NCBI RefSeq assembly: GCF_009746125.1
Contig: NZ_CP041352.1
Location: 1,906,436-1,970,435 of the forward strand
DNA: 64,000 nucleotides
Source: Casimicrobium huifangae
GTDB lineage: Bacteria > Pseudomonadota > Gammaproteobacteria > Burkholderiales > Casimicrobiaceae
Reading direction: 5' to 3'
The notes beneath the pieces are model-generated. The model had not been told where the DNA came from. It was given only the letters and a program-made list of their open reading frames with translations, and did not search any database. The position numbers and the translations under genes are program-made. Of this stretch, positions 1 through 64,000 are shown one piece after another. Numbering within the stretch: the stretch's first letter is position 1; every line of letters begins with the position of its first letter.

Positions 1-471
1 TACGGGCCGATGGCTGGCATCGAGGACGAGCAGTTCCGCAAGATCCTCGACAACAACATCATTTCCAATCACTGGCTGATCGGCATGGTGGCGCCGCAGA
101 TGGTCGAGCGCAGGGACGGCGCCGTCATCATCGTGTCGTCAATCGGCGGCCTGCGCGGCTCGCCAGTGATCGGCGCCTACAACGTGTCGAAGGCGGCGGA
201 CTTTCAGCTTGCCCGCAACTATGCCGTGGAGCTTGGGCCACACAACGTGCGGGTCAACTGCATCGCGCCAGGGTTGATCAAAACCGACTTTGCGCGGGCA
301 CTGTGGGAGGATGCCGAGCTGCTCAAGCGACGGACGGCAACCACGCCACTGCGCCGCATCGGCGAACCCGACGAGATTGCGGGGACGGCGGTGTACCTCG
401 CCTCGCAGGCGGGCTCGTTCGTGACCGGGCAAGCGATTGTCGTTGATGGTGGCGTGACGATTGGTTCGTAA
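1..471 (+). CDS. SDR-family NAD(P)-dependent oxidoreductase, 5' end cut by the window
   Basis: The frame is open from base 1, so the N-terminal Rossmann half with the GxxxGxG cofactor motif lies outside the window; the ATG at 10 is an internal Met. The visible part has the classical short-chain dehydrogenase/reductase core: a strand ending in the catalytic Ser (VIIVSSIGG), then YNVSK with catalytic Tyr and Lys, then the NVRVNCIAPGLIKTD segment after the active site and the terminal GQAIVVDGG motif. Such enzymes oxidise or reduce an alcohol/ketone with NAD(P)(H); the substrate cannot be read from sequence. An SMP-30-type lactonase follows after 44 bases in the same direction, which suggests a sugar or lactone oxidation pair (inference). 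Confidence 0.9.
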   Translation, partial: YGPMAGIEDEQFRKILDNNIISNHWLIGMVAPQMVERRDGAVIIVSSIGGLRGSPVIGAYNVSKAADFQLARNYAVELGPHNVRVNCIAPGLIKTDFARALWEDAELLKRRTATTPLRRIGEPDEIAGTAVYLASQAGSFVTGQAIVVDGGVTIGS

Positions 472-515
472 CTGCGGCGCGTGCGCCAATTGACACGGAC
501 ACGGAGGAGACACCC

Positions 516-1394
516 ATGACTACTCACGTCACGCCGATCATCACGGGGCTCGCCTTTGCCGAAGCACCACGCTGGCGTGCTGACCCGACGGCGCCAGGTG
601 GCGGTGAGCTCTGGTTCTCGGATTTCTTTACCCGTTGCGTGATGCGCATCGATAGCGAGGGCCGCGCCCACAAAGTGGTAGAGGTGCCCAACCAGCCGTC
701 CGGATTGGGCTGGCTGCCGGATGGTCGCCTGCTGGTGGTGTCGATGCTGGATCGCAAGCTGATGCGGCTGGACGCGACCGGATTGGCAGTGGCGGCGGAT
801 CTGTCCGGCCTCGCCGCGTTTCCGTGCAACGACATGGTGGTGGATGCCAGCGGTCGTGCCTATATCGGCAATTTCGGCTTCGACATCTTTGTGCGTCCAG
901 TGGAGCCCAGACCAACCGTGCTGGCAATGGTTGCGCCCGACGGCAAGGTGTCCGTCGCTGCGGACGATGTGCTGTTCCCCAATGGCGCCGTGATCACGCC
1001 GGATGGGTGCACCATGATTCTGGCCGAGACCTTTGGTCGCCGTTTGACGGCGTTCGACATCGCGAGTGACGGTACGCTGGCCAACCGTCGGTTGTGGGCT
1101 GACCTCGACAACATCGCACCCGATGGCATCTGCCTCGATGCCGAAGGCGCGATGTGGGTGGCCTCGCCGCGCAGCAACGAGTTCGTGCGCGTGCTGCAGG
1201 GCGGGCGCATCGCGCAACGAATTGCCAGTTCGCAGCAGGGCATTGCCTGTGCATTGGGCGGTGCCGACGGCTGCACGCTATTCATGGTGTCCGGTCGCGT
1301 GCGGCCGCATGCCGAGAGTCTCGCTGAGCGCACGGGCCGGATTGACGCCGTGCGTGTGGACGTTCCTGCGGCGGGGCCGCCACGTTGCCTGTGA
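516..1394 (+). CDS. SMP-30/gluconolactonase/LRE-family beta-propeller protein
   Basis: A 292-residue protein of usual family length. Features typical of SMP-30/gluconolactonase proteins are an early LAFAEAPRW segment carrying the metal-ligand Glu, GELWFSDF, the PSGLGWLPDGRLLVVSM blade, the NDMVVDASGRAYIGNFGF blade with metal-binding Asn/Asp, and FPNGAVITPDG. These proteins are six-bladed propellers that hydrolyse lactones with a bound divalent metal. There is no signal peptide, so it should be cytoplasmic. The ATG at 516 follows a strong Shine-Dalgarno (GGAGGAGA) at good spacing. It is probably co-transcribed with the upstream SDR gene: dehydrogenase then lactonase is a common order in sugar-acid pathways (inference). 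Confidence 0.85.
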   Translation: MTTHVTPIITGLAFAEAPRWRADPTAPGGGELWFSDFFTRCVMRIDSEGRAHKVVEVPNQPSGLGWLPDGRLLVVSMLDRKLMRLDATGLAVAADLSGLAAFPCNDMVVDASGRAYIGNFGFDIFVRPVEPRPTVLAMVAPDGKVSVAADDVLFPNGAVITPDGCTMILAETFGRRLTAFDIASDGTLANRRLWADLDNIAPDGICLDAEGAMWVASPRSNEFVRVLQGGRIAQRIASSQQGIACALGGADGCTLFMVSGRVRPHAESLAERTGRIDAVRVDVPAAGPPRCL

Positions 1395-1425
1395 CGGGTT
1401 TCCGATCAACATCTTTTTGACAGAA

Positions 1426-1515
1426 GCCATGTCCTAAAAGGGCGTCGGGTGCAATTCGGCAGTTAGTCGACTTTTCGATTAAATTGCCAGTGAGCCCATA
1501 TCAGATGGGCGTTTC
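1426..1515 (+). repeat. Paired-hairpin intergenic element, copy A
   Basis: Two short palindromes form the element. The left one (1426-1443) has GCC and GGGC ends. The right one (1494-1510, GCCCAT-N5-ATGGGC) is followed by GTTTC. The segment between them is AT-rich and carries GTCGACTTTT at 1466-1475. The distance from GTCGA to the right palindrome is 28 bases, as in copies B and C (10651-10743 and 48161-48254); copy D (59676-59767) has 27. It lies between the lactonase gene and prpE, 156 bases before the prpE start. Confidence 0.75.
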
Positions 1516-1543
1516 ATGAAAAAGTTGATCGAACTCTTCACAC

Positions 1544-1561
1544 AGGTCTTATATAAGACCT
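1544..1561. promoter_or_regulatory. Perfect 18-bp palindrome upstream of prpE
   Basis: AGGTCTTATATAAGACCT is its own reverse complement over all 18 bases. It sits 109 bases before the prpE ATG, in an otherwise gene-free stretch. Size and symmetry fit the binding site of a dimeric regulator (GntR or similar). Which regulator binds, and whether it acts on prpE, is inference. Confidence 0.5.
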
Positions 1562-1670
1562 AAGCTTCGTGTAAGGCACCCGGTGGCACAATGCAATCAA
1601 TGTCGCCGGCCGCCGCCCGTACCAACGTGGCGCTGCGGGTGATCTGCCTGATCAAACGTGGAGGAATTGC

Positions 1671-3551
1671 ATGGGTGCCTATCTCGACCACTACAACCGC
1701 TCGATCAAGGAACGCGATGCGTTCTGGGCTGACGAGGCCAGGCTGATCGACTGGAAGACGCCACCCACCGAGATCTGCGATTTCTCGAAGCCCCCGTTCG
1801 CCAAATGGTTCGGCGGCGGTACCACCAACATCTGCCACAACGCGGTTGACCGCCACGTCGAACGCCGTGGCGAGCAGACGGCACTTCACTTCATCTCGAC
1901 CGAGACTGACGTCGAGACCAAGTATTCGTTCAAGCAGCTCTACGCCGAAGTCAACCGTGTCGCGGCCATGCTGCAAAGCCTTGGCGTCGGCAAGGGTGAC
2001 CGTGTACTGATCTACATGCCAATGATCCCGGAGGCGGTGTTCGCGATGCTCGCTACGGTGCGCATCGGAGCCATTCACTCGGTGGTGTTCGGCGGTTTCG
2101 CGTCAGCCTCGCTGGCCACGCGCATTGACGACGCCAAACCGACGGTGATCGTCTCTGCCGACGCCGGCATGCGGATGGGCAAAGTGGTGCCGTACAAGCC
2201 GCTGCTCGACGCGGCCATCGATCTCGCGGAGCACAAGCCGGCCAAGGTGCTGCTGTTCGACCGTGGCCTCGAGCCGATGCAGACCACGCCGGGACGCGAC
2301 ATCGACTGGGCGGGCTTCCGCGCGTCGCACATGATGAAGACGGTGCCGGTGGAATGGGTGGAAAGCTCGCACCCGAGCTACATCCTCTACACCAGCGGCA
2401 CCACCGGCAAGCCGAAGGGCGTGCAGCGCGATACCGGCGGTTACGCGGTGGCGCTGACGTCAAGCATGAAGAAAATCTTCGGCCTCGACCCGGGCGAGAC
2501 AATGTTCTGCACCAGCGATATTGGCTGGGTGGTTGGCCACAGCTACATCGTGTACGGCCCGCTGCTCAACGGCAATACAACGATCATGTACGAGGGCGTG
2601 CCGCTGCGGCCCGATCCCGCCATCTGGTGGAAGATCTGCGCCGAGAACAAGGTCAAGACCATGTTCTCATCACCCACCGCGGTGCGCGTGCTGAAAAAGC
2701 AGGATCCGAAATTCATGCAGCAGCACAAGCTGCCGGCGTTGAAATACCTGTTCCTGGCCGGCGAGCCACTCGACGAGCCGACTGCCCGCTGGGTGAGCGA
2801 CGCACTGGGTGGCGTTGCGATCGTCGACAACTACTGGCAGACCGAATCCGGCTGGCCGATCCTCTCGGCGCAGGTGGGCATTGAGGACACACCGCGCAAG
2901 TTTGGCTCGCCGTCGTTCCCGGTGTACGGCTTCAACGTCAAGTTGAAGAGCGAGACGGGCGGTGCCGTTGGTGCTGACGAGAAGGCAGTGCTGGTGATTG
3001 AGGCGCCGCTGCCGCCGGGGGCGCTGATGACGGTGTGGGGCGATGACGAACGCTTCGTCAAGACCTACTTCGGTACCTTCAGCGACGAGCAGGTCTACAG
3101 CACCTTTGACTGGGCGACACGCGACAAGGATGGTTACTACTTCATCCTCGGTCGTACCGACGACGTGATCAATGTCGCCGGGCACCGTCTGGGCACCCGC
3201 GAGATCGAAGAGGCTGTGCAGGCCAACCCGCTGGTGGCCGAATGCGCCGTGGTGGGCGTCGCCGACCAGCTCAAGGGGCAGATCCCGGTTGCCTTCGTCG
3301 TGCTCAAGGACCCGTCGCAGTCGTCCGACGCCACCAAAACGGCGATCGCTCAGACGGTGGACAAAGAGATCGGTGCCATCGCGCGTCCGGGGGCAGTACA
3401 TCTGGTCACGCTGTTGCCGAAGACGCGCTCCGGCAAGCTGTTGCGGCGTTCTATCCAGGCGCTGGCGGAAGGTCGCGATCCGGGCGACCTGACGACCATC
3501 GAAGACCCGGCAGCGTTGGCGCAGATCAAGGCGGCACTCGGCGTCAAGTAG
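1671..3551 (+). CDS. prpE: Propionyl-CoA synthetase (propionate--CoA ligase)
   Basis: A 626-residue acyl-CoA synthetase of the ANL superfamily, close to the usual PrpE length. It activates propionate to propionyl-CoA through a propionyl-AMP intermediate in the cytoplasm. The N-terminal acetyl-CoA-synthetase-type extension is followed by the A3 core YILYTSGTTGKPKG (residues 237-250), then VQRDTGGYAVALTSSM, which is typical of PrpE. The A8 hinge region (YYFILGRTDDVINVAGHRL) and the C-terminal RSGK motif with the adenylation Lys (about residue 589, the usual target of reversible acetylation) are present. The ATG follows GGAGG at good spacing. No other methylcitrate-cycle gene is in the window, so it is stand-alone here. 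Upstream lie an intergenic repeat and an 18-bp palindrome that may control it. Confidence 0.92.
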   Translation: MGAYLDHYNRSIKERDAFWADEARLIDWKTPPTEICDFSKPPFAKWFGGGTTNICHNAVDRHVERRGEQTALHFISTETDVETKYSFKQLYAEVNRVAAMLQSLGVGKGDRVLIYMPMIPEAVFAMLATVRIGAIHSVVFGGFASASLATRIDDAKPTVIVSADAGMRMGKVVPYKPLLDAAIDLAEHKPAKVLLFDRGLEPMQTTPGRDIDWAGFRASHMMKTVPVEWVESSHPSYILYTSGTTGKPKGVQRDTGGYAVALTSSMKKIFGLDPGETMFCTSDIGWVVGHSYIVYGPLLNGNTTIMYEGVPLRPDPAIWWKICAENKVKTMFSSPTAVRVLKKQDPKFMQQHKLPALKYLFLAGEPLDEPTARWVSDALGGVAIVDNYWQTESGWPILSAQVGIEDTPRKFGSPSFPVYGFNVKLKSETGGAVGADEKAVLVIEAPLPPGALMTVWGDDERFVKTYFGTFSDEQVYSTFDWATRDKDGYYFILGRTDDVINVAGHRLGTREIEEAVQANPLVAECAVVGVADQLKGQIPVAFVVLKDPSQSSDATKTAIAQTVDKEIGAIARPGAVHLVTLLPKTRSGKLLRRSIQALAEGRDPGDLTTIEDPAALAQIKAALGVK

Positions 3552-3617
3552 GCGCATCGGGGCACGTTAGGCGGGGCGAAGAGGGCGCCAGCGGCGCGCT
3601 TTTCGTAAACTTTCGCC

Positions 3618-4463
3618 ATGTCGAACGCTAATCCCGATCTTCTGAAATGGCTCAACGAGTGCCTCGCACGTGGGCACTCGGCAGAGAGTCTGACCAAGTC
3701 CGCACTGTCGAGCGGCTGGCATCCGGATCTTGTCCGCACTGCCATTGCAGAGGCACTCGGTCACCAGCTCGTCGCGCATCGCGCTGGTGCCCCCTCGGTC
3801 AATTCCGTCAGGATTCCCGGGCCTGATCTCACGCAATCGCCAACCTATGTCGATGCCGGCGATCGTCAGGTCGAGGTGTGGACGGTGATGAAGCACCCGC
3901 GCGTGGTCGTGTTTGGCAGTGTGTTGTCAGACGAAGAGTGCGACGGGCTTATCGAACTGGCGCAACCCAAGCTCGCGCGCTCGCTGACCGTTGACAATCA
4001 GACGGGGGGCGACGAGGTGAATAGCGCCCGAACCAGCGATGGCATGTTCTTCAATCGCGGCGAAAACCTGCTTTGCGAACGTATCGAACGCCGTCTGGCA
4101 GCGATGGTGCGCTGGCCCTACGAAAACGGCGAAGGCCTGCAGGTGCTGCGCTATCGGCATGGTGCGCAGTATGTGCCGCACTACGACTACTTCGACCCGG
4201 CGCAGCCGGGGACACCGCGCATCCTGCAACGCGGTGGGCAGCGCGTAGGCACCATCGTGATGTATCTGCGCACACCGGAGCGTGGCGGCGCTACCATCTT
4301 CCCCGATGTCGGCCTCGAAGTGGCGCCAATCAAGGGCTCCGCGGTGTTCTTCAGCTATGACCGCCCGCACCCCGACACCAAAACCCTGCACGGCGGCGCT
4401 CCGGTCACGCTGGGCGAGAAGTACGTCGCAACCAAGTGGATGCGCGAAGGTGAGTTCGTCTAG
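3618..4463 (+). CDS. Prolyl 4-hydroxylase-type 2OG-Fe(II) dioxygenase
   Basis: A 281-residue protein. The C-terminal half is a double-stranded beta-helix dioxygenase with the iron ligands H188 and D190 (HYDYFDP) and distal H258 (TLHGG), plus K268 as likely 2-oxoglutarate anchor. This matches bacterial homologues of the procollagen prolyl 4-hydroxylase alpha subunit. The first 60 residues form a small helical domain common in proteobacterial members. There is no signal peptide. It probably hydroxylates a protein residue, but the substrate is unknown. A weak hairpin with a short T run (3585-3603) lies between prpE and this gene and may end prpE transcription. No clear Shine-Dalgarno is seen, and the ATG at 3618 is the best start available. 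Confidence 0.82.
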   Translation: MSNANPDLLKWLNECLARGHSAESLTKSALSSGWHPDLVRTAIAEALGHQLVAHRAGAPSVNSVRIPGPDLTQSPTYVDAGDRQVEVWTVMKHPRVVVFGSVLSDEECDGLIELAQPKLARSLTVDNQTGGDEVNSARTSDGMFFNRGENLLCERIERRLAAMVRWPYENGEGLQVLRYRHGAQYVPHYDYFDPAQPGTPRILQRGGQRVGTIVMYLRTPERGGATIFPDVGLEVAPIKGSAVFFSYDRPHPDTKTLHGGAPVTLGEKYVATKWMREGEFV

Positions 4464-4509
4464 GCCTCTGTCAGTGGGCAGGGGCAGATGCCGGCTTGCT
4501 GCATCAGTC

Positions 4510-5202
4510 TCAAATCGACACCAACTGCCGCGCCCCATCCGCCTCCATATCCGCCCCACGACCGCGCTTGATGACCTCGCCGCGTTCCATCACCACGTAC
4601 TGGTCCGCCAGTTCGGCGGCGAAATCGTAATACTGCTCGACCAGCACGATGGCCATGGTCTTGCGGTCGGCGAGCAGGCGCAGCACGCGGCCGATGTCCT
4701 TGATCACGCTGGGCTGGATGCCTTCGGTCGGCTCGTCGAGGATCAGCAGCTTCGGGTTGGCGGCCAGTGCTCTGGCGATCGCCAGCTGTTGTTGCTGGCC
4801 GCCCGACAGGTCGCCGCCGCGGCGGTTTAGCATCTGCTTCAGCACCGGGAACAGCTCGTACAGTTCGGCCGGGATCGGCGCGCTGCCTGACTTGTAGGCG
4901 AGGCCCATCTTCAGATTGTCCTCTACCGTCAAGCGACCGAAGATTTCGCGGCCTTGTGGCACGAAGCCGATGCCCTTGCGCACGCGCTCGTACGAGGTCT
5001 CCTTCTGGATCGGCTGGCCGTCCAGCGTGATGCTGCCCGCCTTGATCGGGACCACGCCCATGATGCTCTTGAGCAGCGTCGTCTTGCCTACGCCGTTGCG
5101 CCCTAGCACGACCGTGATCTCACCGACCCTGGCGTCGAGCGAGACGTTGCGCAGGATGTGCGAGCCGCCGTAATACTGGTTGACGTCTTTCAGTTCGAGC
5201 AT
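4510..5202 (-). CDS. urtE: Urea ABC transporter ATP-binding subunit UrtE
   Basis: A 230-residue ABC ATPase of the LivF/UrtE branch. The Walker A GRNGVGKTTLL, signature LSGGQQQQLAIARAL, Walker B LLILDEPTEGIQPSV and the switch-region VEQYYDFA (Gln in place of the usual His) are all present. TEGIQPSVI is typical of UrtE. With UrtD it powers import of urea through the UrtBC channel. It is the last gene of the minus-strand urtABCDE run. A 102-base gap holding a REP palindrome pair separates it from urtD, which may affect mRNA stability or its relative expression. It faces the convergent hydroxylase gene 46 bases away. Confidence 0.93.
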   Translation of the reverse strand: MLELKDVNQYYGGSHILRNVSLDARVGEITVVLGRNGVGKTTLLKSIMGVVPIKAGSITLDGQPIQKETSYERVRKGIGFVPQGREIFGRLTVEDNLKMGLAYKSGSAPIPAELYELFPVLKQMLNRRGGDLSGGQQQQLAIARALAANPKLLILDEPTEGIQPSVIKDIGRVLRLLADRKTMAIVLVEQYYDFAAELADQYVVMERGEVIKRGRGADMEADGARQLVSI

Positions 5203-5214
5203 TGCGAGTACCCC

Positions 5215-5283
5215 TGTAGGAGCGGCTTTGCCGCGACTGGAGTATGGCGAACCGACGCTGGTCGCGGCAGAGCCGCTCCTACA
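5215..5283. repeat. Inverted REP pair (BIME-like) between urtD and urtE
   Basis: TGTAGGAGCGGCTTTGCCGC starts at 5215 and its near-complement ends at 5283 (GCAGAGCCGCTCCTACA), so two REP units face each other about 23 bases apart. Each unit also has its own internal GCGGC/GCCGC stem. The core resembles the widespread pseudomonad REP (GTAGGAGCGGC). No RAYT transposase is in the window. Confidence 0.85.
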
Positions 5284-5304
5284 TTCGTCGGAAATGGATT
5301 GCTG

Positions 5305-6200
<896 letters not shown>

Positions 6201-6204
<4 letters not shown>

Positions 6205-7337
6205 TTCGCGCCTCCCTTCGCGGTCTTCGCGGCTAGCTTGCGGATCAGGCCCACGATGCCTTGCGGCAAGAACAGCGTGACGCCGATGAACATCGCCCCG
6301 AGAAAATACAACCAGTACTCCGGGAACGCGACCGTGAAAAAGCTCTTGGCACCGTTGACGAAGAACGCGCCGACGATCGGGCCGATCAGCGTCGCGCGGC
6401 CACCGACCGCGGTCCAGATCGCGATCTCGATGCTCGCGGCCGGCGACATTTCGCCGGGGTTGATGATGCCGACCTGCGGCACGTACAGCGCGCCCGCAAT
6501 GCCGCACATCACGGCCGAGAAGGTCCAGATCGACAACTTGTACCAGAGCGTGTTGTAGCCGGTGAACAGCACGCGCGACTCGGCGTCGCGGATCGCCTGC
6601 AGCACGCGGCCGTACTTGCTGGCGATGATCCACTTCGACAGCAGGTAAAAGCCGACCAGGGTCAGTCCCGTTAGCACGCACAGGAACACGCGCATGCTGG
6701 GCGTCGCGACCGGCACGCCGAGGATACGCTTGAAATCGGTGAAGCCGTTGTTGCCACCAAAGCCCGTCTCGTTGCGGAAGAACAGCAGCATCGCGGCGAA
6801 CGTGAGGGCCTGCGTGATGATCGAGAAATACACGCCCTTGATGCGCGAACGGAACGCGAAGAAGCCGAACACAAACGCGAGCAGGCCGGGCACCAGGATC
6901 ACCAGCAGCATCTGCACCACGAAGTACTCGCTGCCGGTCCAGTGCCACGGCAGGGTCTTCCAGTCGAGGAACACCATGAAGTCGGGCAAGTCGCTCTTGT
7001 ACACGCCGTCGCGGCCGATCTGGCGCATCAGGTACTGCCCCATGGCATAGCCGCCGAGCGCGAAGAACAGGCCGTGGCCGAGCGACAGGATACCGGTGTA
7101 ACCCCAGATCAGGTCCATCGCCAGCGCGCAGATCGCGTAGCACATGATCTTGCCGAGCAGCGACACCGAATAGTCGGACAGGTGAAACACGTTGCCGGCC
7201 GGCACCACCAGATTGAGCAGTGGCACCAGCACCACGATGGCGGCGATCACCGCGATCAGCGCGATGCGGCCGCGGGTGCCGAGCAGGCTCGCGGGGGCGG
7301 GCGTGGCGGCGTGGTCAGGAGGCGTTGCAGTGGTCAT
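6201..7337 (-). CDS. urtC: Urea ABC transporter permease UrtC
   Basis: A 378-residue inner-membrane permease of the LivM family. After a short soluble N-terminus there are about eight to ten hydrophobic segments, including the conserved DLIWGYTGILSLGHGLFF motif of this family and GRATLIGPIVGAFF, the permease loop that contacts the ATPase. It forms the channel with UrtB. It starts 3 bases after the urtB stop and overlaps urtD by 4 bases, so the genes are translationally coupled. Confidence 0.93.
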
Positions 7338-7340
7338 CGC

Positions 7341-8957
7341 TCAGGCCTCCGCACTGCGGCCCTTGAGGGCGAAGATGCCCTGCGGACGGCGCTGGATGAA
7401 GACGACGATGAACACGAGCACGATGATCTTGGCGAGCACGGCACCGGTCCAGCCTTCGAGGAACTTGTTGAGCACGCCGAGGCCCAGCCCCGCGTACACG
7501 GTGCCCGCGAGCTGGCCGACGCCGCCCAGCACCACCACCATAAACGAGTCGACGATGTAGCCCTGGCCGAGGTCGGGGCCGACGTTGCCCACCTGCGACA
7601 GCGCGCAGCCCGCGAGCCCCGCGATGCCGGCGCCGAGCGCGAAGGCATAGGTGTCGATGCGCGCGGTGTTGACGCCCATGCAGGCCGCCATGCTGCGGTT
7701 CTGGGTGACGCCGCGCACGAACAGCCCGAGCCGCGTCTTGCTGATCAGCAGCCACACGCCGGCGAGCACGAAGAAGGCAAAGAACAGGATCGCGATGCGG
7801 TTGTACGGCAGCGTCAGGTTCGACATCACCTCGATGCCGCCCGACAGCCACGACGGGTTTTCGACGGGCACGTTCTGCGCGCCGAAGATCGTGCGCACCA
7901 GCTGGATCAGCACCAGCGAGATGCCCCAGGTCGCGAGCAAGGTCTCGAGCGGGCGGCCATACAGCCAGCGGATGACGGTGCGTTCGAGCACCGCGCCGAC
8001 CAGCGCCGCCGCCATGAACGACGCCGGGATCGCCGCGATGATGTAGTAGTCGAACGCGCCCGGCAGGTGCTGCCGGAACAGGTTCTGCGTCAGGTAGGTG
8101 GCATAGGCGCCGATCATCAGCAGCTCGCCGTGCGCCATGTTGATGACGCCCATCAGGCCATAGGTGATCGCGAGGCCCAGCGCGACGAGGAACAGGATCG
8201 AGCCGAGGCTCAACCCGGTGAACACGACGCCCAGCCGCTCGCCCCATGCGAGGCGGCTCTCGACGTTCTTGATGGCCGTGGTCAGCGCCGCGCGCACCTC
8301 GGGGTCGGTCTCGCCCCCGGCATTGAGGCGCTCCTGCAGCAGCGAACGCACGCTCGGCTGCGAGCTGCTGGCGAGCGCGTTGACGGCGTCGATGCGTTTC
8401 TGTTTGTCGCCCGACGCGATCAGCATCGCGGCGCGCAGTTGTTCGAGCTTGGCCTTCAGCGGAGGCTCTGTCTCTTTGGCGAGCGCGCGGTCGACCAACG
8501 GCAGCTTGCTCTCGTCGGCCGAATCCTTGAGCTCGGCGATGGCGTTGTTGCGCACGCGTACGCTGTCCGAGAACAGCCCGAGCGCGGCCTTGGCGGCCTC
8601 GAGTTCGCGGCGCATGCGGTTGTTGTTGACGACGTCCTCGACGCCTTCGGGCAGCGCGGTTTCGGCGCCGGTCGCGGCGTCGGTCGCCTTGCCGTCGGCG
8701 ACGATCAGCACCTTGTCGCCGGCGATCTTGGTGGAGTCATCGAGCAGCGCATCGATCAGTTTCGACAGTGCGTCATCGGGGGCCGCGACGGCGGCGGACA
8801 GCGCATTGATGCGGTCATCGTTGTCGCCGGCGGCGATGGCCTTGGCGGCCGCGGGCGTCAGCGCGTGAGTGGCCGGCACGCACAGGCTCGCGAGCCAGGC
8901 GGTGGCGATGGCGGCGGTGCGGCAGCGGGTGAGCAGTCTGCTGGACAGGCGGAGCAA
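7341..8957 (-). CDS. urtB: Urea ABC transporter permease UrtB
   Basis: A 538-residue protein. A signal-like hydrophobic N-terminus and about 220 residues of alpha-helical, charged sequence precede the LivH-type permease domain. That extension is normal for proteobacterial UrtB. The permease part carries GLAITYGLMGVINMAHGE and several membrane spans and ends in RRPQGIFALKGRS. It forms the urea channel with UrtC. It lies 135 bases downstream of urtA, and that gap contains an intrinsic terminator (9011-9052), so it should be made in smaller amounts than the binding protein. Confidence 0.92.
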   Translation of the reverse strand: MLRLSSRLLTRCRTAAIATAWLASLCVPATHALTPAAAKAIAAGDNDDRINALSAAVAAPDDALSKLIDALLDDSTKIAGDKVLIVADGKATDAATGAETALPEGVEDVVNNNRMRRELEAAKAALGLFSDSVRVRNNAIAELKDSADESKLPLVDRALAKETEPPLKAKLEQLRAAMLIASGDKQKRIDAVNALASSSQPSVRSLLQERLNAGGETDPEVRAALTTAIKNVESRLAWGERLGVVFTGLSLGSILFLVALGLAITYGLMGVINMAHGELLMIGAYATYLTQNLFRQHLPGAFDYYIIAAIPASFMAAALVGAVLERTVIRWLYGRPLETLLATWGISLVLIQLVRTIFGAQNVPVENPSWLSGGIEVMSNLTLPYNRIAILFFAFFVLAGVWLLISKTRLGLFVRGVTQNRSMAACMGVNTARIDTYAFALGAGIAGLAGCALSQVGNVGPDLGQGYIVDSFMVVVLGGVGQLAGTVYAGLGLGVLNKFLEGWTGAVLAKIIVLVFIVVFIQRRPQGIFALKGRSAEA

Positions 8958-9010
8958 GGCGGGCTTCCTTCTTCAGCGGGTGGCGAACGGGCAAACGCCC
9001 GGGTTGCGGT

Positions 9011-9052
9011 CAAAAAAATGCCGGGGTCACTGTTGCAGCAGCAACGCCCGGC
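9011..9052 (-). terminator. Intrinsic terminator/attenuator between urtA and urtB
   Basis: On the minus strand a two-part stem (outer GCCGGG/CCCGGC, inner GTTGC-TGCT-GCAAC) is followed by CATTTTTTTG. It lies after the urtA stop and before urtB. Partial termination here would give excess periplasmic UrtA over membrane subunits, as is common in binding-protein operons (inference). Confidence 0.75.
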
Positions 9053-9092
9053 TCACGGAGGATTCGTCTAAGCCTGTGTCAGATTCAGCGGA

Positions 9093-10379
9093 CTAGATCT
9101 TGGTCTTGCCATCCGGCTCGTCCTTCTTCTTGTCGTTGCCGGCAATGAACGGACTCCAGGGTTGCGCCTTGACCGGTCCCTTGGTCTTCCAGACCACGTT
9201 GAACTGGCCATCGGCCTTGACCTCGCCGATGAACACCGGCTTGTGCAGGTGATGGTTCTTCATGTCCATGGTCGACGTGAAGCCGCCCGGTGCCTTGAAG
9301 GTCTGGCCGGCCATCGCGGCGATCACCTTGTCGGTGTCGGTCGACTTGGCTTTTTCGACGGCCTGCTTCCACATGTAGATGCCGATGTAGGTCGCTTCCA
9401 TCGGATCGTTGGTCAGCGGCTTGTCCTTGTGACCGGCGATGCCCTTGGCCTTGGCGTAGGCGGCCCACTTCTTGGTGAAGTCGTCGTTGGCCGGGTTCTT
9501 GAGGCTCATGAAGTAGTTCCACGCGGCGAGGTGGCCGACCAGCGGCTTGGTGTCGACACCGCGCAGCTCTTCTTCACCGACCGAGAACGCGACGACCGGC
9601 ACATCGGTCGCCTTCAGGCCCTGGTTGCCCAGTTCCTTGTAGAACGGCACGTTGGAGTCGCCATTGATGGTCGACACCACGGCGGTCTTCTTGCCTTCGG
9701 AGGCGAACTTCTTGATCTTGGCGATGATGGTCTGATAGTCGCTATGACCGAACGGCGTGTATTCCTCCATGATGTCGGCTTCGGCGACGCCCTTCGACTT
9801 CAGGAAGGCGCGCAGGATCTTGTTGGTGGTGCGCGGATACACGTAGTCGGTGCCGAGCAGCACCCAGCGCTTGGCCGAGCCGCCGTCCTTGCTCATCAGA
9901 TATTCAACGGCCGGAATCGCCTGCTGGTTCGGCGCGGCGCCGGTGTAGAACACGTTCTTCGACAGCTCTTCGCCTTCGTATTGCACGGGGTAGAACAGCA
10001 GGCTGTTGAGTTCTTCGTAGACCGGCAGCACCGACTTGCGCGACACCGAGGTCCAGCAGCCGAAGGTCACGGCGACCTTGTCCTGCGAGATCAGCTGGCG
10101 GGCTTTTTCGGCGAACAGCGGCCAGTTCGACGCCGGGTCGACCACCACCGGCTCGAGCTTGCGGCCCATGACGCCGCCCTTGGCGTTGATCTCTTCGATG
10201 GCCATCAGGGCCACGTCCTTGAGCACCGTTTCCGAGATCGCCATCGTGCCCGACAGCGAGTGCAGCACGCCTACCTTGATCGGGTCTTTCGATTGTGCGA
10301 AGGACAGCGGTGCGAGACTTGCAGCAATGATCGCAGCGGTCAGCGTCTTGACGGCGCCGCGGCGGGTAATTTGTGGCAT
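9093..10379 (-). CDS. urtA: Urea ABC transporter substrate-binding protein UrtA
   Basis: A 428-residue periplasmic binding protein of the type I fold. The start at 10379 is chosen because it follows GGGAG and gives a twin-arginine-like signal (TRRGAVKTL, then a hydrophobic stretch ending SFAQ). The open frame runs 71 codons further upstream but crosses the promoter. After the signal, KVGVLHSLSGTMAISE and the FGCWTSVSRKSVLPV segment are characteristic of UrtA/FmdD-type urea/amide-binding proteins. It captures urea in the periplasm for UrtBC/UrtDE. A sigma-54 promoter lies 68 bases before the start, which implies induction under nitrogen limitation (inference). Confidence 0.95.
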   Translation of the reverse strand: MPQITRRGAVKTLTAAIIAASLAPLSFAQSKDPIKVGVLHSLSGTMAISETVLKDVALMAIEEINAKGGVMGRKLEPVVVDPASNWPLFAEKARQLISQDKVAVTFGCWTSVSRKSVLPVYEELNSLLFYPVQYEGEELSKNVFYTGAAPNQQAIPAVEYLMSKDGGSAKRWVLLGTDYVYPRTTNKILRAFLKSKGVAEADIMEEYTPFGHSDYQTIIAKIKKFASEGKKTAVVSTINGDSNVPFYKELGNQGLKATDVPVVAFSVGEEELRGVDTKPLVGHLAAWNYFMSLKNPANDDFTKKWAAYAKAKGIAGHKDKPLTNDPMEATYIGIYMWKQAVEKAKSTDTDKVIAAMAGQTFKAPGGFTSTMDMKNHHLHKPVFIGEVKADGQFNVVWKTKGPVKAQPWSPFIAGNDKKKDEPDGKTKI

Positions 10380-10446
10380 GTCGTTATCTCCCAATGGTCT
10401 TGAGGTTGGTTGTGGGGTGCCCACTGAGTGGGTTGAACACTGCATC

Positions 10447-10461
10447 GCAAATGCCGTGCCA
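10447..10461 (-). promoter_or_regulatory. Sigma-54 (-24/-12) promoter of urtABCDE
   Basis: The minus strand reads TTGGCACGGCATTTGC, a full match to the consensus TGGCAC-N5-TTGC. The -12 element is about 70 bases before the urtA ATG, which leaves a leader near 57 nt. A sigma-54 promoter on a urea importer fits NtrC control. I did not find a convincing NtrC enhancer (GCAC-N7-GTGC type) upstream. Confidence 0.8.
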
Positions 10462-10650
10462 AGCGGCAACCAGTCCGCTGGATGTGTGACAACCCCTTGT
10501 GCACGATGCAAATGAGTGCGGCGGCACCGTTTGCGACGGTCGCATGAACGACTTGCACGGAAAAGGAGCGTTAGCGTCTTTGCGGTGCGCAATTCGCTGC
10601 ACTTCTCGACGCGCGACGCAGCGATTCAGCTGGCCATCATCTTTTGACGT

Positions 10651-10743
10651 GAAAGCCCGTTGCCATTGGGCCAAGAGCTGAAAAGCACTCAATATCGACT
10701 TGTTGAGGAATTTGTTGTTCAGCCCATATTGAACGGGCTTCTC
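10651..10743 (+). repeat. Paired-hairpin intergenic element, copy B
   Basis: Left palindrome GCCC-N9-GGGC at 10655-10671, right palindrome GCCCATATTGAACGGGC at 10722-10738. The start-to-start distance is 67 bases, with TCGACTT (10695-10701) between them. It lies in the divergent gap between urtA and the DMT transporter, upstream of the sigma-54 promoter on one side and 158 bases before the transporter start on the other. The rest of the 10462-10900 gap holds no gene that I can support. Confidence 0.75.
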
Positions 10744-10900
10744 GTGCTTGAGCTGTATCGGTGTTCACGTCTCGCTGAACGCAGCAGCGGAGTGCACGGC
10801 GGTAACGACCGCCTCGCTTTCGGTGCGTCCGGCGCTATCCTGGTGCCAAAGCTAAGGTGATGTCGGTGGTTTGCCGCCGCCAACCCGGCACAATGTCCGA

Positions 10901-11818
10901 ATGAGTACTTCAAGTTTGCGTAAGGACCATCTCGACGGTCTCGCCGTGACCATCCTTTTGGCCTGCTGCCTGTTCTGGGGCTTCCAGCAGGTGTTGGTCA
11001 AAGCCACCATCCCCGATGTGCCGCCGGTATTGCAGGCCTTCCTGCGCTTTGCCGCTGGCACGGTGATTCTGTGGGCGTGGTGCGCGTGGCGTGGCATCCG
11101 ACTGTTCGCGCGCGATGGCTCGCTGGCTGCGGGCCTGCTGGCCGGCGCGCTGTTTGCAGCGGAATTTGCCTGCCTGTTCGCTGGACTGCAATACACGACG
11201 GCCTCGCGCCTGACTGTGTTTGTCTATACCTCGCCACTTTGGGTGGCCGCCATTGTCCCGCTGATGGTGCGTTCCGAGCGTCTGCGACCTGTGCAATGGG
11301 CCGGCGTAGTGCTGGCCTTCGTGGCCATTGTGTTCGCGCTGCGCGAGAGCTTCGTGGCCAGCGCTGCGGGGCGCGACGCAGCGCTGATGTGGCGCGGTGA
11401 CCTGCTGGCGCTAATCGCCGGTGCCTTGTGGGGATTGACGACCGTGGTCATCCGCACCACGGGGCTGACCAAGGTGTCCGCCGAGAAGCTGCTCTTCTAT
11501 CAGGTAGCAGTGAGCGCCGTGACCTTGCCGTTCGTCTCACTGGGGCTGGGCGAAGCCTGGTCGTTCACGTTCAGCGGCTTCGCGTGGTTCTCGCTCGTGC
11601 TGCAAACCGTCGTTGGCGCATTTGCCAGCTATCTGGCATGGATGTGGCTGCTGGGGCGCTACCCGGCCACGCGCGTCTCGGTGTTTGTCTTTCTGACACC
11701 GTTGTTCGCCATTCTCTTCGGCGCGTGGTGGTTGAGCGAGCCGATCAGCGCTACCTTGTTGATTGCACTGGCGTTCGTGGCGGTCGGGATTGTGCTGGTC
11801 AATCGCCGCAAGGGCTGA
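10901..11818 (+). CDS. EamA/DMT-family transporter
   Basis: A 305-residue membrane protein with ten predicted spans arranged as two EamA repeats, the standard architecture of drug/metabolite exporters of the RhaT/YdcZ type. The first repeat contains FWGFQQVLVKATIPDVPPVLQAF and the second GALWGLTTVVIR; the C-terminus ends in VNRRKG. Substrates of this family include amino acids and metabolites; none can be assigned here. ATG at 10901 is preferred over the TTG thirty bases upstream. It converges on the histidine kinase gene with only 7 bases between. Confidence 0.85.
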   Translation: MSTSSLRKDHLDGLAVTILLACCLFWGFQQVLVKATIPDVPPVLQAFLRFAAGTVILWAWCAWRGIRLFARDGSLAAGLLAGALFAAEFACLFAGLQYTTASRLTVFVYTSPLWVAAIVPLMVRSERLRPVQWAGVVLAFVAIVFALRESFVASAAGRDAALMWRGDLLALIAGALWGLTTVVIRTTGLTKVSAEKLLFYQVAVSAVTLPFVSLGLGEAWSFTFSGFAWFSLVLQTVVGAFASYLAWMWLLGRYPATRVSVFVFLTPLFAILFGAWWLSEPISATLLIALAFVAVGIVLVNRRKG

Positions 11819-11825
11819 GCGGCGG

Positions 11826-13181
11826 TTAGCGTTGCGTACCGCCGGTCGGTTCTGCTCGCGGCCAGGTCACGGTGACTCTGAGTCCGCCGAGTTCTGCGGA
11901 TGAGCCGATGTCGAGCTTGGCGCCGGTGACTGCGGCGATTCGCCGGACGATCGACCAGCCAAGGCCGCTTCCCTCCGCATCATTGCCGGCAACCCGGTAG
12001 AAGCGCTCGCCCAGCCGCGCAATTTGCGCTGCCGTCATGCCGGGGCCGCTGTCTTCGATGTTGACTTGCAAGCCGGTGGCAGCGTCGGCAATCCGAACGC
12101 GAACCTGACCACCGTTGGGGCTGTAGCGCAGTGCGTTGTCGCATAGGTTGCGCAGCAGGATGCCGATCAAGGCCTCATCTCCCGCCATCGCGCAGTGGTC
12201 CGGCACATCGACTTCGAGGGCAATCCGTTTCGCGGCGGCATCGTCCAGAAGCGGTGCCAGCACGCGTTCGACGACACGCGCCAGATCGAAGCGCGGCTGC
12301 TGCTGCTGCGACGGTTGCTGGGCGCCATCAAGCCGCGCCAGCTGCAGCAGCTGGTCCACCAGATGTGATGCGCGATCACAGCCCCGCAACGTCTTCTGCA
12401 GGGCTGCCTGTACATCCGCTGGCGCACTTGCGCTCGCCGCGACCTGCGCCTGCGCACGGATGGCCGCAATCGGCGTGCGCAGTTCGTGGGCTGCATCCTG
12501 GGTAAAGCGGCGCTCGTTTTCGATCAGACTGCCAATTCGGGCGAACAAGTCGTTGAGCGCAATGGTGAGACTTTCCACCTCTTCGGGTGCACCTGGCAGC
12601 CCGATCGCAGTCAATTCGGCCGGTGCCCGTTGCCGCAGCTGGGTGCGCAGCGCGCGCAACGGCTGCAACCCGCGGAAAACGGCCAGCCACACCACCAGCG
12701 CGAGCAGCGGCAAGCCAACGGCGAGCGGGAGCAGCATGCCGCGCAGCAGGGCGGTGAGGATGTCGGCACGCGCGTCCAGCTGCTCACCGACGAAGAGTTG
12801 TACGTCCGAGTCCTTGCCGCGAGTGGCGAAGACACGCCATTGCTTGCCATCGATGCTGGTACTGGCGAAGCCGCGATCCTGTTGCATCATCGGCGTGGTC
12901 GGCGCGTTGGCTGAACGCCACTGCAAACGACCCTCGTGCCACATCTGGAACGCGACCCGACGATCAAAGCGGGTTAGCTTTGCCGCTTCCTCGTATTGAT
13001 GCTCAAGCTCGCCATCCGATGCCTGTGCAACCAGCAGCGTTGCCGCCTGGGCGAGGTGGCTATCCAGCAGCTCGTCCAGTTCGTGGCGACCGTCAAACCA
13101 GATCATGATTGCGGCAATGAGCCAGAGTGTGCAGACCCCCGCCAGCACCAGCGCAACGACTCGCGTCTGTAGCGAACGCAT
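11826..13181 (-). CDS. Sensor histidine kinase (QseC/PmrB-like)
   Basis: A 451-residue inner-membrane kinase. It has a transmembrane helix at about residues 8-28, a periplasmic domain of about 115 residues, a second helix at about 150-172, a HAMP-like linker, and then the H box DAAHELRTPIAAIRAQ with phosphorylated H232. N box (LLRNLCDNALRYSPNGG) and G boxes (DSGPGM; EGSGLGWSI) complete the ATPase domain. The ATG at 13181 has AGG five bases upstream; a GTG two codons earlier abuts the response-regulator stop. It is the last gene of the SHP cytochrome operon and probably senses a redox or oxygen-species signal relevant to it (inference). Confidence 0.88.
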   Translation of the reverse strand: MRSLQTRVVALVLAGVCTLWLIAAIMIWFDGRHELDELLDSHLAQAATLLVAQASDGELEHQYEEAAKLTRFDRRVAFQMWHEGRLQWRSANAPTTPMMQQDRGFASTSIDGKQWRVFATRGKDSDVQLFVGEQLDARADILTALLRGMLLPLAVGLPLLALVVWLAVFRGLQPLRALRTQLRQRAPAELTAIGLPGAPEEVESLTIALNDLFARIGSLIENERRFTQDAAHELRTPIAAIRAQAQVAASASAPADVQAALQKTLRGCDRASHLVDQLLQLARLDGAQQPSQQQQPRFDLARVVERVLAPLLDDAAAKRIALEVDVPDHCAMAGDEALIGILLRNLCDNALRYSPNGGQVRVRIADAATGLQVNIEDSGPGMTAAQIARLGERFYRVAGNDAEGSGLGWSIVRRIAAVTGAKLDIGSSAELGGLRVTVTWPRAEPTGGTQR

Positions 13182-13187
13182 GGCCAC

Positions 13188-13865
13188 CTACGCGCGTCCC
13201 GGCCGCTGCGGCCGTGGCATGGTGTAACCGACGCCGCGAACTGTCTCGATCAAGCCGGGCGCCAGCTTGCGACGCAGGTGATGGACGTGATACTCGATGG
13301 CGTTGCTCTCGACTTCCTGCCCCCAGGAGTACAGGCGGCGTTCGAGCTGATCACGCGTCATCACGCGCCCGGCGTTGAGCATCAGGGTATGCAGGAGGTC
13401 AAATTCGCGCGCCGACAGAGTCACTGCCTCACCGTTCAGCAGTACCTCGTGTGATGCCGGCAACAGCCGCAAGCCGTGCATCTCGATGGCGTCCTCGGCC
13501 TGCCCGTGCGCGCGGCGCACCAGCGCCCGCAGGCGGGCCCCCAGCTCGAATAGATCGACTGGCTTGATGATGTAGTCGTCGGCACCGGCATCGAGATGGC
13601 CAATGCGGTCGGGGACGGCATCGCGGGCCGTCAGCACCAGAATCGGCAGCTTCAGACCACTGCGCCGCGCATCTGCCAGCACCTCAGTACCGTCCTTGCC
13701 GGGCAGGCCGAGATCGAGAACCATCGCATCGTACGTCCCACCCGCCAGTTCGCGCTGCGCAGTGGCGCCATCGCGAACCCAGTCCACGAGAAAGCCCTGC
13801 TGCCGCAGGCCGGCCCGAAGGCCGTCCCCCAGCAGGTTGTCGTCTTCGGCGAGCAGGATGCGCAT
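13188..13865 (-). CDS. OmpR/PhoB-family response regulator (QseB/PmrA-like)
   Basis: A 225-residue protein. The receiver domain has the acidic pair EDD at 7-9, phosphoacceptor D51 (VLDLGLPGKDG), T/S and the conserved Lys (IIKP). The C-terminal winged helix contains LSAREFDLLHTLMLNAGRVMTRDQL and ends in ETVRGVGYTM. The start at 13865 (MRILLAEDD) is fixed by the domain; the frame upstream is non-coding. It lies 29 bases after the cytochrome b561 gene and directly before its kinase, so it belongs to the same operon and probably regulates it. Confidence 0.92.
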   Translation of the reverse strand: MRILLAEDDNLLGDGLRAGLRQQGFLVDWVRDGATAQRELAGGTYDAMVLDLGLPGKDGTEVLADARRSGLKLPILVLTARDAVPDRIGHLDAGADDYIIKPVDLFELGARLRALVRRAHGQAEDAIEMHGLRLLPASHEVLLNGEAVTLSAREFDLLHTLMLNAGRVMTRDQLERRLYSWGQEVESNAIEYHVHHLRRKLAPGLIETVRGVGYTMPRPQRPGRA

Positions 13866-13894
13866 GTTGGGTGTGGTTGCCAGCGTGGCGGTCG

Positions 13895-14635
13895 TCAGTG
13901 TTTGTCGTGGTGCTCGCGCTTCGCGCCTCTTGCGACGTTCGCGCCCGCAGTCGTTGTTGTTGCGGCTGTGCTGGCAGTGTCGCGGTCGGCGGCCGCCGGC
14001 GAACACCACTGCCAGGCCCAGAACGACAGCACTGCGGCCAACACGGCAGCGCCAAGGATAGCCCGGCTGCGCGATATTGCTGCATTCGGTGCGTCAGTGT
14101 CGGTAACTTGCTTGCGCCCGGTCAACATGCTGCGGACAAGATTTTCGCGATGCAACACGCTGCTGACCAGCACGCCGGCAAGATGCACGCCGACCAGTAG
14201 CAGCAGTGCGTGAGCAGCCAGCTCATGCGCCTCTTCAAGCCAGCCCCCGCCGAGATCGTTGAGGTTGGCCCAGCCGGTTGCGGCGGTGATCAGGATCAAT
14301 GCCAGCAAGGCGACGATAGCCAGTGCGCCAGCCGGGTTGTGGCCCACGTGATGCTGCGGCTCGCGGCTGCGCAGGCTCTTGAGGTAGGCGAGTACAGCGG
14401 CGGGGCCGCGCACGAAATTGCTGAATCGCGCGTACTTCGAGCCGACCAGACCCCATATCAGACGGAAGACAACCAGCCCGGCCATTGTGTAGCCAAACAG
14501 GGTGTGCACCTGGCGCCAGCGTTCACTCTCAGCGGTCAGCCAGGCGCCGGCGAAGCTCAGTACCAGCAGCCAGTGCACGAGACGGACTGGAATATCCCAA
14601 ATCAGGACCTTTGGTTGTCGGGTAACGGAAGTCAT
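13895..14635 (-). CDS. Cytochrome b561-type membrane protein
   Basis: A 246-residue integral membrane protein starting VLIWDIPVRLVHWLLVLSF, the signature of Ni/Fe-hydrogenase-type cytochrome b561. Four hydrophobic helices carry His residues for b-haem ligation (VHW in helix 1, the QVHTLFGY segment in helix 2, ALLLLVGVHLAGV later). After the membrane domain there is a further hydrophobic helix and an alanine/threonine-rich tail. It should pass electrons from quinol to the periplasmic cytochromes encoded just upstream (DHC and SHP). A strong AAGGAG precedes the ATG. Confidence 0.88.
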   Translation of the reverse strand: MTSVTRQPKVLIWDIPVRLVHWLLVLSFAGAWLTAESERWRQVHTLFGYTMAGLVVFRLIWGLVGSKYARFSNFVRGPAAVLAYLKSLRSREPQHHVGHNPAGALAIVALLALILITAATGWANLNDLGGGWLEEAHELAAHALLLLVGVHLAGVLVSSVLHRENLVRSMLTGRKQVTDTDAPNAAISRSRAILGAAVLAAVLSFWAWQWCSPAAADRDTASTAATTTTAGANVARGAKREHHDKH

Positions 14636-14670
14636 GTCGTTGCTCCTTCTCGGATGAGTTACGCGAGGGT

Positions 14671-15165
14671 TCAGCGGGGGATGCGCACATTACGTTCGCG
14701 AAAGGCGCCTTCGGCGGCATCACCATGGCAGGCTGCACAGTTCGCCGGCGACTTGACGGCGGCTTTTGACCATGTCGTCGTTGGCACTTCGCGGTGCTTG
14801 CGAATAAAGTCGGCGCCTAGCGTCAAACGATCGTCTGGGGGGCGGTTTGCGCTGCGCTGGCTCGCGATGTCGGTCAGCCAGCGTGTCAGTTCGCGCGCAG
14901 CGGCCCCGTCCACGCTGGCGTCCACGCCGTAGTGCCGGTTGAGTGTGTTCATGATGGCGGACCACGATGCAGCAGGCAGCATTCGCGCCGGGAAGGGGGC
15001 GTGGCAACTGGCGCACTCTGCGATGTAGTTCGATGGCGGGGGCTGCCGTCTTGCCGAGTCTGCGAAACCAGCGACTGGCCATGTGACCAGCACAAATGCT
15101 GTAGCAGTCAGCGCCAGGTTGCGCACATTGCGCGTGCTCAAGTGCGAGCGGGAGAGTCGGTCCAT
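14671..15165 (-). CDS. Dihaem cytochrome c (DHC family)
   Basis: A 164-residue exported protein with an N-terminal signal (hydrophobic stretch ending VAGFAD) and two c-type haem motifs, CASCH near residue 51 and CAACH near residue 145. The central region (LTRWLTDIASQR...LTLGADFIRKHREVP) resembles the dihaem cytochrome c family that donates electrons to SHP. It sits between an SHP-type cytochrome c and a cytochrome b561, the known order of the shp-dhc-cytb cluster. Periplasmic; it probably shuttles electrons from the membrane cytochrome b to SHP. Confidence 0.85.
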   Translation of the reverse strand: MDRLSRSHLSTRNVRNLALTATAFVLVTWPVAGFADSARRQPPPSNYIAECASCHAPFPARMLPAASWSAIMNTLNRHYGVDASVDGAAARELTRWLTDIASQRSANRPPDDRLTLGADFIRKHREVPTTTWSKAAVKSPANCAACHGDAAEGAFRERNVRIPR

Positions 15166-15196
15166 TTTGTGTTCTCTTATGGTTTACTGCTTGCGG

Positions 15197-15604
15197 TCAC
15201 GGCTTCAACGAGACAAGCCAGGCCAACAGATTCGCCTTCTCGCCTGCCGTGCACTCGCGTGCAAGCACGTCGTTGCAGTTACGGCGAAACCACTTCTCTG
15301 ACTTGGCGGCGTCGGTGAAGCGGACGCTTTCCGCCGCCGGAGCCAGCGGCTGAATCGCTTTGCCGGTGCTGGCATGTTTGCCGGGCCGCGTAGGGTTGGC
15401 GGTATGGCAGCTGGCACAACTCCACTCGCGACCGTGCGTCGCGTTAAAAAAGTTTTCGCCGGCCTTCGCATCAGGTCGTGTTGCGGCAGCCTGGGCGTAG
15501 GATTCCAGCAAGGCCTGCGGAGTTGTTGGCGCAGCCATTGCGGCCGAGGTCAATACGGCCGCTGCGGCGGCAGTGAAGGCGGTAAATCGATGCTGGCGGT
15601 GCAT
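15197..15604 (-). CDS. SHP-type monohaem cytochrome c (DUF1924)
   Basis: A 135-residue exported cytochrome. A signal peptide (residues 1-25) is followed by CASCH at 63-67 and the WFRRNCNDVLARECT region. In the sphaeroides haem protein (SHP) family the equivalent Asn is the unusual distal haem ligand, displaced by O2 or NO, and the two Cys form a disulfide. Both Cys (110, 118) and Asn111 are present here. The ATG at 15604 follows AGGA; the upstream TTG would weaken the signal peptide. First gene of the operon SHP-DHC-cyt b-response regulator-kinase. Confidence 0.85.
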   Translation of the reverse strand: MHRQHRFTAFTAAAAAVLTSAAMAAPTTPQALLESYAQAAATRPDAKAGENFFNATHGREWSCASCHTANPTRPGKHASTGKAIQPLAPAAESVRFTDAAKSEKWFRRNCNDVLARECTAGEKANLLAWLVSLKP

Positions 15605-15665
15605 GTGACGGTCCTGATTGGTTGCCAATGTGGAAATCGTAGGCCGCGCAACTTATGGGTTTCTT

Positions 15666-15829
15666 AGGGAACGCTGAACAAGTTCCTCGCGAACCACACA
15701 TCGACGGACTCGGACGGCTGGCCGCGTTGCAAAGCCTCGTCGTAGCCCCGCTACGACCGCGTTTTGCGCCTCGCCATCCATCCCCATCCGCCGCGCGCAG
15801 CTTCGCGGGGGACTCGTTCAGCGTTTCCT
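15666..15829. repeat. MITE-like element with about 18-bp terminal inverted repeats
   Basis: AGGGAACGCTGAACAAGT at 15666-15683 matches the reverse complement of 15812-15829 at 16 of 18 positions. The interior of the 164-bp unit contains a perfect stem GTCGTAGC-CCC-GCTACGAC (15739-15757) and further imperfect complementarity around it, so the whole unit folds as a long hairpin. No ORF is inside and no clear target-site duplication is visible. It fills most of the gap between the SHP cytochrome and the aminotransferase. Confidence 0.65.
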
Positions 15830-15953
15830 TGGCTGCGACGGTTAGCCCCTGATTGGTGATTCGGAACGCACTGCTACCTTGACAGCGGGCACCGGTAGCA
15901 TTGCTACCGAATCTGCTGCCCCACATCACCGACCTCTACGCTCCATCATCGCC

Positions 15954-17159
15954 ATGCAACTCCAGCTCTCCCGTCGCGCCCAGTCCCTCGGCACCGAAAA
16001 CGCCTTTGTTGTCCTCGCCGAAGTCAACAAGCTCATCGCCGAGGGCTATGACATCACCAGCTTCTGCATCGGCCAGCCCGACTTTCCGGCGCCGACCCAC
16101 GTGCAGGAGGCCGGACACGAGGCGATCCGGCTCGGCAAGCACGGCTACACGCCCAGCGCCGGCATCCCCGAGCTGCGCAACGCCGTCGCGACCTACATGG
16201 GCGACATGCGCGGCCTCGACATCGCGCCCGAGGACATCGTGGTCGGCTCCGGCGCCAAGCCGTTCATCGCGTACACCATCCTGTCGACCACCGACTTCGG
16301 CGCCGGCGACGAGGTGATCTACCCGGTGCCGGGCTTCCCGATCTACGAGTCGCAGATCACCATCAACGGCGCGGTACCGGTGCCGCTGTATCTGCGCGAG
16401 AGCCGCAACTTCGCGTTCGACCCGAACGAGCTCGAATCGAAGATCACGGCCAAGACCAAGCTCTTGATCCTCAACAGCCCGCAGAACCCGACCGGCGGCA
16501 TCCTGACCAAGTCCGACCTCGAGGCGATCGCGGCAATCCTGCGCAAACATCCGCAGATCTGGGTGTTCTGCGACGAGATCTACGGCCGTCTCACGTTCGA
16601 GGGCAGCTTCCAGTCGCTGGCCAGCCTGCCCGACATGCAGGAGCGCTGTATCATCTCCGACGGCGCCTCGAAGACTTGGGCTATGACCGGCTGGCGCATC
16701 GGCTTCACGGCCAACAAGCTGCTGGCCCCGGCGTTCACCAAGTGGGTCACCAATACCGACAGCTGCGCGAGCCACATCTCGCAGTGGGCAGCGGTCGCCG
16801 CCGTCAGCGGCCCGCAGCACGAGGCGGAGGCGATGCGCCAGAAGTTTCTTGAGCGCCGCAACCTGATCGTTGGCTTGCTCAATGACGTGCCGGGCATCAA
16901 GTGTCAAGCCAGCGGCGGTGCCTTCTATGCGTGGCCGAATGTGACGGAACTGTGCAAGATGACCGGTCTGGCTGATAGCGAGGAATTGCGCAAACGGTTG
17001 CTCTATGAAGCTGGCGTCGCGGTGCTCGCGGACATCCACTTCGGCCACCGCGTGCCGGGCGACGGCCAGCACATCCGCTTCAGCTACGCCACCCAGAACG
17101 AAAACATCGTGCGCGGGGTGGAGCGCATTGCCGACTGGGTCAAGCGCAGCCGCAAGTAG
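15954..17159 (+). CDS. Class I/II PLP-dependent aminotransferase
   Basis: A 401-residue fold-type I aminotransferase of the AspC/AlaT type. Visible landmarks are GQPDFPAP near the N-terminus, YTPSAGIPELR, the NPQNPTGG-like segment (LNSPQNPTGGIL) with the PLP-contacting Asn, the CDEIYGRL Asp/Tyr pair, and the Schiff-base Lys in SDGASKTWAMTGWRIGF; the late Arg for the carboxylate is in HIRFSYA. Amino-donor specificity cannot be read. ATG at 15954 is chosen; an in-frame start 25 codons upstream would add a sequence unlike the family. No neighbour suggests a pathway. Confidence 0.88.
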   Translation: MQLQLSRRAQSLGTENAFVVLAEVNKLIAEGYDITSFCIGQPDFPAPTHVQEAGHEAIRLGKHGYTPSAGIPELRNAVATYMGDMRGLDIAPEDIVVGSGAKPFIAYTILSTTDFGAGDEVIYPVPGFPIYESQITINGAVPVPLYLRESRNFAFDPNELESKITAKTKLLILNSPQNPTGGILTKSDLEAIAAILRKHPQIWVFCDEIYGRLTFEGSFQSLASLPDMQERCIISDGASKTWAMTGWRIGFTANKLLAPAFTKWVTNTDSCASHISQWAAVAAVSGPQHEAEAMRQKFLERRNLIVGLLNDVPGIKCQASGGAFYAWPNVTELCKMTGLADSEELRKRLLYEAGVAVLADIHFGHRVPGDGQHIRFSYATQNENIVRGVERIADWVKRSRK

Positions 17160-17381
17160 CGCAACGTAGCAGGCGACGACGACGGCAGGCCCGTGGCGCA
17201 CCTCTTCGGTCGCAGGTGAGCCGGCCGATCGGTAGCAAGCGCGCCTTATTCACATTTGCTTATGCGGCTCAGTAGCTACACAGCGGCCGATGGCTACCGG
17301 TAAGATGGTGGTGGGCACCGCCATTGCCCTGCTGTCCGGTCTGATAGTCGGGGCAAATATTCTTATTCGAGCGCCATCGCC

Positions 17382-18686
17382 GTGATTGACCACCCGCAAC
17401 GTATCGCTCTGCATAACGAAATCCACGCTCGGCCGCCGGAGCCGATGACGCCGCCGTTGGCGATTACTCATGTGGTGATGCTGGCCGACGCCGGCGCGCG
17501 GGAGGCGAGTCGCGAGCATGTGTCATCGCTGCTTCGTGATCATCATTTGCCAGCGCTCGACGCGCAGACCACGCATTCGCGCCACAATCTCGGTGGCTAC
17601 CGGCTGCGCTGGGAGCGGCACACCGAGTTCGTGAGCTGGTCCTTCATGCGTCCGCTCGCTGGCGACATTGCTTCAGTTGATGCGGCCACGGTTGAAATCC
17701 CGCCGACTGCGGTTGCCGCCGTGCCGGTAAGTTGGCTCGATGGCTTGCCGGGCGAGCGGCTGGTCGCACTTCACCTGTGGGTGTGGCCAGCGATGAGTGA
17801 GGTCGAGCGCGACGCCCGCATACGACAATGGCTGCACGACGACACGCTGGTTGGGGCGCTGGTGGCTGAAGGACGTGGCCACGCGTACACCGATTTTGCG
17901 ATCCACGCCGACGGCTACTCACGGGTGCTGGTGTTTGCCGACGACCTGACGCCGCGTGCGCTAGGTCGCCTGATCCAGCGCCTGCTGGAGATCGAGACCT
18001 ATCGTCTGGCTGCTCTGCTCGGCTTGCCTGCCGCACATGCCGCTGCGGGTGAACTGGCGCACGCCGAACGCGATCTGGCGGCGCTGGCGACAGCGATCCG
18101 AAGCGCGCAACGTGACGACGAGCCTGCCTTGCTCGACCGGCTGACTCATCTTGCCGGGTAAATTGAATCGCAGTATGCGGCGATGCACTCACGCTTTTCG
18201 GCCAGCGCGGCCTACTTTGCACTGGTAGACAAACGGATCGAGGACATCAACGAGACGCGTCTGCCCGGTTTGCAGTCGTTCCGTGACTTCATGGATCGCC
18301 GTCTGACCCCGGCCCGCAATACCTGTGAATGGGCCGTGCGACGGCAGGATTCGCTGTCGCAACGCGTGTCGCGGATGAGCAATCTGTTGCGCACCCGCGT
18401 GGAGATCAAGCAGCAGCAGAACAGCGAAGCGCTGCTTGCCGCGATGAACGAGCGGCAGGATGTGCAGTTGAAGCTGCAATCGACGGTCGAGGGTCTCTCT
18501 GTGGCCGCGATTACCTATTACATCGTCGGCCTCATCAGCTATCTCGCCAAAGGGGCGCAGACTCTGGGCTGGCCGCTAAGCCCGGAAAGCAGTGCAGCCA
18601 TCGCGATTCCGTTGGTGGCGGTCAGCGTCTGGTGGTCGATCCGACGCCTGCACCACCGGTTGATCGGGCGGGCAGGCCACCGTTGA
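17382..18686 (+). pseudogene. DUF3422 family membrane protein, split by one in-frame TAA
   Basis: A GTG start at 17382 opens a frame that begins HPQRIALHNEIHARPPEPM, the typical DUF3422 N-terminus. It stops at TAA 18159-18161. The same frame continues with IESQYAAMHSRFSASAAYFALV and runs to 18686, ending with the two C-terminal hydrophobic helices (AITYYIVGLISYLAKG and AIPLVAVSVWW) expected for the family. No shift is needed: one codon, probably GAA or AAA in the ancestor, reads TAA. The full span, 434 codons including the stop position, matches the usual family length. The downstream part (ATG 18183, 167 aa) could be made separately. Function of DUF3422 is unknown. A sequencing error, a recent nonsense mutation or readthrough are all possible. 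Confidence 0.85.
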
Positions 18687-18928
18687 CGCCACACACCGTC
18701 AACACGCGCATCAGAAGTGCGGACGGAATGGGCTCGACGGACAGTATGGCCTTGGTGTGTGCATTCAAGCTGCGACCAACACCCAACACTGATTTGCTTT
18801 GTTTTTTCATGCCCTTGGCATACACTCTTAAAGCATAGTTGCAGAAACAGAATGCGTCTGCAGCCGGAGCGTCGTGTACGTGATTGCGTATTGCGGACGC
18901 GCTGGCGCGTAGCCGCACGGAGTCCGTC

Positions 18929-21070
18929 ATGACCACCAAGTCAGCAGTTGCCGCAATTCCTCGTCGCCATTCCAGTCTGCGTCGCACGCGCGTAGCCGCC
19001 CTGCTGCTGGCTACGCCTCTCGCCGCTATGACATGGCAGGTGACGCACGCCGCCACCGTCGAATTCCGGCTCAGCCCGGATAGCAAAGGTCGCGAGCAGC
19101 GCATCGCGTCCGAGCTGGCCGCTTCAGTCGGTGCGACGTCTGCAACGCGCGCCAGTAACGGGGTGTTCAGCATCACGGCAAACGACGACAACAAAGCCGC
19201 CGTGCTGGCGACTACGCTGCGCGAGCGAGCCGGGGTTCTTTGGGCGCAACCGCTGCTCGCCGACAAGCCCTTGGCCCGCACGGCGCCGGAGAGCGAATAT
19301 CACAGCCGCATGCTGGCGTTGAATCTGCGCGACGTTTCGTCAGCCAGCGCAACTGTCGCCCGTTTGGCGGAGCTGACCGGCCAGGCGTTGACGCTCAAGC
19401 GCGTCACCTACGGCAATCGTGCGTTGGTGGTAGCGCCCGCAGGTACATCCTCTGCCGCACTCGCCGCATTGGCCGTGACTGCTGCCGGCGATTCAGCTGT
19501 GCGCAGTGCCGAGCGTGTCCGCGTCTACCGCCACCAATGGATACCCAATGACACCATGTGGAGCCAGCAGTGGTCCCTTGGCACCGGGGTTGGTGGTATC
19601 CGGGCAGCCCAGGCGTGGGATATCACCCCGACGGGTGGCGTGGCTGTCGCCGTTATCGATACCGGCATCCGCTCGCATCCGGATCTCGACAGCAAGCGTC
19701 TGTCGGGCTACGACATGATCCGCGATACCTTCATTTCGAACGATGACGATGGGCGCGATTCCGACCCGACCGACGCCGGTGACTACGACGATTCGCTGGC
19801 CTGTACCGGCTCGTGGGATTTCATGAGTTCGTGGCACGGCACTCACGTCGCCGGCATCATCGCCGCGAGCACCAATAACGGTGAAGGGATTGCCGGGGTT
19901 GCCCCGAATGCTCGCATCGTGCCGGTTCGGGCGCTGGGGCGTTGTGGCGGCACTTCGGACGACGTGGCGGACTCGATCCGCTGGGCTGCCGGTGTTGCAG
20001 TGGCCGGTGTCCCGGCCAATCCGAATCCTGCGAAAGTGCTCAATCTCAGCCTCGGCGGCTATGGCCCGTGCAGCGCCAATGAGCAGGCTGCGATTGACAG
20101 CGCGCTGGCCAAGGGCGCCGTAGTGGTGGTCGCAGCGGGCAATGATGCGACATTGGCATCCGATTTCTCGCCGGCCAACTGCAAGGGGGTGATTGCCGTT
20201 GGTGCGTCAAATCTGTTGGGGGATCTGTCAAGCTACAGCAACTTCGGCAATACGGTTGGCATCAGCGCCCCGGGTGGTGATTCGGGTGACTTGCCCGGCG
20301 TTTTGTCGACACTGAACGGTGGCATCACGCTGCCAGCCGTGCCCAGTTACGCGACTTACATGGGTACCAGCATGGCTGCGCCGCACGTGGCGGGTGTGGT
20401 TGCTCTGATGCTGGCACGCGATCCCGGCCTGACGCCAGGCCAGGTCATCAACCGCCTGAAGGCAAGTTCGCGTACTTTTCCAAGTGGTTCCGACTGTGCG
20501 GCAGCCGTCGGTGCCTGTGGTTCCGGCTTGCTCGATGCGTTCAATGCGGCGGCCAGTGTCACCAACACGCGGCCGGCGATTGACCTCACCGGCACCGCGG
20601 CCAGAACGCGACTGGTCGAAGTTGCCGATGCCGTTTCCGGCCGCTACGCGCTGATCGCGGATCCGGTCGAGTTGACGCAGATGCTTGCCGGCCAGCGCGG
20701 TGGCGCATGGTCGCGCACTGGCTACGCGATTGACACCTTCAGCGATACCGCGCAGTTCAATGTGATTTCGTTGGCACAACCAGTGTGCCGCGCGCGTCTG
20801 GCCGTGGGTCGAGCCTTCAGCTACAGCGCGAGCGTTGAAGAGTGCAAGGCGTTTGCAGCCAACCTCGGCTGGGCAGTCGATGGCATGACCTTTCTGGCGA
20901 CTTTGCCAACCGGACCGGTGTGCCCAGTGGGTAGCGGTCCGGTGTACGAGTTTGTCCGGCCGGATGCGCTGGGCTACAACCTTCGCACCATGTGGGACGC
21001 GGTGGAGGCTTCGCGCATGGTCGAGGCGGGCTGGACGCAGTCGCGCATCGCCTTCTGTGTGCCGCAATAG
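18929..21070 (+). CDS. Secreted subtilisin-family (S8) serine protease
   Basis: A 713-residue exported protease. The signal peptide spans about 1-42 (hydrophobic RVAALLLATPLAAMTW, then cleavage near HAA). A propeptide of about 160 residues follows. The catalytic triad is D244 (VAVIDTGIRSHPDL), H303 (HGTHVAG) and S481 (GTSMAAPHVAG), with the oxyanion Asn in AAGN near 405. Paired Cys in the catalytic domain (C292, C339, C381, C418) suggest disulfides. After residue 560 comes a Cys-containing C-terminal domain of about 150 residues of unclear type. The ATG at 18929 has GGAG eight bases upstream. Probably degrades extracellular protein. No secretion partner is adjacent. Confidence 0.9.
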   Translation: MTTKSAVAAIPRRHSSLRRTRVAALLLATPLAAMTWQVTHAATVEFRLSPDSKGREQRIASELAASVGATSATRASNGVFSITANDDNKAAVLATTLRERAGVLWAQPLLADKPLARTAPESEYHSRMLALNLRDVSSASATVARLAELTGQALTLKRVTYGNRALVVAPAGTSSAALAALAVTAAGDSAVRSAERVRVYRHQWIPNDTMWSQQWSLGTGVGGIRAAQAWDITPTGGVAVAVIDTGIRSHPDLDSKRLSGYDMIRDTFISNDDDGRDSDPTDAGDYDDSLACTGSWDFMSSWHGTHVAGIIAASTNNGEGIAGVAPNARIVPVRALGRCGGTSDDVADSIRWAAGVAVAGVPANPNPAKVLNLSLGGYGPCSANEQAAIDSALAKGAVVVVAAGNDATLASDFSPANCKGVIAVGASNLLGDLSSYSNFGNTVGISAPGGDSGDLPGVLSTLNGGITLPAVPSYATYMGTSMAAPHVAGVVALMLARDPGLTPGQVINRLKASSRTFPSGSDCAAAVGACGSGLLDAFNAAASVTNTRPAIDLTGTAARTRLVEVADAVSGRYALIADPVELTQMLAGQRGGAWSRTGYAIDTFSDTAQFNVISLAQPVCRARLAVGRAFSYSASVEECKAFAANLGWAVDGMTFLATLPTGPVCPVGSGPVYEFVRPDALGYNLRTMWDAVEASRMVEAGWTQSRIAFCVPQ

Positions 21071-21107
21071 CCAGCTCTAGCCTGCGCTGCGATAAACTCC
21101 GGGGATC

Positions 21108-21182
21108 ATGAACGTGACATTCGCCGTTTCTGCTGTCTGTTGTTGCCTTCGCCGGGCGACGCTTCCATGCCGCAGCACTTGA
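21108..21182 (+). CDS. Cys-rich leader peptide upstream of cysS (attenuation leader)
   Basis: A 24-codon ORF with GGGGA just before its ATG, encoding MNVTFAVSAVCCCLRRATLP and then CRST. Three consecutive cysteine codons (TGT TGT TGC) lie at 21138-21146. The stop is 30 bases before the terminator hairpin that precedes cysS. TGCTGT (21131-21136) can pair with GCAGCA (21172-21177), and GCAGCA can alternatively pair with TGCTGC (21218-21223) inside the terminator stem. This is the 1:2 / 2:3 / 3:4 logic of trp-type attenuation: stalling at Cys codons frees region 2 to block the terminator. The reading of structure is direct; regulation is inferred. Confidence 0.72.
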   Translation: MNVTFAVSAVCCCLRRATLPCRST

Positions 21183-21212
21183 CGCGTCACTTTTTCTGAT
21201 CTCCCGTTAACC

Positions 21213-21237
21213 AAGGCTGCTGCACGCAGCCTTTTTT
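21213..21237 (+). terminator. Attenuator terminator before cysS
   Basis: AAGGCTGC-TGCAC-GCAGCCTT, an 8-bp perfect stem with 5-nt loop, runs into TTTT (T tract 21232-21237). It lies 20 bases before the cysS ATG and after the Cys leader peptide, so it must be read through for cysS expression from the upstream promoter. Confidence 0.85.
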
Positions 21238-21257
21238 GTATTCCGGATTTCGCACCT

Positions 21258-22631
21258 ATGCCCCTTCAACTCTTTGACACCTGGACGCGCTCAGTGCGCG
21301 AGTTCACGCCGCTGAAAGCGGGCGAGGTGGGGCTCTATACCTGCGGACCGACCGTCTACAACTACGCCCACATCGGGAACTTGCGCACTTACCTGTTTGA
21401 GGACGGGCTGGTGCGTACGCTGAAGCTGAATGGTTATCGCGTCAACCACGTGATGAACATCACCGATGTCGGGCACCTCGTATCCGACGGCGACGAGGGC
21501 GAGGACAAGATGGAGGCCGGCTCGCGGCGTACCGGGCAGACGGCCTGGACCATCGCCGCGCTGTACACCGATGCCTTCCGTGCTGACCTGAAGGCACTCA
21601 ACATCAACGAACCAGACGTCTGGTGCAAGGCGACCGATCACATCGCTGAGCAGATCAGCTTCATCGAGGAGATCGAGAAGAAAGGTTACACCTACCGCAC
21701 CAGCGACGGCATCTACTTCGACACTGCAAAGCAGCCATCGTACGGTTACCTCGGTCGCCTTGATATCGCTGGCCTGCAGGCCGGGGCCCGCGTTGATCTG
21801 GGCGAGAAGAAGAACGCTACCGACTATGCGCTGTGGAAGTTCTCGTCACCCGCAGAAAAGCGGCAAATGGAGTGGGACTCGCCGTGGGGGCGCGGCTTTC
21901 CTGGCTGGCACATTGAGTGCTCGGCAATGGCGCACAAGTATCTCGGCGAATACTTCGACATCCATTGCGGGGGCGAGGATCACATCACGGTACACCATCC
22001 TAACGAGATCTCGCAGACCGAGGCGGCGTACGGCACCAGGCTCGCAAATTTCTGGATGCATGGCTATTTCATCCTGCTCAACAGCGCCAAGATGAGCAAG
22101 TCGAGCGGTGAATTCCTGCGCGTGCAGCTGTTGATCGACAAGGGTTACGATCCGATCGCTTATCGGTACCTTTGCCTGACCGCGCACTATCGTTCGCAGC
22201 TCACCTTCAGCTGGGATGCGCTGGATGCGGCGCAGACGGCGCTGGAGCGGCTGCGCAACACAGCGTACGGCCTCGGCGCACCATCAACTGCGGACCAGGA
22301 TTTTGTCGGCCGCTTTATGGCGATGCTTAACGACGACCTCAATTTCCCGCAGGCACTGGCGCTGACCTACGAAATGCTCAAGTCGGACCTCGGGGCAGGC
22401 GTGAAGAAAGCCACCTTGCTCAAGTTCGACGAAGCGTTCGGTCTTGGACTTGCGGGCTGGGTACCCAAGGTCGAGGATGTTCCAGCCGACGTGCGCGCCG
22501 TTGCTGATGCACGCTGGGCGGCCCGCAACGCCAAAAACTGGCCGGAAGCCGATCGCTTGCGCAGCGAGTTGACGGCGCTGGGCTGGACGATGAAGGATGG
22601 CAAGGACAACTACGCGCTGACGCGCGGATAG
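21258..22631 (+). CDS. cysS: Cysteinyl-tRNA synthetase
   Basis: A 457-residue class I aminoacyl-tRNA synthetase of normal length. The HIGH motif appears as HIGN in [20 protein letters not shown] and the KMSKS motif in [11 protein letters not shown]. Zn ligands are consistent with CGPTVY (first Cys), [14 protein letters not shown] and the [15 protein letters not shown] region. The C-terminal helical DALR-type domain follows, ending in [15 protein letters not shown]. It charges tRNA-Cys with cysteine in the cytoplasm. A leader peptide with three Cys codons and a terminator precede it, so its transcription probably rises when charged tRNA-Cys is scarce. Confidence 0.97.
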
Positions 22632-22703
22632 TGTACTGGGGCGTCGATGTGGCGTTGAAAATCACCCCTGCACTCGACGCAGCCGCGCCGCGCGGCACCC
22701 GGT

Positions 22704-23459
22704 TCAGCGTGCCCGCAGCGTGATATCGCCGAAGCGCGAGCGGGCGCGCTCGCCGGTATTGTCGGTGTCCACCATCAGGGCGATCCCCGAAATGCGGGTG
22801 GGCTCCTCATTGAAGGCGCGCCGATAGTCGTCGTAGACATTGCGTTCGAACTGCCGCCACTTGCCGACTGACCCAGGATCGTCATCGACCACCAGCTTTT
22901 TGACACGATGGGTGTACGGACTGGTGATGACGCTGTCGCGGCTGACCTTGTGCGTAAACACGTACGACAGCGCGGCATGAGGTGGCGTCTCGCCGTACAG
23001 CATGTGCGCCACACTGTTCTCGGCCTTTTCGCGCATTGTCGCCCGCGCGGGGTCGTACGCGAAGGTGACGTAGATACGTGCCGCGTAGTCGTCACCGGCC
23101 TTGGTGGTTGGATCGCTCCGGGCGATCACATTGCCGACTTTCCACTGAAAACGCAGCACTGGCGTGGACTTCGCGCTGCCGTCAAAACGGTGTATCAGGG
23201 CGCCGCCGGCATTGTCAGCAATGCCTTCGAGCACGATAGCGTTGGCTTCCTCGTCGCGCACATACGTGTAGGTGGTGAGGTTCTTTGCCGTGCGAACCGG
23301 CTGGAAGCTCCAGTCGCCCGGCGTGACAACAGCACCCGCCGTACGGTCCGAGAACCGGGGGATGGACTCCGGGCCCGGCGCTACGCCGTCAATCGCACAA
23401 AGCAGGGCGGGCGTGGTTGCCAGCGCGGTGACTAGAAAGACCTTTGCAGTCTTTGCCAT
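22704..23459 (-). CDS. DUF3047 domain protein, exported
   Basis: A 251-residue protein with a signal peptide (hydrophobic VFLVTALATTPALLCA). The rest matches the DUF3047 pattern: FQWKVGNVIARSD...AGDDYAARIYVTF, then LSYVFTHKV and RNVYDDYRRAF, ending IALMVDTDNTGERARSRFGDI, which resembles a carbohydrate-binding-like beta sandwich. Function unknown. Its ATG lies inside the end of the ATP-grasp gene (28-bp overlap) and has no Shine-Dalgarno, so translation is probably coupled to that gene. Last gene of the four-gene minus-strand operon beginning at 27785. Confidence 0.75.
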   Translation of the reverse strand: MAKTAKVFLVTALATTPALLCAIDGVAPGPESIPRFSDRTAGAVVTPGDWSFQPVRTAKNLTTYTYVRDEEANAIVLEGIADNAGGALIHRFDGSAKSTPVLRFQWKVGNVIARSDPTTKAGDDYAARIYVTFAYDPARATMREKAENSVAHMLYGETPPHAALSYVFTHKVSRDSVITSPYTHRVKKLVVDDDPGSVGKWRQFERNVYDDYRRAFNEEPTRISGIALMVDTDNTGERARSRFGDITLRAR

Positions 23460-24754
23460 AAGGAGGGTTTGGCCCCTGCGGGCCCGACGTCGAAGTCCAA
23501 ATGCTCGCACACGTTGTCGAATCGCGCCATCATGTCATCGTGGTCCGTGCCACCCATGTGCACCAGCGCGTAGCGGTAGTTGCCGAGCCATTTCGTCTCT
23601 CTCTCGCGCGAGGTGCTGTGCTTGAGGTCGAGAAACAGCCGCGCGTCGGGATAAGTCGCCGTGAGCCAGCTTTGCTGCTCGGCGGGCGGCGCCTGCTTGA
23701 CGGCATCGCCGAACTCGCGGAACACAAAGCTGGACGCCGCACCAAATCTGCCTTCGCGATGCGGGAACAGCGGCGTCCGGCCCAGTGCGAGGTCGAGCTC
23801 GAGTGACCACAGGCTCTTGCCATCGACGCGTTCGTAGAGATCCGAGAACTGCCCCGCCATGCGCGGATTGATCTCGATGATGGTGATGCGGCCACTGGCG
23901 GGCTGATAGAACAGTTCGACGTTGAACAGCCCGTGCGTGAAGCCGATCGCCTCGACCGCGCGGCGTGCGATGTCTTCGAGCCGCGCCACGACGTCGGCGT
24001 CGAGCCGCGACGGATATTCGAAGCGCATGAAGGCGCTGGTGCCGGGATACATCACCGAATCGACGGTGCCCAGGATGTTGACGCGTCCGGCGTGGGCATA
24101 GCCGTCGACGCAGACCTGCAGCGCGCCGTTGACGCAGCCTTCGGCGATGAAGCAGTCGGCGTCGATCTCGCAGTCGAGGTGCTTCTTGGAGACGCGGCGG
24201 AACGGCCAGGTGAGCCGCTTGATGATGATCTTTTCCCACAGCCGGAAGCGCAGGTGTTCGCGCAGCGCCGCCTCGTCAGCACAGCGCTTGGCAAGCACCG
24301 AGAACGCGGCCTTGACCGGCTTCACGAAGATCGGATAGTCGATGGTCACGGCCTGCGTGATGTCGGCGTCGTAGCGAAAACCGCAGAACGGCGGCACGTG
24401 CTCGGGCAGGGCGCGGCTGTGGATCTGGCGCGCCAGAAACTTGTGCTGCGCCGTCAGCAGTGCCTTGAGCGGGGTGCCGGGCAGGCCGAGCTTGGCCGTC
24501 AGCAGGCTGGCGGCGAGGGCGCCGAACTGTTCGTGCGTCGACACCACGGCGGCGACGCGGCAGTCACGATATTTGTGAGCGAGCTCGTCGACGAAGCGCT
24601 CTACGTCAAACCACAGGATGCGTGCGTTCTGCGGGAAGGTGAAGAAGTCGAAGCCCTCGCGGACGAACTCGTAGTCGTCATGGCCGGCGATCAGCGGGTC
24701 GAGTCCTAGTTCGTCATACTCCTGCGCGAACAGGACGAGGATCAGTGGCTTCAA
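23432..24754 (-). CDS. ATP-grasp domain carboxylate-amine ligase-like protein
   Basis: A 440-residue cytoplasmic protein. The N-terminal domain (LILVLFAQEYDELG...) has the pre-ATP-grasp fold; YPIFVKPVKAAFSVLAKR is the ATP-binding Lys strand, and VELFYQPASGRITIIEINPRMAGQFSDLYE carries the Mg-binding Glu and Asn of an ATP-grasp active site (EINPR). Such enzymes ligate a carboxylate to an amine or thiol with ATP, or build phosphorylated intermediates. The substrate is unknown. It follows a DUF547 gene by 25 bases and overlaps the DUF3047 gene, a combination I cannot link to a described pathway. Confidence 0.82.
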   Translation of the reverse strand: MKPLILVLFAQEYDELGLDPLIAGHDDYEFVREGFDFFTFPQNARILWFDVERFVDELAHKYRDCRVAAVVSTHEQFGALAASLLTAKLGLPGTPLKALLTAQHKFLARQIHSRALPEHVPPFCGFRYDADITQAVTIDYPIFVKPVKAAFSVLAKRCADEAALREHLRFRLWEKIIIKRLTWPFRRVSKKHLDCEIDADCFIAEGCVNGALQVCVDGYAHAGRVNILGTVDSVMYPGTSAFMRFEYPSRLDADVVARLEDIARRAVEAIGFTHGLFNVELFYQPASGRITIIEINPRMAGQFSDLYERVDGKSLWSLELDLALGRTPLFPHREGRFGAASSFVFREFGDAVKQAPPAEQQSWLTATYPDARLFLDLKHSTSRERETKWLGNYRYALVHMGGTDHDDMMARFDNVCEHLDFDVGPAGAKPSLWQRLQRSF

Positions 24755-24779
24755 AGGCGGGGGCGTGTCGCTCGCGGCG

Positions 24780-25589
24780 CTACTTCTTGTCGTTCAGGTT
24801 CCAATCGTAGTCGAGGTAGCTGATCGACACCTTGCCGGCCTTGATCTCCGCCTGCGCGGCGGGGTCGTTGCTCAGGCGGTCGGCGTACTTGCCGAGCGTG
24901 GCCTCGAGCGAGCTGAAGCCCTTGTAGCCCTTGGTGAAGTCTTTTTTGTACCAGTCGAAGATCTTGCTGATTTCGAGCTGCTTCGAGCGCGGGTCATAGC
25001 GGTTGCGCGACTTGTCCGACAGGAAGCGCTGCATGCCGTCCTCGAGCAGGGCGTCGAGCTTGTCGGCGGTGAAGGCTTCGTTGCGCAGCATCGGGCAGCC
25101 GATCGATGCGCAGACCACCGCGACGTGGATGCGCGGATCGTTGAACACACCATCGGCGCGAATCATGTCGTGCTCGATGTTGTCGAGGTGGGTGTCCTTG
25201 CCGAACAGCGTGAAGAACTTGAGCGACCAGGGCTTGGTGAAGGTGCCGCCGAGGTCGCGGATCGACTTCAGGTTCGGGTACTTGGTCAGGATCAGCTCGA
25301 TCGTGTACGCGTTGTAGGCATTGATCAGAAACGCGAGCTGCTGGTTCTTGTTCCACGACTTGTAGGTCGCCTCGGGCACGGCCGACACCGAATCGAGATA
25401 GGCCTTGAGCGCCGCGCGGTCGCGCGCGAAGCCCGCGTACGACACCTGCGAGGCGTTGCCGTTGCTCATGTAGGTGACGTGCTTCTTGAGCAGGTCGTCG
25501 AACGCCTTGTGCGAATGATCGAACTGGGCGAATGCGGTGCTGGTGATCAGCAGCGCCAGCGCAGCGATCAGACGAGTGATGGACTTCAT
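24780..25589 (-). CDS. DUF547 family protein, exported
   Basis: A 269-residue protein with a signal peptide (ITRLIAALALLITSTAFAQ). The body is a canonical DUF547 domain: NQQLAFLINAYNAYTIELIL, the LDNIEHDMIR segment, then PRIHVAVVCASIGCPMLRNEAF with a conserved Cys pair, and YDPRSKQLEISKIFDWYKKDF. DUF547 proteins look like distant papain/transglutaminase-fold proteins, but no activity is established. GGAG precedes the ATG at 25589. It lies 36 bases after the FAD oxidoreductase gene and before the ATP-grasp gene. Confidence 0.88.
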   Translation of the reverse strand: MKSITRLIAALALLITSTAFAQFDHSHKAFDDLLKKHVTYMSNGNASQVSYAGFARDRAALKAYLDSVSAVPEATYKSWNKNQQLAFLINAYNAYTIELILTKYPNLKSIRDLGGTFTKPWSLKFFTLFGKDTHLDNIEHDMIRADGVFNDPRIHVAVVCASIGCPMLRNEAFTADKLDALLEDGMQRFLSDKSRNRYDPRSKQLEISKIFDWYKKDFTKGYKGFSSLEATLGKYADRLSNDPAAQAEIKAGKVSISYLDYDWNLNDKK

Positions 25590-25625
25590 TGATATCTCCA
25601 ATACGATTGCCAGGGCGCTGGACGC

Positions 25626-27785
25626 CTAGCCCCGCTCCCACGCATGAAACTTGCGCACCCACTCCAGCAGCTTCACCGGCTGGTTGTTCCGCTTCCATAC
25701 GCCGGCCGCGTACTTGTTCGCCTCACCCATCGTCGGATAGGTGTGGATGGTGCCGAGGATCTTGTTGAGGCCGAGGCCGTACTTCATGGCGGTCACGAAC
25801 TCGACGAGGATGTCACCGGCATGTTCGCCGACGATGGTTGCGCCGAGGATCGTCCCGTCTTTCGATCCCGGTACCGTGAGCACCTTGACGAAGCCGTGTG
25901 CGGTGCCATCGGCGATCGCGCGGTCGAGATCGTCGATGCCATACACCGTGACCTCGTGCGCAATGTTCTTCTCCTTCGCCTCGGTCTCGGACAGTCCGAC
26001 GCGCGCGACCTCGGGGTCGGTGAAGGTCGCCCAGGGAATCACGCGATAGTCGGCGCGGAACTTCTTGAAGCGCCCGAACAGCGCGTTGACGGCCGCGTAC
26101 CAGGCCTGGTGCGACGCCGTGTGCGTGAACTGGTACGGCCCGGCGACGTCGCCGCAGGCGAAGATGTTCGGGAACAGCGTCTGCAGGTAGTCGTTGGTCT
26201 CGACGGTCTTGTTCGGGCGCACCGGGATGCCCAGCTCCTCAAGCCCGAACCCGGTGACGTTGGCCGTACGCCCGACGGCGACCAGGATCTGGTCGAACGG
26301 CAGCCGCACCTCGGTACCGGCGTGTTCGCAGACGAGGATCTTCTCGCCGTTCTCGACCAGCACCTGCCTGGCCTTGTGACCGGTCAGCACCGCGACGCCG
26401 TCCCGCTGCAGCGACCGGGTCACGATTGCGGAGACTTCGGGGTCTTCACGGATCAGGATGCGCGGCAGCATCTCCACCTGCGACACCTGGGCGCCGAAGC
26501 GCGCGAAGCACTGCGTCAGCTCGCTGCCGATCGGGCCGCCGCCCAGCACCACCAGCCGTTTGGGCAGCTCGCGCAGGTTCCAGACGGTGTCGCTGGTCAG
26601 GTAATCGACGCTGTCGAGGCCCGGAATCGGCGGCACGAACGGCCGCGCGCCCGAGGCGATCACGATGTTTTTGGTGGTGAGCGTCTGTTGGCTGCCGTCG
26701 GCTGCCGTGAACTCGACGGCCCAGGGCGAGACGATCTTGGCGCTGCCGGTCAGGCATTCGACGCCCAGCTCGGTGTAGCGCTCTATCGAATCGTGCGGCT
26801 CGACCTCGGTCACGACGCGCTGCACGCGCTGCATGACGTCCGCGAAGTCCCACTCCGCGGTGGCTCGCCGCAGGCCGTATTGCTCGCCGTGCTTCATCTG
26901 CGACAGCAGCTTGGCCGACTTGATCAGCGCCTTGGACGGCACGCAGCCGGTGTTCAGGCAGTCGCCGCCCATCTTGTGCTTTTCGATCAGCGTCACCTTC
27001 GCCTTGACCGCCGCCGCGATGTAGGCCGTGACCAGCCCGGCCGATCCGGCGCCGATGACCACCAGGTTGCGGTCGAAGGCCTTCGGCTTGAGATGCGCCC
27101 ATTTGGCGTAGACCTTGCGGCCCTTGAGCCAGTCGAGCACTTTCTTGGCGAGGATCGGGAAGATGCCCAGCAGCACGAACGACCCGAGGATCGCGGGCGA
27201 CAGGATGCCCTTGAGCGAGTCAAGCTGCGCCAGCTGGGTGCCGGCGTTGACGTAGACGGCGGTGCCGGCCAGCATGCCCAACTGGCTGACCCAGTAGAAC
27301 GGCCAGGTGCGGAGGGGGGTCAGGCCCATCAGCAGGTTGACCACGAAGAACGGGAACAGCGGCACCAGCCGCAGCGCGAACAGGTAGAACGCGCCGTCCT
27401 TGTCGACCCCCTCGTTGATCGGCTTCAGGCGGTCGCCAAACTTGCCCTGCACGAAGTCGCGCAACAGGAAGCGTGCCGACAGGAAGGCCAGCGTCGCGCC
27501 GACCGAGGAGGCGAACGAGACCAGCAGCAGGCCGGTCCAGAAGCCGAAGATCGCGCCGCCGACCAGGGTCAGGATTGCGGCACCCGGAAACGAGGTCGCG
27601 GCGACGGCGACGTAGACGGCAAAGAAGATCAGCGCGGCGCGCAGCGGGTTGGCGTAGACGGCGGCCGACAGCGCCGCCTGGCGCGACTTGAAGCCCTCTA
27701 GCGTCAGGTAGGCGCCGAGGTCAAAGTAGAAAAACGCCCCGACGACCGCTGCGATGATGGCGAGCAGCGCAATTTTCGATTTCAT
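25626..27785 (-). CDS. TVP38/TMEM64 membrane domain fused to FAD-dependent pyridine nucleotide-disulfide oxidoreductase
   Basis: A 719-residue fusion. Residues about 1-225 form a TVP38/TMEM64 (DedA-like) membrane domain with several spans and the FPGAAILTLVGGAIFGFWTG loop. Residues about 240-719 are a mercuric-reductase/dihydrolipoamide-dehydrogenase-like flavoprotein: NLVVIGAGSAGLV binds FAD, the redox disulfide is C276-C281 (GGDCLNTGCVPSK), VVLGGGPIGSEL binds NAD(P)H, and the C-terminal dimerisation domain follows, though without the paired Cys of MerA. It should reduce a substrate at the membrane with NAD(P)H. The fusion occurs in other proteobacteria, but its role is not established. First gene of the operon with DUF547, ATP-grasp and DUF3047 genes. 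Confidence 0.88.
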   Translation of the reverse strand: MKSKIALLAIIAAVVGAFFYFDLGAYLTLEGFKSRQAALSAAVYANPLRAALIFFAVYVAVAATSFPGAAILTLVGGAIFGFWTGLLLVSFASSVGATLAFLSARFLLRDFVQGKFGDRLKPINEGVDKDGAFYLFALRLVPLFPFFVVNLLMGLTPLRTWPFYWVSQLGMLAGTAVYVNAGTQLAQLDSLKGILSPAILGSFVLLGIFPILAKKVLDWLKGRKVYAKWAHLKPKAFDRNLVVIGAGSAGLVTAYIAAAVKAKVTLIEKHKMGGDCLNTGCVPSKALIKSAKLLSQMKHGEQYGLRRATAEWDFADVMQRVQRVVTEVEPHDSIERYTELGVECLTGSAKIVSPWAVEFTAADGSQQTLTTKNIVIASGARPFVPPIPGLDSVDYLTSDTVWNLRELPKRLVVLGGGPIGSELTQCFARFGAQVSQVEMLPRILIREDPEVSAIVTRSLQRDGVAVLTGHKARQVLVENGEKILVCEHAGTEVRLPFDQILVAVGRTANVTGFGLEELGIPVRPNKTVETNDYLQTLFPNIFACGDVAGPYQFTHTASHQAWYAAVNALFGRFKKFRADYRVIPWATFTDPEVARVGLSETEAKEKNIAHEVTVYGIDDLDRAIADGTAHGFVKVLTVPGSKDGTILGATIVGEHAGDILVEFVTAMKYGLGLNKILGTIHTYPTMGEANKYAAGVWKRNNQPVKLLEWVRKFHAWERG

Positions 27786-27934
27786 GCGACCCTGTGCCCG
27801 GCGCGAAGACCGGCTTGCAAACAGTCTACGGGACTGCGTCCGACTACGGTTTTAGCGCTTCGTCGGTTGCGAGGCGAGGGCCTTACAGTCGCTGTTCGCG
27901 AGGAGCGTCTGCGGGGGCAGCCTGTGCCAAGTCT

Positions 27935-28936
27935 CTAGATCTTGAACGCTTCCAGCGATTCGGGTGCAAAAAGCTCGTCGAGCCCGAGCTGTCGTTTCGA
28001 CAGCCCCTGTTCGAAGTGATAGCGGGCAAACGTCTCAAGCGCCTTGCGGTTTGGTTCAAGACCGTACGGCCACCAGTCAGCACCCATCTCGCGGCGCGCT
28101 TCCTCGACATGTGCCACCAGCCAGGGCAGCATCGACTTCAGCGCTGCGGTCTCTGCGAGATCGTCGTAGGCCATTTGCTGCGCGGCGTAGAACGCCTTGG
28201 TCAGCGATTGCGCAATCCAGCGGTTGGCCTCGTAGACCTCGCGGCGCATCACGATCACGTGCATGATCGGGAAGATGCCGGTATCGCGCCAGTAAGCGCG
28301 CTCAATCTCGGCGTAGTTCTCGAACAGCCGCCGCACGCGACCGTCGCCGCGCGTGAACGAGCTGGGTGCGCGGGCCGTATATAACGCGTCGATCTCACCT
28401 TCAGCCAGCATCTGCGATAGCGTCTGTGTTGGCCCGATCGCTTGCAGCCGGATATTGGGCGGTAGATCAAGTTTGATCTTTTCGATGCGGCCCGGTTCTT
28501 CCTCGCCACCGAACCGATATGGCTCGCTTTCGGCGTTGGTCACGGGCACGCCGTAGTGATCCTGCAGTATGCCGCGGATCCACACCGGCGCAGTCATCTG
28601 GTACTCGGGGCTGGCGATCCGCTTACCGATCAGGTCCTTCGGCTCGCGGATGCCCGAGCTCGCGTTGACGTAGATGCAGGAGTGACGGAAGAAGCGCGAC
28701 GGGTAGACCGGCAGCGCGACGAACGGCCGGTCAGGCTTGTTCAGCGAGACGCAGTATGACGAGAACGACATCTCGGCGACGTCGAATTCACGATGTCGCG
28801 CCATGCGGAAAAACGTCTCTTCGACCGGCAGGCACAGATAGTTGAGGTCGATGCCATCGGGCCGCACCGAGCCATCGAGCAGGGCGCGCGTGCGGTCGTA
28901 GTTCCAGCAGGCGAAAGAGAGGCGTAGTTTTGACAT
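27935..28936 (-). CDS. 4,5-dihydroxyphthalate decarboxylase-like protein (Pht5 family)
   Basis: A 333-residue cytoplasmic protein. LSFACWNYDRTRALLDGSVR, GIDLNYLCLPVEETFFRM and the FDVAEMSFSSYC run are typical of the Pht5 family, which has a periplasmic-binding-protein-like fold but lacks a signal peptide. Pht5 decarboxylates 4,5-dihydroxyphthalate to protocatechuate. It follows the Rieske oxygenase by 30 bases. Many related proteins are annotated only as substrate-binding proteins, so substrate identity rests on the cluster: oxygenase, reductase and dihydrodiol dehydrogenase-like neighbours match the pht pathway. Confidence 0.8.
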   Translation of the reverse strand: MSKLRLSFACWNYDRTRALLDGSVRPDGIDLNYLCLPVEETFFRMARHREFDVAEMSFSSYCVSLNKPDRPFVALPVYPSRFFRHSCIYVNASSGIREPKDLIGKRIASPEYQMTAPVWIRGILQDHYGVPVTNAESEPYRFGGEEEPGRIEKIKLDLPPNIRLQAIGPTQTLSQMLAEGEIDALYTARAPSSFTRGDGRVRRLFENYAEIERAYWRDTGIFPIMHVIVMRREVYEANRWIAQSLTKAFYAAQQMAYDDLAETAALKSMLPWLVAHVEEARREMGADWWPYGLEPNRKALETFARYHFEQGLSKRQLGLDELFAPESLEAFKI

Positions 28937-28966
28937 GCGTTGGATTCTGCCTTGAAGCCGGGCGAC

Positions 28967-30289
28967 TCAGGACGATGCGGCTTGTGTGGAATACGACGGC
29001 TCCAGCGCCGGCATTGCCTGGTCCCACACGTACTGCGCGCTGAACTCACGCCAGTCGGTGGTCTTGGGAATGATCGCCTGAAAGCTGCACACCTCTGCGG
29101 GGATCGCGGCGTCTCCGGTGCCAATCGCCGGTTCGCCTCGGGCGAAGGCCCGCACTGCGTCGACCATCTGCTTGCGGAATTCGACGATCGCGAGATCGCT
29201 GGCCCCGAGGCGTTCGCGCCAGCGCTCGGCGATAGGGCCCATCGTGAGCCACATGGCGACGTCCTGATTCGGGAACCCGGTAATGCCGGTGAAATTGCCT
29301 TCTTTCATCGCCGCGCGGTCCTGCCAGAAGCGGTTCTCGACATTGCGCAGCGGTCGGTAGTACTGATCGAGATCTTCGCCCACCGTTTGCCGCAGGAATT
29401 TGCGCCAGGTCGCGGTGTCGGGCGTCTGCTCGGGGTGCCCCCAGGCGATGAAGTAGAACGCGGTGTGGGTGTCGTCCATCGGCACATTGATGTTCGCCAC
29501 GTTGTAAAGATTGTTTGGCGGAATCAGTGCGGTCGCTGGCGCCACGAACACTGTCTGCCGCACATAATCGTTCACGTTCGCGTTGGCGATGGGCCGCCGG
29601 ATCGCGGCGTAGCGGAAACCGTAGCCGGTGCGTTCCACCTGCAGGCGCGGCGCCTTGTCGGTTGACGGCCGCAACCACAGTGAATCGGTGGCCTTGGCGC
29701 CGTCGACACGGGCGGGCACCATGTCGGACGAGTGCAGGCTCGAGCTGTGCGCCGAGTCGATGGCGCCTTCGAGGATTTGCGCCCAGTTGCAGGGCAGGAT
29801 TACCTTGGCGATAGTCACGCGGGCGTCCGCCACCGGCGCCCAGTTGGGCGGACGAAACTCCGGCATCGTCTCGCGCGGGCCGAGATAGGCCCAGACGAAG
29901 CCACCCCATTCCTGCACCGGGTAAGCGGTGTGCTTGACCTTCTGCGCCATCACACTGGCAGCGGGCTCTGACACCATCTCGATGACGTTGCCTTCCACGT
30001 CCATCTTCCAGCCATGGTACAGGCAGCGCAGACCGCAGTTTTCATTACGCCCGAACACCAGCGACGCGCGGCGATGGGGGCAATACTCGTCCATCACGCC
30101 GACGCGGCCGTCGGTATCGCGGAACACCACGAGGTCTTCGCCGAGCACCTTCGCCTTGACCGGCGTGCCATCGGCTTCGGCGACTTCTTCGATCAGGCAG
30201 ACCGGCGTCCAGTAACGGCGCATCATCTGGCCCATTGGCGCGTCACCTTCGACGCGGCAGAGCAGATCGTTTTCCTCGCGGGTCAGCAT
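28967..30289 (-). CDS. Phthalate 4,5-dioxygenase-type Rieske oxygenase (Pht3-like)
   Basis: A 440-residue ring-hydroxylating oxygenase. The N-terminal Rieske [2Fe-2S] centre has C70-x-H72 (CPHRRASLVFGR) and C89-x2-H92 (CLYHGWKMD). The mononuclear iron site is D178..H181....H186 in EGAIDSAHSSSLH. The opening residues (MLTREENDLLCRVEGDAPMG) and the single-component alpha3 type match phthalate 4,5-dioxygenase, which inserts O2 to give the cis-4,5-dihydrodiol. The ATG at 30289 follows AGGAGG. Electrons should come from the reductase encoded divergently at 30572. Exact substrate (phthalate or a related aromatic acid) is not proven. Confidence 0.85.
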   Translation of the reverse strand: MLTREENDLLCRVEGDAPMGQMMRRYWTPVCLIEEVAEADGTPVKAKVLGEDLVVFRDTDGRVGVMDEYCPHRRASLVFGRNENCGLRCLYHGWKMDVEGNVIEMVSEPAASVMAQKVKHTAYPVQEWGGFVWAYLGPRETMPEFRPPNWAPVADARVTIAKVILPCNWAQILEGAIDSAHSSSLHSSDMVPARVDGAKATDSLWLRPSTDKAPRLQVERTGYGFRYAAIRRPIANANVNDYVRQTVFVAPATALIPPNNLYNVANINVPMDDTHTAFYFIAWGHPEQTPDTATWRKFLRQTVGEDLDQYYRPLRNVENRFWQDRAAMKEGNFTGITGFPNQDVAMWLTMGPIAERWRERLGASDLAIVEFRKQMVDAVRAFARGEPAIGTGDAAIPAEVCSFQAIIPKTTDWREFSAQYVWDQAMPALEPSYSTQAASS

Positions 30290-30447
30290 CAATTTCCTCC
30301 TGGAGTCACACGCAGTCCGGCGGCGCCTCTATGCTTGCATTGTTTGCAGTTTCACTTGTAGCGTCTTCGTCCGCTGGTCCAATGCACCCTGTCGAAGACC
30401 GAGCGATGGAGCGAATTGGCCGGTTTGCTACGCGGCACCGAAATATA

Positions 30448-30461
30448 CTTAGTTCACTAAG
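30448..30461. promoter_or_regulatory. Operator candidate in the divergent pht-type promoter region
   Basis: CTTAGTTCACTAAG is a perfect inverted repeat (6-bp arms, 2-nt spacer) in the 282-bp gap between the Rieske oxygenase and the reductase gene. A MarR-family gene ends the reductase operon, and MarR dimers bind short symmetric sites of this kind. Binding is inferred. Confidence 0.55.
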
Positions 30462-30571
30462 ATTGTCCAGCAAAGGACCGATTTGTTGACTATGGCAGCT
30501 CAAGTGGCTTGGCAGCGCGGCGAAATGCTGGGCAACAACCTTCGTGATTGCGTCCACTGCGGAGACCCTCA

Positions 30572-31555
30572 GTGACCAACAATCTGATGACGACGAACGA
30601 AGAATCATGGCTGTCGCTGGCCGTGGTCGGCAAAGTGCAGGTTGCGAGTGACATCCGGATGTTTACGCTGGCGCCAGTTACCGGCGCAGCCGACGCGTTG
30701 CTGCCGCAATTCACTGCAGGCGCGCACCTGACTGTGATCACCCCGGCAGGGATTCGTCGCAATTATTCGCTTTGCAGCGCACCTGAAGACTGTCGGCGTT
30801 ACCAGATCGCCGTCAAGCGCGAGGCCAATGGGCGTGGCGGATCGCGGTCAATGGTGGATGATGTGGCCGTTGGCGCGCACCTGATGGTGAGCACGCCGCG
30901 CAACAATTTCATGCTCGACCGACGGGCGAAGTCCTTTGTCTTCGTCGCCGGCGGGATTGGCATCACGCCGATCCTGTCGATGATGCGGCACCTCAAAGCC
31001 GCAGGCACCGTGCCGTTCCATTTGTACTACTGCACCCGCGACTCTGCCAGCACCGCGTTCGCGAGTGATCTCGCGATCGAATTCCCGGGGCAGTTCACGC
31101 TGCATCATGATGGTGGCGATGCCACGCAGGCGTTCGACTTCTGGCCGCTTTTCGAGTCACCCACCGTTGCCCATGTTTATTGTTGCGGCCCGAGGGGCTT
31201 GATGGAAGCGGTGGCGGACATGACCGGCCACTGGCCTTCAGGCTCGATCCATTTCGAGAGCTTCGGCATTGGTGCTGCGGCGCAGGCCGAGAACACGGCG
31301 TTCGATGTACGGCTACGCTCGTCCGGGCAGGTGATACATGTGGCAAAGGAACTGTCCATTCTCGACGCGCTGCGTGCAGCGGGCGTCAGCGTGCGCAGCT
31401 CGTGCGAGAGTGGCACCTGCGGGTCGTGCAAGACCGGCCTGCTGGTGGGCGAGGCTGATCATCGCGACATGGTGCTTGGCGAGGACGAACGTGCCGGCAA
31501 CGTGATGGTTTGCGTTTCGCGTGCGAAGTCCCCGGAACTGGTGCTTGACCTGTGA
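30572..31555 (+). CDS. Phthalate dioxygenase reductase-type protein (Pht2-like)
   Basis: A 327-residue class IA reductase. The flavin-binding barrel contains RRNYSLCSAP, the NAD-binding domain has FVFVAGGIGITPILSMMRHL and YCCGPRGLMEAV, and the C-terminal plant-type [2Fe-2S] ferredoxin has Cys278, 283, 286 and 314 (CESGTCGSCKTG...). FMN-NAD-ferredoxin order is that of phthalate dioxygenase reductase. It passes NADH electrons to the Rieske oxygenase encoded on the other strand. GTG at 30572 is chosen because GGAGAC precedes it; ATG at 30587 is possible. It overlaps the next gene by four bases (GTGA). Confidence 0.85.
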   Translation: MTNNLMTTNEESWLSLAVVGKVQVASDIRMFTLAPVTGAADALLPQFTAGAHLTVITPAGIRRNYSLCSAPEDCRRYQIAVKREANGRGGSRSMVDDVAVGAHLMVSTPRNNFMLDRRAKSFVFVAGGIGITPILSMMRHLKAAGTVPFHLYYCTRDSASTAFASDLAIEFPGQFTLHHDGGDATQAFDFWPLFESPTVAHVYCCGPRGLMEAVADMTGHWPSGSIHFESFGIGAAAQAENTAFDVRLRSSGQVIHVAKELSILDALRAAGVSVRSSCESGTCGSCKTGLLVGEADHRDMVLGEDERAGNVMVCVSRAKSPELVLDL

Positions 31556-32745
31556 CATGCCACACTGGCCAACCGTTGCGCGTCGGCGTAATCGGCCTTG
31601 GCCGGGCCTTCACGCTGATGCTGCCGACGTTTCAGCGTGATCGGCGCGTACAACTGGTGGCTGCCTGCGATCCGGTGGCGACAGCAACGGCACAGTTCAG
31701 CCGCGATTTTGGCGGGCAGGTGCACGCCAGCGCGGCCGAGCTATGTGCCGACCCGTCGGTGGAGCTGGTTTACGTTGCTTCGCCGCATCAATTCCACTAC
31801 GAACACGTGCTGGCCGCTGCCGCTGCTGGCAAGTATGTGTTGCTTGAAAAGCCGATGGCGATCACCGTCGATGAATGCACGCGGATGGTGGATGCGATGC
31901 AGTCCGCTGGACGCGTGCTGATCGTCGGCCACAGCCACAGCTTCGATGGGCCAGCACTGCTGGCCCGCGCGTTGATTGATCGCGGCGAAATCGGCCGCGT
32001 CGGCATGATCCACGCGCTCAACTTCACCGATTTCCTTTACCGATTCCGGCGCCCGGAAGAACTGGACACGGCGCGCGGCGGCGGCGTGGTACACAGCCAG
32101 GCGGCGCATCAGGTGGACGTCGTGCGCATGCTCGGGGGAGGCATGCTGAGCAAGGTGCGGGCGGCGACCGCGCAATGGGACACGACACGCCCGACCGAGG
32201 GCGCCTACAGCGCGTTGCTCTCGTTCGCCAACGGCGCCTTTGCCAGTCTTACCTACAGCGGCTACGGGCACTTCGATAGCGATGAATGGATGGGCTGGCG
32301 CGGTGAGCTGGGGTCGGCCAAATCCGCAGCTGACTACGGTGCTGCGCGGCGCCGACTATGCGCTGTGGGTGATGTGGCTGAAGAGATGGCAGCCAAGGCG
32401 GCGCGCAACTATGGCGGCAGTTCCTGGCAGCCGGCGAGCGAGTCCCCGGCAGCGCATCAGCACTTCGGGCCGGTTGTGGTCTGCGGCGAACAAGGGGATT
32501 TGCGACTGACGGCCGAGGGCGTGTGGATCTATGGTGATCGCGAGCGTCGCTTCGAAGCCCTGCCTGCGCCAACCATTCCGCGCCGCGAGGTGATTGACGA
32601 ACTCTGGGCCGTGCTGCGCGAGGGCGCACTGGCACACCACGACGGCCGCTGGGCGCGCGCAACGACCGAGGCGAGCCTGGCGATACTGACATCGGCACGA
32701 GAGGGCCGCGACATTGATTTGCAATGGCAGGTGCCATGGCGATAA
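31552..32745 (+). CDS. Gfo/Idh/MocA oxidoreductase, probable cis-dihydrodiol dehydrogenase (Pht4-like)
   Basis: A 397-residue protein with the N-terminal Rossmann motif LRVGVIGLGRAF, the family hallmark EKPMA (LLEKPMAITVDEC) and GRVLIVGHSHSFDGPA in the substrate domain. In the pseudomonad pht operon the 4,5-dihydro-4,5-dihydroxyphthalate dehydrogenase (Pht4) belongs to this same family, so in this context the protein likely rearomatises the dihydrodiol with NAD(P)+. The GTG start overlaps the reductase stop, and its own stop TAA overlaps the next ATG (TAATG), so the three genes are translationally coupled. Confidence 0.78.
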   Translation: MTCHTGQPLRVGVIGLGRAFTLMLPTFQRDRRVQLVAACDPVATATAQFSRDFGGQVHASAAELCADPSVELVYVASPHQFHYEHVLAAAAAGKYVLLEKPMAITVDECTRMVDAMQSAGRVLIVGHSHSFDGPALLARALIDRGEIGRVGMIHALNFTDFLYRFRRPEELDTARGGGVVHSQAAHQVDVVRMLGGGMLSKVRAATAQWDTTRPTEGAYSALLSFANGAFASLTYSGYGHFDSDEWMGWRGELGSAKSAADYGAARRRLCAVGDVAEEMAAKAARNYGGSSWQPASESPAAHQHFGPVVVCGEQGDLRLTAEGVWIYGDRERRFEALPAPTIPRREVIDELWAVLREGALAHHDGRWARATTEASLAILTSAREGRDIDLQWQVPWR

Positions 32746-33356
32746 TGCCCGCCATGCCAAAACCAACCTCGCTGCCAGCAACCGTTGCAACCGACAGTTC
32801 GACAGAAACTTTGCCGACGCGCGCTGCAAAAGATGCGTCCGCCGCCGGGGCAAGCGCTGGCATTCAACCCGTAGGCGACAGGTCCACCGAAGTCATCCTG
32901 CGCCACTGGCGCGAAGCGGTGCCCAATGATCGCTTTGCGCACTTGGTGAAAGACGCCACGCGTTCGTTCCAGCGCTCATTGCAGATGCGGCTGGCGAGGT
33001 TTGACGTCCCCTTTGGCCACTGGACTTTTCTGCGCGCGCTGTGGGAACGTGATGGTCTGACCCAAAAGCAGCTGTCCGACGAAGTAGGCGTGATGGAGCC
33101 GACCACGCTGATGGCGGTGCGCGCGATGGAAGCGCGCGGCTGGGTGCAGCGCCGGCAGCGCGCCGAGAATCGCAAGAACGTGCACGTTTACCTGACTGAT
33201 GCCGGGCGCGCGCTCAAGGACGTGCTGGTGCCACTGGCGGAAGAGGTCAACGCCACAGGCGCCAAGGGCCTGACGACAGACGAGATCGCTATAGCCCGCC
33301 GCGTTTTGCTGGCGATGATTACCAATCTGGCTGAGGATGCCACGGGGCGGGCTTAG
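32745..33356 (+). CDS. MarR-family transcriptional regulator
   Basis: A 203-residue DNA-binding protein. A disordered N-terminal stretch of about 55 residues (rich in Ala, Thr, Pro) precedes the winged helix: FLRALWERDGLTQKQLSDEV (helix-turn-helix), GVMEPTTLMAVRAMEARGWV (recognition region) and RRQRAENRKNVHVYLTDAG (wing). The ATG at 32745 is chosen for its TAATG overlap with the upstream stop; in-frame ATGs at 32724 and 32736 are also possible. As the last gene of the reductase operon it probably represses the divergent aromatic catabolic promoters until an aromatic ligand binds. Confidence 0.86.
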   Translation: MPAMPKPTSLPATVATDSSTETLPTRAAKDASAAGASAGIQPVGDRSTEVILRHWREAVPNDRFAHLVKDATRSFQRSLQMRLARFDVPFGHWTFLRALWERDGLTQKQLSDEVGVMEPTTLMAVRAMEARGWVQRRQRAENRKNVHVYLTDAGRALKDVLVPLAEEVNATGAKGLTTDEIAIARRVLLAMITNLAEDATGRA

Positions 33357-33359
33357 GCG

Positions 33360-33378
33360 AAAAGCCTTTACGGCTTTT
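33360..33378 (+). terminator. Terminator candidate after the MarR gene
   Basis: AAAAGCC-TTTAC-GGCTTTT forms a 7-bp stem immediately after the marR-type stop codon. The T run is only four long and lies in the stem, so strength is uncertain; it would also act on the opposite strand toward 33440. Confidence 0.5.
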
Positions 33379-33383
33379 GGCTG

Positions 33384-33414
33384 AAATGCCCGTCGCCATT
33401 GGGCTTGGAGTTGC
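33384..33414 (+). repeat. Half copy of the paired-hairpin element
   Basis: GAAATGCCCGTCGCCATTGG and the following GC (to 33404), then TTGGAGTTG, closely match the left half of copy B (10651-10680: GAAAGCCCGTTGCCATTGGG, then CCAAGAGCTG). The right palindrome expected 67 bases downstream is absent, and the PIN-like gene ends at 33440, so the copy looks truncated. Confidence 0.6.
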
Positions 33415-33439
33415 CGTGGGGGATGCCCGGTTGGAAGCT

Positions 33440-34576
33440 TCAACTCTTAACGCTGTCGAGTGCGCGACCAAGGTCAGCCGCCTCAAAGCCCATGCGAACA
33501 ACGTCAGGGTGAGAGCTGCATCGTTGCCACAGCGCGTTCAATCGCTCCTCGATAGCCTGCGAGAGCTTCGAACTTCCCTCGATCCGAGCGCAAGGAAGCG
33601 GATACAGGTGACCCCCTGTGGGAATGTCCATGTGAGATTTGAGGCGAGCGAGAGAAAAGCGCGGCCCTTTGTGAATTTTCATGAGCAGCAGCTGAGCGAG
33701 AGCATCGTCAGCTGTGCAGAAAATATCGTTCTTGTACTGATTGCCTAAATACGCTATCTCGCGATAGATGAAGTACATGAAGTCCCACGCAACATTCCGT
33801 GAAACGTCCTCAAGCGTGCTTCGGGGCAACTTATCTACTTTGAGAATCCATCTTGCTTCCTGGCTGCCAGCAAAAGCAAGTACGGGGACGAACAGCGAGG
33901 GGCCGCCAAGCGATGTCAGTAAGTGGAAGTTGTCTTCCAGCCAGCCACAATAGCGATCCACTGCTCTGACGATGTCATCGTTACTGCCGACGGTGCTCGG
34001 CATGTACTGCAACGCAGCCCGTACGGTCTGTTGAATGCTGTGCAATTCGCCCTTCATCAAATTGCAAGCGAGTACGTAGCAATTTTCAATCCAACGCGAA
34101 TCGACATTGTCGATCTGGTAAACGCGCAGCATCAAGTCTTGGTAGTACTTCAAGTATTTCTGGAAATCCAGCTGCTCATCTTGCTTGCTAAGTTCCAAAA
34201 CGGCTAGCGATGGACTCACAGGGATGAAATGCGCCCGGTCATGCCACTGCAAGCGAACAAGCACGCGTGACGCTTGCAGAAAGTGTCGATAAGCCTTGGG
34301 CAAAGCCTGCAGTGTTGACAGATTGTTCAACAGCGTGAGAACCAAGTTTGCATCGGGAATGAACATCGAACGCGCAGGTGCAAGCTTGGGTTGCCAGAGT
34401 TCGCCGCTGTGTCCAACGAATCGCAGTTTTGCGGCCATCATTCGAGACATCTTGTCAATTGCACAAGTAGTATCTACCGTGGTGGCAAAAGCGTTGGATG
34501 ATGCGACCGATTTGGCGGCTAAAGCTCGAATGACAAGTTTACGAGCGGCGTTGGCGTTGCTGAAGTTACAGCACAC
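33440..34576 (-). CDS. Hypothetical protein with PIN-like nuclease domain
   Basis: A 378-residue protein that I do not recognise as a named family. SMFIPDANLVLTLL (Asp75), AVLELSKQ (Glu128) and FCTADDALAQLLL (Asp290/291) have the spacing and context of the acidic residues of a PIN-domain metal-dependent RNase, but the protein is far longer than VapC toxins and no antitoxin gene is beside it. Base composition is visibly more AT-rich than the neighbours. It lies 34 bases from the 3' end of tRNA-Leu, a common site of integration, and next to a truncated repeat. GTG at 34576 or the Met codons near residues 43-47 could be the start. Function not assigned. Confidence 0.65.
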   Translation of the reverse strand: MCCNFSNANAARKLVIRALAAKSVASSNAFATTVDTTCAIDKMSRMMAAKLRFVGHSGELWQPKLAPARSMFIPDANLVLTLLNNLSTLQALPKAYRHFLQASRVLVRLQWHDRAHFIPVSPSLAVLELSKQDEQLDFQKYLKYYQDLMLRVYQIDNVDSRWIENCYVLACNLMKGELHSIQQTVRAALQYMPSTVGSNDDIVRAVDRYCGWLEDNFHLLTSLGGPSLFVPVLAFAGSQEARWILKVDKLPRSTLEDVSRNVAWDFMYFIYREIAYLGNQYKNDIFCTADDALAQLLLMKIHKGPRFSLARLKSHMDIPTGGHLYPLPCARIEGSSKLSQAIEERLNALWQRCSSHPDVVRMGFEAADLGRALDSVKS

Positions 34577-34610
34577 GCATCGCGCGTTGGCCGGTCGGCT
34601 GAGCGGCGAT

Positions 34611-34704
34611 TGGTGCCCGGAACGGGGGTCGAACCCGTACGCCCCTTATGCAGGAAAGCGGCGGATTTTAAGTCCGCTGTGTATACCAGTTTCACCATCC
34701 GGGC
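34611..34704 (-). tRNA. tRNA-Leu (UAA)
   Basis: Class II tRNA on the minus strand. Acceptor arms are GCCCGGA and TCCGGGC with A discriminator and encoded CCA (34611-34613). The anticodon stem-loop is GCGGA-CTTAAAA-TCCGC, giving anticodon TAA (UAA), and the T arm ACGGG-TTCGACC-CCCGT is intact. A long variable arm of about 22 nt is typical for Leu. Confidence 0.95.
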
Positions 34705-34770
34705 GACGCTGCAGTCGGAGATTCTATCGGGCGACTGGCCGCCGCCCGATCGCGGAGGCGCTGACTTCGC

Positions 34771-37700
34771 TCAGGGCAGAGCAAGCCCGCAGGTGGCGTT
34801 GAGATAGCTGCGAATCGCGGCCCAGTCGTTGCGGGTGCGCGGTTCTGCGCCTAGCGCGTTGTCGGTGACGGCGTTGCCGGTCAAGCCGAACAACGTGCGC
34901 AGCAGCAACAAGCCGTCGCTCGCAGCGTCACGCGTGCCATTGCCGTCGAGGTCGAGCCAGTTGTTGCTGTTCAACACGCCGAGGCGAGTGGTGATGTCGT
35001 TCAGATTGCCGTAGGTGCCGTTTGGGTTGTAGGCGCCGTTGATGAGCGCATTGCCACTCAACTGAAGCAGATTGCGCAGCACCAGCAGGCCATCCGTCAT
35101 CGCGAGTATGGCGCCGTCGCCATCGACGTCGAGACTGCAGGTGGGCGCGGCGTTGAACACGATGGTGCCGGTGGCAGTTACGTTGCTGTCAGTGGTTGAA
35201 GTCGCGCGCACGGTGACGCTCGCTGGCGCGGCGCTGCTGACGGTGGTGACCACCTGCAGGCCGAGGCTGGCGAACGCGGGGGCTGACAGCGGGCCAACGA
35301 CGCTGACCGGGTTGCCTGCCGCGTTCACGAGTTGTGCGGTCACAGCCCCGGTTGTGCCTGCGATGCTGACATTGAATGTGTCGGCGACGTTGCCGAGATT
35401 GGTGACGACAGCGCGCACCGTGCGGCTGGCCGGCAGGGTGCCAGACACGGTGTTGCTGGCGGGCTGCCCCGTGACTGACACGGCAAGGCGTTGCGGCACG
35501 TTGACCGTAGCGCTGGCGGTCGCGTTCGCACTCGCTTCGGCGCGCGACGTGGCACGCAAGTCGAAGCGGTTGCTGCCCGGCCGCGCAAAGGCCGCGGCGT
35601 CGCCGACTGACAAATTCACCGTGGTCGATGCGCCGCCTGACAGCGTCACACTCGCTGCGCTCGCCGTCACCGTCGGGCCAAGCGGTCCCAACAACGCGAG
35701 GTCGAACGTGTCGCTGGTCGTGCCAAGGTTGGTGATGGTGGCGACATACGGCGTGGCAGCTGTTCCGCTCGATGGGCTGATACCCACCGTCACACCGTTG
35801 CCCACCACGTTGACCGGCACCGTCAGCACGCTGCGCACAGCGAAATTGGCCACCAGATTGACCGCGATGTTCTGCGTGCCGGTGCTGGCGTTGGCCGGCA
35901 ATGTGAGGGTGACGAAGAAATCTGTCGATTGGCCAGGCTGCACGTAGACCTCCGGCGGATCAAGCGTCATCGTCCAGTTGCCGGGGTAGCTATTCGGGGT
36001 CAACCAGTAGCGGTCAACCGCCGTCCCGGTGTTGCTTACGTGGACGCGGATCGCCGTCGTACCACCGCGCGCTGCGGTGGCTGGATTGGGCGTGGCGGAC
36101 ACCGTGGAGCTGCTGACGACGGCGGACGTTTCGCTTCCGATGTCCGCTGCGTAGTAATTGTTGAAGGCGCCGTAGGCCGTGTCACTGCCAGTCGCCGTGC
36201 TCGCCACAACGCGGAACGGGAAGCGCCCGCTGCCCGCCGCGATGGGCGTTTGCAGCTGCAGCACCGTACTCGCCGAACCGCTGGCGGGCACGGTCAGCGA
36301 TGGCGCGAGCGACTTGACCCAGGACGCTGGCATGCCCTCCACCGTCAAGGCGTACGTGACCGCCGTGCTGGCCGACGGATTGGTGAGCGTGATGGTGTGG
36401 CTCGCGGTGCCGCCTATCTGGATGAGGGGTGATTCGGCGGGCGACAGCGAAACGATGTGGTCCGAGGTCACCACGGCCGGTGCCAGCGACAGCGTGCCCG
36501 AGCCAAGCGTTGGCAGCGTGAACGCAACACTGCCGCTGCTGACCACATTACGGCTGCTGCCGGGCTGCATCGCGGTTACCGTCTCCTGCCAGGTGATGGG
36601 CGAGCTGGCGGGCTGCTGCCAGATGTACGTGTCGCTGCTGCTGCCGGTGATTGTTGTGGTGGGTGCCAGGCTGAACGAACCCGGCACGATGGCGACGCCG
36701 GTGCCCTTCGGTATCACCACCGACGCCGTGACAGCGGGGCCGACAATGCTGGTGTAGTCGAACACCAGCACTGAGCTGGCGGTGACGGCATAGAGCAGGT
36801 TGCCATCGAGCACAAAGTCGCGGATGTTGTCCGGTACGTCGTACGGAATCACCCGCAGTTGCGCGGGCGTGTTGGCGTCGATCAGTGCCAGCACCCATGA
36901 GCAGGCCGCAGCGTTGTAGGCGCCGACGGCGTAGTAATTGTTGGTCAGCGTGACCATCCGTGTAGGTCCCAACCGCTTCGCGGCGTTGCATTGCTCGGTT
37001 TCGTTATGCACCAGCCCAGTGACCAGCGTACTGGCCAGCGTCGGGGCTGAGGGGTTGCTGACATCGAACGCGCTGATGACCAGATTGCCGGTCAGGCCGC
37101 TCAGGGCGTCGTAGAAGCCAGCCGTATCACCGACTGCGACCGCCGACGATCCCTGCACGCCCACGCCAGTGAACAGTTTCGCCTGGGCGACATCGACTGA
37201 GGCGAGAATGCAGGGATTGCTGCCGCCCGGGCAATTGCTGTCCAGACCATCCAGGTCGATTGCGTGCAGCCGCGCGACCCCGGCTGCGAAGTTGCCGTCG
37301 CTTGATGTCGTGGTCGCCAGCAGCCCGCAGCTGGGCGATACCGGCGCAAAGCCGAACGCGAGGTGCGGGCCACCGCTGTCGGGCTGGTTGTCAAGCGACG
37401 TGACGGGTGGTGCGAAGGCATGGAACAGTTCGCCGCTGAGGACCGGACTGACCGGCGTCGTGAAATCAAACTTGAGCAGATTGCCGTGCTGTTCAAAGAT
37501 GAACTGCGAGAACGGGTTGTAGTAGTAAATCGCCGTCTGCATGTAAGCGCGCGACCCGGCGAACGTGAATTTGTTGCCAAACCGTTTACCGGTGTCCAGT
37601 GGTGTTGGGTTCAGCAGGGACGGACTGCTGGCGTTCCCGCCGGCGATGTCGAAAATCGCAACACGCCGTGACGCACTCTGGTCCGTAGTGAGGCCGCGGT

Positions 37701-40700
37701 CATAGCCCAGATAGAGCTTGTCGTTGAACGTTGAGCAATCCACGTTCTGGTAGCCGTTGCCAAGTTGTGCGACCGCGAACGATCCAATGACGGCGGGCGA
37801 CGTCGGGTTGCTCACGTTGACGATGCTGACCTTGTCGCTCTGGCAGATATAGAGATAGTTGCCGTTCTTCGCCACGGTGTTGGCGCCGCCAGCGAGTGCC
37901 GTGGTGCTGCGCAGTTGCAGGTTGGGTTGCGCCAGCAAACTGCGATCAAGCGTGAGGGCGAGGTTGACGGTGCTGTTGCCCGGTGCCAGCGCGGACGGGT
38001 TGACCGCCAGCGTCGCTGCAAACGGCTGCCCGACGACGATGTTGCCGCTGCCTGTGGCGCCGGGAATCGGCGTCTCCAAGGCGTCATAGAGAGTGACGTC
38101 GATGCGGTATGCCCCATCGGCGTAGCCGGTCGTTCCGAAGCTGCCCAGCACGACATCGCGAACGCCGTCACCGCTGGCAAACGTGGTGTCGACGCGGGGC
38201 GAGCTGTAGGTCAGCACATTGTTGCGGTCACGGACGACGTAACGGATGCCAACTGTTCTGGCCTCATTGACGGCAGAAAGCAGGCGTACAGCGGGTGTGA
38301 AGTTGCCGCCGACATTGGCATAGGCCGGTGCCGGATTCACCGAAACGACGCGCACGATCTCCGGGCGCACCGACAGTTGCCCCGTGAAGCTGCGTGCGCT
38401 GGCGGGGTCATCCTCCGGTGTGACAGTGATCTGGTATTCAAATGCCTGCGCGGTGCCGTTGTTGGCAAAGGTCACATAGGTTGGCGGCGAGAGAAATCCG
38501 TTGGTGCGGTAGTTCGCCGGGACCAGCACACGGGCAGTGTTGAAGGTGGCTGTTACCCCCGCCGGAACGCCCGTTGCGCTCAACAGCATCACGCGCGGCA
38601 GGGCAGTGTCGTTGAAGAGGGTGATGTCCACCTGTGCCGGCAGATTGGGCAGGGACGTCGTCACCGACGGTGCCAGCGTCACCCGGAAGGCGCCGTTGTA
38701 GGCTGAGTTCAGCGCGTCGCGCAGGGCGCAGAACTGGCTGTCAAGCGTACTCAACGCGCCGCCCATGTTGCCAGCCGTCGCGTTGCTTACGCCGGTTTGT
38801 GCCGATGCAAATCCAGTCGCCAGCGCTGACAAAAACGGCGCGTTGAGCTGTGTTTGCAGGTTGTCCAGGCTTGAAAGCACCGCCTGCTTGAGTTCGGCCG
38901 AACCGGGCTGGGCGGCCAACTGTCCGATCTGTGACGTCATTGCGCCCAGCAGTGCGGCGAGCGACGAGCGCCCAATGCGCGAAGCAGACGTGGTGGCGGG
39001 TGCCACGCACTGGGCGACCGCAGCGGTGACGGTGGTTGTCCACGCAGCGCGAATGGGAAACGCCGCGCCGAAGTCGGCCTTGACCGACGCCGACAGATCG
39101 CTTCCGGGCGCCACGCCACCGCCCACCGTAGCCACCAGCGGAAGCGCACGCGTCTCGCCAGCAGACAGTGTGACAGTGGCGGGCAAACCGGTCACGCTGA
39201 GCCCCGGCGTCGTGGTGAGCGTCAGTGCCGCGGTGGTCGTGCTGTTGCCAAACGAGTCGAGCGTCAATGTCAGGTTTCGCGTAGCGCCGGGCAGGGCAGT
39301 GTCGGGTCCCGGAGCGATGCGCATGTCGAGCGCTTTTGTCGACGCCACGGTGAAGCTGCCGCCGGTCGCGGCCGTCACCGTCGGGGCTGTGGTGCTGGCG
39401 CCACTGATCGTGAACGGCACGGCCGTCCCCGATGCCGCCAGTGCGCCCTGTGGCCGCATGCAGGCGTGAAACTCAAAGGTCGCACCGGGTCGAAGGGTAA
39501 CGGGCGGCAACTCCCAGTAGGCGTCCTGCATGTTCAGGCCGGACCCACCCCCGGTGGCGGAAAAGCGAAAGGCGTCGCTCAGGGGGCCGGTGTTGACCGC
39601 CCGCACCAGATACACCGACGCGAACTCCGCACCTGCGTAGGCGACACTGAACCGCGGATCCAGCGCCACAGAAATCGTTAGCCCGGGGTTCACGCCGGGT
39701 GGCTGGTCGGCCGGCAGCGGTGGCACTGCGGACGAGAACAGGGTGCGCGGCAACGGTGGATCGCCACTCTCGCCGGCGAATGCCTTCTGCATGTCCTCGA
39801 GGCCATTGAGCAATCCAGTCACCATGTTCTTGACGACGCCGGCACCCCCTTCCATCTTGAGTTGCAGCAGCTCGCCCAGCTCAAGTTCCGCCATGATTGC
39901 CGCGAGCGCACCCTTGATGCTGGAGCGCAGCGTGGCATTGACATTGGCACCGATGTTCGAGAATGCATCGTTGCTGGCGATGGTCTGAATCGTGGCGCTC
40001 ATGAGGGCCACGCCGAACACGCCGATGGCGCTGACGCGACCAATGAATTGCGCCTGCAGATCCTCAAAGTTCGAGAACGACACGCCGAGCAGCGCGAAAA
40101 CGTATTCGGCAAATGCGCCGTGCGAGCCATCCTCCAGCGTGCTGATGGTGTAGCCCGTGTTGGGATCGGTCTCGACCCAGGCATTGACGGCGACCCCGCC
40201 GACTGTCACGGCATCCAGCGGCGCGAGTACCGTACGGCCCGCACGCACGGCGTCCTGGATGCGCAACTTCGATTCGGCGGACAGATTGAGCGTGTTCGCG
40301 GCGCCAAGATTTTGCGCGGTGATCGGGAGATAGCGTGAACCGTCGGTCAGGCTTGCGAAGACCGATGAGATGGAGCGATTGGGCTCCCCTGTCATTTGTG
40401 CCAGTACCTCGCCTTCGGCCATGGATTCCGCCATGCCGCGCACGTTCTCGAATGTTCGGGCGTTGACGCTCGAAATGCCGGGCAGAGGCAGAACGCGAAG
40501 GTCGTTTTTGCGGATGTCGAGTGACAGCGCCAGCGCGTTGGCCTTGACCCGCGACTGCGCGATGGTGATGCGTGGCGAGGCGATGAATGCGCGGGTCAGG
40601 GTGCGCAGCGTGTGTTCGTCAAGCGTGCGGTCTGCCGCACCGAGAAAGCTGGCCGTCGCCATCTCGTTGGTGGCGATCAGAGCGTAACGATTGAGATCAA

Positions 40701-41931
40701 TGGCGGTGCGCGCTGTCGCATTCTGGCTGGCGTCGCGAAGGTTCACCGGCGGCAGTGCCGCGACCACGGGCGCCAACGCGGCGAGCGCCGATTGCAGGCC
40801 CTGCAGTCGGGTTTTGCGCGCGGAGAAGTCGTCCAGCGCCTGGCGCGATGGGCTGATGGCAACTGTCATCACATCAAGTTCGGCGACGACCGGCCGCGTG
40901 AAACTCTGCGGATCGACATTGACGTTGCCGCCCTGGGCGCGAGTGACGTAGCCGATGCGGTCGTACATCGTGCGCCGGAAACTTTGCGTCTGCCCGCTGG
41001 CGTCGGTGACATCGATGACCACGAAAACGCCGGTGACCAGCGTGTTACCCAGCGGGAAGCTGGTCAGCAACTCAACGTAGTCGGTGCCGCGAATGACTTC
41101 GTAGGCCGATATGTCGAGGCGGCTGTCACCCACGGTCAGATAAGGCGTATAAGTATTCTGGGTGGCGCCAATCGCGAGAGACGGCGGTGAAAACGCATTC
41201 ACAAAGTGGCTGATGGATACCGGCTTGTCGACCAGGTCGGCGCTGTCAAACGAGCGGTCAAGTACGGTTGTTGTCGCCAGGCCAAAGCCGAACATCGCAC
41301 TCGCCTGCGAGTAAGTCTCAGCCTCGACACGAATGCGTGTCTGATGTCTGACGCTGGCGGCAATGCTGGTGAAGGTCTGGGTCGCAGACGCAAACGACTG
41401 GCCAGCGGTGGCAGTAGGGAATGCCGAATCCAGCGTCGTGAAACTGCCGGTCGTCCCGACGCGGTACTCCACCCAGTAGTGCTGGCTGACTTCCGCGAGC
41501 AATTCGATGCCATTGAAGCGGGGAGACGGGTTATCGCAGCCCAGCACCCGCTGCGGCGAGGCGAACATCCGTACCAGCAGGGTGGTCGCGTCGCTGCTCG
41601 ATAGTGTGCCCTGCACGTAGCGCGCTTCGATCACCGGATTGGCGGCCTTCAGCAGCGCAATCAGCAGGCTGGCCCGGTCCAGCGAGTTACCAGCCTTGCT
41701 CGCCAGCGTGCCGCGTGCACCGCGCAGGCTGCCGGTGTAGACCTCGATACCGATGTTGTCGCGGACGTACTGGAAGATGGTCGGCGGGCTATTGCCCAAG
41801 CTGGCGGCCAAGGCTGTGACGCGCGGATCGCTACTGTCGGCGGGGTCCGCGTGCGCGAGATTCCCCGCGAACCAGATGACCGCGCACGCAACTGCCGCTA
41901 TGGCGCTGGCAACACTCCGGACGATCGCCAT
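34771..41931 (-). CDS. Giant exported protein: transglutaminase-like N-terminus, LVIVD-type propeller, Ig-like repeats, dockerin-like C-terminus
   Basis: A 2386-residue protein with a signal peptide (hydrophobic residues about 5-27). Residues about 50-180 look like a transglutaminase-like domain: GNSLDRASLLIALL places Ser83 where the catalytic Cys should be, while H151 (HYWVEY) and D168 (LDSAF) remain, so it is probably not an active transglutaminase. A central block (YLYICQSDKVSIVNVSNP and similar) resembles LVIVD beta-propeller repeats. Several NPATAARGG/SNTGTAVDRYWL-type segments look like Ig-like surface domains. The last 120 residues hold two Asp-rich loops, DVDGDGAILAMTDGLL and DLDGNGTRDAASDGLL, as in dockerin/EF-hand repeats that bind calcium. 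GGAG precedes the ATG at 41931. Probably a surface or matrix protein. A TPR regulator-like gene is divergent. Confidence 0.82.
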   Translation of the reverse strand: MAIVRSVASAIAAVACAVIWFAGNLAHADPADSSDPRVTALAASLGNSPPTIFQYVRDNIGIEVYTGSLRGARGTLASKAGNSLDRASLLIALLKAANPVIEARYVQGTLSSSDATTLLVRMFASPQRVLGCDNPSPRFNGIELLAEVSQHYWVEYRVGTTGSFTTLDSAFPTATAGQSFASATQTFTSIAASVRHQTRIRVEAETYSQASAMFGFGLATTTVLDRSFDSADLVDKPVSISHFVNAFSPPSLAIGATQNTYTPYLTVGDSRLDISAYEVIRGTDYVELLTSFPLGNTLVTGVFVVIDVTDASGQTQSFRRTMYDRIGYVTRAQGGNVNVDPQSFTRPVVAELDVMTVAISPSRQALDDFSARKTRLQGLQSALAALAPVVAALPPVNLRDASQNATARTAIDLNRYALIATNEMATASFLGAADRTLDEHTLRTLTRAFIASPRITIAQSRVKANALALSLDIRKNDLRVLPLPGISSVNARTFENVRGMAESMAEGEVLAQMTGEPNRSISSVFASLTDGSRYLPITAQNLGAANTLNLSAESKLRIQDAVRAGRTVLAPLDAVTVGGVAVNAWVETDPNTGYTISTLEDGSHGAFAEYVFALLGVSFSNFEDLQAQFIGRVSAIGVFGVALMSATIQTIASNDAFSNIGANVNATLRSSIKGALAAIMAELELGELLQLKMEGGAGVVKNMVTGLLNGLEDMQKAFAGESGDPPLPRTLFSSAVPPLPADQPPGVNPGLTISVALDPRFSVAYAGAEFASVYLVRAVNTGPLSDAFRFSATGGGSGLNMQDAYWELPPVTLRPGATFEFHACMRPQGALAASGTAVPFTISGASTTAPTVTAATGGSFTVASTKALDMRIAPGPDTALPGATRNLTLTLDSFGNSTTTAALTLTTTPGLSVTGLPATVTLSAGETRALPLVATVGGGVAPGSDLSASVKADFGAAFPIRAAWTTTVTAAVAQCVAPATTSASRIGRSSLAALLGAMTSQIGQLAAQPGSAELKQAVLSSLDNLQTQLNAPFLSALATGFASAQTGVSNATAGNMGGALSTLDSQFCALRDALNSAYNGAFRVTLAPSVTTSLPNLPAQVDITLFNDTALPRVMLLSATGVPAGVTATFNTARVLVPANYRTNGFLSPPTYVTFANNGTAQAFEYQITVTPEDDPASARSFTGQLSVRPEIVRVVSVNPAPAYANVGGNFTPAVRLLSAVNEARTVGIRYVVRDRNNVLTYSSPRVDTTFASGDGVRDVVLGSFGTTGYADGAYRIDVTLYDALETPIPGATGSGNIVVGQPFAATLAVNPSALAPGNSTVNLALTLDRSLLAQPNLQLRSTTALAGGANTVAKNGNYLYICQSDKVSIVNVSNPTSPAVIGSFAVAQLGNGYQNVDCSTFNDKLYLGYDRGLTTDQSASRRVAIFDIAGGNASSPSLLNPTPLDTGKRFGNKFTFAGSRAYMQTAIYYYNPFSQFIFEQHGNLLKFDFTTPVSPVLSGELFHAFAPPVTSLDNQPDSGGPHLAFGFAPVSPSCGLLATTTSSDGNFAAGVARLHAIDLDGLDSNCPGGSNPCILASVDVAQAKLFTGVGVQGSSAVAVGDTAGFYDALSGLTGNLVISAFDVSNPSAPTLASTLVTGLVHNETEQCNAAKRLGPTRMVTLTNNYYAVGAYNAAACSWVLALIDANTPAQLRVIPYDVPDNIRDFVLDGNLLYAVTASSVLVFDYTSIVGPAVTASVVIPKGTGVAIVPGSFSLAPTTTITGSSSDTYIWQQPASSPITWQETVTAMQPGSSRNVVSSGSVAFTLPTLGSGTLSLAPAVVTSDHIVSLSPAESPLIQIGGTASHTITLTNPSASTAVTYALTVEGMPASWVKSLAPSLTVPASGSASTVLQLQTPIAAGSGRFPFRVVASTATGSDTAYGAFNNYYAADIGSETSAVVSSSTVSATPNPATAARGGTTAIRVHVSNTGTAVDRYWLTPNSYPGNWTMTLDPPEVYVQPGQSTDFFVTLTLPANASTGTQNIAVNLVANFAVRSVLTVPVNVVGNGVTVGISPSSGTAATPYVATITNLGTTSDTFDLALLGPLGPTVTASAASVTLSGGASTTVNLSVGDAAAFARPGSNRFDLRATSRAEASANATASATVNVPQRLAVSVTGQPASNTVSGTLPASRTVRAVVTNLGNVADTFNVSIAGTTGAVTAQLVNAAGNPVSVVGPLSAPAFASLGLQVVTTVSSAAPASVTVRATSTTDSNVTATGTIVFNAAPTCSLDVDGDGAILAMTDGLLVLRNLLQLSGNALINGAYNPNGTYGNLNDITTRLGVLNSNNWLDLDGNGTRDAASDGLLLLRTLFGLTGNAVTDNALGAEPRTRNDWAAIRSYLNATCGLALP

Positions 41932-42019
41932 CAGCGATACTCCAATCTGCAGGTCAACAGCCCGATTATCAGCAGCGCGCGCAGGCGAAACAACGCAGAG
42001 GGGGTTACATCCAGGTGAC

Positions 42020-43786
42020 ATGCGAAACGAAACACTGATCAATACCGAAGGCGATCCGGGACCCCCGTCGATCGAGGAGGCGCTGAAAGCGTTGCACGCC
42101 ATTGAGACGAGCGCGCTGTTCTCGCAGAGTGCACGACACCGGAAGTTCCTGCGTCACCTGATTGAGTGCTGGGCGCGGCATGACTTGGCACAGTTGCGGG
42201 AAATTTCGCTTGGCGTCACGGTATTCGGGAGGGCTTCAGCGACCTTTGACCCGGCGCGGGACAGTATCGTGCGCGTCGAAGCCCGGCGTTTGCGTGCGCG
42301 ACTGGCGCGCTATTACGCCAACGAAGGTGCACACGACGCGGTTCAAATTACGCTTGCACCAGGCAGCTACATCCCGGGCTTTCAGCATTCGAACGCAGCA
42401 GCTGAGCGGGTTGCTGCTGGTATCGCTGATGTCGATCTGATCCTCCGATCAGATGGCGATTCCGATTGGCAGGACGTGATGGACGAGCTGCGCAGTTTCC
42501 TCGCGGGCGTTCTCGGAATCAGTGTGTCCGAAGAGTTGACGACCAACACCGTTGATGAGCGATCGCGATACGGTGTGACACTGGAAAGGATGAGGTCCGA
42601 CGATGCCGTGGAGGCAGCGATCGCGCTCCGGCTAGTGCCTCCCGCGGCGGATCAACGGTTTGACAAAGCGCCGCCGACGATCGTGCTGCCAGTTCCATGC
42701 ACTGCACGGGATGCAGCGTGCTCTGTCGGCCACCGCCTGGGCTACTCGCTGCTCGGGTTCGGGCTTGCAGCAGGCTGGTGTCCGCAGGCCCCTGCGGTCA
42801 CGCCCCGGTATCTCGACGATGAAGTGAGTCGCGACCGCTACCACCGCGCCGAGCTGGCGTTTCGTCAGCGCTCAATTGCCGGCTATGACACGGCGATGAA
42901 GATCTATGAATCTCTGCTTGACGACGGGGTCGAACGCGCCGAGATTCATGCTGGCCTCGCCCGTTGTTGTGTCGCGTTGGCGGGCATGATCGCGATGCCG
43001 GTTCGCGAGGCAATGCCACTTGCCCGCGAGCATGCCGAACTGGCGCTGGCGCTGGATGCCGACTGCGGGGCTGCGTACTGCGTGGTGGCACAAGTGGCCA
43101 ATTTGCACGACCGGCAATGGGATACTGCTCTGCGGCACTACCTGCATGGCATCCAGCGTTGCCCACGACACGCGCCAATCCATCACGGCTTTGCATTCGC
43201 CTTGATGTATCGGGGCGACTTCGATCTGGCTGATCGAGCCTTCCAGACCGCGATCATGCTCGACCCTTTCGACCTGCAAATGCGTATCCAGCGCTGGCTG
43301 GTGCCGTACTATCGCGGCCGCTACGACGAGGCGATACGTGGCTGGCAAGATGTGCTTGCCGCTGCGCCCGAGAACCTGCTGGCGTCAACGCTGGTCGGTG
43401 CGGCGCATCTCGCGGCCGGCCGCCCGCAGGAAGCCCTTAGCCACTACCACAGCGCCTGCGACCGTCAGCCGCAACACCCGATCGGCAATGCCGGTCTGGC
43501 CCAGGCTTTTGCGATGCTCGGCGACAAAGCGAGGGCGCGCGAACAATTGCAGGCGCTCGAACATAAAGCCAGTGGCGGATACGTTTCGCCGTACCTGTTC
43601 GCCATGGTTCACTGCCGGCTCGGTGATATCGAATCGACATTTACGTGGCTACACCGCAGTGCCAGCGAACCAGACTTCAATTTTGTTTGCGCAGCGGTCG
43701 ATCCCACATTCCGGGCGCTCCATGCGACGCCACGCTGGGCCGAATTGTGTGCTGAAACCCGGTTGCCACTGTTGCCGGTGCCGTAA
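42020..43786 (+). CDS. TPR protein with N-terminal DNA-binding-like domain
   Basis: A 588-residue protein without signal peptide. Residues about 25-125 (FSQSARHRKFLRHLIECWAR, LGVTVFGRASATFDPARDSI, RVEARRLRARLARYY, ITLAPGSYIPGF) match an N-terminal module found in many regulator-like proteins of soil bacteria, often followed by TPR or adenylate-cyclase-type domains; its fold is thought to be winged-helix-like, but this is not certain. The second half has TPR-like helical repeats (for example GDFDLADRAFQTAIMLDPF, GRYDEAIRGWQDVLAAAPE, GRPQEALSHYHSACDRQPQ). It starts 88 bases from the divergent giant exported protein and may control or assist its production (inference). Confidence 0.72.
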   Translation: MRNETLINTEGDPGPPSIEEALKALHAIETSALFSQSARHRKFLRHLIECWARHDLAQLREISLGVTVFGRASATFDPARDSIVRVEARRLRARLARYYANEGAHDAVQITLAPGSYIPGFQHSNAAAERVAAGIADVDLILRSDGDSDWQDVMDELRSFLAGVLGISVSEELTTNTVDERSRYGVTLERMRSDDAVEAAIALRLVPPAADQRFDKAPPTIVLPVPCTARDAACSVGHRLGYSLLGFGLAAGWCPQAPAVTPRYLDDEVSRDRYHRAELAFRQRSIAGYDTAMKIYESLLDDGVERAEIHAGLARCCVALAGMIAMPVREAMPLAREHAELALALDADCGAAYCVVAQVANLHDRQWDTALRHYLHGIQRCPRHAPIHHGFAFALMYRGDFDLADRAFQTAIMLDPFDLQMRIQRWLVPYYRGRYDEAIRGWQDVLAAAPENLLASTLVGAAHLAAGRPQEALSHYHSACDRQPQHPIGNAGLAQAFAMLGDKARAREQLQALEHKASGGYVSPYLFAMVHCRLGDIESTFTWLHRSASEPDFNFVCAAVDPTFRALHATPRWAELCAETRLPLLPVP

Positions 43787-43810
43787 TTGCCAGACCCCGG
43801 CAATCCGAGG

Positions 43811-44530
43811 TCAAGCGGGGGTTCGACCGAGCAGGAACAGGGTGGGCGCCTTGTCGGTAAACGGTGCGCGCAGTGCCGGAGACCATTGGCCGGCAGCAGC
43901 TCGCGCGATGCGTTGCTCCGCAGACGCGAGATTCTGTGCCACACAGAGTTGCGTTCCCGCAGCCAGCACCCGCGCCAGTGCTTCAAGCATGATCGCGTTG
44001 CGGTAAGGTGTTTCGATAAAGACCTGCGTTGCGCCTGTCGCCGCTAGTTGCCGTTCCAGTTGACGCACCGCTAGATCACGTTCCGCCGGCTTGCTCGGCA
44101 GGTAACCGTGAAAGGTGAAGTGCTGGCCGTCGAAGCCGCTCGCCATCAGGCCCAGCAATACGGAAGACGGGCCCACCAGCGGGACGACAGTCGCACCAAT
44201 CTGATGTGCGCGGGTGACGAATAGAGCGCCGGGATCGGCCATGCCAGGGCAGCCGGCATCGGACACCACGCCAACATCAATGCCCGCCTTGAGCCAAGCC
44301 GCGCATTGCGCGATCGCTGCGGCCTCCGGGTCGCAGGGCACCATGGCCACATCGCCGATCACGCGCTCCGGCGAAAGCGTCTTCAGGAAAGCGCGGGCGA
44401 CTTTCGGTGTTTCGACCACGAAGTGGTTGAGCCGCTGGGCGATGGCAATGGTGCGAGCGGGCAGTACATCCGTCGGCGCTGCGACACCCAACAGGTTGGG
44501 CACAAGGTAAAGCGTTCCTGTTGTGGGCAT
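43811..44530 (-). CDS. SAM-dependent methyltransferase, tetrapyrrole methylase (RsmI/YabN-like) family
   Basis: A 239-residue protein. GTLYLVPNLLG at the N-terminus, VVSDAGCPGMADPGALFV (GCPG-type SAM-binding loop) and VVPLVGPSSVLLGLMASGFDG are the conserved elements of the RsmI-like tetrapyrrole methylase family. It is about 40 residues shorter than typical RsmI, so it may methylate another RNA or small-molecule target. Eighteen bases separate it from yceF upstream, with which it is probably co-transcribed. ATG at 44530 is chosen; no clear Shine-Dalgarno is seen. Confidence 0.8.
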   Translation of the reverse strand: MPTTGTLYLVPNLLGVAAPTDVLPARTIAIAQRLNHFVVETPKVARAFLKTLSPERVIGDVAMVPCDPEAAAIAQCAAWLKAGIDVGVVSDAGCPGMADPGALFVTRAHQIGATVVPLVGPSSVLLGLMASGFDGQHFTFHGYLPSKPAERDLAVRQLERQLAATGATQVFIETPYRNAIMLEALARVLAAGTQLCVAQNLASAEQRIARAAAGQWSPALRAPFTDKAPTLFLLGRTPA

Positions 44531-44547
44531 AGGCAATCTGTCGCTGC

Positions 44548-45120
44548 CTACAGCGCGCCGACCGTGTAGAGAAAGTCAGTCAGGCGGATCAGCGGCAGCC
44601 CGATGATGGCGGTCGGGTCATCGCTGCGGACTGCAGAAAGCAGGGTGATACCAGCCGTTTCAACCTTCACGGCACCGGCGGCGTCGAAGGGTTTTTCCTG
44701 ATCGAGATAGGAAATCAGCGCCCGATCGGGCAGTTTTCGGTAGGAGATCGCGGTTGGAATCACGTCCAGCAAGGGCTGGTGATGCGGTGCGATCACGCAA
44801 ACCGCCGTGCAGCACACCAGCGTGCGCCCCTGGCAGCGGCGCAACTGGCTCAGGGCGGTGTCGAAATTTCCTGGCTTCGAAAGTGCTTCGCCGTCGAGAT
44901 CTAGCACCTGATCAGAGCCGATCACAACGGCATCGGGATGGCGTGCAGCTACTGCCGCTGCCTTCTCAAGCGCCAGACGCCGGCAGTTGGCCAGCGGCGA
45001 TTCGCCCGGTTGCTGCGCTTCATTCACCTCCGGTTTTTCGACCGTGAATGGCAAACCGAGCCGCTCCAGCAGTTCGCGCCGGTAACGGGAGGTGGAGGCA
45101 AGAATGAGTGGAAGGGGCAT
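44548..45120 (-). CDS. yceF: Maf-like nucleotide pyrophosphatase, YceF type
   Basis: A 190-residue Maf/Ham1-fold protein. LILASTSRYRRELLERLGLPF is the phosphate-binding N-terminus, PEVNEAQQPGESP and VIGSDQVLDLDG carry the catalytic Glu/Asp residues, and DPTAIIGLPLIRLTDFL ends the domain. The SRYRRELL and GSDQV forms match the YceF subgroup, which hydrolyses 7-methyl-GTP. As in many proteobacteria it sits beside yceD-rpmF-plsX, here divergently with an 82-bp intergenic promoter region. Confidence 0.9.
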   Translation of the reverse strand: MPLPLILASTSRYRRELLERLGLPFTVEKPEVNEAQQPGESPLANCRRLALEKAAAVAARHPDAVVIGSDQVLDLDGEALSKPGNFDTALSQLRRCQGRTLVCCTAVCVIAPHHQPLLDVIPTAISYRKLPDRALISYLDQEKPFDAAGAVKVETAGITLLSAVRSDDPTAIIGLPLIRLTDFLYTVGAL

Positions 45121-45136
45121 AAGGGCTGGTGCTCCC

Positions 45137-45162
45137 CCACGAAACTGGCTATAATCGTGGGC
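45137..45162 (+). promoter_or_regulatory. Promoter of yceD-rpmF-plsX-fabHD with flanking inverted repeat
   Basis: A consensus -10 TATAAT (45151-45156) is preceded by TGGC and followed by a GC-rich discriminator (CGTGGGC), as in growth-rate-controlled promoters; no good -35 is visible. CCCACGA (45137-45143) and TCGTGGG (45156-45162) form a perfect 7-bp inverted repeat around the -10 box, which could be an operator. Confidence 0.55.
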
Positions 45163-45202
45163 TTTCGTCTTTTCAGCTAAGTCTCTGACTTTATAAGCGT
45201 TT

Positions 45203-45697
45203 TTGGCTGCCGCTGACAAACATGGGTCGCGACTTGGTTCGGTAAGCGACGCCGACTGGAAGTTTCGCCAGAACGCGTCGCAATTCGCCCGGCAAGGATA
45301 TGACATTCACGGCGATCTCACAGCAGCGCTTTTGACGCGTGTCGCTGACGGGGAGGCCGGAGTGAAGTCCGTGTCCGGTGCGGTGCACAGTCTGGACCAT
45401 AGTGCGAGCGGGCGACCGGGGTTTGAGGTCTCGGTAGCCGGGCTGCTGGGGTTGACCTGCCAGTCCTGCGGTGCGGCGTTTGACCTGGCGGTGGATTCAG
45501 CGTCGATCATTCACGTGGCGCGCGATACCGCGGAGCTGGCAAGCTGGGAAGATGAAACGTTCGAGAGTATTGAGGCGACTGAAAAAACCTCGGCGCTCGA
45601 ACTGGTAGAAGACGAATTGCTGCTCTCGATACCGTATGTGCCGAGATGCCCGAGGTGCGCTGCCGACGATACGCCGCGTACCCATGAATTCAGTTAG
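45203..45697 (+). CDS. yceD: YceD/DUF177 large-subunit rRNA accumulation protein
   Basis: A 164-residue protein. [19 protein letters not shown] and [12 protein letters not shown] supply the Cys pairs of the DUF177 zinc-ribbon-like core, and the acidic [17 protein letters not shown] segment is conserved. YceD is needed for normal 23S rRNA levels and is almost always encoded directly before rpmF, as here (32-base gap). No ATG or GTG lies near the expected N-terminus; the only start codon after the upstream in-frame stop is TTG at 45203, so an inefficient start is likely. Confidence 0.85.
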
Positions 45698-45729
45698 TAC
45701 AGTTACAGAAAACAAATCAGGAGCCCATC

Positions 45730-45912
45730 ATGGCCGTTCAACAAAACAAGAAATCCCCTTCCAAGCGCGGCATGCATCGCGCGCATGACTTCCTCGCGAC
45801 GCCGCATCTGGCCGTTGAGCCGGTGACGGGCGAGGTGCATCGTCGTCACCACATCAGCCCGAACGGTTTCTACCGTGGCCAGAAGGTTGTTCAGACCAAA
45901 GCTGACGAATAA
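45730..45912 (+). CDS. rpmF: 50S ribosomal protein L32
   Basis: A 60-residue basic protein beginning [20 protein letters not shown], the L32 signature (KxSPSRRGMRRSHD type), and ending [12 protein letters not shown]. The zinc-binding Cys of some L32 proteins are absent, as is normal in proteobacteria. A good Shine-Dalgarno (CAGGAG) precedes the ATG. It lies between yceD and plsX in the conserved order. Confidence 0.97.
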
Positions 45913-45929
45913 ATCGTTCCCCGACGTTG

Positions 45930-47003
45930 ATGGCCACGATTGCGCAGCCATTGCGCATTGCAATTGACGTCGACGGCGGCGATCATGGCGCGGCAGTCAC
46001 GCTGCCCGCCGCCGCCCAGTTTCTGGCCCGGCGACCCGACGCGCATCTGGTGCTGGTCGGGACCGAGGCTTCGCTGGCAAGCGCCGCCAAAATCATCCCT
46101 GCCGGCGTTGCCGGGCGGGTGAGTCATGTCATCGCGACGGAAGTCGTTGGCATGGACGAATCGCCGGCGCTCTCACTCAAGAACAAGAAGAATTCCAGCC
46201 TCCGTCTCGCGCTGAATGCGGTGAAGGACGGGCAGGCTGCTGCCTGCGTCAGTGCCGGCAACACTGGTGCGCTGATGGCGACCGCCCGTTTCGTGCTCAA
46301 AACCCTGCCTGGTATTGATCGCCCGGCCATCGCGTCGCTGCTGCCTACCCACAAGGGGCATGGCAAGGAGGGCGACGGCGGCGTGCTGATGCTCGACCTC
46401 GGCGCCAATGTCGATTGCACGCCGGAGCATCTGCGCCAGTTCGCAATCATGGGCGCCGCCCTGTCGTCGGCGCTGACCGACAAGCCGCGCCCCACAGTGG
46501 CGCTGCTCAATATCGGCGAAGAAGAGATCAAGGGCAACGACATCGTCAAGGAAGCCGCCGAGCTGATCCGCGCCACTGATCTCAATTTCATCGGTAACGT
46601 CGAAGGCACCGATGTGTTCCGTGGCACGGCTGATGTGGTTGTTTGTGATGGCTTCGTCGGTAACGTTGCGCTAAAGGCGTCGGAAGGCATCGTCAAGCTG
46701 ATGGCGCAGATGCTGCGGGAAGAGTTTGCACGCACGCCGCTGACCAAGGCGGTCGCTGCGCTGGCGTATCCGATCCTCAAACGCTTCAAGGCGCGCATTG
46801 ACCCGTCGCAGCACAACGGTGCAACACTGCTAGGGTTGCGTGGCATCGTGATCAAAAGCCACGGTGGCACTGATGCGTTTGGCTTCAGCAACGCCATCGA
46901 GCGTGCCTACAACGAAATTCGCCATGACCTGATCGCCGAGCTCACCGAGCGGGTGGCGGCGATGAACACCACCGCGCCCGCCGCCGCGGTTAGCGCCAGT
47001 TAG
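45930..47003 (+). CDS. plsX: Phosphate acyltransferase PlsX
   Basis: A 357-residue cytoplasmic enzyme that converts acyl-ACP to acyl-phosphate for phospholipid synthesis. The N-terminal IAIDVDGGDHG, the CVSAGNTGALMA loop, GVLMLDLGANVDC, LLNIGEEEIKGND and VVCDGFVGNVALKASEG are all diagnostic. One usual residue differs: the common DxMGGD motif reads DVDGGD. ATG at 45930 is used; the TTG one codon upstream is in frame. It starts 17 bases after rpmF. Confidence 0.95.
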   Translation: MATIAQPLRIAIDVDGGDHGAAVTLPAAAQFLARRPDAHLVLVGTEASLASAAKIIPAGVAGRVSHVIATEVVGMDESPALSLKNKKNSSLRLALNAVKDGQAAACVSAGNTGALMATARFVLKTLPGIDRPAIASLLPTHKGHGKEGDGGVLMLDLGANVDCTPEHLRQFAIMGAALSSALTDKPRPTVALLNIGEEEIKGNDIVKEAAELIRATDLNFIGNVEGTDVFRGTADVVVCDGFVGNVALKASEGIVKLMAQMLREEFARTPLTKAVAALAYPILKRFKARIDPSQHNGATLLGLRGIVIKSHGGTDAFGFSNAIERAYNEIRHDLIAELTERVAAMNTTAPAAAVSAS

Positions 47004-47091
47004 CGCGCGATGAATCCCTGTTGCTGTGCGTTTCCGCATCGGCAACATTGCTGATTAAATTTGTTGCAACGCATCTTGCCGCCGGTGAGAT

Positions 47092-48081
47092 GTGACCAGC
47101 CAACGACCATCGAGCCAGGCCCACGTGTTCAGCAAAATTGTCGCCACCGGCAGCTACCTGCCGGAAAAAATCCTCACCAACGACGATCTCGCGAAGTTCG
47201 TCGACACCTCGGACGAGTGGATCCGCACCCGCTCCGGCATCCAGTCGCGGCGCATCGCTGCTGACAACGAGGAGACCAGCGATCTCGCAGTCAATGCCGG
47301 ACGCCGTGCGCTCGACGCAGCCGGACTGACCGCAGCGGACATCGACCTGATCGTGGTCGCCACCACCACGCCCGACATGATCTTCCCGAGCACCGCCTGC
47401 ATCGTGCAGGACAAGCTCGGTGCCAGCAATGCCGCCGCCTTCGACATTCAGGCGGTGTGCTCCGGCTTCGTCTATGCGCTCTCGATCGTCGACAAGATGG
47501 TAGCCAGCGGACAACACAAGAATGCGCTGGTCATTGGTGCCGAGATCTATTCGCGCATCCTCAACTGGAAGGACCGTGCCACCTGCGTGCTGTTCGGTGA
47601 TGGTGCCGGCGCCGTGGTGCTGACGGCATCGCAAACGCCGGGCATTCTGGCGACGAGGTTGCATGCCGATGGTTCGCGCCGCGCGATCCTCAACGTGCCC
47701 GGTCACGTTCGTGGCGGCCAGGTCTGGGGCGACCCGTACGTGCACATGGACGGCCCGGCCGTGTTCAAGATGGCGGTGCAGGTGATGGCCGACGTCTGCA
47801 ACGAGACGCTGGCGATGGCGAACATGACGGCTGCCGACATCGACTGGCTGGTGCCGCACCAAGCCAACGTGCGCATCATCGACGCCACCGGTAAGCGACT
47901 CGGCATCGCGCAGGAGAAGACCATCGTCACTGTGCAGGGGCAGGGCAACACCTCGGCGGCCTCGATTCCGCTGGCGCTCGATACTGCCGTTCGCGATGGT
48001 CGCATCAAGCCCGGACAGGTCGTGCAGACGGTTGGCGTGGGTGGCGGATTTACCTGGGGCAGCGCGCTGATCCGCTGGTAG
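47092..48081 (+). CDS. fabH: 3-oxoacyl-ACP synthase III (FabH)
   Basis: A 329-residue condensing enzyme that starts fatty-acid synthesis from acyl-CoA and malonyl-ACP. The catalytic triad is C123 (AVCSGF), H256 (VPHQANVRI) and N286 (GQGNTSAAS). [11 protein letters not shown] and the terminal [15 protein letters not shown] are typical. GTG at 47092 is the start, since the overlapping ATG at 47090 runs directly into TGA in its own frame. It follows plsX by 88 bases. Confidence 0.96.
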
Positions 48082-48160
48082 TTGGCGCGAACGGGTGCCG
48101 GACGTGGCCTCGATGCAACCAATCGAAATCGAGGCATTTTCTGAAATACGACTTTTAGCG

Positions 48161-48254
48161 GAAAAGCTCATTTATATTGGGCAAAAGCCGCAATATTGAC
48201 AAAAGTCGACTTTATTGCAAATCACTTAGTTAGCCCATATGCAATGGGCGTTGC
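48161..48254 (+). repeat. Paired-hairpin intergenic element, copy C
   Basis: Left palindrome GCTCATTTATATTGGGC (48166-48182), right palindrome GCCCATATGCAATGGGC (48233-48249), start-to-start distance 67 bases, with GTCGACTTT (48205-48213) between. The right palindrome ends 19 bases before the fabD ATG and directly before its Shine-Dalgarno, so it could influence fabD translation. The gap also carries CACTTAGTTAG, similar to part of the 30448 and 50392 motifs. Confidence 0.75.
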
Positions 48255-48268
48255 AGGGGAAAGCCACT

Positions 48269-49201
48269 ATGAAATTAGCCTTCGTTTTTCCGGGCCAAGG
48301 ATCGCAGTCGGTTGGCATGATGACGGGCTACGCCGGGCTGGCGCAGATTGTCGAAACGCTGGCGGCGGCCGATGCGGCGCTGGGCGCGCCAATCACTGCG
48401 CTGATTGCCAGCGGGCCGGCGGAAGATCTCAATGTCACCACCAGTACGCAGCCAGCCATGCTGGCGGGCGACGTGGCGGTGTGGAACGCCTGGCTCGCGG
48501 CGGGCGGGCCGAAGCCGGTGATGGTGGCCGGACACAGTTTGGGAGAGTATGCCGCGCTGGTGGCGTCCGGTTCGCTCGATTTTGCGTCCGCGATGAAACT
48601 GGTCAAGGCACGCTCGCAGGCGATGCAGGATGCAGTGCCGGCTGGCGTCGGCGGCATGGCGGCGGTGCTCGGCATCGAGCCCGGCCCACTCGCTGAGGTG
48701 TGTGACAAGGCGGCGCAGGGCGAGGTGGTCGCCTGCTGCAATCTCAACGCGCCGGGCCAGATCGTCATCGGCGGTCACAAGACTGCGGTTGAACGCGCGA
48801 TCGTGCTGGCGAAGGAAGCGGGTGCCAAGCGGGCCATGCTGCTGCCGATGAGCGTACCCAGCCACTGTGAACTGATGCGTCCGGCAGCTGCGGCGCTCGC
48901 CAGCGCGTTGAATGCCGCCGTCTTTGCCCCGCCGCAGATCGCAGTGATCCACAACGCTACGGTCGATGTGGCGGGCGACGCGGCCGCGATCCGCGCCGTG
49001 CTGGCAGACCAGCTCTTCAAGCCAGTACGCTGGATCGAGACGGTCGAAAAGATGGCAGCCCAGGGTGTCACCCACATCATCGAATGCGGCCCCGGCAAAG
49101 TGCTCGCCGGCATGGTCAAGCGCATCGCGCCGGACGTGAAGTGCCTGACGCTGGCGGACAAGGCCAGCTTCGAGGCGGCTCTGGCGGAGTTGATCGCCTG
49201 A
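48269..49201 (+). CDS. fabD: Malonyl-CoA:ACP transacylase (FabD)
   Basis: A 310-residue enzyme that loads malonate onto ACP. FVFPGQGSQSVGMM opens the fold, the nucleophile is Ser90 in GHSLGEYAAL and the partner is His199 (VPSHCELM); NLNAPGQIVIGG and the terminal ECGPGKVLAGM are conserved. The ATG at 48269 follows GGGGAAAG. In this window it is the last gene of the first fatty-acid block: a strong terminator lies 45 bases after it, and fabG is 10.7 kb further on. Confidence 0.96.
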   Translation: MKLAFVFPGQGSQSVGMMTGYAGLAQIVETLAAADAALGAPITALIASGPAEDLNVTTSTQPAMLAGDVAVWNAWLAAGGPKPVMVAGHSLGEYAALVASGSLDFASAMKLVKARSQAMQDAVPAGVGGMAAVLGIEPGPLAEVCDKAAQGEVVACCNLNAPGQIVIGGHKTAVERAIVLAKEAGAKRAMLLPMSVPSHCELMRPAAAALASALNAAVFAPPQIAVIHNATVDVAGDAAAIRAVLADQLFKPVRWIETVEKMAAQGVTHIIECGPGKVLAGMVKRIAPDVKCLTLADKASFEAALAELIA

Positions 49202-49246
49202 TCGCCGCAAGCTGGACAAGGCCCGGCTCGGCGCTTCGCGCAATAA

Positions 49247-49270
49247 AAAAGTGCCCCGCAGGGCACTTTT
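49247..49270. terminator. Bidirectional terminator between fabD and the convergent anchored-protein gene
   Basis: AAAAGTGCCC-CGCA-GGGCACTTTT is a perfect 10-bp stem with T runs on both strands (A tract on the left, T tract on the right). It ends transcription of fabD and, on the minus strand, of the gene at 49313-50287. Confidence 0.88.
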
Positions 49271-49312
49271 CAAGGTGGCGCTACCGGGGTGGTAGCTGCT
49301 GTCGCTAGCCAG

Positions 49313-50287
49313 CTAGGCGCGTACGCGGCGGCGCGTTGCGAAACCAGCCAGTGCAGCGAGCAGCGCAGCCAGCGCAATCCACGTTGCGCTGTTGCCGGCC
49401 GGTACCTGCGCCGGCGGTTCAACACCAATGTTGCGGATGGCCGAGACTTCGCTTGGGCTCAGGCCGGCCAGCAAAGGCGACGTCGACGTCAGATTGTCAA
49501 AGCTGGACGCCGCCGCGTTGGCCGCAGCGATCGAGTCATCAATGCGCTGAAAGTTGGCGATCGCAATCGTGCCGCCCGCTGGCACAGTGACGTTGTAGGT
49601 GGCGAGCACGCCAGGGGTAGCGGCGCAGCTGAACACGGTGGTGCTCACGGTGGAAGGCGTGACAGCCGGCGTACCAGAGAACAGAACAGTCGTGTTGACC
49701 GGGTCGCTCGGCGAGGTGGTGCTGTCGGCGCTGATCACCCACTTGTCGTTGGTGCCAACTGTCGTATCGCCGCTGGATGTGCTGAGAAACTGCGTGTTGC
49801 TGTCTGAACCCATGTTGGTCACATAGGTCACCGGTACCGAAATGGCGGCACCAGTCGCGTTGCTGAGCGACAGGTAAGAGCGGGCCACCGGGTCGGTCGC
49901 CAGTGCGGTGTAGCGCAGCGATACGGTCAAGCCGGAGATCGTTTGGCTGGCGAACGTGACGGTGTTGCCGGACTGGGTGAGCGCTCCGCCGACGGGGGCG
50001 TTGTTGACCCAATACATCATGCCATAGTCAAAGGCATCACTCTTGCTCGGTGTTTGGGCGTCGCTCATCGAAGCCTGTGCGCCCGCGTTGCAGGCACCGC
50101 CGGACGGCAACCCGTTATCGGTGCCGCCGTTGTCTATTACGTTCCAAGTGGTGCTGGATCCACCGGTCAGATTCACGCTGGCGGCAGGGGTGATCTCCCC
50201 GGGCTTGCCAGCTGAATGACCAATCATCGGAGCAGCCAGCAACGAGGCGCCAATCAAGACGCTTGCAATGCGAGAAAATTTGAACAT
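49313..50287 (-). CDS. Exported protein with C-terminal sorting/anchor tripartite signal
   Basis: A 324-residue protein: signal peptide (residues 1-26, SVLIGASLLAAPMIGHSA), a Ser/Thr-rich beta-type body of unknown fold, then a C-terminal VPAGNSATWIALAALLAALA followed by GFATRRRVRA. Motif, hydrophobic helix and Arg cluster form the layout used by PEP-CTERM/IPTL-CTERM-type sorting signals, though the exact motif differs (VPAGN). Probably surface-displayed after membrane processing; no exosortase gene is in the window. Upstream, a CTTAGTTCAATAAG motif lies 105 bases before the ATG. Confidence 0.75.
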   Translation of the reverse strand: MFKFSRIASVLIGASLLAAPMIGHSAGKPGEITPAASVNLTGGSSTTWNVIDNGGTDNGLPSGGACNAGAQASMSDAQTPSKSDAFDYGMMYWVNNAPVGGALTQSGNTVTFASQTISGLTVSLRYTALATDPVARSYLSLSNATGAAISVPVTYVTNMGSDSNTQFLSTSSGDTTVGTNDKWVISADSTTSPSDPVNTTVLFSGTPAVTPSTVSTTVFSCAATPGVLATYNVTVPAGGTIAIANFQRIDDSIAAANAAASSFDNLTSTSPLLAGLSPSEVSAIRNIGVEPPAQVPAGNSATWIALAALLAALAGFATRRRVRA

Positions 50288-50391
50288 CGGGTGTGTCCCT
50301 CAGGCTATGTTGTAGAAATCTGTCGTCGCGACCACCGCCCAAACAGCGGGCCGCGAGCTTCAATCAAGTGCGGGACAATTTCCCGATTGCA

Positions 50392-50405
50392 CTTAGTTCA
50401 ATAAG
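50392..50405. promoter_or_regulatory. CTTAGTTCAATAAG, near-copy of the pht-region operator candidate
   Basis: Differs at one position from the perfect palindrome at 30448-30461. It lies in the 246-bp gap upstream of the anchored-protein gene (start 50287). It may be a second site for the same regulator or a chance match in an AT-rich promoter. Confidence 0.35.
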
Positions 50406-50533
50406 AATTCTCTCAGGTAAACCCTCGCTTGCCCCCGCTGTTCACACCCGCCAGCGCCACGCGGCTGCCTTCCTGTTGCGTCGGTGCGACAGCGGATGTC
50501 CCACGCCCGGGTGATTCGATCAGGCGCCGCAGA

Positions 50534-51433
50534 TCAGACGCCAGTCTGGCCGCGACTGGTGTCTGGTGACAGCACCCTCAGCGCCGGCGGCGCGTTGAGA
50601 TGATCGTAAAGTCGGGCAAGGTTGTCCGACGGCGAAAACCAGCCTGGATTACCAAAGTTGAAGTGCAGCCGCTCGACATGAACAGGGAATGATTGCTCGC
50701 GCGACCACGCGATCACGGTGGCGGGCGCGATGGGCGGCGCGATTGCGTCACTGCCACGTGCCATGCGCAGCATGTTGAGCTGGACAAAACGTGCTGCACG
50801 GCTGGCATCGGTGAATAGAAATGCTGACGGATAACCATCGTTGTCCCGCTGGATGAACGGCTTTCGCTGTGCGGACCTCGCGGTGACGACGAACCACTCA
50901 TCCAGCGCAAACGTTGCCCGCCACAGCGCGTCGACTATTACCCGCTCGCCTGGCTGCTGTCGTGGGTAAGCATCGGCCGCAAGCGAGTCGAAGTCGATGC
51001 GCTCTGCTGCAGTCGTCACATGTCGGTCACGCGGCGCGTCGGCAAATGGTTGCAGTCGGGTCAACAGCTCCGGCACAAAGGCAAGCGGACGGTCTGGTCC
51101 CATGCAGTTGAAGACGATACCGTCATAGTGGCGTTGTCGCAGTCGCGTAAACAGTTCTCGCCCGTCACAGCGTTTGACCTTGGCGCCTGCCGGTGCGAGC
51201 CCGGGTTCGGCGAGACAGGCGTCACGCGCACTTTCGGAAGTGAACACGGCAGCAAGCCGCCGATCGCGGTCGTCCGGGGCCAGCAACGGTTCACCATCGT
51301 GCAGAAGCAACCAGTAGGCTGGGTACTCGGCAATACGGCGCAGCAGTGTCGCCTCGTCAAAGTCGGCCGGGCGCCAACGCAGTTGCGCCAGCGTCCGCTC
51401 AATGGTGACCTGTGGCAGTGCCTGGTTGATCAT
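50534..51433 (-). CDS. Hypothetical protein, SseB-like in part
   Basis: A 299-residue protein without signal peptide, not recognised as a named protein. The pattern WLLLHDGEPLLAPDDRDRRL followed by AAVFTSESARDACL, then a second FLFTDASRAARFVQ segment, resembles repeated SseB-type domains (level sensor of type III secretion regulators), but the match is loose. Last gene of a five-gene minus-strand run beginning at 53851; 18 bases separate it from the preceding gene. Confidence 0.6.
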   Translation of the reverse strand: MINQALPQVTIERTLAQLRWRPADFDEATLLRRIAEYPAYWLLLHDGEPLLAPDDRDRRLAAVFTSESARDACLAEPGLAPAGAKVKRCDGRELFTRLRQRHYDGIVFNCMGPDRPLAFVPELLTRLQPFADAPRDRHVTTAAERIDFDSLAADAYPRQQPGERVIVDALWRATFALDEWFVVTARSAQRKPFIQRDNDGYPSAFLFTDASRAARFVQLNMLRMARGSDAIAPPIAPATVIAWSREQSFPVHVERLHFNFGNPGWFSPSDNLARLYDHLNAPPALRVLSPDTSRGQTGV

Positions 51434-51451
51434 CGCGATGCCACTGCTGGT

Positions 51452-51946
51452 TCAGCGCACCCGCGCCAGTGCGTAGGCGCCGAAAGCGATCGTGGCAATG
51501 AGGATCCAGGCCAGCCCCAGTCGATAACTTCGATCATCGAAGTGCATGCTGAGTGTCGATTGCGCCGGGGTTGCGACAAACGCGTTGATCTGGCCAGCCC
51601 GAGCACGATGCGCCTCACGGTCGCCAGCCGCAGTCTCGATGATGCCGGGTTTGCCGGAAGGTCCGTCAGCGCGAACCTCAATGCGCAGATGCCAGGTTTC
51701 GTCCATGTTGCCGTCGGCGTCGCGCCGCATGCGACTGACAACACTGGCGCCGACGAGGGCGGCGACGTCCACCGCGTGCAGTTCGGTGTGGTTGCGGAAC
51801 GAGAGTTCGAGCAGGCAACGCGGCGGGGAGCCGCTGCGCCGGCAGTCGATGCTGACTGTCTCGGCGAGCCAGGCGGACAGTGGCAGCAACACGGCGGCGG
51901 CCAGGGCGGCAGCGAGGAGGGCCACGACGATGCGACGGAGGCTCAC
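51452..51946 (-). CDS. Hypothetical membrane protein with two flanking TM helices
   Basis: A 164-residue protein, not recognised. An N-terminal hydrophobic helix (IVVALLAAALAAAVLLPLSA), an exposed middle domain of about 105 residues with a Cys pair (IDCRRSGSPPRCLLELSF), and a C-terminal helix (LGLAWILIATIAFGAYALA). The GTG start overlaps the stop of the upstream gene (GTGA), so the two are translationally coupled. Confidence 0.65.
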   Translation of the reverse strand: MSLRRIVVALLAAALAAAVLLPLSAWLAETVSIDCRRSGSPPRCLLELSFRNHTELHAVDVAALVGASVVSRMRRDADGNMDETWHLRIEVRADGPSGKPGIIETAAGDREAHRARAGQINAFVATPAQSTLSMHFDDRSYRLGLAWILIATIAFGAYALARVR

Positions 51947-52866
51947 GGTGCGGTATTGGCCGCAGGCATCGCTGCACTGTTTTCGCAGGCGATGGCGCGG
52001 GCGGCGTCGCCCGGCGTCACGTTGTAGCGACCGCGCGAAATGCTCTTCGGCTCGCAGCGGACAAACAGGCTGCGTTGCCCGTTCAGATACGGCGACAGAT
52101 CACCGTTTTCGACGGTGGCCTCCATCGGGGACACCAGACCGACGGCGCGGGTAGCGTCAGTGCGCACGCGGCCGAGCGTCGCGCCCCGTCCATCGCGCAG
52201 CGTGTAGACGATGCGGTAGTCAGCCACACGGCCGTAGTACGGATGGCGTACGTGCAGACGAATCTGCGTGGCATCTGGCCAGCGCATCTGCGCGTCGGCG
52301 AGCTTGCCTGCGATCAATCGCGTGCTTGGTGCGTAGCCGTCAAACACGTCGGTCGTGCGCTCGACGTGATAGCCCTGACCGCTCGCGTAGGACAGCGGGC
52401 CGGGTAGCCAGCCCAGATCGAGCGTTACCACCAGACCGGGCTGGTTGGCGATGCGCTCCACTGCCGCCTCCGGTTGCGCAAAAACGGCGGCGATCCGCGT
52501 TTGCAGTGCACGCAGGCCGGCACCTTCACCTAGCGCGAGGCGGTAGTAGGTGATTGCGCCGCGCTCGGCGCGCTCACGCGTGGCGGCAGAGAGTGGCGGG
52601 GTCAGGTCGATGAAACGGAGGGCGCGATCCAGCGCAGGCTCAATCACCGCCCGATCCGTCACTACAAACGCGGCGCGGCCGTCGGGCGCCAGCGTCGGAT
52701 CGCGCAGGCGCTCCCGCAGCGCTGCCCGCAACGAGGCCAGATCGAAGACGGTGTCCGCCGTCGTCGCAGCGGCGACCGTTGCCGCCTGCACAAATCCGGC
52801 GATCGCGAGCATGCTGGTCGCGGCAAGCGCGGTCAGCCGCGACCGTACGCTACGACCGGGTGGCAT
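51943..52866 (-). CDS. Hypothetical exported protein
   Basis: A 307-residue protein, not recognised. A signal peptide (LTALAATSMLAIAGFVQA) precedes an alpha-helical N-terminal half and a beta-rich C-terminal half (IRLHVRHPYYGRVADYRIVY, LRDGRGATLGRV). Two Cys near the C-terminus could form a disulfide. It overlaps the next gene by four bases and lies 37 bases after the 20-residue-repeat protein, so these genes form one transcription unit. Periplasmic or secreted location is likely. Confidence 0.65.
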   Translation of the reverse strand: MPPGRSVRSRLTALAATSMLAIAGFVQAATVAAATTADTVFDLASLRAALRERLRDPTLAPDGRAAFVVTDRAVIEPALDRALRFIDLTPPLSAATRERAERGAITYYRLALGEGAGLRALQTRIAAVFAQPEAAVERIANQPGLVVTLDLGWLPGPLSYASGQGYHVERTTDVFDGYAPSTRLIAGKLADAQMRWPDATQIRLHVRHPYYGRVADYRIVYTLRDGRGATLGRVRTDATRAVGLVSPMEATVENGDLSPYLNGQRSLFVRCEPKSISRGRYNVTPGDAARAIACENSAAMPAANTAP

Positions 52867-52903
52867 GGCGCGGCTTCTTCAATTGCTCGACGACCTTGCC
52901 GCG

Positions 52904-53329
52904 CTAGCGTTTGGTGGTCCCCACCTTGTTGCCCTGCATGTCACGATGGGTCGTCGTGTTGCCGTTGACGGTGGACTTGCCCACCTGCTTGCCGGATGCG
53001 TCGTAGTGCTTGATGGTGCTGCCTGATTGCACCGACTTGCCGGTGCTCTTGCCGCTGGCGTTGACGTGTCGCGTGGTGTTGCCACTGGTCGTCGACTTGC
53101 CCAGCGAGCGGCCGGTAGTCGAGGTGTGGCGGGTGGTGTTGCCGCTGGTGGTGGACTTTGATACCTGCTTGCCGGAGCTGCTGTAGCTGCGGCTGGAACT
53201 GCTTGAGCTGCTCGACGAGCTGCGTGACGAGCTCTTGCTGGCGGCCTGCGCGACATCCGCCAGAGCGAGCGACAGGACGGAGGCGGCAACAGCGGCGAGA
53301 TGCAGTCCGGTGCGACGATGGAAAGTCAT
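52904..53329 (-). CDS. Secreted protein with four 20-residue repeats and a poly-Ser linker
   Basis: A 141-residue protein: signal peptide to about residue 30, a Ser/Arg run (KSSSRSSSSSSSSSSRSYSS), then four tandem 20-residue units with consensus GKST-SGNTT-H-DASGK-V, each with a Gly-Asn turn and a basic-His end, then GTTKR. The periodicity suggests a small repeat beta structure such as a beta-roll or flower-like solenoid. GGAG precedes the ATG at 53329. Function unknown; neighbours are also small exported proteins. Confidence 0.75.
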   Translation of the reverse strand: MTFHRRTGLHLAAVAASVLSLALADVAQAASKSSSRSSSSSSSSSSRSYSSSGKQVSKSTTSGNTTRHTSTTGRSLGKSTTSGNTTRHVNASGKSTGKSVQSGSTIKHYDASGKQVGKSTVNGNTTTHRDMQGNKVGTTKR

Positions 53330-53398
53330 GGCTAACTCCATGGGTTGAAAGGTGGGTGAGTGGCTTTCGTGCGCGCCGATTGCCGCAGTTCTGCAGTC

Positions 53399-53851
53399 CT
53401 ATTGCACCGGTTTGTGCTGGCGCCGGCCGGTGGCCTGGCCCGACGCAGGATCGCGCGGCGATGTGATCTTGCGCTCGTGCGTCGCAGTGTCGCCAGGGCT
53501 GGTCGCAGTGCTTGTGGCGCCTTTCTTGGGGGCAGCATCTGCCCTGGCAAATGAACCGGTCTGCGTGGCGCCGAACGAGTATGACTGGGTGGTCTTCGGG
53601 CCGGTCGTCCGCGCGTTTTGTGGCGCAGCAGCCGCCGAACCGACGCCGGTGGCCGTGCTACGCGGGTTGGTGACCACCGCGCCACCGGGACCACCCTTGA
53701 AGCGCGAGTGCGGCGACGCGCAGTAGAACGTGCCGTTGTTGTAGCGGCATACATCGGGGCTGACGCAGGCTGGACTGCAGTCGGCGAAGGTGGGCGATGA
53801 AAACGTGGCGAGCGCGAGACCGGTCAGGGCGAGGACTGGCGATAGCTTCAT
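53399..53851 (-). CDS. Small exported Cys-containing hypothetical protein
   Basis: A 150-residue protein. A signal peptide (LSPVLALTGLALATFSSPTFA) is followed by a compact Cys motif CSPACVSPDVCRYNNGTFYC (four Cys, likely two disulfides), then a long low-complexity tail rich in Thr, Ala, Ser and Lys. ATG at 53851 follows GGAG; a longer frame upstream lacks a signal. It is the first gene of the minus-strand run 53851-50534 and is not recognised. Confidence 0.65.
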   Translation of the reverse strand: MKLSPVLALTGLALATFSSPTFADCSPACVSPDVCRYNNGTFYCASPHSRFKGGPGGAVVTNPRSTATGVGSAAAAPQNARTTGPKTTQSYSFGATQTGSFARADAAPKKGATSTATSPGDTATHERKITSPRDPASGQATGRRQHKPVQ

Positions 53852-54223
53852 GGTGTTCTCCGTGTAGTTGCGTGATCGGCGGTCGGCGCGGGACCCTGAT
53901 GGATTCGTCGGGTTCATCGCGCCTCATTCGGGTTTACGCAGCACCATTGTCGGGTCGGACATCACTCACCCGTTATCGCATGGGCATGCGACACAGGCGC
54001 TCTGACAGCACGATATGATCGGCCATCAGCTTCGGCGGGAAATGGCGTTCGATTGGGGCTTGAACAGCACTTCATCCTTATGTCGACTTTTGAAGAAACT
54101 GATCGGCACGCCCGGTTTATTGGCAGCTTGGTACCAAAGCTGATGTCCGCAACGGCACAGTGGAAGGGCGCCTGCCAGGTGGGCCGAGCCCACGGTCCGA
54201 ATGTGGTCGCCATCGTGTTGGTG
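53852..54223. other. Intergenic stretch without a supported gene
   Basis: This 372-base gap lies between the LysM-hydrolase gene stop and the Cys-motif gene start. I see no ORF with a credible start, no RNA gene and no strong terminator. It presumably holds the promoter of the minus-strand run that starts at 53851, but no clear -35/-10 pair stands out. Confidence 0.5.
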
Positions 54224-55180
54224 CTACGGAATTACCAGACGCTGACCGGGTTTGATCAGGTTGGGATCAGGCCCGATGACGGCGAGGTTGGCCTTGTGAA
54301 TCACCGGATACTTCATGGCGTCGCCGTAGTACTTGAGCGCGATCTTCGACAACCAGTCGCCGGCAACCACGACATGAATGCGCGGCTTGCCCGTCGGCGG
54401 CAAATGCGCCGGCGTGCCAGGTTGCGCGGGCACCTGAAAACCCGGCTGGCTGTTCCCCTCGCGCGCCAGCCGGTCCTTGCAGAGCTTGTAGGCGAACGCC
54501 AGATGTCCCGACGACCAGCTCCACACTTGCTGCGATCCGGCGGCGTCACGCGCTGGTGTGACGTGCGAGCTCTTGATTTCCCCCGGCTCCCAGATCAGGC
54601 CGGTCGGGTTCGGCAGCTCGGTACCCGGCAGCACGGCTTTGGGCCATGGTACGCCGCCGATACCACTGTGCGTGGCAAAGAACTTCTGGTGCAGGAACGT
54701 GGTGCTCGCCTGATGCCGGAAGCCGCAGTTGCCAAACGACAGGCGCGAGCAGGTGAGCAGCACATCGCGCTGCGGGTAGATGACGCGCTTGACGGTGGGT
54801 GCAATGGGCGTGTTCCAGACGTCGCCGCCCAGCGTGTTGGTGCGGTCAACGGCGTCGTAAAGCACCATGCACTCAACCGGAATCTGTTCCTCCGCCAGCC
54901 AGCTTGCCACCTCAATGACGGCAGCGCCGCCGCGACTGTGGCCGCCCAGAAATATGGCCTTCACCTTGCCGCTTTTCCAGTAGTCGCGTACCCAGGTGTG
55001 GCAGGCACGCGCCCGCTTGTCGGTGTCGAATCCGCTCAAATACGGGCCACGCAGATACCAGGTGTCGTCGAACGGCAGCAGTTCATTGCGATGCAGGCGG
55101 TTGACGAAACTGTTGTAGTAAGTCCGTTCGTAGGTATCGGTTTCGGTGGACGTGCCGTCGATGCCTGCGTAGATGATCAC
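54224..55180 (-). CDS. Alpha/beta-hydrolase-like protein with C-terminal LysM domain
   Basis: A 318-residue protein. IIYAGIDGTSTETDTY and a nucleophile elbow GGHSRGGAA (Ser82) with ECMVLYDAVDRT after it indicate a serine hydrolase fold, loosely like DUF2235/Tle1-type lipases. The last 50 residues (IHVVVAGDWLSKIALKYYG, then HKANLAVIGPDPNLIKPGQR) are a LysM domain. No signal peptide is seen, so export, if any, would need a dedicated system; a type VI effector role is only a guess. GTG at 55180 follows GGAGAC; the frame upstream of it is non-coding and runs into the divergent kinase gene. A 241-base promoter gap separates it from that kinase. Confidence 0.72.
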   Translation of the reverse strand: MIIYAGIDGTSTETDTYERTYYNSFVNRLHRNELLPFDDTWYLRGPYLSGFDTDKRARACHTWVRDYWKSGKVKAIFLGGHSRGGAAVIEVASWLAEEQIPVECMVLYDAVDRTNTLGGDVWNTPIAPTVKRVIYPQRDVLLTCSRLSFGNCGFRHQASTTFLHQKFFATHSGIGGVPWPKAVLPGTELPNPTGLIWEPGEIKSSHVTPARDAAGSQQVWSWSSGHLAFAYKLCKDRLAREGNSQPGFQVPAQPGTPAHLPPTGKPRIHVVVAGDWLSKIALKYYGDAMKYPVIHKANLAVIGPDPNLIKPGQRLVIP

Positions 55181-55421
55181 TGCTGTCTCCGGTTGCGGCC
55201 GGCGCAAGCCGCGCCTGTCCGGTTTCACGCGCTGGGTGGAGAAACTCGGACAGCGGAAACAATTTGTCACACAGGCAGTGGTTGCCATGCTGGCGCATTT
55301 GGATGCGTCGCGCCGTCTCTGAAAGGGCACGGCTACACTTTCGGCAGCCGCAACCACCGCGCCGCAACAGCTGCCATCTGATTGGCCGCTGGCGCCGCGA
55401 CCGCAACAACCGGGGGAGCAG

Positions 55422-58400
55422 TTGGAACTCACACTGCAGGCGATGAAGACGCTGTCCGAGCTGATGGACAGGGCGCTCGAGCTCGACGACGAGGCTCGTA
55501 CGCGCTGGCTTGCCGAGCTGGCGACCGGGCCGCACGCCACGTTGCACCCGCTGGTGCGCGAGATGTTGGCAAAACAGGCGGACATGTCCACCACGTTTCT
55601 GCTGAGCCCCGCCAGCGGTGGCGATTCGGTGATTGCGGGCGAACCGGCAAGCGCTGCGCTCGTGGCGGGCGCGCATGTCGGCCCCTATGTGCTGGACCGA
55701 CCCATCGGTCAGGGGGGAATGGGCGCTGTCTGGCTCGCGCATCGGGACGATGGCACCCTGAAACGGCAGGTGGCGCTGAAGCTGCCGCTGGGCCATCGCA
55801 GTGGCGCGCTGGCGGAACGCTTCGCCCGCGAGCGCGACATCCTGGCGTCGCTGACTCACCCGAACATTGCGCGGCTTTACGACGCCGGTTTCAGTGCTGA
55901 TGGGCAGCCGTTTCTCGCACTGGAATACATCGTTGGTCAGCCGATTACCGAGTATTGCGATGCGCAGCGGCTTGACGTGCGCGACCGTCTGCAGTGCTTT
56001 CTGCAGGTGGCGGATGCCGTGCAATATGCGCACGGCAATCTGGTCATTCATCGCGATCTGAAGCCGGCCAATATTCTGGTCAGCGACGACCGTCGCGTCC
56101 ATCTGCTCGATTTCGGCATCGCCAAGTTGCTCGATGACCCGGTGGCGCACGCGGCCGACTCGGAGCTCACGGTGGTGACGGGACGCGCCCTGACGCTCGA
56201 TTACGCGAGTCCGGAACAAATCCAGGGCACGGCGGTTGGCACCGCGAGCGATGTTTATTCGATGGCAGTGGTGCTGTACCAGTTGCTGACCGGGCAGAAG
56301 CCATACACGTTGAAGCGGGGCACCCGCGCTGAACTTGAGGAGGCGATAGTCGGTTCCGATCCACCGCGCATGAGCGAGGCGGTGCGGCGACGTAACGGTG
56401 GCGAGCGGCTGGCGCGGGCGCTCGCCGGCGATCTCGACACCATCGTTGCCCACGCGATGCGCAAGGATCCGCAGCAGCGCTACACCACGGCGTCCGCTTT
56501 TGCCGATGATGTTCGCCGCTATCTGGATGGACGTCCGGTGCTGGCGCGACCCGATTCCTGGGGCTACCGGGCAGGCAAGTTCATCGCGCGCAACCGGCTG
56601 CCGGTGGGGGCCGGTGCGGCGGTGCTGACGGCGCTGGTGGGCGGCTTTGCGGCCGCCATGTGGCAGGCCGATGTGGCGCGCAACGAAGCAGGACGTGCCG
56701 ATCGCGAGGCGGTGGCTGCGCGGGAAGCAAAATCCCGTGCCGACGCCGAAGCAGCGCGCGCCCGCGCCGAAAGCCAGCGTGCTGATGTTGAAGCGCAGGC
56801 GGCGCGTGCCGAGGCTGCTCGCGCTGATACCGAGGCCGCTGCCGCGTTGCAGGCGGCCCGGCGGGCGAGCGAAGCGGCGAACGCTGCCAATCAGTCGGCG
56901 GTGCGGGCTGATCGTGAGGCGATCACCGCGACGCGCGAGACGCAGCGGGCGACGTCGGTGCATGGCTTCATGGTGGATCTGTTTGCTGCCAACAGCAACG
57001 ACCAGAAGAATGCTGTCGAAGTCCGCAAGCTGACCGCCAAGCAGTTGCTCGACCGCGGCACGGCCCGCCTGGAGGCAGCCGGGACCGGCGACAGCAGCGT
57101 CGATGACTCGCTTTACGCGCTGTTTGGCAAACTTTACGAGAACCTGGCCGACTACGAAACGTCGAAGCGGCTGCGTGAGAAAACCATTGAGCGCGTCGCG
57201 CAGCGCCACGGCAGGCAATCCGTTGAGTACGCCAACGCGATTCTCGATCTCGCCTGGGTTGAGGCACACGATATTGCCGGCAAGCGCATGGACCTGGTGC
57301 GCGAGGCCAAAGCCATCCTGCAAAAGCACGCCGCTGAATCACCTGCCTTGGCCCGCGCCTGGGTCATAGAGGCGCGCACGATTGATCGCGCGCGACCGCA
57401 GGAGAAGCTTGCTGCGGCGAAGGAGGCCCTGCGCATCCTGCAACAGCACCCGACGCAGCTGCGGCTCAAGGCTGACGCCGAAACTGCCCTGGCGCTGGCG
57501 GAGCGCGAGCTGGGCAATTACGAGGCAGGGCTCGCGGCCTTGCAACGCTCGGCGGCGGCATACGCGCAGCTTTACGGCGAAGACAGTCTCGAATACGCCC
57601 AGGCGCTCGGCGGCATTGGCATGACGCAGCGCGGCTTGCTGCGCCTGACCGACTCCGAGCGTTCGCTGGCGAAAGCGGTCGAGTTGCTGCGGCCGTATCA
57701 CCGCTATCCGGTCGAGGCGACCGTGTTTGGAAGAGGCTTGCAACTGGCACGGGCCGGGCGCGGGGACTTCGACAGCGCAGCTCGCACTCTGGAGTCGGCG
57801 CACAGCGCGGTGACGGGTAGCGAACCGTCTGCCGCCAATATGCGATCCAGCATCAGCGGCGCGCTGGCCACCATCGCCTCGGCTCGCGGCGACACCCGTC
57901 GCGCGCTGCAGCTGTCACAGCGCGCACTGGCGGAGCGCGACGGCCGTCAGACCAACCTGATCGCGGCCGACGCTGTCAGCCTGGCCAGCACCGCTGTTGC
58001 CGCCCGCGAGTTCGATATCGCCGATGCTGCGCTGGCGACGGCGTACCGGATACGCGACGAAAAGGGCCTGCCATCGCACACGGCGATGTCGCTCACGCGA
58101 GTCGCCACCGAGCTCGCCGCGCGACGAACGGCCGCTGCGCGCACCGCTGGCGATACCGTCCCCGCTGAAGGCCAGGCACCGATGAGCACTGATCCCAGCG
58201 CTGCCAACGAGCCGCGCGGCGATGACGGTATGACACCGCAGTCGCGGTTGACCGGTGACATCCGGCGGGCACGGGCTGCGGCATCCCGTCGCGATTGGGA
58301 GTCGGTGCGTCAGTTGTCGACGAACTGGCTGCGGCCTGATTCCGGCTTTGAGCTTCCAGTCCACTACCGGGCTGATCTGCTGCTGCTGCTGGGCGAGGCA

Positions 58401-58538
58401 GAGCTGCGCCTTGGTCGTGACAGCGCACCAACGACGCTGCGGACTGCCGTGGACATCATGGAGAAGCACTATGCCAGCGGCAGCCGTTCGCTGGCCTGGG
58501 GCCGACAGTTGCTGGCCGGCAAGATGGTGGAACAATGA
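55422..58538 (+). CDS. Membrane-bound Ser/Thr protein kinase with coiled coil and TPR-like repeats
   Basis: A 1038-residue Hanks-type kinase. The N-terminal 80 residues are helical; the kinase domain (about 89-370) has the glycine loop IGQGGMGAVW, K120, E137, HRDLKPANILV with D212 and the DFG motif 230-232. A transmembrane helix follows at about 393-414. Residues about 415-510 form a long Ala/Arg/Glu-rich coiled coil (repeated ADREA/ARAEAARADTEA). The rest is a TPR-like sensor domain. TTG at 55422 has GGGGGAG upstream; ATG at 55443 is possible. An ECF sigma factor gene follows 43 bases later, a frequent kinase-sigma pairing that may let the kinase regulate the sigma factor (inference). Confidence 0.88.
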   Translation: MELTLQAMKTLSELMDRALELDDEARTRWLAELATGPHATLHPLVREMLAKQADMSTTFLLSPASGGDSVIAGEPASAALVAGAHVGPYVLDRPIGQGGMGAVWLAHRDDGTLKRQVALKLPLGHRSGALAERFARERDILASLTHPNIARLYDAGFSADGQPFLALEYIVGQPITEYCDAQRLDVRDRLQCFLQVADAVQYAHGNLVIHRDLKPANILVSDDRRVHLLDFGIAKLLDDPVAHAADSELTVVTGRALTLDYASPEQIQGTAVGTASDVYSMAVVLYQLLTGQKPYTLKRGTRAELEEAIVGSDPPRMSEAVRRRNGGERLARALAGDLDTIVAHAMRKDPQQRYTTASAFADDVRRYLDGRPVLARPDSWGYRAGKFIARNRLPVGAGAAVLTALVGGFAAAMWQADVARNEAGRADREAVAAREAKSRADAEAARARAESQRADVEAQAARAEAARADTEAAAALQAARRASEAANAANQSAVRADREAITATRETQRATSVHGFMVDLFAANSNDQKNAVEVRKLTAKQLLDRGTARLEAAGTGDSSVDDSLYALFGKLYENLADYETSKRLREKTIERVAQRHGRQSVEYANAILDLAWVEAHDIAGKRMDLVREAKAILQKHAAESPALARAWVIEARTIDRARPQEKLAAAKEALRILQQHPTQLRLKADAETALALAERELGNYEAGLAALQRSAAAYAQLYGEDSLEYAQALGGIGMTQRGLLRLTDSERSLAKAVELLRPYHRYPVEATVFGRGLQLARAGRGDFDSAARTLESAHSAVTGSEPSAANMRSSISGALATIASARGDTRRALQLSQRALAERDGRQTNLIAADAVSLASTAVAAREFDIADAALATAYRIRDEKGLPSHTAMSLTRVATELAARRTAAARTAGDTVPAEGQAPMSTDPSAANEPRGDDGMTPQSRLTGDIRRARAAASRRDWESVRQLSTNWLRPDSGFELPVHYRADLLLLLGEAELRLGRDSAPTTLRTAVDIMEKHYASGSRSLAWGRQLLAGKMVEQ

Positions 58539-58581
58539 AGGTGAGCCAGCTACCAGTCGCCGGTGCGCAGGGATGTCTGAC

Positions 58582-59145
58582 ATGAGTGAGATTACCGAGC
58601 TGCTGTCGCGCGCGCGCGCCGGCGAATCACAGGCCGCGCATGAAGCCTATGCCAGCCTCTATCCGGAGCTGCGCCGCATTGCGCACAGCCGCCTGCGGCA
58701 GGGTGGCAACCGCATTTCTCTCGACACCACCGCGCTGGTACATGACAGTTATCTGCGTTTCGTCAATGCCAAATCGCTGGATGTCAGCGGCCGCAATCAC
58801 TTCCTGGCCTATGCGTCGAAAGTGATGCGGTCGGTGATTGTCGATCTGATCCGCGAGGCCAACGCCGAGCGCCGCGGCGGCGGGCAGTTTGACGTCACGC
58901 TCAATACGGCGATTGCCGAGGCCTCGCCCGACAGCCGAACCAAAGGCGACGAGGCGCTGTTTGTGCACGATGCCCTGACCAAGCTGGAGCAAGTGGATCA
59001 ACGTCTGGCGACCGTGGTCGAAATGCGCTACTTCGCCGGGCTGACGGATAGCGAGATCGCCGAATGCCTCGGCGTCACCGTGCGTACCGTCGGCCGCGAC
59101 TGGGAGAAGGCGCGCCTTTTTCTGTATGCGATGCTGAAGGATTGA
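58582..59145 (+). CDS. ECF-type sigma factor (family often paired with Ser/Thr kinases)
   Basis: A 187-residue sigma-70-family factor. Region 2 includes ARAGESQAAHEAYASLYPEL and LVHDSYLRFVNAKSL, with NHFLAYASKVMRSVIVDLIR for core binding and promoter opening; region 4 ends RLATVVEMRYFAGLTDSEIA, then ECLGVTVRTVGRDWEKARLF, the -35-binding helix-turn-helix. The ALVHDSYLR and RNHFLAYASKVMR motifs mark the subgroup encoded beside Hanks-type kinases. ATG at 58582 has AGGGA eight bases upstream. No anti-sigma factor gene is next to it, so the upstream kinase may control it. Confidence 0.88.
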   Translation: MSEITELLSRARAGESQAAHEAYASLYPELRRIAHSRLRQGGNRISLDTTALVHDSYLRFVNAKSLDVSGRNHFLAYASKVMRSVIVDLIREANAERRGGGQFDVTLNTAIAEASPDSRTKGDEALFVHDALTKLEQVDQRLATVVEMRYFAGLTDSEIAECLGVTVRTVGRDWEKARLFLYAMLKD

Positions 59146-59266
59146 TCGCCGTCGCCGCTGACGATGCACGGTGCCTCCGCACGTGGCAGGGGCGCACTGC
59201 CATGTCCGACCCAACGTGATGCTGCCGTTAAACCGGCAAGAGGAGCAATCTGCATTTGTTTGAGCT

Positions 59267-59578
59267 ATGGCGGTCAAGATGACATCGTCCGGCGTTTGTG
59301 CGCCGTCTGCGCCGGCGTTGCCGCCGGCGTTGGATGCCGCGCAGTGGCGGCTGGCATTGCAGTGGCTCGACCGTATCGACGCGACCGGCCAGGTGGCTGA
59401 GCGTGGTGTCCTGCTGCAAGGTTTGCAATTGACGCAACCGGCCACCGCGAGCGCGGTGCAGCACCTGCTTGAACTGCGCGACCGCATGGTCGCAGCGGAA
59501 TTTCTCGTCACCGCGTGGCCGCTGTTGGTAGTGGCGTCCGGCCAAAGCGGCGGCGACCAATCACCGGGCAAGCGCTAA
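59267..59578 (+). CDS. Hypothetical small protein, likely truncated kinase N-terminus
   Basis: A 103-residue ORF, not a known family. WLDRIDATGQVAERGVLLQG, then LQLTQPATASAVQHLLELRD and RMVAAEFL align with the region before the kinase domain of the gene at 55422 (LMDRALELDDEARTRWLAEL ... VREMLAKQADMSTTFL): same spacing of Leu, Arg, Pro and Phe-Leu. After this it ends without a kinase domain. It may be the remnant of a second kinase, lost by deletion before the repeat at 59676. Start ATG at 59267 lacks a strong Shine-Dalgarno. Confidence 0.45.
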   Translation: MAVKMTSSGVCAPSAPALPPALDAAQWRLALQWLDRIDATGQVAERGVLLQGLQLTQPATASAVQHLLELRDRMVAAEFLVTAWPLLVVASGQSGGDQSPGKR

Positions 59579-59675
59579 AGCGTCTGTTCATTATCGCGCA
59601 GGGGATCCGTCGCAGATCGCGGACGATTCACCCCGTGAGCGCAGAACGGCTGCCAACAGCAGGCATCTTTCGTAA

Positions 59676-59767
59676 AAAAGCCTTATCCAATAAGGGCTGG
59701 ACAGTCGAAAATTAAAAAGTCGAGAATCAGCAAAAATCCCATACAGCCCTTATTGAATAGGCGTTTC
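59676..59767 (+). repeat. Paired-hairpin intergenic element, copy D
   Basis: Left palindrome GCCTTATCCAATAAGGGC (59680-59697), right palindrome GCCCTTATTGAATAGGC (59746-59762) followed by GTTTC as in copy A. Start-to-start distance 66 bases; GTCGA (59719) precedes the right palindrome by 27. It lies between the truncated kinase-like ORF and fabG. The rest of the 59579-59900 gap holds only a weak promoter candidate. Confidence 0.75.
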
Positions 59768-59780
59768 GGTAAAAAGCTGT

Positions 59781-59809
59781 TTGGCCCGATGCTGCGTTGA
59801 CACTATGCT
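59781..59809 (+). promoter_or_regulatory. Candidate promoter of fabG
   Basis: TTGGCC (59781-59786) and TATGCT (59804-59809) are separated by 17 bases, directly after the paired-hairpin element and about 90 bases before the fabG ATG. fabG needs its own promoter because it is cut off from fabD. Match to consensus is moderate. Confidence 0.35.
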
Positions 59810-59900
59810 TTGGCGTGTCCCCGCGTGCTCTAATTCCGTCCACACTTTGCGGTGTCACCACCGCGCAGAAAACTCAGAGAACATCGCGAGAGGATCGGAC

Positions 59901-60632
59901 ATGAAGGACAAAGTGACCCTGGTCACCGGGGCGACACGCGGCATTGGCGCGGCCATTGCACGAACGCTGGCCGAGGCCGGCGCAAAAGTGATCGGTACCG
60001 CCACCACGCAGGACGGCGCCGACCGAATCGGTGCGGCGCTGGCGCCGCTGGGCGGTCGCGGCATCGTGCTCAACGTCACCGACGCCGCCGCCATCGACGC
60101 CGCGCTGAAGGACATCGAGGCGAAGGAGGGGGCCGTTGCCATTCTCGTCAACAACGCCGGCATCACGCGTGACACGCTGCTGATGCGAATGAAGGACGAT
60201 GACTGGGACGCCGTTCTCGACACTAACCTCAAGAGCGTGTTCCGGCTCACCCGCGCCGTCAGCCGCGCGATGATGAAGGCTCGCTTTGGCCGCGTGGTGA
60301 ATATTGGCTCGGTGGTGGGCTCGATGGGCAACGCCGGGCAGGTCAACTATGCCGCCGCCAAGGCTGGCCTGATCGGCATGACCAAATCGCTCGCCGCCGA
60401 GTTGGGTTCGCGCGGGATCACCGTGAATCTGGTGGCGCCCGGCTTTATTGATACCGACATGACGCAAGCCTTGCCGGAAGCGCAGCGCGCGAAGCTGGTC
60501 GAAATGATTCCAGCGGGTCGCCTTGGTACGCCGGACGACATCGCGCACGCGGTGAAGTTTTTGTGCGACGAGCACGCCGGTTATGTCACCGGCACGACCC
60601 TGCACGTCAATGGCGGAATGTATTACGCGTAA
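59901..60632 (+). CDS. fabG: 3-oxoacyl-ACP reductase (FabG)
   Basis: A 243-residue SDR enzyme that reduces 3-oxoacyl-ACP with NADPH. The cofactor loop is VTGATRGIGAAIA, NNAG at 84-87 is conserved, and the active site has Ser137, Tyr150 and Lys154 (NIGSVVGSMG, VNYAAAKAG). APGFIDTDMTQALPE and the C-terminal TLHVNGGMYYA are characteristic of FabG rather than generic SDRs. The ATG at 59901 is set by this N-terminus (MKDKVTLVTG). It heads a second block with acpP and fabF. Confidence 0.95.
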   Translation: MKDKVTLVTGATRGIGAAIARTLAEAGAKVIGTATTQDGADRIGAALAPLGGRGIVLNVTDAAAIDAALKDIEAKEGAVAILVNNAGITRDTLLMRMKDDDWDAVLDTNLKSVFRLTRAVSRAMMKARFGRVVNIGSVVGSMGNAGQVNYAAAKAGLIGMTKSLAAELGSRGITVNLVAPGFIDTDMTQALPEAQRAKLVEMIPAGRLGTPDDIAHAVKFLCDEHAGYVTGTTLHVNGGMYYA

Positions 60633-60704
60633 TTTCCGCGCAGTTCAGCCATTTTGAGCGGCATTTGCGACATTGAAAACGCCTTCTAGTCGTCACATCG
60701 CGTT

Positions 60705-60742
60705 TGCTAAAATGCTTCCGCTGCGGCTTTTTTGCCGCTTTT
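60705..60742 (+). promoter_or_regulatory. acpP promoter (extended -10) and leader hairpin
   Basis: TGCTAAAAT (60705-60713) is an extended -10 box between fabG and acpP. GCGGC-TTTTTT-GCCGC followed by TTTT (60723-60742) lies in the transcript leader and could act as a weak attenuator or stabilising hairpin. This gives acpP its own promoter, as its high protein level requires. Confidence 0.45.
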
Positions 60743-60769
60743 CTTTGAAGGATCCATTAAGGATTTGCC

Positions 60770-61006
60770 ATGAGTGATATCGAAGCCCGCGTAAGAAAAA
60801 TCGTTGCTGACCAACTGGGCGTTGCGGAAGCCGACATCAAGAACGAATCGTCGTTTGTCGATGATCTGGGTGCAGACTCTCTCGACACCGTCGAGCTCGT
60901 CATGGCCCTTGAGGAAGCCTTCGGCACCGAAATTCCGGATGAAGAAGCTGAAAAGATTACGACTGTCCAGCTCGCGATTGACTACATCAACTCGCACAAG
61001 AAATAA
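60770..61006 (+). CDS. acpP: Acyl carrier protein
   Basis: A 78-residue acidic protein, [20 protein letters not shown] at the start and [19 protein letters not shown] around Ser37, the phosphopantetheine attachment site. It carries acyl chains in fatty-acid synthesis. AAGGA precedes the ATG. A terminator follows 31 bases after its stop, so acpP mRNA is mostly separate from fabF. Confidence 0.98.
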
Positions 61007-61037
61007 GTCTCAGGGTCTCCGCCTTTGAGCTACTCAG

Positions 61038-61064
61038 AAAAGGCGGCCACTGAGCCGCCTTTTT
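61038..61064 (+). terminator. Terminator between acpP and fabF
   Basis: AAAAGGCGGC-CACTGA-GCCGCCTTTT is a perfect 10-bp stem running into TTTTTCTTTTG. It lies 31 bases after acpP and about 35 bases before fabF, so fabF depends on readthrough or a promoter nearby. Confidence 0.88.
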
Positions 61065-61098
61065 CTTTTGTTTCCGATTCAGCGAAAAGTTATTCACC

Positions 61099-62343
61099 AT
61101 GACAGCAAGACAGCGCCGCGTCGTCGTTACCGGGCTCGGTATCGTGAGCCCCGTGGGCATTGGCCAGAGCGCCGCCTGGGACTCGATCACCAATGGCCGC
61201 TCCGGCATTGGCCAGATCACCCGCTTCGACTCCACGGCGTTCAACACGCATATCGCTGGCGAGGTGAAGGGCTTTGATCCGGCCAAGTACATGTCGGGCA
61301 AAGAAGCGCGTCGCTACGACACCTTCATCCATTACGGCATTGCCGCCGCGAAAGAGGCGCTTGCTGACGCCGGCATCGCGCCCAACCCCGCCAACCCGGA
61401 TCGCTATGGCCTGTCGATCGGCTCCGGCATCGGCGGGCTGCCGATGATCCAGGACACCTGCAAGGCACTCGCCGAGGGCGGTCCGCGCAAGATTTCGCCG
61501 TTCTTCATCCCCGGTTCGATCATCAACATGATCTCCGGGCTGGTGTCCATCGAGTACGGCTTTCAGGGCCCGAACCTCGCGGTGGTAACTGCCTGCAGCA
61601 CGGCCAACCATTCGATCGGCGAGAGCATGCGCAAGATCGAATACGGTGACGCCGATGTCATGGTGGTCGGCGGTTCCGAGGCTGCCGTGTGCGAACTGGG
61701 TATCGGTGGCTTCAACGCCGCGCGAGCCATTTCCACCCGCAACGATGACCCTGAGGGCGCCAGCCGCCCATGGGACGTCGATCGCGACGGTTTTGTGCTG
61801 GGCGAAGGCTCCGGGGTATTGGTCATCGAAGAGCTGGAACATGCCAGGGCCCGTGGCGCAAAAATTTATTGTGAGCTGGTCGGTTACGGTGTGTCGGGTG
61901 ACGCCTATCACGTCACGGCGCCGCGCGAAGACGGTGATGGCGCCCGCCGCTGCATGCTGAATGCGCTGCGCAATGCCGGGATGAACCCGTCCGACATCGA
62001 TTACGTCAACGCGCACGGTACCTCGACGCCGCTTGGCGATATCGCCGAGGCAACGGCGGTGAAGGCCGCGTTCGGCGATCACACCAAAAAGCTCATGGTC
62101 AGCTCAACCAAGTCCATGACCGGTCACCTGCTCGGCGCCGCCGCCGGGGTGGAGGCTGTTTTCACCATCCTCGCGCTGTACCACGGCGTGATTCCTCCGA
62201 CCATCAACCTGCACAAGCAGGACCCGGCGGTCGATCTCGACCTGGTGCCCAACACGGCACGTCAGGTCGCAGTCAACACGGTCATGTCCAATAGCTTCGG
62301 CTTCGGCGGCACCAATAGCACGCTGGTCTTTAAGCGAATTTGA
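61099..62343 (+). CDS. fabF: 3-oxoacyl-ACP synthase II (FabF)
   Basis: A 414-residue condensing enzyme. The active site is C166 (VVTACSTANHSIG), H306 (NAHGTSTPLGD) and H343 (KSMTGHLLGAAAG), and the N-terminus RRVVVTGLGIVSPVG is diagnostic. It elongates acyl-ACP with malonyl-ACP in the cytoplasm. It directly follows acpP behind a terminator, and a REP palindrome pair separates it from lysC. Confidence 0.96.
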   Translation: MTARQRRVVVTGLGIVSPVGIGQSAAWDSITNGRSGIGQITRFDSTAFNTHIAGEVKGFDPAKYMSGKEARRYDTFIHYGIAAAKEALADAGIAPNPANPDRYGLSIGSGIGGLPMIQDTCKALAEGGPRKISPFFIPGSIINMISGLVSIEYGFQGPNLAVVTACSTANHSIGESMRKIEYGDADVMVVGGSEAAVCELGIGGFNAARAISTRNDDPEGASRPWDVDRDGFVLGEGSGVLVIEELEHARARGAKIYCELVGYGVSGDAYHVTAPREDGDGARRCMLNALRNAGMNPSDIDYVNAHGTSTPLGDIAEATAVKAAFGDHTKKLMVSSTKSMTGHLLGAAAGVEAVFTILALYHGVIPPTINLHKQDPAVDLDLVPNTARQVAVNTVMSNSFGFGGTNSTLVFKRI

Positions 62344-62370
62344 CGAAGACACGGTTGCTTTCGCGCCCGA

Positions 62371-62440
62371 TGTAGGGCGGGCATTGCCCGCCTCGTATTA
62401 CACCCGGCGGGCACGCTTTCAAGGCGAATCCCGCCCTACC
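62371..62440. repeat. Inverted REP-like pair between fabF and lysC
   Basis: TGTAGGGCGGGCATTGCCCG begins at 62371 and its counterpart CCCGCCCTACC ends at 62440; the first unit also forms its own GGCGGGC/GCCCGCC hairpin. The 70-bp size and TGTAGG/CCTAC ends parallel the 69-bp pair at 5215-5283, but the stem sequence differs, so these are two REP subfamilies. Confidence 0.75.
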
Positions 62441-62450
62441 AACTTCTACT

Positions 62451-63707
62451 ATGTCCCTAGTCGTTCACAAATACGGCGGTACTTCGATGGGCTCGGTCGA
62501 GCGCATCAAGAACGTCGCCAAGCGGGTCGCCAAATGGCACCGCGCCGGCTACCAGATGGTGGTCGTGCCGTCCGCCATGTCCGGCGAAACCAATCGTCTG
62601 CTGGCGCTGGCCAAAGAGGTTGACGGCAACGCCAGCCTGCGCGAGCTGGACATGATCGCCTCCACTGGCGAACAGGTCTCGGTCGGTTTGCTCGTGATTG
62701 CACTGCAGGCCGAGGGCGTCGATGCCATCAGCTTCTGCGGCTGGCAGGTGCCGATCCGTACCGATGATTCGTACACCAAGGCGCGTATCACCAGCATCGA
62801 CGACAAGCGCGTGCGCGACGAGCTGGCCAAAGGCAAGGTGGTGGTGATCACCGGCTTCCAGGGCGTCACTGACGACGGTCACATCACGACACTGGGTCGT
62901 GGCGGGTCCGATACCCAGGCGGTGGCGGTCGCGGCCGCGATGAAGGCCGACGAATGCCTGATCTACACCGACGTTGACGCCGTCTACACCACCGATCCGC
63001 GCGTCGAGCCGGATGCCCGTCCGCTGAAGACCGTCACCTTCGAAGAGATGCTCGAAATGGCGTCTCTTGGTTCAAAAATTCTGCAGATTCGCTCGGTCGA
63101 ATTTGCCGGTAAATACAAAGTCCCGACCCGGGTGCTCACCAGTTTCAGCGATCCGATGATCCCGATCGCGGAAGAAGCCAGCTCGGGCACGCTCATCAGT
63201 TTTGAGGAAGACGAAAACGTGGAACAAGCAGTCATCTCCGGCATTGCCTTCAACCGTGACGAAGCGAAGGTTTCCGTGCTCGGCGTACCGGACAAGCCGG
63301 GCATTGCCTACGCGATTCTCGGTCCGGTCGCTAAGGCCAATATCGATGTCGACATGATCATCCAGAACGCCGGCGTTGGTGGCACCACCGACTTCTCGTT
63401 CACTGTTCATCGCAACGAGTTGCAAAAGACGCTCGACGTGCTCAAGAACGATGTGCAGCCAGCCATTCACGCCAAGGAGGTCACTGGTGACCCGAAAGTC
63501 GCCAAGGTCTCAGTCGTCGGTATCGGCATGCGCTCGCACGTGGGCATCGCCGCGCTGATGTTCGAAACGCTGTCGAAAGAGGGCATCAACATCCAGATGA
63601 TCTCCACCAGCGAGATCAAGATTTCCGTGGTGATCGACGACAAATACATGGAGCTGGCCGTCCGCGCGCTGCATCGTGCGTTCGAGCTGGACAAGGCGGC
63701 CGCGTAA
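62451..63707 (+). CDS. lysC: Aspartate kinase
   Basis: A 418-residue enzyme of the monofunctional LysC type that phosphorylates aspartate for the lysine, threonine and methionine pathways. VHKYGGTSMGSVERI is the kinase N-terminus, GFQGVTDDGHITTLGRGGSD and IYTDVDAVYTTDPR are substrate-site motifs, and two C-terminal ACT domains (VSVLGVPDKPGIAY...; VSVVGIGMRSHVGIAALMF) bind feedback inhibitors. It precedes tRNA-Ser(GCU), an order I recall as common in Burkholderiales. Confidence 0.95.
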   Translation: MSLVVHKYGGTSMGSVERIKNVAKRVAKWHRAGYQMVVVPSAMSGETNRLLALAKEVDGNASLRELDMIASTGEQVSVGLLVIALQAEGVDAISFCGWQVPIRTDDSYTKARITSIDDKRVRDELAKGKVVVITGFQGVTDDGHITTLGRGGSDTQAVAVAAAMKADECLIYTDVDAVYTTDPRVEPDARPLKTVTFEEMLEMASLGSKILQIRSVEFAGKYKVPTRVLTSFSDPMIPIAEEASSGTLISFEEDENVEQAVISGIAFNRDEAKVSVLGVPDKPGIAYAILGPVAKANIDVDMIIQNAGVGGTTDFSFTVHRNELQKTLDVLKNDVQPAIHAKEVTGDPKVAKVSVVGIGMRSHVGIAALMFETLSKEGINIQMISTSEIKISVVIDDKYMELAVRALHRAFELDKAAA

Positions 63708-63741
63708 TCGGCAGCGCAGTAGCGGGAAAAATAAAACCCGC

Positions 63742-63747
63742 TACAAT
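63742..63747 (+). promoter_or_regulatory. Candidate -10 box of tRNA-Ser
   Basis: TACAAT ends 11 bases before the first base of the tRNA. No good -35 is seen. It sits at the edge of an inverted repeat AGCGGG-N10-CCCGCT (63721-63742) that may also end lysC transcription. Confidence 0.45.
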
Positions 63748-63758
63748 CAAGAGCTTAC

Positions 63759-63851
63759 GGAGACGTGACCGAGAGGCCGAAGGTGCTCCCCTGCTAAGGG
63801 AGTATGCGGTGATGAGCTGCATCGAGGGTTCGAATCCCTCCGTCTCCGCCA
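63759..63851 (+). tRNA. tRNA-Ser (GCU)
   Basis: Class II tRNA: acceptor GGAGACG / CGTCTCC, discriminator G and encoded CCA (63849-63851). Anticodon loop CTGCTAA between CTCCC and GGGAG gives anticodon GCT (GCU), for AGC/AGU codons. The long variable arm and the T arm GAGGG-TTCGAAT-CCCTC are intact. Confidence 0.96.
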
Positions 63852-63893
63852 GAACCAGTCTTTAGGGCGCTTTCACCGGCCCTTCAAGACCCC

Positions 63894-63916
63894 AAGCCCC
63901 GCCCTGCGGGGCTTTT
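63894..63916 (+). terminator. Terminator after tRNA-Ser
   Basis: AAGCCCCGC-CCT-GCGGGGCTT is a perfect 9-bp stem followed by TTTTGC. It ends the tRNA-Ser transcript. The remaining bases to 64000 show no gene. Confidence 0.85.
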
Positions 63917-64000
63917 GCTTTCTGGCACTTGGCGACGCTGTGCCAGGCACATGGGTTGTGCTTGTGCATTTGGCTAGTGGCTGGCTCGCGCTACAGCTTT

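What the first reader, a model, noticed from the sequence alone, without database searches (positions are those of the whole stretch)
1426..59767. A family of paired-hairpin intergenic elements, copies before prpE, in the urtA/DMT gap, before fabD and before fabG
Four full copies (1426-1515, 10651-10743, 48161-48254, 59676-59767) and one half copy (33384-33414) share a fixed design: a 17-18-nt palindrome with GCC/GGC ends, an AT-rich segment with TCGA (GTCGACTTT in its fullest form), then a 17-nt palindrome near GCCCATATTGAATGGGC, usually followed by GTTTC or a variant. Start-to-start spacing is 66-68 bases and the TCGA-to-right-palindrome distance is 27-28 bases in all. The full copies keep the same orientation and each lies 5' of a plus-strand gene, three of them in CoA/fatty-acid metabolism. 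The conserved spacing argues for a functional or mobile unit rather than chance. It does not match the REP cores also present here. Possibly a MITE or REP-like family, or a structured RNA leader.
Basis: seen in the sequence. Interest (0 to 1): 0.8.

Follow-up and report, generated by a model that had tools for sequence, protein, structure and literature searches.

The report
Genome-wide set of mirror-symmetric DNA sites
Several hundred mirror-image DNA sites, each about 120 letters long, sit between genes about every 13 thousand letters on this uncultured bacterium's chromosome and keep their places, though not most of their letters, in a close relative, so they look like landing pads for an unknown DNA-organising protein rather than junk repeats.

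Summary
Each copy is a 118-122 bp element symmetric about a central TCGA, with conserved blocks (CAGCTTTT, GAAA, a palindrome, AAGTCGACTT) at fixed spacing. A 560-kb stretch holds 40 full and 4 partial copies (reversed control 1), so about 350 per genome. A relative is found in 15 of 16 other genomes of one Burkholderiales genus and in 0 of 47 genomes of other genera of the family. Of the 40, 9 lie between convergent genes, so it is no 5' leader. No base-pair covariation, target-site duplication, RAYT link or recent duplicates were found. All 9 testable sites are occupied in a near relative, yet orthologous copies are no more alike than random copies in the free and the strongly conserved columns; farther relatives share fewer sites. 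The palindrome differs between species genome-wide. Spacing is more regular than chance in four of five genomes tested. Best reading: a protein-recognised DNA site kept in place by selection, perhaps for chromosome organisation. The binding protein is unknown.

The parts
1410..1527 (.). full copy 1, upstream of prpE; palindromes GCCatgtcctaaaaGGGC and GCCCATatcagATGGGC, centre GTCGAC
   Evidence: 78.0 bits; score 40.2; a copy upstream of prpE was found in 4 of 13 relatives read (G011, G001, G015, G013)
10638..10755 (.). full copy 2, in the divergent urtA/DMT gap; weak right end
   Evidence: 64.2 bits; not found by the palindrome-blind scan; copy in the same gap in G011, before DMT in G005, between DMT and urtA in G015; none found by the scan in G004 or at the DMT locus of G013
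48149..48266 (.). full copy 3, fabH/fabD gap, ends two bases before the fabD start
   Evidence: 82.9 bits; score 37.8; element in the same gap in G011, G012, G001, G015, G013, G003, before fabD in G007, and centre plus right half in G005 (contig edge); 28-bp gap without element in G016
   Evidence: score 30.5; HMM 32 bits
59664..59779 (.). full copy 5, before fabG
   Evidence: 64.6 bits; score 35.5; G012 has a copy in its own dialect beside the same neighbour gene
33371..33409 (.). half copy (outer end plus one palindrome); probably the remnant of a full element
   Evidence: 17.4 bits; G011 has a full copy 30 bp after the same gene

Best explanation
Shown: the element is a dyad-symmetric DNA unit of about 120 bp, present in hundreds of intergenic places per genome in one genus. 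Its blocks, their spacing and, between near relatives, its places are kept while the bases between the blocks change freely. Inferred: it is the binding site of a two-fold symmetric protein assembly. The blocks would be contacted directly: outer CAGCTTTT, GAAA, an inner palindrome read by a dimer whose specificity differs between species, and a central AAGTCGACTT. The AA(A)/TT(T) tracts and CA/TG steps would be read by DNA shape, as in a bent or wrapped complex. Inferred with less support: because copies sit in long gene gaps of all orientations and are spaced more evenly than chance, on average 7 to 15 kb apart by genome, the assembly most likely organises the chromosome (boundary or anchor of a supercoiled or looped domain, or a topoisomerase-loading site) rather than regulating single genes. 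The binding protein has not been identified.
For: Dyad symmetry, sharp ends and blockwise conservation in 105 copies; fixed length. The 36 variable columns show no residual identity between copies (0.304 observed, 0.304 shuffled), and no window of 30, 45 or 60 bp is shared beyond shuffled maxima, so these copies are not recent duplicates. Of 25 column pairs with more dependence than any shuffled pair, 21 are adjacent and 24 lie within three bases; none joins the two halves: AA or TT at 56-57, AAA or TTT at 82-84, CA or TG at 11-12 and 127-128. Nine of nine G000 sites with homologous flanks are occupied in G011, one by a partial copy, and one of the nine is itself a half copy in G000. In 7 orthologous pairs the conserved columns agree 241/336 (0.717; non-orthologous pairs 0.709) and the variable ones 73/264 (0.277; 0.302), although 4-fold sites agree 0.63 (0.40 at saturation) and 15 of 18 element-free gaps align clearly above shuffled. 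Spacing: G000 44 copies CV 0.63, P 0.0008 against random gene gaps; G011 19 copies CV 0.51, P 0.0003; G012 26 copies in 300 kb CV 0.45, P 6e-5; G006 25 copies CV 0.59, P 0.003. Dialects: halves with inner GGGC / GGTC are 22 / 0 of 34 in G011 and 4 / 24 of 68 in G012 (11 and 35 halves had neither).
Against: No binding protein found; the one family tried for this (ParB_N) has a single member in G000, is present in G016 too, and shows no link to the element. In 36 intermediate columns orthologous copies are more alike than others (132/252 = 0.524 against 0.417), and two of seven pairs keep a clearly similar stretch, so descent is partly visible. The two element-holding gaps that passed the filters also align above shuffled (z 15.2 and 12.7). 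Farther relatives share fewer sites: the prpE site holds a copy in only 4 of 13 relatives read. Spacing is not significantly regular in G015 (P 0.11 and 0.22) or the shorter G012 stretch (P 0.21), and G000 and G011 share part of their sites. Target immunity of a past mobile element could also space copies. The information content (about 102 bits, inflated because those copies were picked by similarity) exceeds what one binding protein needs and suggests an origin by copying. AT periodicity expected of wrapping is weak (P 0.008-0.058 in five genomes, best periods 8-10 bp). Many non-coding flanks of the elements are also near random between G000 and G011, so 'faster than neutral' is not secure.
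Confidence: 0.48

Rival explanations
1. A population of non-autonomous mobile elements (ERIC-, MITE- or REPIN-like) whose blocks are what a transposase needs; even spacing comes from target immunity, and the inner palindrome changes with the transposase.
For: Inverted halves of about 60 bp; intergenic, hundreds of copies, confined to one genus, species-specific variants; gains or losses exist (G011:66267 has no counterpart in G000; prpE site in 4 of 13 relatives); the two small genomes without Y1_Tnp genes have few (G008) or no (G016) copies; very high information content.
Against: No target-site duplication (best z 3.6 for 2 bases among 256 offsets; old insertions could have lost it); no recently duplicated pair among 105 copies, whole or in part; all 9 testable sites shared with a relative whose 4-fold sites agree only 63%; blocks are held while free bases are scrambled at fixed places, which dead insertions would not do; 19 of 20 RAYT loci have no copy.
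Confidence: 0.28
2. Uptake-type molecular drive: the site is preferred in DNA uptake or transfer between relatives, so it accumulates, spreads evenly and diverges into dialects, as with DUS/USS.
For: Dialects by species, as in passages on Neisseriaceae DUS (PMC3630211); more even spacing than chance.
Against: The passages give thousands of DUS per genome; their length of 10-12 bases is recalled. This element is about 120 bp, about 350 per genome and dyad symmetric. Competence genes were not examined.
Confidence: 0.08
3. An operator of a very large regulon: a transcription factor binds the palindromes and controls neighbouring genes.
For: Copies lie before prpE, fabD and fabG; a copy is kept before fabD in all 8 relatives whose gap holds a clear element and before prpE in 4 of 13; divergent plus convergent gaps are enriched over tandem ones (19/115 against 21/341, p 0.0018), partly because tandem gaps are short (20/126, 10/48 and 9/21 of tandem, divergent and convergent gaps of 100 bp or more).
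Against: 9 of 40 copies lie between convergent genes, where no promoter is served; even spacing is not expected of a regulon; size and five-block layout are unusual.
Confidence: 0.08
4. A structured RNA: leader, terminator or processing signal.
For: The palindromes could fold; a few copies have long perfect central palindromes, two of them followed by T runs (G000 1057926 and G004:C41).
Against: No covariation in the hairpins or along the dyad (weak); no column dependence between the halves; no Rfam match at gathering level.
Confidence: 0.03

Closest known systems
REPIN / BIME (REP doublets, RAYT-associated)
   Same: Two inverted palindrome-bearing ends around a less conserved spacer of set length; extragenic; hundreds per genome (PMC3116915, passages).
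   Different: The passages describe invariant 16-mers, compensatory changes along a long hairpin and RAYT proximity. Here: patchy blocks, an extra conserved centre, no compensatory changes, no RAYT link, no recent duplicates.
ERIC / enterobacterial 127-bp intergenic repeat units
   Same: Similar size, multiple intergenic places, clade-limited (PMC2759123, start of abstract in a search listing; that these units are ERIC is recalled).
   Different: No sequence comparison was made. Here 105 copies share 55% identity on average without look-alike pairs, and copies are spaced more evenly than chance.
E. coli DNA gyrase motif
   Same: 130 bp, symmetric about a 4-base staggered cleavage site, indirect readout in the flanks (PMC6379681, passages).
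   Different: That motif is degenerate with 10.75-bp periodic GC; here there are near-invariant blocks, a palindrome that differs by species, and no clear 10.75-bp period.
DNA uptake sequences of Neisseriaceae (DUS dialects)
   Same: Genome-wide words that differ between related species; often paired and inverted between genes (PMC3630211, passages).
   Different: Far more copies and, as recalled, a 10-12 base motif; here about 120 bp, five blocks, about 350 copies.
Chromosome-organising sites such as parS, matS, SlmA and Noc sites (recalled, not looked up)
   Same: Palindromic, dispersed, read by a sequence-specific DNA-binding protein.
   Different: Those are short sites of one protein; this is a composite of about 120 bp.

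Membership tests
REP/REPIN (RAYT-associated) | A RAYT gene flanked by the same repeat | tested here: not met
   PF01797 hits in 15 of 17 genus genomes; 19 of the 20 RAYT loci fetched (up to 1.5 kb each side) have no element; the exception, L214, has one about 1.2 kb away; the two G000 RAYT loci read carry GTAG-type REPs. Scan used the G000 weights
REP/REPIN (RAYT-associated) | Compensatory changes preserving a hairpin | tested here: not met
   61 dyad column pairs in 105 copies, largest z 2.4; 7 local hairpin pairs, largest z 1.3
REP/REPIN (RAYT-associated) | Near-identical copies | tested here: not met
   highest variable-column identity 0.58 among 5460 pairs, shuffled maximum 0.67; windows of 30, 45 and 60 bp within the shuffled maxima; 105 of about 350 copies examined
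MITE of a DDE transposon | Terminal inverted repeats | tested here: met
   the two halves are inverted repeats at consensus level, with sharp ends
MITE of a DDE transposon | Target-site duplication | tested here: not met
   105 copies, lengths 2-9, 256 offsets each: best z 3.6 (2 bases), falling to 1.9 at 9 bases; old insertions could have lost it
MITE of a DDE transposon | Autonomous partner with the same ends | tested here: inconclusive
   none noticed by eye in the 93 hits; not searched systematically
Structured RNA (Rfam) | Match to a described family | tested here: not met
   whole window at gathering level: only two tRNAs; E up to 5 around copies 1 and 3: none and one 11.8-bit chance match; other copies not searched at that level
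Site of a sequence-specific DNA-binding protein | Blocks conserved at fixed spacing with free bases between, at orthologous places | tested here: met
Site of a sequence-specific DNA-binding protein | A protein that binds it | not testable with these tools
   no binding data; ParB_N has one member in G000
Strong DNA gyrase site | Cleavage or wrapping by gyrase | not testable with these tools
   length and symmetry agree with PMC6379681 (passages); periodicity weak
DNA uptake sequence | Binding by the uptake machinery and uptake bias | not tested
   competence genes were not searched
ERIC | Sequence similarity to the ERIC consensus | not tested
   no ERIC sequence was fetched

The most novel reading that the evidence does not exclude
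The genus carries a chromosome-wide lattice of several hundred large composite DNA sites, one per domain of 7-15 kb at transcription-unit boundaries, read by an unknown symmetric protein machine. The machine's palindrome specificity has shifted between species, and the sites of each genome have changed with it in place. The bases between the blocks turn over at orthologous sites at least as fast as, and perhaps faster than, synonymous sites, so the sites may be hypermutable (for example broken and repaired) as well as selected. This would be a bacterial counterpart of boundary elements or recombination-hotspot motifs.
Probability: 0.24. Interest if true: 0.88.

Novelty: new variant of a known kind. 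Interest (0 to 1): 0.73.

Why it matters
If the reading holds, it gives a clear case of bacterial chromosome sites that can be counted, aligned and compared across species, with places held, spacing even and recognition changing in concert. That makes the old question of what sets the roughly 10-kb domains of bacterial chromosomes (recalled) directly testable: find the protein that binds the element and ask what happens to contacts and supercoiling without it. It also shows that a large repeat family can look mobile yet be kept in place.

Tried and rejected
RNA leader or riboswitch: rejected on lack of covariation and on convergent gaps. REPIN of the resident RAYTs: rejected on RAYT flanks. 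Target-site duplication: searched over offsets 0-15 on each side, none convincing. Gene conversion or recent copying among 105 copies: no local match beyond shuffles. A second ParB as the binding protein: one ParB_N protein in G000, no link to the element. A virus carrier: 0 exact matches to one 24-base pattern in viral contigs, which says little about other dialects. Clean helical periodicity: weak, best periods 8-10 bp. Hypermutation as a firm claim: held back, because the fastest genes have 4-fold identity near saturation (0.45 and 0.50) and several non-coding flanks look random too.

Literature: the listings returned name no paper that describes this element by title or abstract start; one search returned none. 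They cover only the held open-access library. Papers: PMC6379681, PMC3116915 and PMC3630211 seen as passages, PMC3733652 as abstract and outline, PMC2759123 as a listing only.

Rows dropped before counts: the 105-copy set keeps hits above 50 bits and leaves out two weaker ones (107 found). The 560-kb set (40 full, 4 partial) and the stretches of G011, G012, G015 and G006 were scanned without that choice, but with weights derived from the 105 and then iterated. Full copies were allowed to overlap a predicted gene end by up to 45 bases. The ortholog comparison used 7 pairs; the partial (1876006) and half (1939806) sites were left out. In one search only 20 gaps passed the filters. Degenerate elements before fabD in G002, G008, G009, G010 and G014 were judged by eye only; the one in G006 is among the iterated hits.

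Full report
What was checked. All are present. Aligning them with further copies showed a larger unit. It is about 120 bp, symmetric about a central TCGA. Each half reads, from the outside, AWCAGCTTTT, four mostly free bases, GAAA, a palindrome GCCCATT..ATGGGCT, about 20 mostly free bases with an AAA or TTT tract, and AAGTC at the centre. A scan that ignores the palindromes found a fifth full copy at 54027-54142; the same scan misses copy 2, whose right end is weak.

Is it more than chance. A right-arm pattern with up to 3 mismatches has 93 hits in the host genome and none reversed. A contiguous 560-kb stretch holds 40 full and 4 partial copies, with 1 hit in the reversed sequence, which scales to about 350 per genome. 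A pattern that ignores the palindrome (CTTT, AGTCGACT and AAAG at fixed spacing) gives 85 places in G000, 138 in G011, 81 in G012 and 6-71 in eight more genomes of the genus, always 0 reversed.

Distribution. The sequence-only model finds it in 15 of 16 other genomes of the genus, none of 19 genomes of other genera of the family and none of 24 of other families of the order (run with stricter filters). The palindrome-blind pattern finds it in 11 of 17 genus genomes and 0 of 47 others of the family. The six genus genomes without an exact pattern match include G006, where an iterated model finds 30 copies in 229 kb with a weaker centre and ends and 0 reversed, and G016, which has none by either search. 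A scan of named public genomes returned 8 loci in three Burkholderiales or Betaproteobacteria MAGs (JAPUER01 from a lab-scale reactor, JANXNO01, JANXUB01). The genus is not named by the tools.

Anatomy. In 105 copies the length is 120-122 and each block-to-block distance varies by at most one base. Conservation is blockwise: GGGC/GCCC, TCGA and CTTT/AAAG columns are 91-100% conserved except parts of the outer palindrome arms, while 36 columns are nearly free. The inner arm of the palindrome (GGGC, 98-100%) is better kept than the outer arm (44-75% at the paired bases). There is no complementarity beyond column composition along the dyad or within the hairpins. Dependence between columns is short-range: of 25 pairs above every shuffled pair, 21 are adjacent and 24 within three bases; none joins the halves. 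They include AAA or TTT at columns 82-84, AA or TT at 56-57, and CA or TG at 11-12 and 127-128, as expected of DNA shape and flexible steps. No convincing target-site duplication was found.

Place in the genome. The 40 full copies of the 560-kb stretch lie in 40 different gene gaps (overlap with a predicted gene end of up to 45 bases allowed): 21 of 341 tandem, 10 of 58 divergent, 9 of 57 convergent. The tandem gaps used are long (median 186 bp besides the element, against 47 for unused ones), as at transcription-unit boundaries. The first, selected set had 101 of 105 intergenic by a cruder gene call. Copies avoid each other. In G000 one interval under 3 kb was seen where about 9 are expected, and the CV is 0.63 (P 0.0008 against random gene gaps, 0.0006 against gaps of 100 bp or more; P 0.003-0.004 against uniform for the slightly different sets). 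In G011 CV is 0.51 (P 0.0003), in G012 0.45 over 300 kb (P 6e-5), in G006 0.59 (P 0.003). In G015 and the shorter G012 stretch it is not significant (P 0.11-0.22). Mean spacing is about 7 kb in G006, 8 in G011, 11 in G012, 13 in G000 and 15 in G015 (from the intervals). G000 and G011 share sites, so these are not all independent.

Comparison between species. G011, one of the nearest relatives, is colinear with G000 over 84 kb that include the first 49 kb of the window, with several interruptions. All 9 G000 sites with homologous flanks (8 there, one in a moved block) are occupied in G011; one of those G011 copies is partial, and one of the nine is the half copy in the window, which is full in G011. 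One G011 site has no element in G000. The fabD site is held in all eight relatives where one search shows a clear element gap (G011, G012, G001, G015, G013, G003, G007, G005), ending two bases before the start codon except in G012 (about 41 bases); G006 has its own form there, and G016 has a 28-bp gap with none. Other sites turn over more: upstream of prpE a copy was found in 4 of 13 relatives.

Orthologous copies. In 7 G000-G011 pairs the variable columns agree 73 of 264 (non-orthologous pairs 0.302) and the conserved ones 241 of 336 (0.709), so in these classes orthologs are no more alike than random copies. In 36 intermediate columns they are: 132 of 252 against 0.417, and two pairs keep a clearly similar stretch beside a conserved flank (pairs a and f). 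In the same region 4-fold sites agree 63% (2877 sites, 40% at saturation, 45-82% by gene), and 15 of 18 element-free gaps align well above shuffled; so do the two element gaps that passed the filters. The free bases are thus largely scrambled while the blocks are kept at fixed addresses. Dead insertions would lose blocks and spacers alike; recent copying would leave look-alike pairs, and none is seen among 105 copies. Selection, or something equivalent, acts on the blocks in place.

Dialects. The outer and central blocks are shared across most of the genus, but the inner palindrome differs by genome. Inner half-sites read GGGC in 22 and GGTC in 0 of 34 halves of G011, against 4 and 24 of 68 in G012; the outer arm reads CGAC in 3 of 34 against 37 of 68 (the other halves match neither word). 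G003 and G007 show the G012 type at fabD, G001 and G015 a GGGGC type. At fabD the types stand in the same gap. The likeliest cause is a binding protein whose specificity changed and to which the sites adapted.

How it most likely works. Shown: DNA-level dyad symmetry, maintained blocks, held places between near relatives, dialects, avoidance of close neighbours. Inferred: a two-fold symmetric protein assembly binds it, with a dimer on each palindrome, contacts at ends and centre, and bent DNA between. Inferred with less support: the assembly organises the chromosome into domains of about 10 kb. Length, symmetry and a 4-base centre recall the 130-bp gyrase motif (PMC6379681, passages), but near-invariant blocks and dialects do not fit gyrase alone, and AT periodicity is weak.

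Compared with known things. REPINs share the paired, inverted, extragenic habit (PMC3116915, passages) but differ in invariant 16-mers, compensatory hairpin changes and RAYT linkage; the last two were tested here and not met. DUS share dialects (PMC3630211, passages) but are far more numerous and, as recalled, short. ERIC is similar in size (listing) and was not compared by sequence. I file it under none of these.

Limits. The binding protein is unknown. Most genomes are draft MAGs. The neutral yardstick between G000 and G011 is rough, so turnover faster than neutral is possible but not established. Gene calls came from a simple codon-usage script. The spacing result rests on 159-560 kb per genome.

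Noticed in passing
G000 4154873 (L224) and 3570710 (L137): Two Y1_Tnp (RAYT-type) genes carry their own flanking repeats, GTAGCCCGGA...TCCGGG and GTAGGCTGGGTT...AACCCAGC, which look like GTAG-tagged REPs and are unrelated to the element.
   Followed up: partly
window 5214-5283: A different short repeat that matches dozens of places in many genomes of the genus at about 80% identity (query 4915-4984; the list was cut).
   Followed up: no
window 1546-1559: Perfect palindrome GTCTTATATAAGAC between copy 1 and prpE; also upstream of prpE in G011, G012, G003, G013, G015 and G010, with one change in G001 and G004, not seen in the other five relatives read. Probably a regulator site.
   Followed up: no
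G000 1871441-1955623 against G011:C16 1-99874: Gene gaps that hold an element are interrupted by insertions or rearrangements more often than others: 5 of 9 against 4 of 57, Fisher p 0.0014; a post hoc count made by eye from the alignment (test).
   Followed up: partly
G011:C16 600-16766 against G000 1871906: Where G000 has one element, G011 has about 16 kb between two elements; the right one's right half is nearly identical to the G000 copy while its left half is unrelated, as if a rearrangement passed through the element.
   Followed up: partly
G000 1057926 and 249081; G004:C41 12605: A few copies have long perfect palindromes around the centre, in two of them followed by T runs, like bidirectional terminators.
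   Followed up: no
G016 and G008: The two small genomes of the genus (2.5-2.6 Mb) lack Y1_Tnp hits and have no (G016) or few (G008) elements; may only reflect genome reduction.
   Followed up: no
G011:C16 about 65480-66200 (L233, L256): Next to the G011-only element are two short reverse-strand frames that look to the eye like a PIN-toxin and AbrB-type antitoxin pair; not tested by any search (sequence printed).
   Followed up: no
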